Shown piece after piece: positions 1 through 37,318 of a stretch of 37,318 nt of DNA (positions are counted from its first letter, which is position 1; each line of letters starts with the position of its first letter). The translations under genes were made by a program, and so were the position numbers. Origin of the DNA: Patescibacteria group bacterium (GTDB lineage: Bacteria; Patescibacteriota; WWE3; UBA101185; UBA10185). The DNA lies in assembly GCA_016926555.1 (NCBI GenBank), contig JAFGOI010000007.1, positions 1 to 37,318 of the forward strand. Direction: 5' to 3'. The notes beneath the pieces are model-generated. The model saw nothing but the letters and a program-made list of their open reading frames with translations. It was not told where the DNA came from and made no database searches.

Positions 1-1
1 C

Positions 2-1426
2 ACTGTCATGGGCACCACCTCCACCGCCTCCGACGGCTCCGCCCCCGACTCCTCCTCCGCCCGCTCCTACTGCATCCCCGGCGACACTACCACCTGCGAT
101 CCACCGGTAGGCCACTGGCAACTCGACGAAAACACCGGTACCAGCGCTTATGACAGTAGTGGGAATAGCAATACAGGTAATTTGGGCACCGGCACTTCAT
201 CCCCAGAGTGGGCAATTGGTAAATTTGGGTCAGGATTAGATTTCGACGGTACAGACGATTATGTCGATATGGGTGCGGATTACGCTACAGAATTTGATGG
301 TCCGTTTACTCTATCAGCTTGGGTAAATACCCCTGTAAATCCTGCTCAAGATCAACAAGTTGTTGTTGGCAAAGGACGTTTTACCTACTACTATTTGGAA
401 ATTGATACTGACGATGATAGGGCTAATTTTGATTTTGACTCGGGAGGGTCAAGTGCGGGTTTTGTTCAAAGTCCAATTGAAAGTGCCCCTGACAATACCT
501 GGGTATACATAACAGGAGTTTACGATGGCCAATACAACTCCATTTATATAAATGGAGTACTAACAAATTCAGTAGAAACCACAGGAGACCCTGACAGTGG
601 ATCAGGTTATAACCTTAATATCGGTAGAGACTCGAGAGGACCAGACGGGTATTTTGAAGGCAAGATTGACGACGTCCGTATCTACGACTACGCTCGTACA
701 CCTGCTCAAGTCGCCTGGGACTACAACAGAGGTGCGCCTATTGGGTGGTGGAAATTTAATGAATGCGAAAGCACGACAGCTTATGACAGCTCCCTAGACG
801 GAAACGGAGACTCAAACGGTAATCACGGAACTATACATATCGGTGCTACTGCCCCAAACACATCTGCCGGAACCTGCGCGTCGGGTAATTCAACTCATGC
901 TTGGTATAACGGCAATTCCGGAAAACGAGGAGCTAGTTTGGATTTTGATGGAGTTGATGACTATGTATACACTGTTGACGATCCTGCACTTGAGTTTAGT
1001 AATGCGATAACAATATCAGCATGGATTTATCCAGAAACTGTCACAGGGGAGTATATCATTTTGTATTATTCAAATGAATATGCTGTTGAAATATTAAATG
1101 GTAATCTTCGATTAGCTATCCAGGGCGCTTCGTTCACCTGGGGTAATTCCGGTATACCCATTCCGGAAAACGAATGGACACACTTAACAGTAAATCATGA
1201 TGGGAACAGTACATGGACTACATATCTCAATGGAATATATCGGGGAACTTATTCCCAAACCGAAGGTACGCAAGACGATACAGATCCCTTGTGCATCGGC
1301 GACGCCTATGGCGGAACCACACACCCATTTAATGGCAAAATTGATGATGTGCGGATATACAATTATTTATTAACCCGACAGCAGATACAAAACAATATGA
1401 ACGAAGGAGCTGTCGGATTCAGATGA
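2..1426 (+). CDS. LamG-domain surface protein, C-terminal part (5' end outside window)
   Basis: The reading frame is open to the window edge, so the ATG at 8 is probably internal and this is the C-terminal part of a larger extracellular protein. After a Ser/Thr/Asp/Pro-rich linker (about residues 1-35) come two concanavalin-A-like LamG/Laminin_G_3 domains, about residues 36-235 and 245-470. Both open with a GHWQLDE or GWWKFNE element followed by AYDSS, and both end with GKIDDVRIY, the usual last strand of this family. Such domains bind glycans or proteins outside the cell. No membrane anchor or sorting signal follows; the protein ends AVGFR before TGA. The first 120 bases are clearly GC-richer than the rest, matching the low-complexity linker. 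The ligand cannot be told from sequence. Confidence 0.8.
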   Translation, partial: TVMGTTSTASDGSAPDSSSARSYCIPGDTTTCDPPVGHWQLDENTGTSAYDSSGNSNTGNLGTGTSSPEWAIGKFGSGLDFDGTDDYVDMGADYATEFDGPFTLSAWVNTPVNPAQDQQVVVGKGRFTYYYLEIDTDDDRANFDFDSGGSSAGFVQSPIESAPDNTWVYITGVYDGQYNSIYINGVLTNSVETTGDPDSGSGYNLNIGRDSRGPDGYFEGKIDDVRIYDYARTPAQVAWDYNRGAPIGWWKFNECESTTAYDSSLDGNGDSNGNHGTIHIGATAPNTSAGTCASGNSTHAWYNGNSGKRGASLDFDGVDDYVYTVDDPALEFSNAITISAWIYPETVTGEYIILYYSNEYAVEILNGNLRLAIQGASFTWGNSGIPIPENEWTHLTVNHDGNSTWTTYLNGIYRGTYSQTEGTQDDTDPLCIGDAYGGTTHPFNGKIDDVRIYNYLLTRQQIQNNMNEGAVGFR

Positions 1427-1487
1427 TTATTGGATTTAGGCAAAAAAACTGTCATCAAATAAGGCATATGTAAACTTCCCGAGCCCC

Positions 1488-1516
1488 TTGACAGAATAAT
1501 ACTACTAATATACACT
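1488..1516 (+). promoter_or_regulatory. rplJL promoter
   Basis: TTGACA (1488-1493), a 17-bp spacer and TACACT (1511-1516). Transcription should start near 1523, just before the L10-type leader, leaving a leader of about 300 nt before rplJ. Confidence 0.8.
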
Positions 1517-1528
1517 TTCACGGTAACC

Positions 1529-1669
1529 AAAGACAGCAAGTGGCCAGAAAAATGTGCGTAAAGCTTGCCGAGGGATCCTAGCTTATATACTTCTAAGCAA
1601 AGAATTAAAACGAAAGGTAGTATGAGCTAAAACGGAAACCACCAGTCTTTGGTGGGTTTTTTGTTCCGT
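1529..1669 (+). promoter_or_regulatory. Ribosomal protein L10 leader (autoregulatory mRNA structure)
   Basis: The segment begins with AAAGACAGCAAGTGG and continues with CTTGCCGAGG, which resemble the conserved 5' part of L10 leaders in Firmicutes. It ends in a hairpin with CCACC/GGTGG arms around AGTCTTT and a T-run. An outer ACGGAA/TTCCGT pair extends that stem. In characterised L10 leaders, L10(L12)4 binds a kink-turn and represses rplJL expression. The position directly upstream of rplJ fits. The match was made by eye; a covariance search (Rfam L10_leader) would settle it. Confidence 0.72.
1632..1669 (+). terminator. Hairpin with T-run inside the L10 leader (possible attenuator)
   Basis: Arms ACGGAAACCACC and GGTGGGTT...TTCCGT with six T after the inner stem. 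It lies about 160 nt before rplJ, so it must be read through or conditional. It could serve as the transcription-attenuating half of the L10 leader. Confidence 0.55.
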
Positions 1670-1826
1670 AAGACAAATAGTGACATGGAGTAAAGTTCTT
1701 ATACAATATTGTGTATAGAACCAGGAATAAAACATCCCAAAAACGAGTACAATTTATATCTACGGCATGTGCCATAAGGAGAATATTTATGGCAATAACG
1801 CCGGGATATAAAAACAGGAGAAAATA

Positions 1827-2357
1827 ATGCCAAACCAAAAAAATTTAGACGCAGTAAGAGAACTAAGAAAAAAAATACAAGAGGCCAAATCAGTAATATT
1901 TGCAGATTATTTAGGTCTAAAATCAAATGAAATGAACGACTTGAGAAGAAACATTAAGGACGAGGACGCTGAACTTAGCATAACAAAAAATACTCTTTTA
2001 AAAATAGCTCTAACAGAAGAGGGATATGATATGAAAGATGCTAAGACGGATCTAGAAGGACCGACAACTGTAGTATTCTCTTACAAAGACCCGTTATCAC
2101 CAATAAAAAAGCTATTCGAATTTGCTAAAAACCTGGAACTACCAAAGGTGAAATCAGCTTTTATAGATAAGATATACAATGACACCGTAAAAATAAAGAT
2201 ACTAAGCGAATTACCAAGCAAAGAAGTTTTACTTTCACGCATACTCGGGGGAATGAAATCACCACTTAGTGGATTCGCCAATGTATTAGGTGGAGTACAA
2301 AGAAATTTCGCATACGCCATTAAGGCTATTGCTAACAAGAAGGAGGTGTCGGAGTAA
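1827..2357 (+). CDS. rplJ: 50S ribosomal protein L10
   Basis: L10 forms the base of the ribosomal stalk, binding 23S rRNA through its N-terminal domain and L7/L12 dimers through its C-terminal helix. The 176-residue protein has the family pattern: an N-terminal segment with [10 protein letters not shown], then [24 protein letters not shown] and, near residue 140, [18 protein letters not shown]. Length is normal. The start is set by AGGAG 8 bases upstream of ATG. It is the first gene of the rplJ-rplL operon behind a structured leader; its stop codon overlaps the rplL start (TAATG), suggesting coupled translation and stoichiometric output. Confidence 0.95.
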
Positions 2358-2812
2358 TGGCAGATAACACAAATACAGAAACTACAGCAATAAAAGAAGA
2401 AAAATCAAAGACCAGCCTAACTGGAAACGCGCAAAAAGTGATGGATATGGTAGAAAAAATGACAGTATTAGAGCTCAATGATTTGGTCAAAGCACTAGAG
2501 GAGAAATTCGGTGTTAGCGCTTCCGCACCTATGATGGTAGGAACCATACCGACAGGAACCAATAGCGCAAACGGTAACAGCGAACCTGAGGAAGAACAGA
2601 CAGAATTTGACGTAGTTTTAGTGGAAGCAGGCAGTGAAAAAATCACAGTCATAAAAGTTGTCAGAGAAATCGATCCTTCATTAGGGTTAGTAGACGCTAA
2701 GAAATTAGTGGAATCAGCACCCAAAACACTGCTTGAAGGAGCCAAAAAAGAAGTAGCTCAGGAGGCTAAGAAGAAACTTGAAGCAACTGGCGCTAAAGTA
2801 GAACTTAAATAA
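2357..2812 (+). CDS. rplL: 50S ribosomal protein L7/L12
   Basis: Multimeric stalk protein that recruits translation GTPases. The C-terminal domain (about residues 80-151) is typical: [36 protein letters not shown] and a closing [10 protein letters not shown]. The N-terminal dimerisation domain carries [19 protein letters not shown]. At 151 residues it is longer than the usual 120-130, because of about 25 extra residues before the dimerisation domain and a Gly/Asn/Ser/Glu hinge. The Shine-Dalgarno GGAGGTG overlaps the end of rplJ. A strong terminator follows at 2842. Confidence 0.95.
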
Positions 2813-2841
2813 TCGGATACACTGAAATAAAAACATGACAG

Positions 2842-2866
2842 AAAACCCCGTTTTAACGGGGTTTTT
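2842..2866 (+). terminator. Rho-independent terminator after rplL
   Basis: AAAACCCCG, a TTTTAA loop, then CGGGGTTTTT; a five-pair GC stem followed by a T-run, 30 bases after the rplL stop. The A-rich 5' flank would let it also work for galT from the other side. Confidence 0.9.
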
Positions 2867-2888
2867 CATTTGAAGACAAACTATATAC

Positions 2889-3809
2889 TCAGGTGCTAAT
2901 AGAATTGAAAACACCTGTTTCTCTTAATTGAATCGCAGCATCCTGCGGAGTAGCTTTATCACTTACCCAAATTCCAGCACCTAATTCCAACGCTCCGAAA
3001 ACCTTAATATGAGGAATAAATCCCATATGCCAATGGTATGGTTCATATCTCATTGTATGAATCCAAAAATTTCTATCAGGACGGTTAAACAATGTATTGT
3101 ACGACTGCAATGTGGCTTTCAATACATCTGCTAAATCATGTATCTCCTTTTGATCAATGAATCCAAAATTCGGTTTATGATTTTTAGGAATTAGTTTTAT
3201 CTCATAACTCCATCTACATGCTTCCGGAATAGTCACCGCAAAAAAAGCCGACTCAAACACTACTCTATCATCTTGCCTAGCTTGCTGAATCTCATCACAC
3301 CAATAACATCTATTATGTTCGTTGAAGTAATGAAGTGCTGAATTATTTTCTTTTTCTATGAGACCCGGGAATCCTTTTGCCGCTACTATTTGGGAATGTG
3401 GATGCAGTATTGATGCACCAGCTTTCCCCCCTCTATTATTAAAAATCATCACTTCTTTATCACGGGATCCATAAAATGACATTCTGTCCAAATATGCCGT
3501 GATTATTTTCACATTCGATTCATGTTCCAAATCCTCAATATCTTTATCGTGCTCACTTGAATGCACTACTATTTCATGATCGTCCATCAAAGGATACTTA
3601 TTTCTAAAGACTCTAACATTCCACGGATCTGCATCTTGATATAGTGTCGGGGGCGTGAGATGCTCATTTCCCCTACAAAAGAAACATACACCGTCATCTT
3701 CACCCTTTACTACTGAACTAACAGCCCCAGTCTGATCAGTTCTCTTTGCCCGGTTTGTAGCTATTATCGTAGGTGTCTCTGTTAATGAATCAAAAATTAG
3801 GTGAGTCAT
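2889..3809 (-). CDS. galT: Galactose-1-phosphate uridylyltransferase family protein
   Basis: GalT enzymes exchange UMP between UDP-glucose and galactose-1-phosphate through a covalent uridylyl-histidine. The active-site motif HPHSQ lies at residues 136-140, with His138 the expected nucleophile, preceded by NNRGGKAGAS. Two Cys pairs (42/45 in CFFC, 168/171 in CYWC) fit a metal site, and the C-terminal half carries a His-rich segment (YEPYHWHMGF) and ELGAGIWV. At 306 residues it is a little short for GalT. It is the last gene of the minus-strand glucan cluster, 1 base after glgA, with an AAGGA Shine-Dalgarno. In this setting it may act on glucose-1-phosphate or ADP/UDP-glucose rather than galactose; substrate is inferred only. 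Confidence 0.82.
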   Translation of the reverse strand: MTHLIFDSLTETPTIIATNRAKRTDQTGAVSSVVKGEDDGVCFFCRGNEHLTPPTLYQDADPWNVRVFRNKYPLMDDHEIVVHSSEHDKDIEDLEHESNVKIITAYLDRMSFYGSRDKEVMIFNNRGGKAGASILHPHSQIVAAKGFPGLIEKENNSALHYFNEHNRCYWCDEIQQARQDDRVVFESAFFAVTIPEACRWSYEIKLIPKNHKPNFGFIDQKEIHDLADVLKATLQSYNTLFNRPDRNFWIHTMRYEPYHWHMGFIPHIKVFGALELGAGIWVSDKATPQDAAIQLRETGVFNSIST

Positions 3810-3810
3810 A

Positions 3811-5223
3811 TTACTTGTTCCTTAACTCTATTACTTTCTTATATAAATTCTTATACTCTTGTGCACTTCTATCCCAACTAAAATCTTCCTTTAATGCATT
3901 CTGTACCATCTCAAATCTGGCATGTCCTGAATACACCTCAAATGCTCTGTCTATCCCCTTTTTCAATGAATCTGAGGTATATTCTTCAAATATTATCCCA
4001 GTTTGGCCATCGCGCACACTGTCTTTTAGCCCCCCGACACCATGAACCACTGGCACTGTACCATAATGCATTGCTATCATTTGGATAAGCCCACAGGGCT
4101 CATAACGGGAAGGAACGACTAAAAAGTCCGATGATTTATATATCTTTACTGCCAAGTCCACATCGAAGATGATGTTAATACTTAGCTTTCCCTTGAATCT
4201 CTTGTTTTCCGACATCTCATTTAGCTTATTTTGCCATCTTTCTTCACCTGTTCCTAATAGGACAAAATGCCCCCCACTATCTAAAATGTGAGGAATAGAT
4301 TCGTACAAAATATCCAGCCCTTTTTGGAATCCATCCAACCTGCCAATGAACGAGAATAGTGGAATTGGCACGTCAGAATTGTTCAAATTCAACTCGATAT
4401 ATAATTTATTTTTGGCATCATTTTTCGTATTCAACCAATCGGTCTCATCAAAATCCCTGGGAAAATCCCCGTAATTTATTCCATTTAGAATACCTGTAAT
4501 CCTACCCTCTCTGGCCTGTAAAACTTCACAAAGATCTCCCCCAAATTCCGGAGTTAACATTTCTTTTGCATATGTCTTGGATACAGTGCTTATATAGTCA
4601 CTGGAAGTAATTCCCTGTTGAAGCATATTAAGGTCACCATCCGCTATATCCCAGTCAATTAATGGATGTGAACCAGGAGTAAAACCCAACTCTCTTACTA
4701 AATTTAAACCTCCAACTCCTTGATACATAAGATTATGAATCGTGAAAAGTGTAGCCGGTCTTTCCTTATCCAGTTCATCAGCTAATATGTGCGTAATTAA
4801 TCCAGTGTGCCAATCGTTACAATGGATCAAATCGTATGTATTAAAACGAGCCTTGACATATTCCACCACACATCTGTCAAAAAACGAGAACATTTCCGTT
4901 TCATCGACATTATTCTCAAAAGCACTCTTACCCCCCCTAGTAAAGTATTCTGCGTTTTTAAAGAGTAAAACATCAACATTCGAATCGGGAAGTTTTGTTT
5001 TATGAACTTCAACTATATTGTTTTTCTCTCCAAAGGGAATGTGCAGATCCATATTCTTATAAATTTTACTACCTTTGGGATCTACCGTAGGATAATATGG
5101 TACCACCACATCAACATCGACACCAATTTTCTCTAAGGCTTTAGGTAGTGAGCCTATTACGTCTCCTAATCCTCCGAATTTAATCAATGGAGCTACTTCT
5201 GACGCAGGCAGTAATACTTTCAT
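3811..5223 (-). CDS. glgA: Glycogen synthase (GT5)
   Basis: Transfers glucose from ADP- or UDP-glucose onto the non-reducing end of an alpha-1,4-glucan. The 470-residue protein has the two GT-B Rossmann halves: N-terminal KVLLPASEVAPLIKFGGLGD with the K-x-G-G-L sugar-nucleotide motif at Lys15, HCNDWHTGL, and STVSKTYAKEMLTPEFGG; C-terminal FSFIGRLDGFQKGLDI and VVPSRYEPCGLIQMIAMHYG, which holds the conserved catalytic Glu. Length matches bacterial GlgA. It lies 30 bases after the GH57 gene and directly before the GalT-family gene, so it is probably co-transcribed. Being first in neither position, it shows no clear promoter of its own. Confidence 0.93.
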   Translation of the reverse strand: MKVLLPASEVAPLIKFGGLGDVIGSLPKALEKIGVDVDVVVPYYPTVDPKGSKIYKNMDLHIPFGEKNNIVEVHKTKLPDSNVDVLLFKNAEYFTRGGKSAFENNVDETEMFSFFDRCVVEYVKARFNTYDLIHCNDWHTGLITHILADELDKERPATLFTIHNLMYQGVGGLNLVRELGFTPGSHPLIDWDIADGDLNMLQQGITSSDYISTVSKTYAKEMLTPEFGGDLCEVLQAREGRITGILNGINYGDFPRDFDETDWLNTKNDAKNKLYIELNLNNSDVPIPLFSFIGRLDGFQKGLDILYESIPHILDSGGHFVLLGTGEERWQNKLNEMSENKRFKGKLSINIIFDVDLAVKIYKSSDFLVVPSRYEPCGLIQMIAMHYGTVPVVHGVGGLKDSVRDGQTGIIFEEYTSDSLKKGIDRAFEVYSGHARFEMVQNALKEDFSWDRSAQEYKNLYKKVIELRNK

Positions 5224-5253
5224 AACTATATGGTAGCATACCTTAATCCAAAT

Positions 5254-6825
5254 TTACTCATTTTTTGGAGGCCTTTTAGTTCTTTTCCACTCTTCAAATT
5301 CCTCTTCGGAGGAAACATACTTAAAGTAACCCTTTATATATTCTGAAAATTCATGCCATTCATGTTCTAAAAACGGTTTTACTTTCGGAGTTGCCCAAGG
5401 CAAATTTCTTCCTAACCACAGTTCATCCACAACGTGTAAAACGTCATATATATCAGTTCTCAGTTTGATTTTTTCCAGAGCGTCCCGCCACTTTATTGCT
5501 CTCTCAAAATCCTTCTTCAATACCGCTTCGTTCATCTCAAACTCAAACTCTAGCATAACTTGATTAAACCACTCTGGAGGCGTACGTTTTTTAAAGGGCT
5601 CCTTCATATATGTACCTGAATTGGCAAGATGCATCTGTCTTATATAACCACTTCTCTGCCAGTTAAATGCTTGATCTAGTATTTTTCTATACAAATCATT
5701 TGCTTTCTCAATTACACCTTCACTAACATCCAAATCTTTAATAACATCCTTAAGAGAGTAGGCCCCCTGTTCGATCATTTCAAGACTCCACCACGGTTTC
5801 GCGCTTGCCCACCAATATTGATCCGAGGCAACTGCCGTATCAAGTTTCGCGCGAGCCTCTTTCCACTTTTTTGACTCTTTATCTTTATAATTGTGTACTT
5901 CCTTGATGATCAAGTCTGTAAGCTCCCATTGAAGCGTGTGGATAGGGTTTTCAGGATCTTTCCATAATATATAGGATTTTGCCACTGTAGATTTTGTTTG
6001 ATCCTTATCTAACCAAAAATCCTGCTCTTGATTTGTCCAGGTACTCGGTCTTAGATCTACCTCTTCAACAGGTAATTCATTTTCATACTCCTTAAGAAGA
6101 TCCTCTATCGTTATATTTTCAAATTCATCCGATTCCCACAGTTGTATCAAAAACTTTTCATGCCCAATTCTATGATGACCAAATGTTTCGGCATCCATAA
6201 CATTAAACCAATACTCCGAATTTTTCTTCAGATCTCTAGTTTGCACAATAAAATCTTCAATCGATCTCACAGACGCCGATAAAATTAACGAGCTAATACC
6301 TTTATCTCTGAAAAACACATACAATCCTGTTTTCTTATCCTTGTACAACGCATTAGTCCTTGCTGGCAAACTTCCATAAGACACTGCGGGGGCGCAAAAC
6401 CATTTGTAATTCTGTCGCGCTATTGCATCTATCACTATGTCGTTTATTGCCATTTCCGGAGAAAAAAATCCACTGGGTCTGTATTTTTCATGAAAGTACT
6501 TCTTACATACATCTTCATTTGTTGTTATTTGGCTTATTATTTCATCTCTCGGCAACAAGGGTAGTAATGCGTGGTACATAGCCGTACCCGTTAACTCAAT
6601 TTGTCCCCTTTCAAGAAGTTCAACCAGCATTTCAAGTACATCATTGTACTCATTTTCAACAAGAAGCAATACTAAACCCCCTGTAATATTAACCACAAGT
6701 TTCCCGCCTCCACTCTTAAGTAATCCCTTTAATAACGGTCTATAGCTTTCACAAACGATTCTATCCAATATGTCTCTTTGCTGATTATGTGGTTGGTAAA
6801 AGTGAAGTAAATTAACTATTCGCAT
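5254..6825 (-). CDS. Glycoside hydrolase family 57 protein (alpha-glucan acting)
   Basis: GH57 enzymes are retaining alpha-amylases, glucanotransferases, amylopullulanases or branching enzymes. Family blocks are visible: region 1 LLHFYQPH (residues 6-13), region 2 GFFSPEMAI (119-127), region 3 MDAETFGHH (210-218) with Glu213 as the expected nucleophile, and a possible acid/base Asp335 in ASDQYWW. The protein is 523 residues, with a helical C-terminal extension of about 150 residues beyond the barrel. The start overlaps the upstream GH57 gene by 14 bases and has a good Shine-Dalgarno (AGAGGA), so translation is probably coupled. The enzyme class within GH57 cannot be fixed by eye. Confidence 0.88.
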   Translation of the reverse strand: MRIVNLLHFYQPHNQQRDILDRIVCESYRPLLKGLLKSGGGKLVVNITGGLVLLLVENEYNDVLEMLVELLERGQIELTGTAMYHALLPLLPRDEIISQITTNEDVCKKYFHEKYRPSGFFSPEMAINDIVIDAIARQNYKWFCAPAVSYGSLPARTNALYKDKKTGLYVFFRDKGISSLILSASVRSIEDFIVQTRDLKKNSEYWFNVMDAETFGHHRIGHEKFLIQLWESDEFENITIEDLLKEYENELPVEEVDLRPSTWTNQEQDFWLDKDQTKSTVAKSYILWKDPENPIHTLQWELTDLIIKEVHNYKDKESKKWKEARAKLDTAVASDQYWWASAKPWWSLEMIEQGAYSLKDVIKDLDVSEGVIEKANDLYRKILDQAFNWQRSGYIRQMHLANSGTYMKEPFKKRTPPEWFNQVMLEFEFEMNEAVLKKDFERAIKWRDALEKIKLRTDIYDVLHVVDELWLGRNLPWATPKVKPFLEHEWHEFSEYIKGYFKYVSSEEEFEEWKRTKRPPKNE

Positions 6826-8059
6826 GATTTTCCTCTATCATATTCTTCAATTTCTCAAACCGGCTTAAAAGCTCCTTCTTTTTCTCCTCATCACTAATTC
6901 TACTTATAACTTTACTAAAATATTCCAAACCCATTAACACAAAACCTGGTTCATATAAGTACTCACCGCAAGGCATGCTCTTCTTCGACATCCACCAATA
7001 CTTATCACTACATAACATCCTATGTATATTAATGTATAGCTGCGTGTTTCCATCCATATCCCAACTCATCCCCCCTCCCTGTACATTTATCTCGTTTTTG
7101 TATACAATACCGCCCTCGTTAATACATCCTAATATGTTACTCTCTATATCATACATTAGTGATTGTATGTTATTAGTGGTATTAAACCACAATGGGTACG
7201 AGTCGGTTACATTGTTAGAAATATCCATAGTATTCCATGTAGATTCGTTAATAATATCAACATCGCGTGTCGGGAGATTTGACACAAGCTTCGACATGAA
7301 ATTAGTGGAAATACCATCTGATCTAAATCTATCCATGATTATACTAAGAAGTGTCATGCCATCTTTGTAATGATGGCCGAAATACTCACCATCAAGTGCA
7401 ACTACAGTTGCATCTTTAACCTCCTTATATATATGATTAAATATGTCATCTGTATCTAGATCGCGCTTAAAAGAGATAATATTGCTGAGCTTCCTGTCGC
7501 GACAAACAAGATAACACGAGTTATCTTTATACTTATAAACAGACTCGAAAACATTTTCCTTATCAACTAACCCCTTTACTGCAACCTCGCTTACAAGCAT
7601 CCAATCGTAACCTAAGGAAGATACCACTTGAACAATATTCTCATTTATAGCAAGTTCCGGAGGAAAAAACCCTCTTACATCTTTAATCATTAGTGCAGGA
7701 AACCCTTCAAAGTCCTGTTTCGAGCCAAGATAATATCCCAGACCGTACTCATTTAGAAGAATCTCATCCTCAGCAATATTTTTGGGCAACATAGAAAGAA
7801 TTGGATGATATGCTGCGCTACCTATGATCTCAATTCTATCACTCTTATAGAGAGTCTTAATTTCTTCTATCCACTCTTTGTGCCCATACTTATCCATTAT
7901 CTCTAGTAAACTAAGGGGGATATTTAAAGTAAGGTTCACATCCTTACGATTATTAATAAATTTAAGCAAGGGATAGTAGCTCTCTTTCGCTATCTTATCA
8001 AGAACCTCCTTCTTTTGGAACGAGGGCTGATATAAATGAAGTATAAATGCAACGTTCAC
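6812..8059 (-). CDS. Glycoside hydrolase family 57 protein, shorter paralogue
   Basis: A second GH57 protein, 415 residues, distantly paralogous to the next gene. It shares LHLYQPSFQKKEVLDKI (8-24), FFPPELAIN (131-139), LDGEYFGHH (222-230) with Glu225 the expected nucleophile, and CSDKYWWMS towards the C-terminus. It lacks the long C-terminal helical region of its neighbour. The start is GTG at 8059; a TTGACA-17-GATAAT promoter ends 7 bases before it, so the mRNA probably begins at this codon. As first gene of the GH57-GH57-glgA-galT unit it sets expression of the whole glucan operon. Confidence 0.87.
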   Translation of the reverse strand: MNVAFILHLYQPSFQKKEVLDKIAKESYYPLLKFINNRKDVNLTLNIPLSLLEIMDKYGHKEWIEEIKTLYKSDRIEIIGSAAYHPILSMLPKNIAEDEILLNEYGLGYYLGSKQDFEGFPALMIKDVRGFFPPELAINENIVQVVSSLGYDWMLVSEVAVKGLVDKENVFESVYKYKDNSCYLVCRDRKLSNIISFKRDLDTDDIFNHIYKEVKDATVVALDGEYFGHHYKDGMTLLSIIMDRFRSDGISTNFMSKLVSNLPTRDVDIINESTWNTMDISNNVTDSYPLWFNTTNNIQSLMYDIESNILGCINEGGIVYKNEINVQGGGMSWDMDGNTQLYINIHRMLCSDKYWWMSKKSMPCGEYLYEPGFVLMGLEYFSKVISRISDEEKKKELLSRFEKLKNMIEENHANS

Positions 8060-8066
8060 ATAACTA

Positions 8067-8095
8067 ATTATCTAGCAAACTAAAATGTGTGTCAA
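8067..8095 (-). promoter_or_regulatory. Leaderless promoter of the GH57-glgA-galT operon
   Basis: Minus strand: TTGACA (8095-8090), 17-bp spacer, GATAAT (8072-8067), then 7 bases to the GTG at 8059. The predicted transcript starts at or within a base of the start codon. Confidence 0.72.
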
Positions 8096-8099
8096 AAAG

Positions 8100-8207
8100 T
8101 AGTAAGAAAAATTAGGGGGCTTACCCCAGGAAGGACGATTTCATATGCTCCTGCCCACAGCATAAGAAACTTTAGTGTCGTTCCTGGGATAAACCCCCCA
8201 ATTGAAT
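8100..8207 (-). ncRNA. Candidate small structured RNA or attenuator hairpin
   Basis: A consensus promoter (8242-8214) predicts a start near 8207. The transcript then folds into one long imperfect hairpin: outer arms 8203-8181 and 8133-8111 (GGGGGGTTTATCCCAGGAA against TTCCTGGGGTAAGCCCCC), an internal CGA/TCG pair, TTTC/GAAA, and an apical TATGCT/AGCATA stem with a nine-base loop. The 3' arm is followed by a TTTTTC tract like an intrinsic terminator. A short SD-like AGGAG and a seven-codon frame (MKSSFLG) lie in the apical and 3' part. It could be an independent RNA of about 100 nt, an attenuator, or simply the glgA2 terminator. Confidence 0.45.
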
Positions 8208-8213
8208 GCCTGA

Positions 8214-8242
8214 ATTGTATCAAATGTATATAGGTCTGTCAA
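8214..8242 (-). promoter_or_regulatory. Promoter in front of the structured RNA
   Basis: Minus strand: TTGACA (8242-8237), exactly 17 bp, TACAAT (8219-8214). It sits 39 bases after the glgA2 stop and reads straight into the hairpin element. Confidence 0.75.
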
Positions 8243-8280
8243 ATTAGTGTAATAGGCGAAAATTATAGCATGTTATTCTA

Positions 8281-9825
8281 TTATTTTTTCGTGGGGATTT
8301 CTTTTTTTCTGAAATGGGCAGCCCTTTCGTATAGTTTAACATATTCAGAGGCACTAAAATTCCAGCTGAAATCCTGCCTCATCGCATTTTCCTGAAGCTG
8401 TCTCCATAGAGACGTATTATTATAGACCTCCATTGCCCTTATCATCTGCCCAAATAGTGAAAATTCATTGAAGTACTTAAACACAAATCCAGTCCCTTTT
8501 CCTGTACTGGAATCAAAATTCTCAACTGTATCCGCAAGGCCACCTACATGTCTCACCACGGGTATTGCTCCATACCTCATAGCCTCTAATTGTACTACAC
8601 CACAAGGTTCAAATCTTGAGGGATAGACGAACAAATCACATCCAGAGAAAAGCATCCTTGGTAACGCAAAATTGGGATACGGATGAATACCTACTTTATC
8701 GGGAAAGTCATTTTTAAGATAATTCAACATCTCAGCAAGACCCCCATCACCTCCCCCAACTTGAACAAACTGAATATTATATTCAGCCAATACCTGCCTA
8801 AGTGTTCGTACAAGTAAGTCCACCCCCTTTTGTATATCCAAACGTCCTACAAAACCGAATAGAGGCACATTGGGCTTTATAGGTAAATCGTATTCTTTTT
8901 GAAGAGCGTTCTTGTTTTCATCTCGCAATTCTAGAGAGCCAATATCATAATTTTTTTCAACCAGTGTATCTGTTGCAGGATTTAACTCATCATAATCAAT
9001 ACCGTTTATAATTCCAAAAAGCCTGCCCTTCAATTCCATGAGTAATTTATCTAGTCCTTCTCCAAACTCCGGAGTAAGAATCTCTTTTGCGTATGTCTTC
9101 GAGACAGTGTTTAATGCATCCGAATAAAGAATTCCGCGCTTAAGAAAATTTAGTTTATTTAACCTGTCCGCAAAAAATGAAGGAATATGAGACCTGCCAT
9201 CGTCATAATCCAACTCCGACATGTGCCTGTGGTCAATCATTCCTTGGAACATCATATTGTGTATTGTGAACACCATAGGAATCTTTCCAAGTATAGGATC
9301 CTTTCTATACACAGTTTTCACATAATTTGGAAGAAGACCCGTATGCCAATCATTACAATGAATTACATCAGGAACAAATATCCCCGTCCTAATAAACTCC
9401 AGTGTACCGCGCGCTAATAAAGCCCATCTGGTAGGATCATCACTATAACCATAAACGTTTGCACGCTTTTCATAATATTCCTGGTTCTCAAGAAAATAAG
9501 TAGTAAAACCGTTTTCATTCGAAACCTTTTTTACATTACATATCAGCTTAGTTCCCATTTCATCTCCTGTAGGTACTTCCAGTCCCTCGTACTCCATAGA
9601 TATTTTATTTATGGTTTCATCGATAGAACCAAATTTGGGCATAAATACTCTCACATCATATCCTAAATCTGTTAGGGCCTTTGATAGATGTTTCATAACA
9701 AACGCAACTCCTCCAACAGATGCATACGGAGCAACCTCAGCCGCCACTATCAATACCTTTAACTTCCCTTCCTTTTTCTTAACCCTAGTCTTTTCGGATG
9801 TAGGAGATTTCTTCGTTCTTGCCAT
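8281..9825 (-). CDS. glgA: Glycogen synthase paralogue (GT5) with altered K-x-G-G motif
   Basis: A second GT5 protein, 514 residues. N-terminal KVLIVAAEVAPYASVGGVAF, HCNDWHTGLLPNYVK, NTVSKTYAKEILTPEFGEG, then GFVGRLDIQKGVDLLVRTL and YPSRFEPCGVVQLEAMRYG with the conserved catalytic Glu are all clear. In the usual K-x-G-G-L motif the Lys is Ser36 here (SVGGV), so nucleotide-sugar contacts probably differ. The first 22 residues are a Lys-rich extension. No Shine-Dalgarno is visible; a weak promoter sits 8 bases upstream of ATG. It is a separate unit from the downstream glucan operon. It may use another donor or make a different glucan; that is inference. Confidence 0.9.
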   Translation of the reverse strand: MARTKKSPTSEKTRVKKKEGKLKVLIVAAEVAPYASVGGVAFVMKHLSKALTDLGYDVRVFMPKFGSIDETINKISMEYEGLEVPTGDEMGTKLICNVKKVSNENGFTTYFLENQEYYEKRANVYGYSDDPTRWALLARGTLEFIRTGIFVPDVIHCNDWHTGLLPNYVKTVYRKDPILGKIPMVFTIHNMMFQGMIDHRHMSELDYDDGRSHIPSFFADRLNKLNFLKRGILYSDALNTVSKTYAKEILTPEFGEGLDKLLMELKGRLFGIINGIDYDELNPATDTLVEKNYDIGSLELRDENKNALQKEYDLPIKPNVPLFGFVGRLDIQKGVDLLVRTLRQVLAEYNIQFVQVGGGDGGLAEMLNYLKNDFPDKVGIHPYPNFALPRMLFSGCDLFVYPSRFEPCGVVQLEAMRYGAIPVVRHVGGLADTVENFDSSTGKGTGFVFKYFNEFSLFGQMIRAMEVYNNTSLWRQLQENAMRQDFSWNFSASEYVKLYERAAHFRKKEIPTKK

Positions 9826-9833
9826 GGGAGTTC

Positions 9834-9862
9834 ATTTTATCACAAAAAGCGCCGCATTTCTA
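9834..9862 (-). promoter_or_regulatory. Possible promoter of glgA2 overlapping the preceding terminator
   Basis: Minus strand: TAGAAA (9862-9857), 17 bp, TAAAAT (9839-9834), 8 bases before ATG. The -35-like element lies in the loop of the terminator hairpin at 9844-9871. Confidence 0.4.
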
Positions 9863-9871
9863 ATACGGCGC
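9844..9871 (-). terminator. Rho-independent terminator of the HTH gene
   Basis: GCGCCG (9871-9866 on the minus strand) pairs with CGGCGC (9854-9849) across an 11-base loop, followed by TTTTT. It lies 50 bases after the HTH gene and separates it from glgA2. Confidence 0.8.
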
Positions 9872-9921
9872 TTTATGAAAGCAAATAAATGCTTCATTAT
9901 TTAACATATTAAATTGTGTTC

Positions 9922-10797
9922 TTACTTTAACACACTATCCGCCTCATCTCTTAGAGACTGATCACCTAAAGAAGTTATATCCTCGTTAAGTCTGGCCTTT
10001 GTAACAACGAACAACCCGTGGAGCTCCTCACTGGATGCAAAGACAGAATCATCCTTTGTTAATAACAAACCAAGCTGCGCATCTGTTTCATCTGACACAG
10101 TCAATTTAAGACTCTTCTCGTAAAATTCCAGATCAGAGGGTCTAATATATACGTGTAAAACTGAAAACGGCTTTATAGGGCTATGGAGAGAAAGACCCGC
10201 GTTAAGTGTAAACGCATAGGGAAGTTGAGCATTTCTCGCGGTTTTATCAACACCTTGGGCTATATCTTTCAATCCACCCAAACCGCTCCTGTAAAATTTA
10301 CTAACCTCTTCTTGAATTTCTTCCTCAACAGGTTCCTCTTCTACCACCTCTTCTTCCCGTGCACCTAACCCTGTAATACCCTCTACCCTTTCTTCTGTTT
10401 CATCTTCCTGAAACTTCTTTGCTGCTTCTCTGAATTTTGAAAGCCAGTCAACTGATTCATCTTCCTTTGGTACCTCAGTTGTCTGTGCCGTGGTCTTCAC
10501 TCGTTCTGCTGATTCTACCGTTACCTTAACCCCTTGCGCCACTTTCTCCTCAGCAATGCCAGTACCCTCTATCACTTTCGCTACAGGCCTTACATCTCTA
10601 GATTCACCTTCGGGAACTCCCTCAGGATATAAAAAATCCATAATATCCTGTTTTGTGAACCTATGTCTGCCTGTAGCAGTTTTTACTTCCGCATGGAGTT
10701 TATTTTCTTCAATATACCTATAGACAGATCGCAGACTAACTCCGAGAATTTCCGCGACCTCAGTAGAGGTATACAGTTTGTCTTCAAGTTTTATCAT
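9922..10797 (-). CDS. HTH (MerR/excisionase-like) DNA-binding protein with unknown C-terminal domain
   Basis: Residues 8-58 form a winged helix-turn-helix of the MerR/HTH_17 kind: TSTEVAEILGVSLRSVYRYI, then GRHRFTKQDIMDFL. A middle region (about 60-165) is charged and low in complexity, with Glu-rich runs. The C-terminal part (about 170-291) looks folded and contains PYAFTLNAGLSLHSPIKPFS and LHVYIRPSDLEFYE; I do not recognise it. There is no membrane segment. The gene has a TTGACA-17-TTTCAT promoter ending 6 bases before ATG and a 16-bp perfect palindrome just upstream, suggesting autoregulation. Its position beside glgA2 makes control of carbohydrate genes possible but unproven. Confidence 0.7.
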   Translation of the reverse strand: MIKLEDKLYTSTEVAEILGVSLRSVYRYIEENKLHAEVKTATGRHRFTKQDIMDFLYPEGVPEGESRDVRPVAKVIEGTGIAEEKVAQGVKVTVESAERVKTTAQTTEVPKEDESVDWLSKFREAAKKFQEDETEERVEGITGLGAREEEVVEEEPVEEEIQEEVSKFYRSGLGGLKDIAQGVDKTARNAQLPYAFTLNAGLSLHSPIKPFSVLHVYIRPSDLEFYEKSLKLTVSDETDAQLGLLLTKDDSVFASSEELHGLFVVTKARLNEDITSLGDQSLRDEADSVLK

Positions 10798-10803
10798 ACT
10801 TAA

Positions 10804-10832
10804 ATGAAATCATGTTAGAAATACTATGTCAA
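10804..10832 (-). promoter_or_regulatory. Leaderless promoter of the HTH gene
   Basis: Minus strand: TTGACA (10832-10827), 17 bp, TTTCAT (10809-10804), 6 bases to ATG at 10797. Confidence 0.65.
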
Positions 10833-10837
10833 TATTT

Positions 10838-10853
10838 TATATATGCATATATA
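10838..10853. repeat. Perfect 16-bp palindrome, candidate operator
   Basis: TATATATGCATATATA, fully self-complementary, ends 5 bp upstream of the -35 box of the HTH gene and starts 6 bases from the wecG-type stop codon. Possible binding site for a dimeric regulator, most simply the HTH protein itself. AT-rich palindromes also arise by chance. Confidence 0.5.
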
Positions 10854-10858
10854 TGTAC

Positions 10859-11761
10859 TTAGTTGTTTTTCAAGGAATATCTATATACTTTTAGAGGCAA
10901 TCCCGGAAAAGCGTTCAAAACTCTTGCTAATCTCCATGGCTCGTTTAGTAAAGAATACAGCCAATCTAAGTGATACTTAGTAAAACACTTCGGGGGAACA
11001 TTTAGAGAGTTTGAATAGTAATTATACGACCTGCCCACCCCCACTGATACCCTGGCAGGTATCTTCTTCATATTACGTACTATCCAACTTTCTTGTTGAT
11101 ACTGATTAAAAGCGGCGAAGAGAAAATCAAGCTTTTCTAGTCTATGATCTGAAAGACATTTCTTAATATAGGATACAGCGGAAGTATCGTTACTAGACTT
11201 ATAACTGTACTGTGAGGAAGACCCGATAATATTGACATTGGGATACTCCTTTCTAAACATGTCTGCTGTCTCTGTAGCAATATCCCTATTAGTATTCAGA
11301 GACCTTCCCATCCAACTTTTAGGCCATCCGCCCATAAGAAAAATGGTATACCCTTTTTCATGCGACAGTTTACACACTTGCCTAACCAGTTCTACCCCCG
11401 TAATTCTATCTCCCAGATCAATCGAGTTAGTTAATATAGAACAACCTAGTTTTACCCCCTCAACTAACCCTTTAAAGCTACTATATTTCCCTTCCCTCTT
11501 TAGAAACTCAACCCTCTTTAGAAACTCATTTGTCGCGAGAACACCTGTGCTATCTGGAACTGATAAAGCTGCCCCGTTTATGATCTCTTTAAATGCATCA
11601 TTTTCCGATGCTTCCATTAGAAACTCAGAATTCGTCGTGCATATATAGTGGCTTTTGTCATCAGTAAGTAAATTATTCTCAATGTATGCCAATACATCCT
11701 GCATACTGAACCCAAAGTCTATCCGTATTCCGAAAATTTCCCTAGATTTAGGAGTCAACAT
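10859..11761 (-). CDS. WecG/TagA/CpsF family glycosyltransferase (GT26)
   Basis: GT26 enzymes add N-acetylmannosamine-type sugars to lipid-linked intermediates for teichoic acids or surface polysaccharides. Visible family marks are ICTTNSEFLMEA (residues 40-51), ALSVPDSTG with the likely catalytic Asp70, YTIFLMGGWP, LFAAFNQYQQESWI, and the C-terminal HLDWLYSLLNEPWRLARV. An insertion of about 40 residues after residue 80 makes it 300 residues, longer than the usual 240-250. I chose ATG 11761 over the longer GTG start at 11776, because TATAAT occupies codons 2-3 of the longer frame and lies 6 bases before 11761. Divergent from the PEGA gene. Confidence 0.85.
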   Translation of the reverse strand: MLTPKSREIFGIRIDFGFSMQDVLAYIENNLLTDDKSHYICTTNSEFLMEASENDAFKEIINGAALSVPDSTGVLATNEFLKRVEFLKREGKYSSFKGLVEGVKLGCSILTNSIDLGDRITGVELVRQVCKLSHEKGYTIFLMGGWPKSWMGRSLNTNRDIATETADMFRKEYPNVNIIGSSSQYSYKSSNDTSAVSYIKKCLSDHRLEKLDFLFAAFNQYQQESWIVRNMKKIPARVSVGVGRSYNYYSNSLNVPPKCFTKYHLDWLYSLLNEPWRLARVLNAFPGLPLKVYRYSLKNN

Positions 11762-11767
11762 ACTTGA

Positions 11768-11773
11768 ATTATA
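11768..11773 (-). promoter_or_regulatory. -10 box of the glycosyltransferase gene
   Basis: Consensus TATAAT on the minus strand, 6 bases before ATG 11761; no convincing -35. Predicts a leaderless mRNA. Confidence 0.65.
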
Positions 11774-11775
11774 CA

Positions 11776-11804
11776 CTGAATCTAAAGCGAAAATCTGGTA
11801 AAAT
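11776..11804 (+). promoter_or_regulatory. Leaderless promoter of the PEGA gene
   Basis: CTGAAT (11776-11781), 17 bp, TAAAAT (11799-11804), 6 bases to GTG 11811. It lies back to back with the divergent -10 box at 11768-11773. Confidence 0.6.
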
Positions 11805-11810
11805 CAGTAT

Positions 11811-12965
11811 GTGCATAAAATTGGCCTAATACAAAAAGTGATAACCGTTACCCTCCTCTTAGGAATTACAACTGTACTCTATTTATATACATCCGGGTAC
11901 AGGCTTGAAAGAGAAAAGGATAACACTATAGATATTGAAAAAACCGGGATGGTAAGTGCGAAATCACTTCCTGAAGGGGCAAGCGTGTACATTGATGGGA
12001 AACTCATTACAGCTACTAACGATACCATTCCAGGTGTGAAGCAAGGTCTCCACCAGCTAAAGATAGTTAAGAAAGGCTTTGTTGAGTGGAATAAGGACAT
12101 TGAAGTATATGAAGCTCTTGTTACAGACGTTACAGCTATCTTGATTGCTCAGAGTCCAAAACTTGAACCATTAACTACAACCGGAGCCAGAAACCCAATT
12201 ATTTCACCTTCCTTAAAATATATTGCATACTTTTCTAACGATAACGAAACACCGGGCATATGGGTAATTCCACTAAATAACGGCCTCACCTTTTTCAGAT
12301 CGAACCCCACCGTAGTCATGCAAGATACTAAATTCACAAAATACTCACAGGGAAATTCCATCACCTGTTCACCCGATGAAAAGAAACTTCTGATTGAGGG
12401 GGCGGAAAAAACATACTACCTTGTTGATCTGGCAACCAATACAGCAGAGACAATTTTAGATCCCGAAGAAATAAACCTGGATTGGGAAACAAAGCTCAAG
12501 AAAAAAAGAGAATTATTCCTGGAAAAAATAATAGTAGAAGACGACTATATCAAAGAGACTGCTAAATCTGATGATGTACTGTGGTCACCAGATGAAAAAA
12601 AGTTCCTTTACAAGACAGAAGAAGGCACTAAAGTGCAATATAAAGTTTACAATATGGAAGACCCGTTACCTATAGGTGAAAAAAAGGATAACTTTCTTTT
12701 TGAGATAGAAAAAACAGAAATCCCCCCTATTATCAGCTGGTACTCTGATAGTTTCCATCTTCTACTAGTAAGAGGGGATATTGAAAACAGCAAATCCGGA
12801 AACATCAGCATTATCAGAATCGACGGAACAAACGAGACAGAAATATACAATAACACGTTACATTCAAACTACGTATATAACGCCCCAAGTGGAGATAAAG
12901 TAATAATACTTACAACATTTAAATCTGGGGATCAAACCGATTTATACACTATCAGTATAAGATAA
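11811..12965 (+). CDS. Membrane-anchored PEGA-domain protein with beta-propeller-like region
   Basis: Residues 5-27 form one hydrophobic segment (signal anchor), followed by a PEGA domain at about 45-115 (LPEGASVYIDGKLI, GLHQLKIVKKGFVEW). PEGA domains are extracytoplasmic beta modules common in surface proteins. The rest (120-384) has spaced repeats such as SPSLKYIAYFSNDN, SPDEKKLLIEG and SPDEKKFLYKTEEG, the pattern of TolB/WD40-like propeller blades. The start is GTG at 11811; the ATG two bases earlier is out of frame. Probably exported and anchored with the domains outside. Function unknown; it may sense or organise the cell wall alongside the nearby sortase. Confidence 0.75.
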   Translation: MHKIGLIQKVITVTLLLGITTVLYLYTSGYRLEREKDNTIDIEKTGMVSAKSLPEGASVYIDGKLITATNDTIPGVKQGLHQLKIVKKGFVEWNKDIEVYEALVTDVTAILIAQSPKLEPLTTTGARNPIISPSLKYIAYFSNDNETPGIWVIPLNNGLTFFRSNPTVVMQDTKFTKYSQGNSITCSPDEKKLLIEGAEKTYYLVDLATNTAETILDPEEINLDWETKLKKKRELFLEKIIVEDDYIKETAKSDDVLWSPDEKKFLYKTEEGTKVQYKVYNMEDPLPIGEKKDNFLFEIEKTEIPPIISWYSDSFHLLLVRGDIENSKSGNISIIRIDGTNETEIYNNTLHSNYVYNAPSGDKVIILTTFKSGDQTDLYTISIR

Positions 12966-12987
12966 AGGTAATATACTCACTCCAATA

Positions 12988-13701
12988 TTATTCATCGTCA
13001 GGGTTTCCTGCTATAAAGTCAGCTAATTTTGCCGTTACTACTAACCTGTTCAATGTAGTTCCCGGAGGATCACAAGTTTGGAGAGTTAACAGAGGTTCAA
13101 TAACGGGCCGAGTTAACGGATATGTATCCCACCCTTTAACCTTCTCTATATTTATTACTGAATATACATAGGCATCCCCTTCATAAAAAACATGGACTTT
13201 ATCCCCCGGGTCGAGTTTACGTAACAGATTGAACACAGTAGCATATTCGCCAAGTTTCCAGAAATTTAAAGAGGCATGCGCAAAAATATAAACATTACCG
13301 GGTTTTCTTGAAGGATACCCCGAAGTTAATGAATGCGCCACTCCATATTTTAATGCCTCAGAATATGCTACTTCGTCAGTCACTGACACATCTTTCACCA
13401 CAGGCACGTTTACACCAATTCTTTCGATAACTAAACCAAAGTCTTTACTTACCGGTTCTATTCTTATTGGTTTTGAAGATAGGTATCTCGCAAATATACT
13501 ATCCCTTACAGTGTCACCTTTATTTGCCAGATCTTCATTTGCAACTAATACGAATTCTTGCTCTTTCATCTCCTTAAAATAAAACCAAACTTCATCTCTG
13601 ATTAAAGGACCAAAAGAAATCATTAGAAGGAAAATGCCCAACAGTATCAAAGACATCGGAAGCCATGTAAAAAACCTCTTTTTGACCACTCTTAATTTCA
13701 C
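12988..13701 (-). CDS. Sortase (transpeptidase)
   Basis: Sortases cut sorting-signal proteins and join them to the cell wall or to each other. Catalytic residues are visible: His142 in IFAHASLNFW, Cys210 in TLQTC and Arg219 in LNRLVVTAKL. An N-terminal membrane anchor spans about residues 12-34. The 237-residue length is normal. The start is GTG 13701, which lies exactly 6 bases after TATAAT. The convergent PEGA gene ends 22 bases away. It is a different subtype from the sortase at 34638, so the organism has at least two; the substrate of this one is not obvious in the window. Confidence 0.9.
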   Translation of the reverse strand: MKLRVVKKRFFTWLPMSLILLGIFLLMISFGPLIRDEVWFYFKEMKEQEFVLVANEDLANKGDTVRDSIFARYLSSKPIRIEPVSKDFGLVIERIGVNVPVVKDVSVTDEVAYSEALKYGVAHSLTSGYPSRKPGNVYIFAHASLNFWKLGEYATVFNLLRKLDPGDKVHVFYEGDAYVYSVINIEKVKGWDTYPLTRPVIEPLLTLQTCDPPGTTLNRLVVTAKLADFIAGNPDDE

Positions 13702-13707
13702 ATATTT

Positions 13708-13716
13708 ATTATAACA
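13708..13716 (-). promoter_or_regulatory. Extended -10 promoter of the sortase gene
   Basis: TGTTATAAT on the minus strand (TG-n-TATAAT), 6 bases before GTG 13701. The extended -10 can compensate for the lack of a good -35. Confidence 0.65.
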
Positions 13717-13737
13717 GTATCTTCAAAAGAGATTATT

Positions 13738-13765
13738 TTGACTATCATATTTATAAATGTAAAAT
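13738..13765 (+). promoter_or_regulatory. Leaderless promoter of the thioredoxin gene
   Basis: TTGACT (13738-13743), 16 bp, TAAAAT (13760-13765), 6 bases to ATG 13772. Confidence 0.75.
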
Positions 13766-13771
13766 GTACAC

Positions 13772-14044
13772 ATGAAAGTACTAAAAATAGGAGCTCTATG
13801 GTGTTCTGGATGTTTAGTTATGGTCCCCCGATGGAAAGAGATAGAAAAGGAAAATCCATGGCTGGAAACTACATATTACGATTATGACTCTAGCCCTCAA
13901 GTAGTTTCTGAGTACGGATTAGAAGAAGGTCTGCTACCAACTTTTATATTTCTAGACAAAGATGGGGTCGAAGTTCATAGATTGTCTGGTGAAGTTGATA
14001 AAAATACTCTACTCGAACTAGTTAACAAATATAGAGAATCTTAA
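13772..14044 (+). CDS. Small thioredoxin-family protein
   Basis: A 90-residue thioredoxin fold with active-site WCSGC at residues 10-14 and the cis-proline segment LLPTFIFLDKDG near residue 65. There is no signal peptide, so it probably works in the cytoplasm as a dithiol reductant. It is followed 31 bases later by a fused glutaredoxin-CcdA membrane protein, which would carry electrons outward. The two make a plausible relay: cytoplasmic thioredoxin to membrane CcdA to an external thiol domain. The WCSGC dipeptide differs from thioredoxin's WCGPC, so redox potential probably differs. Confidence 0.82.
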   Translation: MKVLKIGALWCSGCLVMVPRWKEIEKENPWLETTYYDYDSSPQVVSEYGLEEGLLPTFIFLDKDGVEVHRLSGEVDKNTLLELVNKYRES

Positions 14045-14070
14045 CATCCCTCATAGCAAGGGTGTAAAAT
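14041..14070 (+). promoter_or_regulatory. Leaderless promoter of the glutaredoxin-CcdA gene
   Basis: TTAACA (14041-14046, containing the stop codon of the preceding gene), 18 bp, TAAAAT (14065-14070), 5 bases to ATG 14076. Confidence 0.6.
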
Positions 14071-14075
14071 ACTTG

Positions 14076-15347
14076 ATGGTTTCTATGGGATTACTACAGA
14101 AATTAATAAAAAACACTACCTTTTTATTTCTTATATGGGCGTTCATACCCAAAACCTACACTGAAACAGAAACGAATATCCATTTATTCTACTCATTAAC
14201 GTGCGGATTTTGTAAGAAAGAGGTTCTGTACCTTGAAGAATACGTAAAAAGCAACCCTGGTGTAACAGTCAGAACATACGAAATAACAGGCAACAAAGAA
14301 AACAGGCGACTTTTGAGCTATATAGGACATGAGATAGGTTTGGATATCAGAAATATACCCTTCACAGTCATCGGAGATGAGTATTTCTTGGGTTTTGGGG
14401 AAAAGCACAAAAACTTAATCAACGAGTACACAGAAAAAGCAGCCTCAGACAACTCAACTGATTTTGTTGAAAACTTGATCAACGAAAAAAATATTAAAGT
14501 GCGATATGATACAATTAAGTATGAAAATGTCGTTGGTGACACTGCTCTTAGTAACGGTGCCAACAAAGATAATGAACAAAATATTTCTTCAGGAGACAAG
14601 GCAGAGGAAGTAAAATTTCCCCTCATAGGAATTGTTAAATTAAAGGATCTTTCTTTACCCCTATTAACATTTGTCATAGCTCTCCTTGACGGATTTAATC
14701 CATGTGCTATGTGGACACTACTCTTCCTAATTAGCCTCATACTTGGAATGGAGGACAGATTAAAAATGTGGATACTCGGGCTGACTTTTATTATAGCCTC
14801 GGGACTTGTGTACTTCCTATTTTTGGCTGCATGGCTAAACTTTTTCTTAGTAGTGGGATTTACAACTATACTTAGATACATTATAGGGTTCGCCGCAATA
14901 CTAATCGGCGTACATTACCTAAACGATTACGTTAAAAACAAGGATAAAGGATGCCAAATAATTGCTAACGAAAAAAGACAAAAAGTATTTCAAAAGCTTA
15001 AAGAAATTACCCAAAATAAGAGTTTTGCCTTATCATTAATAGGCATAATTTTACTAGCTCTTGCAGTAAATATGGTTGAACTTCTCTGCTCTGCAGGTCT
15101 GCCCGCGGTATACACAGATATACTGTCAATGAGCAATTTGCCCGCGTGGAAATATTATAGTTATCTTACATTTTACATAATCATTTTCATGCTCGACGAT
15201 ATCATTGTATTTGCCATAGCGATGATAACTTTGAAAGCTATTGGAATTGAAAGTAAGTACACCCGGTTTTCCCACCTCATAGGTGGAATTATAGTTATAC
15301 TTATCGGTCTTGTCTTAATTATTAATCCAGAAATTCTGGCTCTCTGA
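14076..15347 (+). CDS. Glutaredoxin/thioredoxin-CcdA (DsbD-like) fusion membrane protein
   Basis: The N-terminal hydrophobic segment (7-25) leads to a thioredoxin-like domain with Cys43-x-x-Cys46 (TCGFC) and a cis-Pro region NIPFTVIG near 95. After a linker (about 120-185), six or so membrane segments of the CcdA/DsbD type follow, with DGFNPC (Cys210) and ELLCSAG (Cys338) as the transmembrane redox pair. Such proteins pass electrons from cytoplasmic thioredoxin to extracytoplasmic thiols. DsbD carries its thioredoxin domain at the C-terminus; here the thiol domain is N-terminal. I chose ATG 14076 over TTG 14073 because of promoter spacing. Acts in the cell membrane. Confidence 0.85.
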   Translation: MVSMGLLQKLIKNTTFLFLIWAFIPKTYTETETNIHLFYSLTCGFCKKEVLYLEEYVKSNPGVTVRTYEITGNKENRRLLSYIGHEIGLDIRNIPFTVIGDEYFLGFGEKHKNLINEYTEKAASDNSTDFVENLINEKNIKVRYDTIKYENVVGDTALSNGANKDNEQNISSGDKAEEVKFPLIGIVKLKDLSLPLLTFVIALLDGFNPCAMWTLLFLISLILGMEDRLKMWILGLTFIIASGLVYFLFLAAWLNFFLVVGFTTILRYIIGFAAILIGVHYLNDYVKNKDKGCQIIANEKRQKVFQKLKEITQNKSFALSLIGIILLALAVNMVELLCSAGLPAVYTDILSMSNLPAWKYYSYLTFYIIIFMLDDIIVFAIAMITLKAIGIESKYTRFSHLIGGIIVILIGLVLIINPEILAL

Positions 15348-15365
15348 TAAATCTACCCTTCTTTC

Positions 15366-15443
15366 TGGTCGGGGTGGCCGGACTCGAACCGGCGGCCTCA
15401 CGAACCCGAATCGTGCGCTCTAAACCAACTGAGCTACACCCCG
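15366..15443 (-). tRNA. tRNA-Pro (CGG)
   Basis: Cloverleaf on the minus strand with acceptor CGGGGTG/CACCCCG, anticodon loop TTCGGGT (anticodon CGG), T-arm GGTTCGAGTCC and encoded ACCA end. The C1-G72 pair is typical of bacterial tRNA-Pro. Confidence 0.93.
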
Positions 15444-15511
15444 AAATTCTATGACAAATTTCCAAAGCGACAATAAATAACTCTGCGTCTCTTTATAAAA
15501 GAAAGACCTTC

Positions 15512-15586
15512 TGGTGCCCCCGCCCGGAGTCGAACCGGAATCTGAGACTTAGGAGGTCCCTATTCTATCCATTGAACTACGGGGGC
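15512..15586 (-). tRNA. tRNA-Arg (CCT)
   Basis: Acceptor GCCCCCG/CGGGGGC, anticodon stem GGGAC/GTCTC with loop CTCCTAA (anticodon CCT), T-loop TTCGACT and encoded CCA. Confidence 0.93.
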
Positions 15587-15606
15587 GAAAACAAAGCTAA
15601 AACCAT

Positions 15607-15635
15607 TTGATTTTAACACAAAATAAAAGGATAAT
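15607..15635 (+). promoter_or_regulatory. Leaderless promoter of the HD-domain gene
   Basis: TTGATT (15607-15612), 17 bp, GATAAT (15630-15635), 6 bases to ATG 15642. Confidence 0.75.
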
Positions 15636-15641
15636 TAGCAT

Positions 15642-16910
15642 ATGGGATCATCAGGCGAGAGAAACCCCCAAACACTTAGCAGGGAAGACAGCGATAGAGC
15701 CATCCCTATAGAATTTATAAAAGAAGAGGAACGAATATTATTCGAGGATGTATCGCATGCACAGGAACAAGCTCTAAAACCGCTAAGAGAACTTTCTTCG
15801 GATCAATTTGTTGACATAGCTAATGGCCTGTATGGAGATCTTGTTGAAGCGACTAGCATGGAAACCGGGAATCATGTTTTACAGGAAATAGGAATCATGG
15901 AGGAAGTTATTGATAGTAATGATACACTCTTCCCAGGCAATGAGGTAGATAAGAGCGCCTACAAAAGAATGGCAGTGATTATCGCAATGTTGCATGATAG
16001 AGGCAAAGACAGAGCCGTTAGAGGAGGTACTTTTGATAATATAGTACATGCGCATGAGGGAGCAAGAGAAGTAAGAGAACATCTTACAAAATACCTAGGA
16101 AACAGCGCAGATGTAAAAACCTTGTGCGCCTTTGTAGCCCAAACAATAGAGAGACATTCCGATATTACATGGATTCAAGAATATGAACTGGGAAACACAC
16201 AGATCGCCCCGGAAAGTGATCCGCCGCTTACAAAACTCGCAAAAGCACCTTTGGGAACAAGAGCGGATCCTTCCCTAAGGGGTCTGTCAAATCTGCACAT
16301 GAAAAGGATTACCCCCGAAGGGAAAGTAACAATACCAGCTTCAGACCTAGCACCTTACTTTGATATAAAAACAGACGATGAAGGTATAATTACAGATATT
16401 CGCCTACCTGGCCCTGAATCAGATATTGAAGGCCATGATAGAGCAAAATGGGACCATTTACTAAGATCGTGCGATACACTGTCAAACTACCTCTTAGACC
16501 CAGATTTAGAATCAATAGAACCCGATCGAATAGACGAAAGTAACTACGCTGGAATCGTAAAAATAGCATCTTTCATCCCCAAAGGCACCCTGGCAGACAA
16601 AGTACAGATCATAATTGTTACGGGTAAAGCAGCTATAAACGAAGGAATGTACGAACATTTTCCCAGTTTAACTAAAAGGGCAGAAAGGTCAAACAGAAAT
16701 ATGGAGCGACTTTCCGTAATCCTAGAACAAGATTTCACGGAAGCTAATGTATGGGGTGAAAAATACGGGCGAATAAGACAAAACCCAGAAACGACTGAAG
16801 AGGAACATGCCAAAGCTGTAAAACAACTAACGGATTATATGCATCAAGCTATAGGTAAGTTGGAGGACGAACTAAAAGCCGAAGCTGAAAATCACTCCGA
16901 GAAACAATAA
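15642..16910 (+). CDS. HD-domain protein, putative metal-dependent phosphohydrolase
   Basis: Residues about 75-160 contain an HD-like metal-binding pattern: GNHVL (His78), IAMLHDRGKDRA (His118-Asp119), IVHAHEGAREV (His136/His138) and TIERHSD. HD proteins hydrolyse phosphate esters of nucleotides, cyclic dinucleotides or (p)ppGpp. The remaining 250 residues are mostly helical and charged, without a recognised domain; no signal peptide or membrane segment is seen. It lies alone on the plus strand between tRNA genes and has its own promoter. Substrate unknown. An alternative is a catalytically modified HD scaffold, as I could not place the final conserved Asp with confidence. Confidence 0.62.
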   Translation: MGSSGERNPQTLSREDSDRAIPIEFIKEEERILFEDVSHAQEQALKPLRELSSDQFVDIANGLYGDLVEATSMETGNHVLQEIGIMEEVIDSNDTLFPGNEVDKSAYKRMAVIIAMLHDRGKDRAVRGGTFDNIVHAHEGAREVREHLTKYLGNSADVKTLCAFVAQTIERHSDITWIQEYELGNTQIAPESDPPLTKLAKAPLGTRADPSLRGLSNLHMKRITPEGKVTIPASDLAPYFDIKTDDEGIITDIRLPGPESDIEGHDRAKWDHLLRSCDTLSNYLLDPDLESIEPDRIDESNYAGIVKIASFIPKGTLADKVQIIIVTGKAAINEGMYEHFPSLTKRAERSNRNMERLSVILEQDFTEANVWGEKYGRIRQNPETTEEEHAKAVKQLTDYMHQAIGKLEDELKAEAENHSEKQ

Positions 16911-16924
16911 GACTCTATTTTCTT

Positions 16925-17014
16925 TGGCGGAGGGGGAGGGATTCGAACCCTCGTGCCCCGTTAGAGGCGCATGGTTTTCAAGACCAGCCGATTAAACCGC
17001 TCTCGCACCCCTCC
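16925..17014 (-). tRNA. tRNA-Ser (TGA)
   Basis: Acceptor GGAGGGG/CCCCTCC, anticodon loop CTTGAAA (anticodon TGA), a long variable arm as expected for serine, T-loop TTCGAAT and encoded GCCA end. It lies 40 bases downstream of the adenylate-kinase-like gene on the same strand. Confidence 0.94.
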
Positions 17015-17053
17015 ATATTAAGTTTTAACGATTAAAATTATATCAGAAACAGA

Positions 17054-18127
17054 TTACTCACCAATCAAAATCCTATGAAGTTGAACGAATATATTTAAAA
17101 CAAATGTAGCGGCTCGATACGTATAACATTGTCTTCCTTTTTCATCGGTAAATATCCATGGCTCTAGCGTATAAGAAACATCATCACCCTTCCCACTAAA
17201 CCTGTACCTGGGCTGAATTTCATAATCTTCAAGATAATCGTGAGCGATATCAACCGGCAGAGAGCTTCCAATTAACACCTTTGGTATGCCATGCAATCCA
17301 AAAGACATTTGAATAAGTTTTTGATCTTCCTTTAAACGATCCGTTATAGTTTCTATACCCTTAGAATCTCCCTCCTTTCCAACATATCTAGCCTTTTTGT
17401 ACTCCGGACAGCCCTTATTATCACACACGCAATAGTACTCCGATTTCCGCGCATCATATCTCACAATAGTAGTAGGATTGGTCACTATATTTCTAGAGGT
17501 ATGACAAACGGGGCATATTACCCTACCCGTTAAACGCAGCTCTATAATCGCATCATCTACATCCATTAGTAAAAAGAAATCAGGATCAGTTCTATGATTT
17601 ATCAAATCGCGAAAAAATAGAGAATAGGATATCTGGTCATTAGTCCTTGGCATACCATCAATAAGTAACGCTTTCTTACCAATTTCGTCAATCTTCATTT
17701 TTAACAGAGCAAGAACCATTTCTGTAGGTACAGACACTTTATCCTGGGATCGGTTAAAAATAGCCCCCACCGCCTCATCTATAGATAACATGCCTCTATA
17801 ATATGGCAATAAATTCTCTTTAAAATGTACAACCCCATTTTCTGACTCTAGTTCTGCATGAACTTCCCTGACAATATCCCCCACCGACACATGGGATAAT
17901 CTATCTTCGCCAAGAATCTCTTGAAGCATCTTAGCATACGTTCCTTTTCCCCCAAGCTTCTTTGCAAGCATAAACCCAACAAAAGAATTATGCTCAAGAA
18001 ACTCCTTAACTTCATCAATTCTGCTACCTAGTTTTGAGTGAAAATACTTAAAGCGTTCTACGGGGTCACCAAGATCATATAAACCGCCAACGGATAACTC
18101 CCTAGAATTAAAGTAAGGAAAATCCAT
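17054..18127 (-). CDS. Adenylate-kinase-like nucleotide kinase with degenerate Walker A and zinc lid
   Basis: The order of adenylate kinase blocks is recognisable: a P-loop region AKKLGGKGTYAKML (residues 55-68), DGMPRTNDQ in place of DGFPRT, and LTGRVICPVCH followed by a second Cys pair CVCDNKGC, a four-Cys zinc lid. The protein is 357 residues against about 215 for Adk, with some 48 extra residues at the N-terminus and about 50 at the C-terminus. The first Gly and the Pro-Pro-Gly of the P-loop are replaced by AKKL. The gene starts 2 bases after ndk and is surely co-transcribed. It may interconvert AMP/ADP/ATP or another NMP, or be a regulatory relative; activity is uncertain. Confidence 0.72.
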   Translation of the reverse strand: MDFPYFNSRELSVGGLYDLGDPVERFKYFHSKLGSRIDEVKEFLEHNSFVGFMLAKKLGGKGTYAKMLQEILGEDRLSHVSVGDIVREVHAELESENGVVHFKENLLPYYRGMLSIDEAVGAIFNRSQDKVSVPTEMVLALLKMKIDEIGKKALLIDGMPRTNDQISYSLFFRDLINHRTDPDFFLLMDVDDAIIELRLTGRVICPVCHTSRNIVTNPTTIVRYDARKSEYYCVCDNKGCPEYKKARYVGKEGDSKGIETITDRLKEDQKLIQMSFGLHGIPKVLIGSSLPVDIAHDYLEDYEIQPRYRFSGKGDDVSYTLEPWIFTDEKGRQCYTYRAATFVLNIFVQLHRILIGE

Positions 18128-18129
18128 GG

Positions 18130-18711
18130 TTAATATGAATAAAGATCCTCGTGGGTTCTTTTATAAGAACAAATTTCATCTTCCTTAAACCATAGTTTTA
18201 TCTCATTCTCTGCTTCCTCTATAGACCCGGATGCGTGAATTAGATTATAAACTGTCCTTTTTCTTCTATTTGCCGCTATAGCAGAATCCAAAGAAAAATC
18301 CCCTCTTATAGTCCCCGGTGCAGCCCTCACTGGAATAGTATCTCCCGCAATAGACCTAATTCTTTCTACACAATTTATACCCTGAAACACAATAGCGAGT
18401 ACAGGTCCCGATATCAAAAACTCCTGGTTCCACTTTTTCACAATATTTCCCACTTCTATTGGATCCGTAGTTCCCATATTTGCCATTAAGTCTATTCCAT
18501 ACTTTTCACAATCATCAATTGTCCTTTGTCCAACGATCTGCTTCCACTTTTTTGAGTCCGGATAATGACTACTCGCCAAATTTTCGTCCGCCTGAACCAT
18601 CTTTACAGCGACCATTTTCATACCGGCGCGCTCGAATCGATGCAATATCTCGCCGATTATGCCCCGCTGAACTGCATCAGGTTTCAATAACACTAAGGAC
18701 CTCTCAATCAT
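18130..18711 (-). CDS. ndk: Nucleoside diphosphate kinase with insertion
   Basis: Transfers the gamma phosphate of ATP to NDPs through a phosphohistidine. Typical segments are RSLVLLKPDAVQRGIIGEIL at the N-terminus, GPVLAIVFQG, PGTIRGDFS and NLIHASGS with catalytic His159. At 193 residues it is about 40-45 longer than usual; the extra sequence lies mainly at residues 51-97, in the region that normally holds the short Kpn/dimer loop, plus a small C-terminal tail. It is first in an ndk-adk-like unit, a compact nucleotide-balancing pair. An extended -10 lies 7 bases upstream of ATG. Confidence 0.92.
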   Translation of the reverse strand: MIERSLVLLKPDAVQRGIIGEILHRFERAGMKMVAVKMVQADENLASSHYPDSKKWKQIVGQRTIDDCEKYGIDLMANMGTTDPIEVGNIVKKWNQEFLISGPVLAIVFQGINCVERIRSIAGDTIPVRAAPGTIRGDFSLDSAIAANRRKRTVYNLIHASGSIEEAENEIKLWFKEDEICSYKRTHEDLYSY

Positions 18712-18718
18712 GACAACG

Positions 18719-18727
18719 ATGATACCA
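18719..18727 (-). promoter_or_regulatory. Extended -10 promoter of ndk
   Basis: TGGTATCAT on the minus strand, 7 bases before ATG 18711; predicts a leaderless or nearly leaderless mRNA. Confidence 0.5.
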
Positions 18728-18766
18728 CAGAAATATTTTAAAAAGAATGTGAAATATTATGACCTA

Positions 18767-19855
18767 CTACTCAAGCAGTATATCTTCGATTGTATATGAT
18801 TTATCCTCAAACACAGTCATAATGCTAAACCGAGGCTCTTGGATAACACTTTGTGGATACTCATTGACCGCACCAGTTACCGCGCCAAGGACATGATGAG
18901 TAAGTTCCGATCTCACAGAATCCTTCAACTTGCTGGATCTGTGATGATCCCCCGCTATTACCGCTATCACATTAGAATCCCGAACAGCTTCCAACAAAAC
19001 ACTTCTCTGCGCTGCCACACGAGACTGCCTCTCCAACATGTCCTCATCTTCAACCGTATCACGTGAACTCCCCATATACATCCTCGCGAACATACCCAAC
19101 AACCCGTCTGTAAAGATGGGTTGCGAAAGAACAACGAAGTCAGTACCGTCGATATTCTCTTTAATCCAGGAGATATCTGAACTAGATAATTCAGTAAAAT
19201 TAGCACTATTATCTACCAAAAGAAAATTTATGCCATTATATTCAAAATAGTGATTATTGCCCCCAAATACTTGTGTAAAGTTACCTAACCCCACAGATTC
19301 AGCCAAATCATGATCTCCAGGTAAAACGTAGTATGTATAACCAGATCCATCAAGGGATTCCTTAATTTTGGAAAGTGCTTCAACATCCCCATAATCTGTC
19401 AAATCCCCCACCACTACAAGAAAGTCCACTTCTTCTGAACCAAGTCTATAAACAGCATTTTCCAATCCAGCCAAATCATTATGTATATCAGATATCAAGG
19501 CCACTTTTAAAACCCTTTCTACCGCTTTATCTTCTTGAGCGGAAGTCTGGCTATCAGAGTTTTCACTATCATTACTTCTATCAGACTGAACACCCGATGC
19601 CAGATTTGTTTGTGATAATCTGGAAACAAATTCACCGGCTACATCGCCTATCTGCTCTTCCGATACTGGAATATGCAACTTTGCTAAAATGGGCTTAATT
19701 ATCTGAGCGAACCTTCCGGTATCTGTGACATATACTTCCTTGACTACTAAACTCACCCCCAACACCAAAGAACTCAAAATAATAATGGCAAAGAAGAAGC
19801 GGAATATTCTATTAACTATCTTGGGAACTTTAGATTTTTTCTTTCTGCGAACCAT
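18767..19855 (-). CDS. Membrane-anchored calcineurin-like metallophosphoesterase
   Basis: A Lys/Arg-rich start and one hydrophobic segment (about 14-38) form a signal anchor. A Ser/Asp-rich linker (85-112) leads to a metallophosphoesterase domain: ISDIH (Asp123, His125), VVVGDLTDYGD (Asp151), LPGDHDLAES in place of the usual GNHD, and AGDHHRSS near the C-terminus in place of GHTH. These supply the two-metal site, though the GNHD Asn is Asp here. It probably acts outside the membrane on a phosphoester of lipid, nucleotide or wall polymer. It follows argS by 23 bases but has its own TATAAT 7 bases before ATG. Confidence 0.82.
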   Translation of the reverse strand: MVRRKKKSKVPKIVNRIFRFFFAIIILSSLVLGVSLVVKEVYVTDTGRFAQIIKPILAKLHIPVSEEQIGDVAGEFVSRLSQTNLASGVQSDRSNDSENSDSQTSAQEDKAVERVLKVALISDIHNDLAGLENAVYRLGSEEVDFLVVVGDLTDYGDVEALSKIKESLDGSGYTYYVLPGDHDLAESVGLGNFTQVFGGNNHYFEYNGINFLLVDNSANFTELSSSDISWIKENIDGTDFVVLSQPIFTDGLLGMFARMYMGSSRDTVEDEDMLERQSRVAAQRSVLLEAVRDSNVIAVIAGDHHRSSKLKDSVRSELTHHVLGAVTGAVNEYPQSVIQEPRFSIMTVFEDKSYTIEDILLE

Positions 19856-19862
19856 CGCCTAA

Positions 19863-19892
19863 ATTATACAATAATAGTTTACATTCTTTCAG
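19863..19892 (-). promoter_or_regulatory. Leaderless promoter of the phosphoesterase gene
   Basis: Minus strand: CTGAAA (19892-19887, inside the argS 3' end), 18 bp, TATAAT (19868-19863), 7 bases to ATG 19855. Confidence 0.62.
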
Positions 19893-21666
19893 GACACTCA
19901 ATACCCAAAAGCCACAAACCGTTTGACATAACAACTTTTACCGCCATGGTTACCGCCAATCTCAGTACACGCAGATCTTTATCTTCCGCATCCAGAATTC
20001 TATTATTACTGTAAAAAGTATTATATCTTCTGGCTACGGCATTAAGATACGTACAAACCTTGTTAGGTGAATATTCTGCGGCGGCAGCTAAAGCAACTTC
20101 CGGAAACACATATAATGCTCTAAGAATCATAGACTCATCTTCATTTATTTTCATAGTATCTGAAAGACTTAATTTTTCTATCTTGCTATCCGATTCTAGT
20201 TTATCACCCATTTTTTCTAATACACTACTCGCTCGAGCATATGTATATTGCAGGTAAGGCCCAGTATCCCCTGTCAACGACAACCAGGATTCCTCATCAA
20301 AAATGATGTTCCCCCCAATATTGTTCTTAAGAATCCCATACTTGATAGCTGCAATTGCAACCTTATCGGCAATGTCCCAATCTTTATCCTCCATTTTTTT
20401 ATAAACAGCATCCCGAACTTTATTCATAAGCTCGTCGCCAGAGATTATTTCTCCTGTTCTTGAAGACATTTTTCCTGACTTCAATCTCAACATTCCATGT
20501 GATAAGTGAATGGTTTTACTTGCATACTCCGGATATATAAACTCTAATGCTTTAAGAACCACCTTAAAATATTCCTCAATATCATTAGAAGTAATTATTA
20601 AAGAAAGATCATATGGAAAATCTTCATATTTTGTCTTTGCGAGGCCGAGGTCTTTTGACTCATATGTCGGGAGGCCAAATGAATTTACAAAAACCCGTGT
20701 ATGCAAACCGTACCTTTCACCTCTAAAGACAACAGCACCTTCACTTTTCTCAAACACATCTTTTTCAAGCAGTTCCCGTGAAACTTTTAGTCCTTGGTCG
20801 CCCGTTTCCCTTTCAAAATAGTAAAAATCAAATTTCGTTCCCAATCTTTTATATAAAGTCTCGAAATACTCAAGGCTCCAAGATCTGCCTTTTTCATATA
20901 TCTCCTTAACTTCGGGATCCAGATCATATATTTTTTTGTTCAGCTCTTTCATCTCCGCCTTAGCATTCTCATGCTCATTAAAAGCAGTAGCACCCACTGC
21001 ATAGGCCCTTCCCAAGAAATCAATTCTATTATTTAATGGCATTTTCTCGAGATCCTCCAAGGTATAGTTTTTAGCATCCATCTCTTTTCTAAGCCCCCAT
21101 ATTGCCTTTGCAACATGTACACCCACATCACCCTGGTAGTTGGCTCGTTTAACATCCGCCCCTTGATTTTGTATGAGTCTCGATAGAGATTCACCAATAA
21201 CATTTGGCATTAAATGTCCTATATGAAACACTTTAAATGGATTCGGATCCGTATATTCAACTATAACCTTTTTATTTTCAAATGCTGTACCTGCGCCATA
21301 TAATCCTCCTGGCTTGTCTGCAGTTTCACAAATATCTTTCAGCGTATCAATAAGGTATTTCTGCGATAGAACTATATTAAGAAATCCAGGAGGAGCCACT
21401 TCAACACTGCCAACGAAAGCAAAATCCTTTTCTTGCTCCAAACAGGAAACCATATGTTCCTTAAGACCATTAGCGATTTCCATGGGAGATTTACCAATCC
21501 TTTTTGCAATTACTAGGGGTGTATTCACTGCGTAATCTCCAAAATCCATATTCTCAGGATGCTCCACATGTACATCCTCAACACCAATATCATACACATC
21601 CAAAACTGCCTCAGACACTTTTTGCTTTATTAGCGGGATTAAATCCAACATGTCTGTATGATACAT
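19879..21666 (-). CDS. argS: Arginyl-tRNA synthetase
   Basis: Class I aminoacyl-tRNA synthetase charging tRNA-Arg. The HIGH motif is FHIGHL (148-151), preceded by VEYTDPNPFK; the KMSKS-equivalent is KMSSRTGEIISGDEL. An N-terminal Arg_tRNA_synt_N domain and the C-terminal anticodon-binding DALR domain (ending near PNKVCTYLNAVARRYNTFYS) are present. At 595 residues it is of normal size. ATG 21666 abuts the stop of the comEC MBL gene; ATG 21651 is a possible shorter start. It ends the comEA-comEC-argS unit, an odd mix of competence and translation. A tRNA-Arg(CCT) gene is nearby. Confidence 0.94.
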   Translation of the reverse strand: MYHTDMLDLIPLIKQKVSEAVLDVYDIGVEDVHVEHPENMDFGDYAVNTPLVIAKRIGKSPMEIANGLKEHMVSCLEQEKDFAFVGSVEVAPPGFLNIVLSQKYLIDTLKDICETADKPGGLYGAGTAFENKKVIVEYTDPNPFKVFHIGHLMPNVIGESLSRLIQNQGADVKRANYQGDVGVHVAKAIWGLRKEMDAKNYTLEDLEKMPLNNRIDFLGRAYAVGATAFNEHENAKAEMKELNKKIYDLDPEVKEIYEKGRSWSLEYFETLYKRLGTKFDFYYFERETGDQGLKVSRELLEKDVFEKSEGAVVFRGERYGLHTRVFVNSFGLPTYESKDLGLAKTKYEDFPYDLSLIITSNDIEEYFKVVLKALEFIYPEYASKTIHLSHGMLRLKSGKMSSRTGEIISGDELMNKVRDAVYKKMEDKDWDIADKVAIAAIKYGILKNNIGGNIIFDEESWLSLTGDTGPYLQYTYARASSVLEKMGDKLESDSKIEKLSLSDTMKINEDESMILRALYVFPEVALAAAAEYSPNKVCTYLNAVARRYNTFYSNNRILDAEDKDLRVLRLAVTMAVKVVMSNGLWLLGIECPERM

Positions 21667-22512
21667 TCATTGCACATCAAACTCAATAGTACCTAATATA
21701 TCGGTCCTAAGAATTTGACACCCGATTTTCTCTAAATTTTCTATGACCTCTTCATGAGGGTGTCCAAATTTATTCCCACTTCCCGAAGATATTACACAAT
21801 ACTCTGGATTCAGAGCTGATATAAAACTAACATCCAAAGAGTTCCTGGAACCATGGTGCGGAACCTTATATATATCCAGCCTCCCGTCAATATGAGATAG
21901 TATGTCATTTATATCTAGCTTTCCAATCACACTTTTTCCGATATCTCCAGTCATAAGAGCTTCATAATCTCCTTTCTTTACTAATAGTACTGTCGAAAAA
22001 TCATTGATATTGCAATCCCCGGATGTTTCTCCAATTGCTGAACACTTGTTCAAATACTCCTCTGTCGGCCAGAATGTATAGAACTCCACACCATCAACAA
22101 CATCATAATTACCAGCTACCACGTGTCGAACTTTGTCATATGGTAGTTTAGAATAAAATTCTTTACACAAATTAGAAGAACACAATACCTCATTAAACAA
22201 TACCTGATCCACATCGCACCTATCCAGTAATCTGTTTATTCCCCCGATATGATCCGAATCAACATGAGTAGGATATATTATATCTATATGACAAAATAAG
22301 CTACCTATATATTTGGCCAAGGACTGGTCGATATCATAGTACATTCCACCATCTATTAAAACTTTTCTATTAGCAGTAGTGATAAATATAGAATCCCCTT
22401 GTCCTACATCCAAAAAAATGAGACGAAGGCTAGTGTTTAATTGGTTAAAAAACAGAAATATTTTGTATATAAAATATATAGAAAGAAGTAAACAAAGAAA
22501 GCTGTCTCTCAT
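21667..22512 (-). CDS. comEC: ComEC metallo-beta-lactamase part, encoded as a separate protein
   Basis: A 281-residue protein with one N-terminal hydrophobic segment (5-23) followed by an MBL fold: LIFLDVGQGDSIFI (32-45), THVDSDHIGG (82-91) in the ComEC form, LMTGDIGKSV, and KVPHHGSRNSLD near residue 215. This is the domain that follows the membrane channel in ordinary ComEC and is thought to degrade the non-transported DNA strand. Its ATG overlaps the stop of the channel gene (ATGA), so the two products are made together. The sequence shows no sign of a recent frameshift: both parts have proper ends and a GAGAAG Shine-Dalgarno precedes this start. Confidence 0.88.
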   Translation of the reverse strand: MRDSFLCLLLSIYFIYKIFLFFNQLNTSLRLIFLDVGQGDSIFITTANRKVLIDGGMYYDIDQSLAKYIGSLFCHIDIIYPTHVDSDHIGGINRLLDRCDVDQVLFNEVLCSSNLCKEFYSKLPYDKVRHVVAGNYDVVDGVEFYTFWPTEEYLNKCSAIGETSGDCNINDFSTVLLVKKGDYEALMTGDIGKSVIGKLDINDILSHIDGRLDIYKVPHHGSRNSLDVSFISALNPEYCVISSGSGNKFGHPHEEVIENLEKIGCQILRTDILGTIEFDVQ

Positions 22513-23555
22513 AAGTTTCTTCTCGAATAAAAAGTAATAAGGGCAAGTACTATATAGTAAGATACTAATATCTCCAGAGAAATCGATATACTTACGTTGG
22601 AAATACTAAAGTTACTAAACATTTCAACTAACCAAACAAACAGATCAAGAAGAATGTAAATAGGTATTGTAAAAATGTATGAAAATATTACGCCGACAAA
22701 GCCAGTTAATAAATATACTCCACCTAAAATTGTAGCTATGGGAACTATCCATAAAGTCAACATATTAGCAAGAGGACTAATGACACTAATACTTCCAAAA
22801 TTATAAGAAAGCAAAGGCAAAACGAGCACTTGAGCAGCCAAAGTACTGCTTAGATCCGATAAGATAAAATGCTCCCTCTTAAATATTTTTGTGATAATGT
22901 CCTTGAAAAAACCTTCGTATAAAACGAGTCCGAGAGTAGCCAAAAAACTCAATTGAAAGCTCAAACTCCACGCGTTTGTAGCATCCAAGATCAGCATAAC
23001 TGCCGCAGTAAATATTATTGCAGGTAAAACATTTATCTCACGCCCATAATACTTCCCAATATAAAGGACACTCGACATTATCCATGCACGAATTACTGGA
23101 GGCTCAAACCCAGTCAGAAATGAATAAAATAATGTTACACTTTCACATATTAGAAGGTTTCTTAATTTGTATGTGCTCCCTACGACATTCGCGACCAGAG
23201 AAAAAACGAGATTAATATTAAATCCGGACACTACAACTACATGTATTAAACCCGCATCTTTTAGGGCTCTCTTAAATCTGGGAACCTTGGAAAACTCGTC
23301 CGCCCCTACAACCATACCTAGTACAAGCTCACTATGTGGACTAGGCAATGACTTTCTCGCAACTTTGATAGATTTTGAAAGAATCTCTTGTCTTAACTGA
23401 ATAAATCTATTTAAATATATACAAATTTTTTCACTACTGTCATATTGGCAAGAGTATTCACCTTTCTTCTCGACACAGGCACTATCAATACTACACTGAA
23501 CTACTCTAAAAACGGCAAATGTAACAATAAATATTATAGTGAGATATCTTCTCAT
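22509..23555 (-). CDS. comEC: ComEC competence channel part
   Basis: Inner-membrane DNA channel for natural transformation. Residues about 90-345 match the Competence domain: VLGMVVGADEFSKVP, HVVVVSGFNINLVFSL (the family VSGxH-type motif), GFEPPVIRAWIMS, SLSFQLSFLATLGL and several membrane helices. The periplasmic OB-like N-terminal domain of full ComEC is reduced to a short Cys-containing stretch (residues 20-55, four Cys). It is 348 residues; the MBL half is a separate gene downstream. Its ATG overlaps the comEA stop by 4 bases. With ComEA it forms the DNA-uptake unit. Confidence 0.88.
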   Translation of the reverse strand: MRRYLTIIFIVTFAVFRVVQCSIDSACVEKKGEYSCQYDSSEKICIYLNRFIQLRQEILSKSIKVARKSLPSPHSELVLGMVVGADEFSKVPRFKRALKDAGLIHVVVVSGFNINLVFSLVANVVGSTYKLRNLLICESVTLFYSFLTGFEPPVIRAWIMSSVLYIGKYYGREINVLPAIIFTAAVMLILDATNAWSLSFQLSFLATLGLVLYEGFFKDIITKIFKREHFILSDLSSTLAAQVLVLPLLSYNFGSISVISPLANMLTLWIVPIATILGGVYLLTGFVGVIFSYIFTIPIYILLDLFVWLVEMFSNFSISNVSISISLEILVSYYIVLALITFYSRRNL

Positions 23556-24280
23556 TGACTGAAAGCTAGGGAACCTTCAATCTTTTGCAATGTTGCTTTA
23601 GGAACACCGGAATTCTCAAACAACTGGTCAATACTCGCGTAAGGTCGATTATCTATTATCCTTTGGGCATACACGGGGCCAATACCAGGTAATGAATCCA
23701 ATTCCTCTGCCGAACACGTATTCACAGATATCATGCCGGTGGAGTTACCACTCTGAGACATTGATAACACTGCACTACTATTTCCCTCGCCGGTATCCGC
23801 AGATTCTAAAACCGGATCATTAACTTCGGCAACCACATCCCAGCCACCTACAGAATCAATACTGCTTGGTTTGGCAAGAATTCCCACATCTGCTAATTCC
23901 TCGTCTACAATTTCCCACTCAAACGGAACATATATCTTTTGTGCATCTGCAAGCTTTTTTGCCACATTTAGATTTCGGGACACCCACACCTTTGAAACCT
24001 CCCTATCTATACCACCTGCTTTTTCAATTAGATCACCCACTCTTGCATCTGTTGGCATATGGTATAGCCCGGGATTTATAACAGCCCCGCTTATATCAAC
24101 TATAATTTCCTGTGTTGTGGATGGGCCGTATCCCGTTTGTTCTACCACATATCCCTTTCCCCTTTGGACCGTAGACAAAACATACACACAAATACTCCCA
24201 AGAAGTATACCTACTATTATCCCGCTTAACGTTAGATTACTGCTGATACTTCTTACTAGCCCATCCACACCCACTAACAT
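23552..24280 (-). CDS. comEA: ComEA DNA receptor (SLBB + helix-hairpin-helix)
   Basis: ComEA binds incoming double-stranded DNA at the membrane and feeds ComEC. An N-terminal membrane segment (about 14-36) is followed by an SLBB domain (IIVDISGAVINPGLYHM, GDLIEKAGGID) and, after a Ser/Asp-rich linker, a C-terminal double helix-hairpin-helix: ISVNTCSAEELDSLPGIGP and AQRIIDNRPYASIDQL. This is the complete Firmicutes-type arrangement. I used ATG 24280; TTG 24286 would add two residues. First gene of the competence-argS run, but no convincing promoter was found. Confidence 0.92.
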   Translation of the reverse strand: MLVGVDGLVRSISSNLTLSGIIVGILLGSICVYVLSTVQRGKGYVVEQTGYGPSTTQEIIVDISGAVINPGLYHMPTDARVGDLIEKAGGIDREVSKVWVSRNLNVAKKLADAQKIYVPFEWEIVDEELADVGILAKPSSIDSVGGWDVVAEVNDPVLESADTGEGNSSAVLSMSQSGNSTGMISVNTCSAEELDSLPGIGPVYAQRIIDNRPYASIDQLFENSGVPKATLQKIEGSLAFSQ

Positions 24281-24306
24281 ACCCAAAGTAAATAGAATTG
24301 TATATA

Positions 24307-24512
24307 AAGATTGATCTATTTTAATTAGAATCTAGTTATTTACCGCGTTATTAACGCACCTATAAAGCGTTGTGCAACACTGACTATTTACTGCGGAGCA
24401 GGCGCAATAAACACCGCTAACTCGCAACATATAATGCTTATTCCCGCATTATTAACGCACAAACTTAGTTGAAATACCCGCAAAACAACGTACGATATAG
24501 AAGATTGATCTA
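24307..24512. repeat. Intergenic stretch bounded by 12-bp direct repeats, with internal repeats
   Basis: AAGATTGATCTA occurs at 24307-24318 and 24501-24512. Inside, CCGCrTTATTAACGCAC occurs at 24343-24359 and 24444-24460 with one difference; the first copy contains the palindrome GCGTTATTAACGC. A further imperfect palindrome, GTTGTGCAAC, lies between them. No gene is seen. The second outer repeat overlaps the last codons of the ArsR gene. It could be a multi-site operator, a recombination scar or a non-coding RNA locus. Confidence 0.4.
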
Positions 24513-24803
24513 CTCTTCAAGAGACCTAAGCAACATTTCCCTGAAAGCAGGGTTCCTTTTCAAATCTTTTATTAATGAAACTATCTTTTTATCATTTAAT
24601 TTGTAAAAAACTTCTCTGCCTTTTTTCTCATTCTTAAGAAATCCAAGCGATGCGAGAACCCTCAAATGATGAGATGCTAGATTCTCTTCCATATTTAACT
24701 TATCTGCCACCGTACTGACATTCTTCTCACCACTGCTTAGATAACTTAATATTTTCATTCTATTTTGATCAGACAATGCTTTTGAAACCTTTGCTAAAAC
24801 CAT
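24510..24803 (-). CDS. ArsR-family winged-helix regulator
   Basis: A 97-residue protein with the ArsR fold: VSKALSDQNRMKILSYLSSG, then NVSTVADKLNMEENLASHHLRVLASLGFL as the recognition helix region and GREVFYKLN in the wing. It has no Cys at all, so the classical metal-sensing sites are absent; signal unknown. Its promoter (TTGAAA-17-TAAAGT, 6 bases before ATG) contains the perfect inverted repeat CAACA-TT-TGTTG, which is well placed for autorepression. It sits between comM and comEA, on the same strand, and could control competence genes. Confidence 0.85.
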   Translation of the reverse strand: MVLAKVSKALSDQNRMKILSYLSSGEKNVSTVADKLNMEENLASHHLRVLASLGFLKNEKKGREVFYKLNDKKIVSLIKDLKRNPAFREMLLRSLEE

Positions 24804-24809
24804 TGCCTA

Positions 24810-24838
24810 ACTTTACAACATTTGTTGGAATATTTCAA
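24810..24838 (-). promoter_or_regulatory. Leaderless promoter and operator of the ArsR gene
   Basis: Minus strand: TTGAAA (24838-24833), 17 bp, TAAAGT (24815-24810), 6 bases to ATG 24803. The inverted repeat CAACATTTGTTG (24816-24827) fills part of the spacer; an imperfect palindrome (24825-24838) overlaps the -35. Confidence 0.7.
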
Positions 24839-26382
24839 CTTGATCGAATTCTATAGTGCAAAGCCTCCGCAATGTGACTATCTTCTATATTTTCGGAACC
24901 CGCCAAATCGGCGATAGTTCGAGACACCCTTAATAGCTTAATGTATGATCTGGCAGAAAGACAAAATTTTGTCATAGCCTGACTCAATATCTGTATACCT
25001 TCCCTCGAAATAACACAATACTTTCTTATGCTAGTAGCATCCATTTTAGAATTACAATTATACTTATCATTCTTAAACCTCTCTTTTTGCAATGAAACAG
25101 CTCTGCTAATTCTTTCACAAACCTCCTGTACTATATTACCGGAGTCCTCTCTGTTCACACTATATAAGGTTTCCATTTGGTTACTAGTCAGCGGAATTAC
25201 ATCAACATATAGATCAATCCGATCTAATAATGGTCCTGAGAGACGAGACTTATAATTCTCAATGGCCCGAGGTGTACACTCGCACTTGTTATTATAGTGT
25301 CCGTAGTAACCACAAGGACAGGGATTTCTAGCTGCCACCAATATAAAATCTGCGGGAAATATATATCTTCTCTTATTTCGTACAATACACACGTTCCCTT
25401 CCTCAAGGGGCTGTCTCAAAGATTCCAGTACCATGCGCGAAAATTCATTTATTTCGTCCAAAAATAAAACTCCTCTATGCGCTAAAGTAATTTCACCTGG
25501 AACAGGGATAGCGCCACCACCCACCAACCCGATATATGACACAGTATGATGAGGTGATCGGTAGGGTCTATCTTCCACCAAGGAACCCGATGGGGGTATT
25601 TTACCAAGAGATGAATATATTTTTGTAACCTCTACTGATTCATCTTTTTCCATCTTTGGCAATAAATACTTTACCGATTTAGCTAACATACTTTTACCTG
25701 TTCCCGGTGGACCCGTGAAAATTATATTATGTCTACCTGCAACTGATATCTCGATCGCTCGCTTTGCATTCTCTTGTCCAATTATGTCACTAAATGGGTT
25801 GCGATTTTGACGAGTATTTGCCTTGTTTACAGCATTATTCTTTTCCCTAATACTCGCTTCTATATCAATCTCCCCCTTAAGATGATAATACAGTTGTAAA
25901 AGGTCGTTAACACCAAAAACCTTGATTTTAGCCGCTCCTAAAGACTCCTGGACACACTCTTTTGGAACAAAAATACTGGTATAGGAATTCTCCCGAGCGT
26001 AATCAGCCAACAAAAACGATCCATTTACATGCTTTACATGTCCATTCAATGACAATTCTCCGAAAAACATAGCTTTTTCTGATGGCTGTATATTATATTG
26101 CGCACATAATATACCCACAGCGATAGGAAGGTCATAAAATGACCCGGTCTTTTGAACATCTGCAGGTGCAAGGTTTACAATCACTCTTTTTCTACTCGGA
26201 AAATTCAAACCCAAGTTATTAAAAGACATCTTAATCCGATGCTTACTCTCCGCAATAGTCTTCGCAGGAAGACCTACAATGTCAAAACACGGCAACCCTC
26301 TAGAACTAGTTGACACCTCGACTTCAACTTTGGAAATATCCAAACCATCAATAGATATTGAAGCAATACTAACAAATATAAT
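24835..26382 (-). CDS. comM: ComM/YifB family AAA+ ATPase (Mg-chelatase-like)
   Basis: ComM is a hexameric helicase promoting branch migration of transforming DNA. The order is standard: N-terminal ChlI domain (GLPCFDIVGLP, VNLAPADVQKTGSFYDLPIA), AAA+ core with Walker A GPPGTGKS and Walker B VLFLDEINEF, a four-Cys segment (NPCPCGYYGHYNNKCEC) and the C-terminal helical domain. The first ordinary start codon is TTG 26343, but the preceding frame encodes FVSIASISIDGLD, which aligns without gaps to the conserved N-terminus of E. coli YifB. I therefore extend it to a non-standard ATT at 26382 (ATA at 26379 is the alternative). It would overlap the dprA end by 14 bases. Confidence 0.85.
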   Translation of the reverse strand: MIFVSIASISIDGLDISKVEVEVSTSSRGLPCFDIVGLPAKTIAESKHRIKMSFNNLGLNFPSRKRVIVNLAPADVQKTGSFYDLPIAVGILCAQYNIQPSEKAMFFGELSLNGHVKHVNGSFLLADYARENSYTSIFVPKECVQESLGAAKIKVFGVNDLLQLYYHLKGEIDIEASIREKNNAVNKANTRQNRNPFSDIIGQENAKRAIEISVAGRHNIIFTGPPGTGKSMLAKSVKYLLPKMEKDESVEVTKIYSSLGKIPPSGSLVEDRPYRSPHHTVSYIGLVGGGAIPVPGEITLAHRGVLFLDEINEFSRMVLESLRQPLEEGNVCIVRNKRRYIFPADFILVAARNPCPCGYYGHYNNKCECTPRAIENYKSRLSGPLLDRIDLYVDVIPLTSNQMETLYSVNREDSGNIVQEVCERISRAVSLQKERFKNDKYNCNSKMDATSIRKYCVISREGIQILSQAMTKFCLSARSYIKLLRVSRTIADLAGSENIEDSHIAEALHYRIRSS

Positions 26383-27280
26383 ACTTACCCCCTATCTCCT
26401 GCAGATAACCAGATAAGCACATACGAACAACAATTGTATTCAAGCGAGCTATAGATACTCCTAATATACTAGCTAATGAGTCAATATCTACCGGATCAGA
26501 CTTTATTAACCTTAGAATTTGTACTTCTATATCCTCTTTTAGGCTCTTTTCATTAGATATACCTACTTGTGTATCACTTTCTTGCACAACAATATAACTA
26601 GGATAGGCCTCCCCATAATAATATTTAACTATTCTTTCACCGGAATAAACACCCTCCGCGTAAGAATTGATTATCCCCAAGCATCCTAAAGACTGTGTAC
26701 TAAAAATACTTCCCGGAACTGCAAAGACCTTTCTATTATACTCATTCGCCAACCCAGCAGTTATGAGGGATCCGCTATTCGGTTCTGCCTCTACTATTAA
26801 CACCGCTTTACATAGTCCAGCCACTATTCTGTTACGCTTTGGATAATACCATTTCCTCGGCGGCGTATTACCCGGCAACTCAGACAAAATGACGCTGTCT
26901 GATCTCAGCATTCTATTATATAGATCCTCCTGGTAACTTGGATGAATAACTTCAATGCCACAAGGCATTACTGCGACGGTAGTCAAACCAGAATCTAATG
27001 AGATTTTATGCGCATGGGCATCTGCACCATACATAAAACCGGACACGATAGTAATGTCTGTATAAACCAAACTAGAGATAACAGTTTCAATTACCTTCTT
27101 TCCATAAGGGGTAAGTCTTCTGCTCCCCACAACACCTAAACAACGATCAAAAATATCTTTGGTATAACGCCCTTTGCAAAAAATCATTTCAGGCGGATCT
27201 TTTATAATTCTTAGTAATTCTGGATAGTCTTCATCCTCGATAGCAATCTTTTTAAGCATACATAACTTATTAAAGTACAT
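26369..27280 (-). CDS. dprA: DprA, DNA-processing/RecA-loading protein
   Basis: Binds incoming single-stranded DNA and loads RecA during transformation. The Rossmann-like core has LGVVGSRRLTPYGKK, VSGFMYGADAHAHKISLDSG, MPCGIEVIHP, SELPGNTPPRKWYYPKRNRI and EPNSGSLITAGLANEYNRKVFAVPGSI; the last 60 residues form the DprA winged helix (IDSLASILGVSIARLNTIV). I chose ATG 27280 because TAAAAT lies 5 bases before it; ATG 27259 would also keep the conserved EDEDYPELLRIIKDPP. It leads the dprA-comM unit and is divergent from the MerR-like gene. Confidence 0.93.
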   Translation of the reverse strand: MYFNKLCMLKKIAIEDEDYPELLRIIKDPPEMIFCKGRYTKDIFDRCLGVVGSRRLTPYGKKVIETVISSLVYTDITIVSGFMYGADAHAHKISLDSGLTTVAVMPCGIEVIHPSYQEDLYNRMLRSDSVILSELPGNTPPRKWYYPKRNRIVAGLCKAVLIVEAEPNSGSLITAGLANEYNRKVFAVPGSIFSTQSLGCLGIINSYAEGVYSGERIVKYYYGEAYPSYIVVQESDTQVGISNEKSLKEDIEVQILRLIKSDPVDIDSLASILGVSIARLNTIVVRMCLSGYLQEIGGKYYIC

Positions 27281-27285
27281 GACAA

Positions 27286-27291
27286 ATTTTA
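27286..27291 (-). promoter_or_regulatory. -10 box of dprA
   Basis: TAAAAT on the minus strand, 5 bases before ATG 27280; no good -35. Predicts a leaderless start. Confidence 0.5.
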
Positions 27292-27323
27292 CAAGAGAGT
27301 GTATTCTATTTTTCACAGAAGTC

Positions 27324-27332
27324 TGGTATACT
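27324..27332 (+). promoter_or_regulatory. Extended -10 promoter of the MerR-like gene
   Basis: TGGTATACT (TG-n-TATACT). Predicted start near 27339, about 30 bases before ATG 27369; no clear Shine-Dalgarno in that short leader. Confidence 0.5.
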
Positions 27333-27368
27333 TATTTCGGTTTTACGACTGCCCACATTAGGATTTTG

Positions 27369-28031
27369 ATGAATAATCTAATTAGCATAGAAAGATTAAT
27401 AAAAAACGCCAAGAAAAAAGGTATAGATTTTGGAAAAGGTGATCCCTATAACCGTCTCAGATACTACACAAAAATGGGATGGCTACCCCACACTGTAAGA
27501 AAAAAAGATAAAAAAGGCGACGTGAAGGGACATTATCCAGCTTGGGCACTTGATCATTTAATACTAATAGAGGAGCTGAAAGAAAAAGGCTTATCTAACG
27601 AGGAAATCGCAAAAAGATTAAGCGCTAAAAACAAACTCGTAAATTTCTTTGATTTACTCAAGGACACAAACACAAGAAACCTCGTACTCAGTTATATAGC
27701 TTTCGGAATGATAGTCATCATATTCCTTACTGAAATGGGATTATTAAAAATTGGTAAAACGAAAGATATACTGTTCAATCCCTCAATTACTAGCGTCACA
27801 GCCCAAATACTAGATAGTGGAAATGCCTTTATTCCTACGAACACAGACTCTGTATTTATAAAGACCTCATTTATCAATAGAAATATGAAAGTGAATGTCA
27901 CATTTAACCAAGATTACTATCCAGCTACAAGATATTGGATAGAAGAAATCAAAGATTACGAAGGCTTTATAATCAAACTGGATTCACCAGTAGAGAACAA
28001 TCCAGATTTCAACTGGTGGGTGACTAATTAA
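27369..28031 (+). CDS. Membrane-anchored MerR-like HTH protein
   Basis: The N-terminal 85 residues resemble a MerR-type winged helix: DPYNRLRYYTKMGWLPHTVRK, a basic wing, HYPAWALDHLILIEELKEKG and LSNEEIAKRLS. A single hydrophobic helix follows (about 105-126), then about 90 residues predicted outside the membrane, with several Asn/Asp/Tyr and a final NPDFNWWVTN. A DNA-binding head with an external domain suggests a one-component sensor, or a protein tethering DNA to the membrane. The external domain is not one I recognise. I used ATG 27369; the longer frame from 27279 runs through the promoter and dprA's 5' end. Confidence 0.7.
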   Translation: MNNLISIERLIKNAKKKGIDFGKGDPYNRLRYYTKMGWLPHTVRKKDKKGDVKGHYPAWALDHLILIEELKEKGLSNEEIAKRLSAKNKLVNFFDLLKDTNTRNLVLSYIAFGMIVIIFLTEMGLLKIGKTKDILFNPSITSVTAQILDSGNAFIPTNTDSVFIKTSFINRNMKVNVTFNQDYYPATRYWIEEIKDYEGFIIKLDSPVENNPDFNWWVTN

Positions 28032-28057
28032 GCACCGTTACGCCAAATAATATATCC

Positions 28058-28074
28058 ATTCCCGTCACGGGAAT
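28058..28074. repeat. Perfect inverted repeat upstream of the O-antigen ligase promoter
   Basis: ATTCCCG-TCA-CGGGAAT, 6 bp before the TTGACA at 28081 and 27 bases after the MerR-like gene. No T-run follows, so it looks more like an operator than a terminator. Confidence 0.5.
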
Positions 28075-28080
28075 TGCCTC

Positions 28081-28109
28081 TTGACAGACATCTCTTTTTA
28101 TCCCACACT
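28081..28109 (+). promoter_or_regulatory. Promoter of the O-antigen ligase/TPR gene
   Basis: TTGACA (28081-28086), 17 bp, CACACT (28104-28109), 7 bases to ATG 28117. The -10 is weak but resembles the rplJ TACACT. This rules against the TTG at 28081 being the start codon. Confidence 0.55.
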
Positions 28110-28116
28110 TAATATT

Positions 28117-30417
28117 ATGGAACAAATTAGTAATCAAAGGTTTATAATCAATAAAATTTTAAAGATACTACCTTTGGTAATTACAGCTTTGATGCCAGTG
28201 TTTTTCTTACCAACCACCACAGAGTTCTTCGAGATGAACAAATTAGCTCTGTTAATAGTAGGGACTATACTGATGTCAGTTTTGCTTACACTTAAGATAG
28301 TATCTGGGGATAAGATAAGATTTGTAAAATCTATAATCGACCTCCCTCTGTGGGCATATGGTTTAGTCCTAATACTGGCCACAGTGTTTTCCATCAACAA
28401 AACTCAGAGTATATATGGTGGATATGGAAGATGGTTTCCAAGCTTGCTAGCCTTCCTTGGTCTACTTGCCTACTTCTACCTTTCTACATACATGTTTGAC
28501 ACCAAGAAAGACGTCAAAAATGCCCTTTATGTACTTCTCGGCGGCGTAAGCATATCCGTATTGGTAGCCCTACTTGCGTACTTCAAAATCTATATGGGAA
28601 CAGCAGCCTACATGAAAGTGCCGGGATTTACTTTAGCAGGATCAACCACTACTACTGCTGTATTGGCAGGCATAGGTGTTGGTCTATCCATAGCTTTATT
28701 AGCCTATGAAAATAAGAAGTCCAGAAGTTACTTACTAATAGGCGCTACTACAGTCAACTTGCTATATGTCGTATTAGTGAGTATTACCCCCGGATGGGTA
28801 GCTCTAGTCACAAGTCTTCTGGGTGTGGCAACATATGTCAACCTTCAAAAATTTGCGGAGAAAAGGTCGGAAATGATAGCTCTTGCGGGAACATTACTAG
28901 CTGTAGTATTTACGCTTGTTCTTCCTACTACAAGAGACTTAATAAAAAATAAACAGTACCCTAAAGAACTTGTACTCCCTCTTAGAGAAAGTTGGATGAT
29001 CACTTCCTCCATAACAAGAGATTTCCCACTCCTAGGTACTGGCCCATCAACATTTAATTTAAACTTTCCAAGATACAGACCGGCAGGATTGAATCAGGGA
29101 GATCTATGGAATACGAGATTCGATAAAGCGCATAACGAAATTCTAAATATGATTGGTGGCCTTGGCTTATTAGGACTACTATCTCTAATATTTATGGGTT
29201 CCAGAGTACTTAAACTGGTCAACGGAGCAAAAAGTATTCCAGACGATTCTGGAATAAACGCAGCAGCAAGTGTGATAATACTGTCAATCGGTGCATCGTT
29301 CTTCGTTACATATGCAACTGTGCTGACGGCCTTTATCATCTTCTCCGCATTTAGCTATATAGTAGCGGCAAACGCGATTGGTAAAGATAAACTGGAACTA
29401 TCCGATGTTGTGGTAGTCAATTTCGCACAAGTCTCCGCAGTCTCAAGCCTGGGTGAGCTAAAAGTCGCACAGGAAAGCTATACAAAATACATAGTTGCAG
29501 TGCCTTTACTTCTAGTTACTGGCTACTTCGGATACCTAAACTACAGAAATTATATGGCTGAGGTATACATGAGAAGTGCTATGATGGCCACTGCCACTGA
29601 TGCCGCAAAGTCATATGAACTTCAAGGAAAAGCGATAAACATGAACCCCCAGAGAGACATTTATCACACAACATACGCTCAAACTAATCTTGCACTAGCG
29701 AATGTACTAGCCGCAAAAGGCGCAGACTTGACAGATGCTGACAGAAAAACAATACAGACATTAATATCTCAATCTATCCGAAGCGCTAGAATAGCAACAG
29801 AGATAATCAACCCGCTTAATGTCAGCAACTGGGAAACTAGAGCCGTAATATACAGAAGCCTAGTAAACGTAGCAAATAACGCGGCTGATTGGGCTGTAAG
29901 ATCATACAACAATGCTATACAGCTAGATCCAACAAATGCGAGACTAAGACTTAATCTCGGAGGCATCTACTACGCTGCCGGAGATTATTTATCCGCCGCT
30001 AACCAATTCAGACAAGCAACTGCACTAAAGAACAACTATGCAAATGCTTACTACAATTTCGCACAGGCACTAAAACAGCTGAAAAACTACCCTAATGCTA
30101 TAGCGGCTCTTGAGATAACAAAAAATCTCGTTGGGAAAAATTCGTCCGACTTCCAAAAGGTCGAAAACGAATTAGCACAACTTAGATCCCAGCCTCAGGT
30201 TGCAGGAGCGCAGGCAACCAAACCCAGCGTTGAGGAGATTGCAGGTACATCAGTTGAAGAAACAGCCCCAGCAAACCAACCTCCTCTGACCAACACAGGA
30301 GAACAAGTAACAAAAGAGGGGGAACTAAACCTTGAACAACTCCCTCCTAGAGAACAGCCAATAGTTGAGGGGCAACCGCAACCTACTGTGACACCAACAC
30401 CTACACCCGCTGAATAA
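28117..30417 (+). CDS. O-antigen ligase/polymerase-like membrane protein with TPR and Pro/Thr-rich tail
   Basis: A 766-residue protein. Residues about 1-460 hold a dozen hydrophobic helices and a Wzy_C/WaaL-type loop (GTGPSTFNLNFPRYRP, then NEILNMIGGLGLLGLLSLI), as in enzymes that polymerise or ligate lipid-linked glycans at the outer face of the membrane. After a membrane segment near 480 (YIVAVPLLLVTGYFGYL) comes an external region with tetratricopeptide repeats (NNAIQLDPTNARLRLNLG, NNYANAYYNFAQALKQLKNY), then a tail rich in Pro, Thr, Gln and Glu. A strong terminator follows. Probably attaches a glycan to surface protein or polysaccharide; polymerase and ligase roles cannot be separated by sequence. 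Confidence 0.83.
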   Translation: MEQISNQRFIINKILKILPLVITALMPVFFLPTTTEFFEMNKLALLIVGTILMSVLLTLKIVSGDKIRFVKSIIDLPLWAYGLVLILATVFSINKTQSIYGGYGRWFPSLLAFLGLLAYFYLSTYMFDTKKDVKNALYVLLGGVSISVLVALLAYFKIYMGTAAYMKVPGFTLAGSTTTTAVLAGIGVGLSIALLAYENKKSRSYLLIGATTVNLLYVVLVSITPGWVALVTSLLGVATYVNLQKFAEKRSEMIALAGTLLAVVFTLVLPTTRDLIKNKQYPKELVLPLRESWMITSSITRDFPLLGTGPSTFNLNFPRYRPAGLNQGDLWNTRFDKAHNEILNMIGGLGLLGLLSLIFMGSRVLKLVNGAKSIPDDSGINAAASVIILSIGASFFVTYATVLTAFIIFSAFSYIVAANAIGKDKLELSDVVVVNFAQVSAVSSLGELKVAQESYTKYIVAVPLLLVTGYFGYLNYRNYMAEVYMRSAMMATATDAAKSYELQGKAINMNPQRDIYHTTYAQTNLALANVLAAKGADLTDADRKTIQTLISQSIRSARIATEIINPLNVSNWETRAVIYRSLVNVANNAADWAVRSYNNAIQLDPTNARLRLNLGGIYYAAGDYLSAANQFRQATALKNNYANAYYNFAQALKQLKNYPNAIAALEITKNLVGKNSSDFQKVENELAQLRSQPQVAGAQATKPSVEEIAGTSVEETAPANQPPLTNTGEQVTKEGELNLEQLPPREQPIVEGQPQPTVTPTPTPAE

Positions 30418-30455
30418 TGTAGCGGTTCTTTACTTAAGACAGATCTAACTTAAGA

Positions 30456-30488
30456 GGGCCCGGGTTTTACCCGGGCCCCTTCTATTTT
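30456..30488 (+). terminator. Rho-independent terminator after the O-antigen ligase gene
   Basis: GGGCCCGGGT, a TTT loop, ACCCGGGCCC, then CTTCTATTTT: a perfect 10-bp GC-rich stem and a broken T-run 40 bases past the stop. Confidence 0.88.
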
Positions 30489-30607
30489 CTACGAAAATAA
30501 CAAAATCCACACAGGACACATGCACCAAATTCTTGGTAATGGTTATTGGCCGAAATAACGACTAATTCAGTCCGAATTATTCGCGCCCCACAATTTATAC
30601 AGAAACA

Positions 30608-30632
30608 AAAAAACACCCAATGGGTGTTTTTT
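30608..30632. terminator. Bidirectional terminator, mainly for tRNA-Ala/obg transcripts
   Basis: AAAAACACCC-AAT-GGGTGTTTTTT, symmetric with A and T runs on both sides. On the minus strand it lies 7 bases past the tRNA-Ala 3' end. Confidence 0.88.
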
Positions 30633-30638
30633 CATTTC

Positions 30639-30715
30639 TGGTGGACCGTAGGGGACTCGAACCCCTGGCCTCTACCATGCCATAGTAGCGCTCTAGCCAT
30701 CTGAGCTAACGGCCC
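30639..30715 (-). tRNA. tRNA-Ala (GGC)
   Basis: Acceptor GGGCCGT/ACGGTCC with the G3-U70 pair that identifies alanine tRNAs, anticodon loop ATGGCAT (anticodon GGC), T-loop TTCGAGT and encoded ACCA end. Confidence 0.95.
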
Positions 30716-30756
30716 GTAAAATGAATTATATCAAAGTTTCAAACCTACAACTCCTC

Positions 30757-31929
30757 TTAATATCTTTTGATATCTTTTTCCAAAACAGCATTATCGTCAA
30801 AAACCATCCGCTTATTCGGTAAGTTATCTATTGTATAAACCTTTACAGGCTTCTCCACCGTGAATAAAGGCTTTTTAGGAACCTTAGATAATTCAGACAA
30901 TATTCTTTTAGACAACTCATCCAATCCCTCGCCGGTAAAAGCTGATACGCCTAATATATTTAAATCACGTTTTTTAAAAGCTTTTTTTATATCAACCATC
31001 CTATCTCGTACCTCAGTTATATCAATTTTATTAACTACGGAAATCACTGGTTTTTTATCTAAATTGCGTCCGTGCTCTTTTAGCTCATTAGTAATTGTTT
31101 CGAAATTTTCAAGCGAGTTATTAACCACATCATAAATATCTTTACCTTGCAACGGGTCTACAACATGTACTAAAATCCTAGTCCGCTCAATGTGGCGCAA
31201 GAACTGGTCACCCAAACCTTTGCCTTGATATGCTCCCTCAATTAAACCGGGAATATCGGCAAGAATAATTTTACTCTTGTCGTTTAATGTCATAACTCCC
31301 AAATTTGGCGACAACGTCGTAAAGGGAAACTCTCCTACTTTAGCATTTGCATTAGTTAAAAAATTTAATAGAGTACTTTTCCCGGCATTTGGTAAACCCA
31401 CTAGCCCCACATCAGCAACTAATTTAATCTCAAGTTTTAACTCTATCTCTCGCGTAGTTTTACCTTTCGTGTACTGCCGGGGAGTTCTATTTGTGGAACT
31501 TCTAAACCTCCAATTTCCAACTCCACCTTCTCCCCCTTTCGCAACTAATAATACCTGCCCAGGATCCAGCATATCACCTAGTAACACTTCCTTCTCCTTA
31601 TTATCCTTATCCTCCTTATTCCTACGAATCTCGTAAATCAACGTGCCAACAGGGACATTAATATACAAATCTTCTCCGGAGGCACCCTTCATCTTTTTCA
31701 CCTTGCCCGCCTGGCCCTTTCCAGCTTTAAACACAGGGTGAGATCGGAAATCGGCTAGGGTAGCCATATTTGAATTTACTCTAAAATAGACACTGCCCCC
31801 GTCTCCGCCATCTCCACCTGAAGGCCCGCCCTTAGCAATCCCTTTCTCTCTCCTAAATGCAACTAAACCATCCCCGCCATCACCAGCTTTTATTTTTATT
31901 TGCGCTATATCAATCAGTTGTTTTGACAT
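30757..31929 (-). CDS. obg: Obg GTPase
   Basis: Essential GTPase linked to 50S subunit assembly and stress control. The N-terminal Obg fold (1-165) is Gly-rich (AGDGGDGLVAFRREKG, GGPSGGDGGDGGSV); the G domain has GLPNAGKST (178-186), FTTLSPNLGV, DIPGLIEGA, NKID and a final SAFTGEG. The C-terminus is only about 45 residues beyond the G domain, a short or degenerate OCT region, for a total of 390. It follows the M23 gene by 5 bases; an AGGGA lies 3 bases before ATG. Downstream is tRNA-Ala, probably in the same transcript. Confidence 0.95.
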   Translation of the reverse strand: MSKQLIDIAQIKIKAGDGGDGLVAFRREKGIAKGGPSGGDGGDGGSVYFRVNSNMATLADFRSHPVFKAGKGQAGKVKKMKGASGEDLYINVPVGTLIYEIRRNKEDKDNKEKEVLLGDMLDPGQVLLVAKGGEGGVGNWRFRSSTNRTPRQYTKGKTTREIELKLEIKLVADVGLVGLPNAGKSTLLNFLTNANAKVGEFPFTTLSPNLGVMTLNDKSKIILADIPGLIEGAYQGKGLGDQFLRHIERTRILVHVVDPLQGKDIYDVVNNSLENFETITNELKEHGRNLDKKPVISVVNKIDITEVRDRMVDIKKAFKKRDLNILGVSAFTGEGLDELSKRILSELSKVPKKPLFTVEKPVKVYTIDNLPNKRMVFDDNAVLEKDIKRY

Positions 31930-31934
31930 ATTCC

Positions 31935-33140
31935 CTAATTAGTATAATTTTGCGGGTTCTGCGGAACACCGTTATACTTGACCATAAAATGAACATGAGG
32001 TCCAGTTGAGTTACCCGTATTTCCCATCCAACCTATAATCTGTCCTCTTGACACCTTCTCACCATACTTTACATTAAGGCTACTCATATGACCATACACA
32101 GTTTCGTATCCATCCCCGTGGTCTATACGCACGTGAAGACCCAACCCAAACGGATCCCATCCCGCCCTTACTATCACACCATCTCTGCATGAAAAAAGAG
32201 GGGGCATTGGAGAACCACTTGGAGTGGTTATATCTACACCATTATGATACCAAGTGAAATATTGCGAAATTAAACGAACAGTAGTCGGCCACACACAGAA
32301 ATTCCTGCTGGGGATAGCTTCCCCAGACCCAAATGTCGGTGCAACTGCAACTGTTGGAGGAATGTACGGTTTAACCGGTTCGGGAACTTTAGCCCCCGGA
32401 ATAACTAGTTCGGTTCCCAAAGCTAACTTTGACGTGTCAAGAATATAGTTAAAATCGGCTACCGCCTGAACCGGAACATCATATTTTTCCGCAATTGAAG
32501 TCAGTGTGTCTCCTTTTTCAACTTTGTGCACCAACCCGGAAACAGGGGGTATACTTATTGCCGAGCCCACTTGCAGGATGGAATTATCCGTAAGGCTATT
32601 TACGTATTTCAAAGCATCCACGGAAATCTTAAACTTGGAACCGATCCCAAATAACGTATCCCCGGGTTGAATAGTGTACGAAAACGATTCCGTACTTTTC
32701 CTGATTGCCGGTACTTCGGTTAGAGCGGTTTCTCTTCGTGGAATAATATCATTAGCGATTTTTATGTAATCCTCGCTTTCCGTCTGTGCCATTACTAGAG
32801 GAGAACTGTTGAACGTTTCACCGAAAATAAAAACGAATAAAGCTGACAACATTACAGTTGCAAGAGCAACTGACCTTCCTAATTTACCGCGTGACCAGAT
32901 AAGTTTTTTAACAACAAAGGATTTAACTCTTCGGGGAACGTTACGAAAATACTTAAACGTCCATGAAAAAAACATACCAAGTAACTTAAACTTCAATAAA
33001 AGGTATTTAAAGAAGGAAAAGCCAAAGTCCTTCAATAAATTAATTCCCTGTTCAATTTTGTTTTTACCCTTTGGTCGGAAGGCGTCAAAACTTAGTTGAA
33101 AAAACCGCCTAGACCTTGGAAACTTGTAGGTTGGGGTCAT
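31935..33140 (-). CDS. M23 peptidase with two LysM domains
   Basis: A cell-wall hydrolase or its regulator. A long basic N-terminus (1-88) precedes one membrane segment (about 90-107, SVALATVMLSALFVFIFG). Two LysM peptidoglycan-binding domains follow (153-198, 203-248), then an M23 domain with HNGVD (His299, Asp303), YGHMS (His351) and GPHVHF (His382, His384), so the zinc site is complete. It probably cleaves peptide cross-links. TTGTTA-17-TAAAAT ends 6 bases before ATG. The 80-residue basic cytoplasmic tail is unusual for this family. Confidence 0.9.
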   Translation of the reverse strand: MTPTYKFPRSRRFFQLSFDAFRPKGKNKIEQGINLLKDFGFSFFKYLLLKFKLLGMFFSWTFKYFRNVPRRVKSFVVKKLIWSRGKLGRSVALATVMLSALFVFIFGETFNSSPLVMAQTESEDYIKIANDIIPRRETALTEVPAIRKSTESFSYTIQPGDTLFGIGSKFKISVDALKYVNSLTDNSILQVGSAISIPPVSGLVHKVEKGDTLTSIAEKYDVPVQAVADFNYILDTSKLALGTELVIPGAKVPEPVKPYIPPTVAVAPTFGSGEAIPSRNFCVWPTTVRLISQYFTWYHNGVDITTPSGSPMPPLFSCRDGVIVRAGWDPFGLGLHVRIDHGDGYETVYGHMSSLNVKYGEKVSRGQIIGWMGNTGNSTGPHVHFMVKYNGVPQNPQNYTN

Positions 33141-33146
33141 AGATAT

Positions 33147-33175
33147 ATTTTATCAATTGGAATTTGTACTAACAA
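33147..33175 (-). promoter_or_regulatory. Leaderless promoter of the M23 peptidase gene
   Basis: Minus strand: TTGTTA (33175-33170), 17 bp, TAAAAT (33152-33147), 6 bases to ATG 33140. Confidence 0.72.
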
Positions 33176-33224
33176 ATCAACCACCAATTCCCTCAATGCT
33201 GACTTTACCTGACCCTAAAAAATA

Positions 33225-34523
33225 TCACTCCGCCTTATGCAGGTTCTTGAGAAATTCTTTATTATCCTTTGATTTTCTAAGTCTGTTTATCACAAGTTCC
33301 GCTACTTCCTTATCATCCAGCAGATCTATCATTCTCCTAAACTTGAAAACACTCTCCAAGTCATCTGCGTCATAAAGCCTTTCCTCATGCCGCGTACTGC
33401 TGTTTTTGATATCGATAGTAGGGAATATTCTTCTATTGGCCAAAGTTCTATCAAGTTTTAACTCCATATTCCCTGTACCCTTAAACTCCTCAAATATTAC
33501 ATCATCCATCCTCGAACCAGTATCGACAAGGGCTGTGCCAATTATTGTCAAACTTCCTCCTTCTTCTAGATTTCTGGCTGCACCAAAAAAATGCTTGGCA
33601 GGGTATAAAGCTGCAGGATCAAAACCCCCTGTAAGCGTTCTACCGGAGGGCGGAGCTACCATATTGTAGGCGCGAGCTAAACGCGTTATTGAATCCATCA
33701 AAATTACAACATCTTTCCCCTCTTCCGCAAGTCGCTTTGCTCTTGCCAAACATAACTCCGCTACGCGAGTTTGATCCTCAGCTCTCTCATCAAAGTTGCT
33801 GGCAAAGACTTGTCCTTCAACACTTCTACTAAAGTGAGTTACTTCTTCAGGACGCTCTCCAATTAAAGCCACCAACAAAACTACTTCGGGATAATTAGTG
33901 GTGAGCCCATTGGCAATATCCTTTAATAACCATGTCTTACCTGCTTTAGGCGGCGCAACTATCATAGCACGTTGACCTTTCCCAATAGGTGATGCAAGAT
34001 CGATTAATCTTGTTGAAACTACGTCCGGTTCTGTTTCTAATTTCATCCATTTGTCCGGAAATACTGCCGTCAAATGTTCAAACTTGGGTCTTTTTTTAGC
34101 TTCTTCAGGATCTCTTCCCGAAACGCTCTCTATTTTTAATAGAGAAAGATATCTTTCACCCTCTTTGGGAGGACGCGCCTGGCCGGTAATAATATCTCCC
34201 ATACGTAAATTAAACCGCCTAATCTGAGAATGGCTTATATACACGTCCTTTGGAAGATCATCCTCAGACTTCTCCTCCTGCCTGATAACTCCATAATCGG
34301 TGAGAACTTGAAGAATACCTTCAATAGGAATAGTGTCACCTGAATAGTAACCCACACCATCGTTTTGAGATGTCGACCTGTGGTTATTTCCATTATCATT
34401 TATAGACATATTGATACTACTATCATTATCAGTGCTTTTTGCTCTTGCACTAGTAGAACTTGAATTTCTAGAATGCCTAGATGAATTTGATGAACTTTTA
34501 GAAGTTGTTTTTCTTACTGGCAT
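33225..34523 (-). CDS. rho: Transcription termination factor Rho
   Basis: Hexameric RNA helicase ending transcription. Residues 58-150 hold the CSD-like RNA-binding domain (GILQVLTDYGVIR, DVYISHSQIRRFNLRMGD); the ATPase core has Walker A APPKAGKTW (190-198), ALIGERPEEVTHF, VVILMDSITRLARAYN and SGRTLTGGFD. The first 55 residues are a Ser/Asn/Arg-rich low-complexity stretch in place of the usual helical N-domain. I chose ATG 34523 (MPVRK); the frame continues upstream to 34613 but runs through a hairpin and lacks Rho-like sequence. It follows the sortase gene; a hairpin lies in its leader. Confidence 0.94.
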   Translation of the reverse strand: MPVRKTTSKSSSNSSRHSRNSSSTSARAKSTDNDSSINMSINDNGNNHRSTSQNDGVGYYSGDTIPIEGILQVLTDYGVIRQEEKSEDDLPKDVYISHSQIRRFNLRMGDIITGQARPPKEGERYLSLLKIESVSGRDPEEAKKRPKFEHLTAVFPDKWMKLETEPDVVSTRLIDLASPIGKGQRAMIVAPPKAGKTWLLKDIANGLTTNYPEVVLLVALIGERPEEVTHFSRSVEGQVFASNFDERAEDQTRVAELCLARAKRLAEEGKDVVILMDSITRLARAYNMVAPPSGRTLTGGFDPAALYPAKHFFGAARNLEEGGSLTIIGTALVDTGSRMDDVIFEEFKGTGNMELKLDRTLANRRIFPTIDIKNSSTRHEERLYDADDLESVFKFRRMIDLLDDKEVAELVINRLRKSKDNKEFLKNLHKAE

Positions 34524-34583
34524 ATTATATTTTCCGTGGATGTAAAGACAAAAATAATTACGGTACAAGAGCGAAAGCCCTGT

Positions 34584-34622
34584 AACCGGGAGATGGTCAC
34601 TGCCCCGATCCACCTCCCGGTT
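34584..34622 (-). other. Hairpin between sortase and rho
   Basis: AACCGGGAG pairs with CTCCCGGTT across a 21-base loop that can itself pair GGT/ACC; farther out AGAGC and GCTCT can also pair. No T-run follows on the minus strand. It may be a processing or stability element, or an autoregulatory site in the rho leader. Confidence 0.55.
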
Positions 34623-34637
34623 GCAAAGCTCTAAATC

Positions 34638-35423
34638 TTACATACCTTGTGTACCAGCATTATCCCCAACATATATAGACTCCTCTTCACCAACCAACTC
34701 TGCCGTTACTACAAGCCTCCTATTATAAGTAGATTTTCCCGGTATCCAATATCCACCGCAGGTTATCATGGTCAAACTTGTCTTACTCCCTTCAGAATCA
34801 AGAACATCAAGTTTATCAGGATCATCAATATTAACCTGGAATATATCTGTTATGGAATAGTGAAAAATCCTGTTATACTCATCAACAACTAACACTTTAT
34901 CACCTACATTAGCATTTTTCAAGTTCCAAAAAGCCGCAGGCCTGCCATAGTTATCATCATAATGAGCATTGACTATCATATTACCTCTTTGCCCGGGCAT
35001 TGCCCCCTTTTTATACCAGCCCCCTTCGTCCCAACTTGAAGGAGTTTCCATGGTACCGTTAGAGTCAACTCCGATAGCAACCAATTCTATTTCTATATCT
35101 AGGGACTCAATTTCGAGACTTTTAGGTCTTGTATATAGGGGATCTAAAAATGGTTCGAATACAGATTCTTCTAAACTTAATGTGGATTCCGCCGCGACTT
35201 CGCCAACAATCGGGCTCATTTCTCCTCCACTTTGAATATAGCGTTTCACATCATTGAAGTTGTTAACAAAACGATCGTCTCCGAATGTGTTTTTGAAGTA
35301 TGTAAAAGCTAAAATGGGTATGAATATTACTAGAATTAGTCCAAAACCTCTATTTACTACCAGAGTGCCCGCAAATCTTTCCAACCTATATTTTACTCTG
35401 ATTACCTTGTCATCTAAACTCAT
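34638..35423 (-). CDS. Sortase, paired with the LPXTG protein
   Basis: Catalytic residues are His154 in VNAHYDDN, Cys222 in MITCGG and Arg235/236 in NRRLVVTAEL. One membrane segment at about 26-43 places the enzyme outside the cell with its N-terminus inside. It is 261 residues. The gene directly downstream of the LPETG-bearing gene, separated by a 175-base spacer full of hairpins, is the natural enzyme for that substrate. A TATAAT lies about 50 bases before the ATG (35480-35475), so it may also have its own transcript. Confidence 0.9.
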   Translation of the reverse strand: MSLDDKVIRVKYRLERFAGTLVVNRGFGLILVIFIPILAFTYFKNTFGDDRFVNNFNDVKRYIQSGGEMSPIVGEVAAESTLSLEESVFEPFLDPLYTRPKSLEIESLDIEIELVAIGVDSNGTMETPSSWDEGGWYKKGAMPGQRGNMIVNAHYDDNYGRPAAFWNLKNANVGDKVLVVDEYNRIFHYSITDIFQVNIDDPDKLDVLDSEGSKTSLTMITCGGYWIPGKSTYNRRLVVTAELVGEEESIYVGDNAGTQGM

Positions 35424-35494
35424 TTTTCTTACTAACTACAATATCCAGTCGCTACTTATAGTCTTTGGATACAAATTATACCTTGGGCCGGAGA

Positions 35495-35586
35495 CAGAAT
35501 GGTCGCGTAAGGCGAGCCGAACCCAACCATTCTGCCCCCAACCCAAAACAATGGGTAAGGGGGTGACCCCGAGTTATCTCGGGGTC
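35495..35586 (-). other. Three adjacent hairpins in the LPXTG-sortase spacer
   Basis: Back to back: GACCCCGAG-ATAA-CTCGGGGTC (35586-35565), CCCCC..ACCC against GGGT..GGGGG (35563-35535), and CAGAATGGT against ACCATTCTG with a 22-base loop (35534-35495). No T-run follows any of them. In the mRNA they begin 11 bases after the LPXTG stop codon. They may protect the upstream message from decay, or be a structured RNA. Confidence 0.6.
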
Positions 35587-35597
35587 CAAATTAATAA

Positions 35598-36275
35598 TTA
35601 TTTACTATACTTTTTTCCTGCTCTTTTAAGCATAAGTCCTGTTGCTATCATTGCAATACCCGCAATTGCTAAAACAGATTCTGAACCAGTTTCAGGTAAT
35701 TCCTTGACCTCTACATCACCGTAACAAACGGTAGCTGTATCAGATCCTTCGAACTCACCATCCCAATATAGCTTTGCCTTGTTTACAACACATTTTTCGA
35801 ATTCCTCATCTCTGTCATACTCATCTTCGTCAACTTCTACTTCTATATAGAAGGTTTTTGTTTCGCCAGGTTCAAAGTCATCCCAATACTCTGTCAAACC
35901 GGAACCACCAATTCTTTCAAGTTCATCAGGTAATATGTCATGCATCTTCATGTTGTCAAAGTCTATATCTAGATCTTCTATATCTTCAGAAGATGTTAAG
36001 TTCTTTATCTTAATCTTAAAGACAACTACGTCGTCTTTTTCGACGTCAGTAACTTTGTCGTCGAAGTCTAGATCATCTTCATCACCATCCCAATCATCTT
36101 CATCGACTTTTGCTACTTCTTTTTCGATAGAGAACCTCTTATTTATTATTTCTGTTTCGCCACCTCCATAATTAATGCAAGTACCTGAGCCACAAGCATT
36201 TACCTTAGTAGCTGCAGCTGCGGATATTAAAGAGGCTATGAAAACAGAAAGAGCTACTTTCTTTAATTTTTTCAT
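35598..36275 (-). CDS. LPXTG-anchored acidic surface protein
   Basis: A 225-residue secreted protein. Signal peptide MKKLKKVALS plus a hydrophobic stretch ends near Ala27; the sorting signal LPETG (193-197) is followed by a hydrophobic span and a basic tail (KRAGKKYSK). The mature part is very acidic (many DED and EDD runs at 58-83 and 146-160) and has beta-rich segments such as VVFKIKIKNLTSS and TKTFYIEVEVDED, reminiscent of DUF11-like modules. Four Cys (28, 33, 162, 184) could form disulfides. I chose ATG 36275; the longer frame lacks a signal peptide. The sortase next to it should attach it to the wall. Confidence 0.88.
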   Translation of the reverse strand: MKKLKKVALSVFIASLISAAAATKVNACGSGTCINYGGGETEIINKRFSIEKEVAKVDEDDWDGDEDDLDFDDKVTDVEKDDVVVFKIKIKNLTSSEDIEDLDIDFDNMKMHDILPDELERIGGSGLTEYWDDFEPGETKTFYIEVEVDEDEYDRDEEFEKCVVNKAKLYWDGEFEGSDTATVCYGDVEVKELPETGSESVLAIAGIAMIATGLMLKRAGKKYSK

Positions 36276-36400
36276 TGTGCTTCTCGGCAAAACCGCACAC
36301 AGCTTCACTAATCCTAGTGGGACTAGAAACAATATGCAATTATGCTAAGGACAGGGAAAAACGAAATACAATAAAGCCAAAACTGACTTTATGGGTTTGG

Positions 36401-36429
36401 AGTATACCTTATAGTAATTCCTTTGTCAA
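36401..36429 (-). promoter_or_regulatory. Promoter of the LPXTG-sortase unit
   Basis: Minus strand: TTGACA (36429-36424), 17 bp, TATACT (36406-36401). Leader of about 120 nt with a GAGAAG before the ATG. Confidence 0.78.
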
Positions 36430-36462
36430 GTATCATCATATATATTGTTGTTTTTGCCTTAA

Positions 36463-36491
36463 TTGACAATAATACCCTATAGTGTTATAAT
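36463..36491 (+). promoter_or_regulatory. Consensus promoter of the terminal secreted-protein gene
   Basis: TTGACA (36463-36468), 17 bp, TATAAT (36486-36491): both boxes match the sigma-70 consensus. Divergent from the LPXTG promoter 34 bp away. A leader of about 65 nt ends in GAGGAGG before ATG 36563. Confidence 0.85.
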
Positions 36492-36562
36492 GTGTATTGT
36501 AGGTTGACAATCTGGTTTTTGCTTTTCACATATCACAACATTCATTCCTTGAGGAGGAAAAA

Positions 36563-37318
36563 ATGACTAAGAAGGTATTGCGCTCGTTTTGCGGCAGTTT
36601 CATCGCTGCCATGGCCCTGACCGCAGCTCTGCTGTGGTTTTTGGCCAGCAAGGCGACCCCCACGTACGCGGCCCCCGCTCTGTCGCCCGGCACGACCGTG
36701 ACGTACACCGAGATCATTTCGTACCACTTTGGCGGAAGCCGGGTGTATGACTGGAATCCGGGGGAATTGGGTGTCGTCGTATGGACCATCCCCGAGGATG
36801 GCATCATTCGAATCACAGGGGGATGGTACTACTCCGGTGAGCTTACGCTCAACGGAGACTTATACGACACGTACACTGTGACCGGGCAGACTGCCCGGCA
36901 GCTCTCGCCCCTGACCAAGACCGTTTTGGCAGGGAATGTGTGGACGTGGCGACCAGGCCCCAACGAGCCCTTTGGGAGCCAGCTTGGCGTATGGTTCGAC
37001 TACATCCCGCTGGAGCCGGTCTACAACCCGGTGACACACACCCGCAGCATTACGTACGGGAGTGACTTCCGGGAGGAAAACTGGCTGTCACGGGAGGACG
37101 CTGTCCTGGAATGGGTCTTCGACGGCCGGGGCAGGATCACCATTAGCGACGGGTGGGTCTTCACAGGCCCCTTGAAGCTGAACGGTGCGAACTATCCGCT
37201 CACGGATACCGGGGAACTGGCCCCACATCTCGTCTACACGAGTACGCTCGTGGAAAAGGGCGAGGTCTGGACGTGGCGACCAGGCCCCAACGAGCCCTTT
37301 GGGAGCCAGCTTGGCGTA
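36563..37318 (+). CDS. GC-rich secreted repeat protein, 3' end beyond window
   Basis: An open frame of 252 codons running off the window. ATG 36563 has a strong Shine-Dalgarno (GAGGAGG, 5 bases away). The N-terminus is a signal peptide (MTKKVLRSF, then a hydrophobic core) with likely cleavage after TYA at about 37. The rest is two related modules (about 40-148 and 149-252) sharing ITGGWYYSGELTLNG/ISDGWVFTGPLKLNG and the identical WTWRPGPNEPFGSQLGV. I do not recognise the family. Its G/C-ending codons contrast sharply with every neighbour, suggesting transfer, special selection or an assembly join. The consensus promoter suggests high expression. Confidence 0.8.
   Translation, partial: MTKKVLRSFCGSFIAAMALTAALLWFLASKATPTYAAPALSPGTTVTYTEIISYHFGGSRVYDWNPGELGVVVWTIPEDGIIRITGGWYYSGELTLNGDLYDTYTVTGQTARQLSPLTKTVLAGNVWTWRPGPNEPFGSQLGVWFDYIPLEPVYNPVTHTRSITYGSDFREENWLSREDAVLEWVFDGRGRITISDGWVFTGPLKLNGANYPLTDTGELAPHLVYTSTLVEKGEVWTWRPGPNEPFGSQLGV
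36941..36991 (+). repeat. 51-bp exact direct repeat, copy 1
   Basis: Begins TGGACGTGGCGACC and ends CAGCTTGGCGTA; identical to 37268-37318. It encodes the last 17 residues of module 1 up to GV. Flanking bases differ on the left side. Confidence 0.9.
37268..37318 (+). repeat. 51-bp exact direct repeat, copy 2, ending at the window edge
   Basis: Identical to 36941-36991 over all 51 bases up to the last base of the window, so the true repeat may be longer. Confidence 0.9.

Follow-up and report, generated by a model that had tools for sequence, protein, structure and literature searches.

Candidate leaderless promoters at the leading genes of a Patescibacteria genome

Promoter-like boxes at start codons in the window

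The window (the whole stretch of 37,318 nucleotides of contig JAFGOI010000007.1 that was analysed) belongs to an 872-kb Patescibacteria genome of 38% G+C, labelled G000 in the multi-genome tables. A small genome without uL30 is a signature of the Patescibacteria (CPR), and both features are present here: at a completeness of 92.3%, uL30 is among the genes not found, as in 57 of 59 phylum genomes (G000 included), and it was found in 10 of 14 control genomes. A sequence-only reading of the window, whose gene labels (rplL, rplJ, galT, GH57, obg) we retain, had reported a -10-like hexamer 5-7 bases before 14 start codons. These sites are listed below together with further boxes and a Shine-Dalgarno (SD) contrast case; scores come from the genome's own strand-aware model, which was trained with the window genes included.

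2340..2346, plus strand: SD-like AAGGAGG before rplL ATG 2357, operon-internal; contrast case
5230..5235, minus strand: extended -10 TGCTACCAT, hexamer TACCAT, 6 bases before ATG 5223; absent from the earlier list; score 8.6
8067..8072, minus strand: -10-like GATAAT, 7 bases before GTG 8059; exact TTGACA 17 bp farther up; score 0.7
9834..9839, minus strand: extended -10 TGATAAAAT, hexamer TAAAAT, 8 bases before ATG 9825; absent from the earlier list; score 8.7
10804..10809, minus strand: weak -10-like TTTCAT (2 mismatches to TATAAT), 6 bases before ATG 10797; exact TTGACA 17 bp up; score 4.8
11768..11773, minus strand: TATAAT, 6 bases before ATG 11761; longest frame leads to GTG 11776; score 9.0
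11799..11804, plus strand: extended -10 TGGTAAAAT, hexamer TAAAAT with TGG adjoining 5', 6 bases before GTG 11811; score 11.7
13708..13713, minus strand: extended -10 TGTTATAAT, hexamer TATAAT, 6 bases before GTG 13701; score 11.1
13760..13765, plus strand: TAAAAT, 6 bases before ATG 13772; TTGACT 16 bp up; score 7.8
14065..14070, plus strand: TAAAAT, 5 bases before ATG 14076 (a spacer rare genome-wide); score 2.0
15630..15635, plus strand: GATAAT, 6 bases before ATG 15642; score 0.9
18719..18724, minus strand: extended -10 TGGTATCAT, hexamer TATCAT, 7 bases before ATG 18711; score 9.4
19863..19868, minus strand: TATAAT, 7 bases before ATG 19855; score 9.7
24810..24815, minus strand: TAAAGT (2 mismatches), 6 bases before ATG 24803; TTGAAA 17 bp up; score 5.7
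27286..27291, minus strand: TAAAAT, 5 bases before ATG 27280; score 3.9
28081..28109, plus strand: exact TTGACA (28081-28086) and poor -10 CACACT (28104-28109), 17 bp between them; ATG 28117
33147..33152, minus strand: extended -10 TGATAAAAT, hexamer TAAAAT, 6 bases before ATG 33140; score 11.1

The reported hexamers hold up unevenly: seven sites score at least 6 (11761, 11811, 13701, 13772, 18711, 19855 and 33140), three are moderate at 3.9-5.7 (10797, 24803 and 27280), and four are weak at 2.0 or less (8059, 14076, 15642 and 28117). The -10 claimed at 28117 is not borne out, because CACACT, seven bases before the ATG, has three mismatches to TATAAT and gives the weakest score of the listed sites (-1.1). 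Within the window, the genome model finds no scoring box before 34409 or 35423. At 11811 and 13701, the preference for GTG over an out-of-frame ATG was correct because the reading frame alone excludes the ATG, which opens only six codons at 11811 and meets TGA immediately at 13701.

Many of the boxes had also been credited with a TTGACA-like -35. Among the 13 sites tested on the correct strand (27280, on the minus strand, was tested on the plus strand only), six have TTGACA within one mismatch at a gap of 15-19 bp (8059, 10797, 13772, 14076, 24803 and 28117), and exact TTGACA occurs at 8059, 10797 and 28117, all with a poor -10. The remark does not generalise, however, because just 11 of 200 high-scoring genes genome-wide have such a word at a gap of 16-18 bp, with 0-4 per gap elsewhere. 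Of the operon-internal genes assigned SD sites, rplL, galT (AAGGA) and the second GH57 gene (GAGGA) have SD-like words, and obg has only a weak AGGG; rplJ (1827) has a GGAG word upstream.

A -10 box six bases before the starts of leading genes

Genome-wide, 717 genes were called with start codons set by coding potential alone (i.e., without any upstream signal) and were sorted into divergent genes, which face away from their upstream neighbour and are certainly leading (n=186), same-strand genes with a gap of >60 (n=187) or 25-60 bases (n=79), and tightly packed genes (n=216); a further 49 genes, lying at stretch edges, were left unclassed, and genes spanning the 20-kb cuts were lost. With the spacer taken as the number of bases between the -10 hexamer and the start codon, 37 of the 186 divergent genes have a TATAAT-like box at spacer 6, whereas spacers 15-69 average 2.51 (Poisson 4e-30). 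The peak recurs in same-strand genes with gaps >60 (23/187 vs 1.84) and 25-60 (12/79 vs 0.82), and is lower in tightly packed genes (11/216 vs 1.36). Boxes close before starts are thus a real pattern, and the genome-wide count that the sequence-only reading had proposed as its own check comes out in its favour, with a sharp spacer-6 peak in the leading classes. A simpler count of plain TATAATNNNNNATG gave no excess at spacer 5 (19 vs 21 for the reversed word), which reflects the wrong spacing and is not a refutation: the same count gave 36 at spacer 6 and 32 at spacer 7, and 11-27 at other spacers from 0 to 15.

The motif emerges without selection. The logo of 157 unselected divergent ATG/GTG genes reads T-12 A-11. 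A-9 A-8 T-7, with G at -14 and T at -1, so that TG at -15/-14, a commoner partner of the -10 than the -35, is already visible. A motif search from random starts returned TGnTATAAT (TGATATAAT) at spacer 6 with a share of 0.62-0.66, recovered (up to register) with 6 of 6 seeds at 4.5-6.2 bits, and regions shifted by 20, 30 or 45 bases yielded different, weaker motifs (1.3-3.7 bits). Across the 452 leading-like genes, fitted spacers are 0.53 at 6, 0.23 at 7, 0.10 at 8 and 0.12 at 9.

That A/T richness yields the boxes by chance, and that start codons were then matched to them, is a reading we consider barely credible: the G+C content is 38%, the starts in the window were picked by eye and four of the 14 sites score poorly, but the genome-wide starts were called without upstream signal and still give the spacer-6 peak, which survives cross-validation and shifted controls and has no counterpart in the outgroup genome G172. 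Chance is refuted for the genome as a whole, although individual weak sites (28117, 15642 and 14076) could still be due to it.

The cross-validated, null-corrected share of divergent genes with a box is 0.41-0.48 at thresholds of 3-5 bits and 0.23-0.34 at 6-8 bits; it is 0.46-0.58 for the 24 divergent genes with a single plausible start, and just 0.24-0.27 for same-strand genes with gaps >60, a class that may include operon-internal genes and for which, as for the other same-strand classes, two models were pooled. On this count, a candidate promoter that would place the mRNA 5' end at the start codon can be credited to at most about half of the genes leading a transcription unit. The claim that leaderless transcription is the default for leading genes needs narrowing to this extent: as predicted from these boxes, it is not the rule but, among the arrangements detected for divergent genes, the most frequent one, because the corrected shares stay at 0.41-0.48 and 0.24-0.27.

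Signs for a predicted RNA start on the codon

Two further signs lead us to place the RNA start on the codon itself. A pyrimidine at -1 precedes 92 of 103 box-marked starts but 104 of 207 other candidate starts of the same genes (p=2e-12), and the start codons of the 171 high-scoring leading genes are ATG in 135, GTG in 33 and TTG in only 3, TTG being used in 40 of 118 cases beside shifted (false) boxes (p=1e-14); the start-picking score ignores both the -1 base and the codon, although the box model was itself trained with a codon prior. Box-marked genes thus carry RTG at the predicted RNA 5' end, as in the mycobacterial rule. Going by the box moves the start away from the coding-only call in 44 of these 171 genes, and away from that of the longest frame in 33.

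These signs also bear on two other readings. The promoters might be real but the leaders one to several bases long, so that transcripts are nearly leaderless: the fitted spacers beyond 6 speak for this, and spacers of 8-9 would leave leaders of 1-3 bases. However, the mode lies at 6, where the pair of -1 pyrimidine and +1 purine coincides with the codon, and short leaders would touch a minority of genes and grade into the leaderless reading, such that we regard them as an unlikely general account. Less likely again, and in our view improbable, is that the box is an A/T-rich, non-SD ribosome-binding or low-structure region (cf. Bacteroidetes, with S1 binding) on mRNAs with ordinary leaders. Nakagawa 2017 (PMC5397173) warns that S1 sites may underlie an A/T bias at about -20 to -10, and the genome has an S1-like match; but the box keeps a spacing precise to single bases (6, then 7), includes the extended -10 TG, and is accompanied by the -1 pyrimidine and the bar on TTG, all of which are features of transcription initiation. 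A ribosome site should also stand before operon-internal genes, where the box is rare (11/216).

Shine-Dalgarno use and initiation machinery

SD words are distributed in the opposite way to the box, tight genes being SD-rich and divergent genes box-rich. They show no excess in divergent genes (10/186, control stretch 9/186), and are abundant in tight same-strand genes (84/216, control 33/216). Counted over all divergent genes, the absence of an SD excess matches what is described for TA-led genes, as does the above-chance occurrence of a TANNNT-type -10 some 10 bp before the start codon. The SD words upstream of leading genes that SD-led initiation as a general mode implies were thus not found in divergent genes; the genome follows instead a division into leading genes that are leaderless, as judged by the box, and operon-internal genes that are SD-led. 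The anti-SD end of the 16S rRNA is intact, and IF3 is present, as is a match to TIGR00092, which we take to be YchF. At E 0.001, the S1 model has matches in 145 of 145 genomes, but these include other S1-domain proteins and no match reaches the cut-off, so that they speak neither for nor against S1 as a switch.

The box in relatives and outgroups

Box presence co-occurs between orthologs: among 62 both-leading pairs with a same-family genome, 16 have the box in both members, 8 and 10 in one and 28 in neither (p=0.003). In the 16 doubly scored pairs, the exact start codon agrees in 8 and lies within 3 residues in 13, as compared to 5 and 10 for coding-only starts. With a same-class genome, one of 24 both-leading pairs is doubly positive, and its starts disagree.

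Over 145 phylum genomes, the pattern TAWAATNNNNNTRTG occurs 3553 times vs 1935 in the control (3490 vs 1911 without G000); the per-genome test excluded 13 genomes in which pattern and control matches together numbered below 10, but these genomes count in the sums. The pattern was chosen after trying variants on G000, which biases that genome's own count (63 vs 24) in its favour. No enrichment of TAWAATNNNNNTRTG is seen across 31 genomes from another phylum (912 vs 865). In the outgroup genome G172, the box stands at spacer 6 in none of 26 divergent, 70 gapped and 71 tight genes, and SD words occur in 18 of the 26 divergent genes (control 6); the per-genome box and SD comparison left out G128, which is represented by one 20-kb stretch only.

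Some families within the phylum show the box strongly and others do not, and even the genome's own family is uneven (G134, 50 vs 15; G091, 27 vs 18; G045, 26 vs 27). Gene-level analysis of relatives covered parts of six genomes. Motif searches recovered a TATAA-like motif at mixed spacers in G109, and no clear -10 in G120 (64 genes), G033 (116) or G048 (79). As to anti-SD loss as a possible cause in the exceptional families f22 and f12, the anti-SD sequence GGNTCACCTCC was found in 2 of 7 and 4 of 6 of their genomes; it is also missing in the box-rich G109 and in G033, and missing rRNA genes in the bins may therefore decide these counts. Across the phylum, the candidate leaderless pattern seems widespread though uneven. 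That it is an old default for leading genes in most Patescibacteria, with SD mainly operon-internal and certain families having moved to another mode, is a tentative proposal to which we give a little under an even chance.

A probable model of leaderless expression and its reach

Sequence statistics show the box and its spacing, the pyrimidine at -1, the restriction to RTG and the split between leading and internal genes; where the RNAs begin, which polymerase acts and how initiation proceeds are inferred from them. The housekeeping RNA polymerase would bind an extended -10, TGnTATAAT, usually without a recognisable -35, and would start at the seventh base past the hexamer, i.e., the A or G of ATG or GTG, with a pyrimidine immediately 5'. 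The resulting mRNA would lack a 5' leader, with the ribosome initiating on its 5'-terminal AUG or GUG; operon-internal genes would mostly be without such a promoter and often have an SD site.

Most divergent genes with a recognisable promoter are, very probably, transcribed leaderless. Strong boxes in the 186 divergent genes number 31 at spacers 4-9 and 24 at 10-109, the latter against 12.2 +/- 2.7 expected, which therefore gives roughly 30 leaderless to 12 leadered genes. Some genes do appear to be leadered, because boxes farther upstream are in excess: 15 were counted, vs 6.8 +/- 2.5 expected, in the 100 divergent genes that lack a leaderless box. After correction, about half of the divergent genes and about three quarters of the same-strand genes with gaps >60 have no such box, and a wrong start call, a weak box or a real leader may lie behind them, which these data do not separate.

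Where the start is marked by a -10 box instead of a ribosome site, gene callers tuned to SD sites may misplace it. In organisms that can hardly be cultured, an extended -10 followed after six bases by RTG would serve as a rule for predicting, from sequence, where promoters, transcript 5' ends and protein N-termini lie, and could guide the design of expression cassettes in the few tractable members of the phylum. With box-strong and box-poor families in one phylum, the evolution of initiation becomes testable. If the phylum-wide default is true, start codons and promoters in very many genome annotations need revision, the Patescibacteria being among the largest bacterial divisions.

Comparison with known systems

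Leaderless gene expression is an established though minority style, with Mycobacterium and Deinococcus as known cases; the leaderless transcriptome of Deinococcus deserti, a lineage unrelated to the studied genome, has reportedly been mapped experimentally. Leaderless expression is described as the majority mode in D. deserti, at around 60% of genes (review PMC9031893). Zheng et al., 2011 (PMC3160421) took a TANNNT some 10 bp before the start as the mark of leaderless genes in 953 bacterial genomes (RefSeq 2010), with TA-led genes exceeding 20% in Actinobacteria and Deinococcus-Thermus; its deposited text mentions neither TM7 nor OP11 nor 'candidate division'. As described there for TA-led genes, only operon-proximal genes could be leaderless, and distal ones usually need SD. 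GeneMarkS-2 has a leaderless bacterial category (Lomsadze et al., 2018, as given in the StartLink paper, PMC9581028).

The closest parallel is Mycobacterium, where nearly a quarter of transcripts are described as leaderless on the basis of RNA, ribosome profiling and reporters, and where ATG or GTG at the 5' end is given as necessary and sufficient (Shell et al., 2015, PMC4633059). As in that account, the -10 lies directly before the start codon, the (here predicted) start point falls on the codon, RTG stands at the predicted 5' end, and SD goes with leadered and not leaderless genes. Unlike in Mycobacterium, the arrangement predicted here, from sequence only, covers up to about half of the divergent genes and occurs in a small, A/T-rich genome with an extended -10.

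Boxes six bases before the start codon

Genes of the window's genome (G000; 872,428 bases in 13 contigs, 38.4% G+C, the window being contig C11) were called with a frame-specific Markov model, which yielded 717 genes at 85% coding; because starts were placed by coding potential only, no upstream signal could steer their choice. By neighborhood, 186 genes are divergent (i.e., they face away from their upstream neighbor) and are certain leaders, 266 follow a same-strand gene at a gap of at least 25 bases, and 216 follow one at a smaller gap or an overlap and are mostly operon-internal; the remaining 49 lie at stretch edges and have no class. Patescibacteria is most likely the phylum of G000: its sampled genomes measure 0.4 to 2 Mb, and the ribosomal protein uL30, whose loss marks this group, was not found in 57 of the 59 genomes of the phylum searched, G000 included.

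Boxes were defined as TA...T hexamers within one mismatch of TATAAT, and the mean over spacers 15-69 (the bases between hexamer and start codon) served as background. At spacer 6, which would put the RNA start on the codon, boxes precede 37 of the 186 divergent genes of G000 (background mean, 2.51), 12/79 same-strand genes at gaps of 25-60 (0.82), 23/187 at gaps above 60 (1.84), and 11/216 tightly packed genes (1.36), so that the genome-wide enrichment of -10-like hexamers near starts predicted by the sequence-only reading is present. A random-start motif search over divergent genes returned TGATATAAT at spacer 6 from 6/6 seeds, up to register, and from shifted upstream regions returned other, weaker motifs instead. 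With a model trained on one half of the genes and tested on the other, and with chance removed by shifting, thresholds of 3-5 bits leave a box at 0.41-0.48 of divergent genes, at 0.42-0.48 and 0.24-0.27 of same-strand genes with gaps of 25-60 and above 60, respectively, and at 0.10-0.12 of tight pairs. Raising the threshold lowers these floors, for divergent genes to 0.23 at 8 bits. At 3-6 bits, genes with a single plausible start have shares of 0.46-0.58 if divergent (24 genes) and 0.37-0.47 if same-strand (36 genes).

Predicted RNA start on the codon

Bacterial transcription usually initiates with a pyrimidine at -1 and a purine at +1. A pyrimidine stands at -1 in 92/103 spacer-6 genes; at the rival candidate starts of these genes, the count is 104/207. 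Among 171 genes, the chosen start is ATG in 135, GTG in 33, and TTG, which would place a pyrimidine at +1 of the RNA, in only 3, against 40/118 beside shifted, false boxes. Since neither the -1 base nor the identity of the start codon was used by the score that chose the start, these two properties indicate that transcription of box-bearing genes would begin on the start codon itself.

Sites in the window

The sequence-only reading had placed a -10-like hexamer 5-7 bases before 14 start codons in the window: by the strand-aware box score of the G000 model, 7 are strong, 3 moderate, and 4 weak. All window scores are slightly favorable, since every leading-like gene, those of the window among them, entered the training set. 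Two starts beyond these 14 also score above 6 by the model:

5223: additional start codon
9825: additional start codon

In all, 10/32 window genes score at least 6. A -35 word, noted at many sites by the sequence-only reading, lies near 6 of the 13 window sites for which the correct strand was examined; genome-wide it precedes 11/200 genes, so that the remark does not generalize. The -35 word is exact at 8059, 10797, and 28117, three sites with a poor -10, a pairing to be expected if one element compensates for the other. At the starts 34409 and 35423, no box scores, and the leader of the putative rplJ contains a GGAG word. A gene on the plus strand that starts near 27369 looks leadered by eye: TGGTATACT lies some 30 bases before its start, and an AGGA word precedes the ATG (27330-27369). 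At the contig end (36938-37318), the stretch 36938-36991 recurs with 98% identity as the final 54 bases, and G+C climbs to 46% in 36001-37000; the contig may end in a repeat-protein gene cut by repeat-limited assembly.

Predicted leaderless and leadered genes

That leaderless transcription is the default for leading genes stands in part: it is the commonest arrangement detected in divergent genes, but not the sole one. Of the strong boxes before divergent genes, 31 stand at spacers 4-9; another 24 stand at spacers 10-109, where 12.2 ± 2.7 would arise by chance. When only the 100 divergent genes that lack a leaderless box are counted, far boxes number 15 against 6.8 ± 2.5. These counts suggest a ratio of leaderless to leadered divergent genes of roughly 30 to 12. 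The lower box share of long-gap same-strand genes, some of which may be operon-internal, also counts against a strict default. The association of Shine-Dalgarno (SD) words with operon-internal genes was borne out, with a clear excess in tight pairs (84/216; control, 33/216) and control levels in divergent genes (10/186; control, 9/186). Because the 16S 3' end carries GGATCACCTCCTTT, and an S1-like match, IF3, and TIGR00092 (YchF) were all found in G000, both routes of initiation look open.

Near its 3' end, the 16S gene (contig C6) is split between GATGAAGTCGTA and GAACAAGGTAGCCGTAG by an insertion of about 817 bases (L006:574-1390), whose open frame looks by eye like a homing endonuclease; the anti-SD end is intact downstream. 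The best match to the S1 model (G000:C3:1260-2315) covers only model positions 10-351 of 516 and contains two TAA codons; most listed S1 matches in the phylum likewise stop near position 350, and none of the 145 genomes passes the curated cut-off.

Relatives

The same pipeline was applied to stretches of seven other genomes.

Divergent genes with a spacer-6 box; bracketed values are background means
G134, same family as G000: 10/72 (0.87)
G120, same class as G000: 2/20 (0.18)
G109: 11/50 (0.55)
G113, family f22: 5/64 (1.58), and another 10 at spacer 7
G033: 0/26 (0.38); same-strand gapped genes, 6/90 (1.09)
G048, family f12, L075-L084: 1/42 (0.84), no peak; SD words 2/42, control 0
G172, outgroup: 0/26 (0.38); SD words in divergent genes 18/26, control 6

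Among 62 ortholog pairs of G000 and G134 in which both genes lead (a further 59 pairs fall outside this set), both have a box in 16, one in 18, and neither in 28 (p=0.003); the chosen starts of the doubly boxed pairs are identical in 8/16 and within three residues in 13/16, against 5 and 10 for coding-only starts. With G120, both genes are boxed in only 1/24 both-leading pairs, and the starts of that pair disagree. The SD split of G000 is not general among these relatives: SD words occur in 13/50 divergent (control, 6) and 41/107 gapped genes (control, 10) of G109, and in 11/41 (control, 7) and 7/32 (control, 5) tight genes of G134 and G120. In G113 (L065-L074), leaderless-type boxes precede leading genes, and tightly packed genes are A-rich at -4 to -2 and have no SD excess (3/53 vs 4/53).

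Across the phylum

The pattern TAWAATNNNNNTRTG, chosen on G000, was counted in 145 genomes of the phylum (0.4 to 2 Mb among those sampled), G000 included, and matched 3553 times against 1935 for the reversed pattern (3490 vs 1911 without G000), a crude control that is uninformative on single genes. It exceeds the control in 109 of the 132 genomes with at least 10 matches in all, 68 of which reach 0.05 one-sided; with the codon moved to spacer 9, counts are 2217 vs 1793. In the one other phylum compared, to which a Clostridiales bin belongs, the pattern gave 912 vs 865 over 31 genomes, exceeding the control in 16 of the 28 with at least 10 matches, 2 of which reach 0.05. Ratios of pattern to control range from 4.7-5.0 in families f46, f67, and f13 to 0.76-0.92 in f12, f22, and f23, and the family of G000 is itself uneven (G134, 50 vs 15; G091, 27 vs 18; G045, 26 vs 27). 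The overall excess and the differences among families argue that the leaderless-type pattern is both widespread and uneven in the phylum. Family f22 is ruled out as a true negative, as its member G113 has boxes at spacers 5-8. Family f23 includes genomes of 1.4-2 Mb and shows no excess over its three genomes (21 vs 28); two of them, G019 and G039, are the only ones of the 59 searched with uL30, and the third, G057 (68% complete), has none.

Comparison with known leaderless systems

As far as our searches of mostly open literature show, leaderless genes are unreported for this lineage. Three papers in that literature use "leaderless" alongside Patescibacteria or the Candidate Phyla Radiation: in PMC6851277 and PMC10434106 the word stands in a reference title, and PMC12641178 says no more than that YchF, which is retained, has a known role in promoting the translation of leaderless messages. 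Among the further papers listed and checked for the word, PMC6851277 alone contains it. Start sites are not a subject of the promoter passages in a genetics paper on Saccharibacteria (PMC10633639). Elsewhere, around 60% of Deinococcus deserti genes are leaderless according to a review (PMC9031893), and GeneMarkS-2, as cited in StartLink (PMC9581028), puts the figure for bacterial species at 21.6%. The interest of the feature lies chiefly in how broadly it occurs in the phylum. As a leaderless mark, a TANNNT box some 10 bp before the start was surveyed in 953 bacterial genomes of 2010 (PMC3160421), and the expectation for leading versus distal genes given there is the same as for G000. In mycobacteria, the ATG-or-GTG (RTG) rule of leaderless translation was established by experiment (PMC4633059); both anatomy and rule match those of G000, where they derive from sequence. 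The feature of G000 is real and well supported, and it works like, and by the sequence tests belongs with, the leaderless genes of other bacteria.

Follow-up and report, generated by a model that had tools for sequence, protein, structure and literature searches.

A probable new small RNA gene with an invariant apical loop beside a GH57 glycoside hydrolase gene in WWE3 bacteria

Introduction

Several described types of bacterial RNA share features with the locus reported here. Trans-encoded small RNAs are intergenic and have their own sigma70 promoter, a length of about 100 nt, an intrinsic terminator and a conserved single-stranded loop. The sequestering RNAs of the CsrB/RsmZ type, which belong to the CsrA control of glycogen genes, carry many loops and act by protein sequestration. 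6S RNA (RF00013), of 160-200 nt, is rod-like, single-copy and lineage-wide. As for leader-peptide and riboswitch attenuators, they place a hairpin and a U-tract 5' of a metabolic operon.

The bacteria of the Candidate Phyla Radiation have small genomes and few known regulators, and to our knowledge almost nothing is known of RNA regulation in them. Among them, the WWE3 bacteria, also called Katanobacteria, are an uncultured candidate division. In this work, we analysed a stretch of 37,318 nucleotides from a WWE3 genome (contig JAFGOI010000007.1, hereafter the window), in which a previously undescribed RNA, present in one copy per genome, appears to be encoded next to glucan metabolism genes.

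Layout of the locus

On the minus strand, promoter P1 (8214..8242) is made up of TTGACA (8242-8237), a 17-nt spacer with a CCTATA box (8234-8229) and the -10 element TACAAT (8219-8214). From the positions of this promoter and of the terminator, we predict a small RNA gene of about 103 nt (8105..8207, minus strand) that would start around 8207 and end within the U-tract. The hairpin, placed at approximately 8110..8203 (minus strand) by its folding z and covariation, consists of a long covarying basal stem and an upper stem. It fills the predicted transcript almost completely, leaving hardly any RNA 5' of it, and is followed on its 3' side by the U-tract TTTTTC (8106..8111, minus strand), an intrinsic terminator judging by its sequence. 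Based on an alignment of 24 sequences, the stem is interrupted by a one-sided internal loop, ACUAAA (8171..8176, minus strand), and capped by a 9-nt apical loop, GUGGGCAGG (8150..8158, minus strand), which includes the octamer UGGGCAGG (8157-8150, minus strand).

The folding is much more stable than expected from composition, with a minimum free energy of -56 kcal/mol for a 156-nt stretch versus -34.2 +/- 3.9 kcal/mol for dinucleotide shuffles (z = -5.7), and none of the 200 shuffles was as stable as the native stretch. The hairpin occurs only once in its own 872-kb genome, where our covariance model R1 matches positions 8102-8202 (99 bits, E 2e-25). A previous sequence-only reading of this DNA had placed P1 at 8242-8214, followed by a hairpin, the TTTTTC run and a second promoter; upon re-reading the sequence, we found these coordinates to be right. 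The transcript can thus be predicted, from its sequence, as a stand-alone RNA of about 100 nt with its own promoter and its own terminator.

The promoter is itself well conserved. An exact TTGACA is found at P1 in all 24 homologues, the 17-nt spacer in 23 of them and a CTATA box within the spacer in most. In 394 kb of WWE3 DNA, we counted 19 occurrences of the combination TTGACAn2-4CTATA, all of them at the RNA gene, and this spacer box suggests a private regulator or promoter type. A candidate for such a regulator of P1 is the HTH_17/MerR-like protein whose gene (9922-10797), assigned by profile match and synteny, lies one or two genes upstream of the RNA in nearly all WWE3 genomes. As a separate observation, the CTATA box resembles an operator or an overlapping -10 element.

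Distribution among WWE3 genomes

Using blastn, we found the element in 17 other genomes, all of the same family, and 18 sequences were used to build R1. The covariance search then identified the RNA in 24 of 27 genomes of the WWE3 family, with one locus each, the second R1 matches seen in some genomes corresponding to the same hairpin on the opposite strand. The three family members without the RNA (G012, G018 and G025) are also without the GH57 gene described below. The G018 contig breaks off within the HTH gene that lies upstream, and searches for this gene in G012 and G025 gave nothing. The three misses are therefore attributed to assembly gaps, and the RNA is present wherever the locus has been assembled. 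For the same reason, we do not regard the joint loss of the RNA and GH57 in these genomes as a sign of functional coupling.

Outside the family, R1 had no match in 18 genomes from other families of the class, nor, with strict filters, in 380 genomes drawn from the phylum. The phage contigs that we checked had no R1 match either; one stretch is conserved there, without a hairpin. Matches to the loop pattern in Proteobacteria and other bacteria were discarded, as none gave a full-length R1 match of note. No Rfam 15 family exceeded its gathering threshold for the hairpin, in the window or in the relatives, and a search of open-licence papers yielded no report of a comparable RNA from WWE3 or any other candidate phylum.

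Selection on the RNA

In the 24-sequence alignment, 93.9% of the base-pair cells are standard pairs, and 31 of the 35 pairs have changes on both sides. The covariation score is 0.62, compared with 0.25 for shuffles and at most 0.20 with slid partners. As this alignment had been fitted to the structure, we repeated the test on a MAFFT alignment made without regard to structure, using a null model that redistributes the changes of each column over a tree, a home-made stand-in for R-scape. With this null, 15 of the 35 pairs have E<0.05 in the MAFFT alignment and 14 of 35 in the structure-fitted one, and no off-structure pair is significant. In an independent MAFFT alignment of 18 sequences, compensatory changes are found in 28 of the 35 pairs. 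Thus, a covariance test on relatives, which the sequence-only reading had proposed, reveals compensatory changes beyond phylogeny, albeit with a home-made test rather than R-scape itself.

The type of pairs indicates which strand is concerned. There are 119 G-U and U-G pairs versus 11 A-C and C-A mismatches, a bias that would not arise if the selected molecule were the DNA or the opposite strand. Selection therefore acts on the minus-strand RNA. Conservation, covariation, the strand-specific G-U pairs and the dedicated, conserved promoter thus lend strong support to the earlier proposal of a self-contained non-coding RNA gene, and we consider it almost certain that the locus is a genuine, undescribed small RNA gene.

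The apical loop and its possible partners

While the stem sequence varies, the octamer UGGGCAGG is invariant in 24 of 24 sequences. Even the pairs that close the loop change by compensation, for instance from CU..AG to CC..GG and AU..AU. The internal loop is kept in the closer relatives and shortened or lost in the distant ones, and a U-tract (T-run in the DNA) follows the hairpin in most relatives, being weak in a few. An invariant loop on a freely varying stem suggests that the apical loop is the functional element, and that the stem serves as a rod-like scaffold to present it.

This distribution of conserved positions bears on two known structured RNAs. A 6S-like RNA, which would bind RNA polymerase by mimicking an open promoter, might be considered given the long rod shape and single copy of the RNA, all the more since no 6S RNA was recognised in its own genome. 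However, there is no central bubble, the only internal loop being one-sided and shrinking away in distant members, and conservation sits in the apical loop. The RNA itself gave no match to RF00013 either, but both RF00013 results are weak evidence because the search recognised only 5 of 14 controls. The sequence-only reading had deemed the hairpin too short for 6S RNA, which agrees with a length of about 100 nt, and we regard a 6S-like role as very improbable.

That the RNA might be the signal recognition particle (SRP) RNA of the WWE3 lineage was prompted by the lack of any recognised SRP RNA (RF00169) in 57 genomes of the phylum sample, where the controls do ring. Nevertheless, neither the loop nor the stem has the SRP domain IV motif, in line with the earlier remark that the SRP apical motif is missing, and the RNA has no RF00169 match. 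It is absent from the genomes sampled in other families, and it would have no partner, since no Ffh M domain (PF02978) was detected in 54 genomes of the phylum sample, in contrast with all 14 controls. An SRP identity can be practically dismissed. Of separate interest, the signal recognition particle as a whole seems absent or very diverged in the phylum sample.

With its octamer unchanged and single-stranded while the stem varies, the loop also looks like a kissing seed. The RNA could therefore be a trans-acting antisense small RNA, whose G-rich loop UGGGCAGG would base-pair to C-rich stretches of messengers or ribosomal RNA matching all or part of CCUGCCCA. In the genomes sampled, CCTGCCCA is more common than its reversed control (169 versus 63 occurrences), although the comparison is uneven, since the control includes CG. 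We searched for CCTGCCCA in eight genomes and read the contexts of most matches in seven of them and of a few in the eighth. No messenger site is conserved beyond three of the eight genomes; one such site lies in an mraZ-like gene, within the coding sequence. The only site common to five of the eight genomes is in 23S rRNA. In the WWE3 relative G002, this site reads AGTGCCCA, so that the complement to the octamer is lost while the loop of the RNA is unchanged, which makes pairing with 23S rRNA unlikely. Independently of this question, the 23S rRNA gene of G002 (L280:3400-3520) appears to be interrupted after AGCAGTAACTATAA, as by an intron or an insertion.

Closer to the RNA, neither the surrounding 12 kb nor the start regions of adjacent genes contain a conserved complement to the loop. 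The energies of duplexes between the loop and neighbouring genes are at the level of shuffles, with mean z values of 0.08 for GH57, -0.03 for the second downstream gene and 0.33 for the first upstream gene. An antisense action on the GH57 operon was rejected on both grounds. The second gene upstream, which is the HTH gene in most cases, showed a slight excess (mean z -0.66), but this arises from sites that differ between genomes, are rich in G-U pairs and are mostly coding, and the lead was dropped. Pairing with a messenger is thus not supported, though a seed as short as 6 nt could have escaped the target search. Altogether, we hold an antisense function to be a minor possibility, the foremost of the alternatives discussed here.

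Relation to the GH57 gene

The RNA lies between a glgA-type glycogen/starch synthase gene on its 5' side (8281..9825, minus strand; TIGR02095, E 1.5e-144; synteny) and a GH57 glycoside hydrolase gene directly on its 3' side (6812..8059, minus strand; PF03065, E 3e-27). In all 24 genomes, this same GH57 gene comes immediately 3' of the RNA, including G021, where the gene shows as an overlapping reading frame. The sequence-only reading would have been contradicted by a hairpin that is not conserved in relatives with the same gene order, and it withstood this comparison. The glgA gene is missing beside the RNA in five relatives that retain the RNA and GH57. In the other families inspected, several genomes have GH57 immediately after a GlgA-like reading frame, and a hairpin of this kind was not seen. 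As for the tandem GH57 genes of the window, they differ in character: the second (5254-6825) is rich in invariant residues, FFxPE and DxETFGHH motifs among them, and the first (6812-8059) is far less conserved.

Such a fixed location, kept even where glgA and the second GH57 gene are lost, together with a hairpin and U-tract that form a terminator, would fit a cis-acting leader, in which transcription from P1 would, in certain conditions, continue past the hairpin into GH57, as in an attenuator or a riboswitch-like terminator. Yet a second promoter intervenes. P2 (8067..8095, minus strand) comprises TTGACA (8095-8090), a 17-nt spacer and GATAAT (8072-8067), and the GH57 gene starts with GTG at 8059, 7 nt past the -10 element. 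Among the 22 genomes scored, the start codon is usually 6-7 nt after the P2 -10 element and no Shine-Dalgarno sequence precedes GH57, so that a read-through messenger would have no evident ribosome site. A leaderless promoter immediately downstream, as the sequence-only reading had described, is therefore both confirmed here and usual among relatives. In addition, the hairpin leaves no room in the transcript for an antiterminator, and no alternative pairing covaries.

The sequence-only reading had also noticed, in the apical region, an AGGAG and a seven-codon frame (MKSSFLG), and envisaged a leader-peptide attenuator. Both elements are present, the frame reading ATG AAA TCG TCC TTC CTG GGG TAA (8144-8121), but they are not conserved as such, as the ATG is found in only 5 of 24 relatives and AGGAG in 21 of 24. 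The peptide was therefore discarded, as was a role of AGGAG as a ribosome-binding site or anti-Shine-Dalgarno decoy, its AG being part of the stem and changing with its partner in three genomes. Without a conserved peptide or RNA 5' of the hairpin for an antiterminator, and with GH57 leaderless from P2, the leader-peptide attenuator is not retained, and a cis-acting leader in general seems improbable. The separate, leaderless P2 argues instead that the RNA and GH57 genes are tandem, independent units, as predicted from their promoters.

In some genomes (G009 and G010), the -35 box of P2 lies within the 3' arm of the hairpin or the U-tract. This raises the idea of a promoter-linked insulator, in which transcription from P1 and its termination mainly protect P2 or interfere with it, the RNA being a by-product. 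However, about 8 to 150 nt separate the end of the R1 model from the GH57 start, depending on the genome, and a by-product would need no invariant loop. We find this explanation even less convincing than a leader.

Proposed function

We favour a non-coding RNA gene that stands alone and whose product binds a partner in trans through its loop, a proposal to which we give roughly even chances. Since the search for antisense partners revealed none that is conserved, we regard a protein as a likelier partner than a messenger. The sigma70-type P1, with its own spacer box, would drive synthesis of a roughly 100-nt RNA, nearly all of it folded into a single rod and bounded by its own terminator. The stem would provide a stable scaffold and the loop the working part, so that a protein reading the loop would be sequestered or steered by the RNA. 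The level of RNA would be set by a regulated P1, plausibly in connection with glucan metabolism, since the RNA never leaves the GH57 gene. We thus rank protein binding at the loop above base-pairing in trans, and the latter above a role in cis, although the leading mechanism is held much more weakly than the existence of the RNA gene itself.

It is tempting to speculate further that the RNA forms the core of a WWE3-specific ribonucleoprotein, with a loop read by a dedicated protein and a level that governs glucan storage or a global process. This bolder version is unlikely; if true, the Candidate Phyla Radiation would harbour a new class of bacterial RNAs that control proteins. Whatever the mechanism, this RNA gene, found across the lineage with strong covariation and a promoter private to it, is ready for an RNA family model, and its invariant loop beside a glucan operon offers a defined handle to find a regulator in cells that have not yet been grown.

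Comparison with known systems

Like 6S RNA, the WWE3 RNA is rod-like, single-copy and lineage-wide. It differs by its length of about 100 nt, its lack of a central bubble and the location of its conserved element in the apical loop. It shares with attenuators a hairpin and U-tract 5' of a metabolic operon, but has a separate downstream leaderless promoter, no conserved peptide and no antiterminator. The trans-encoded small RNAs are similar in promoter type, length, terminator and conserved single-stranded loop; in contrast with them, the RNA described here is almost all one long hairpin, belongs to no Rfam family and has no conserved complementary target that we could find. Unlike the CsrB/RsmZ RNAs, with their several ANGGA loops, it presents a single loop that lacks the ANGGA consensus, part of the GGA being in the stem. 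Nevertheless, it shares with them a G-rich loop (GCAGGA) beside glucan genes, and protein sequestration, the mechanism of the CsrB/RsmZ RNAs, is the one that we propose for the WWE3 RNA.
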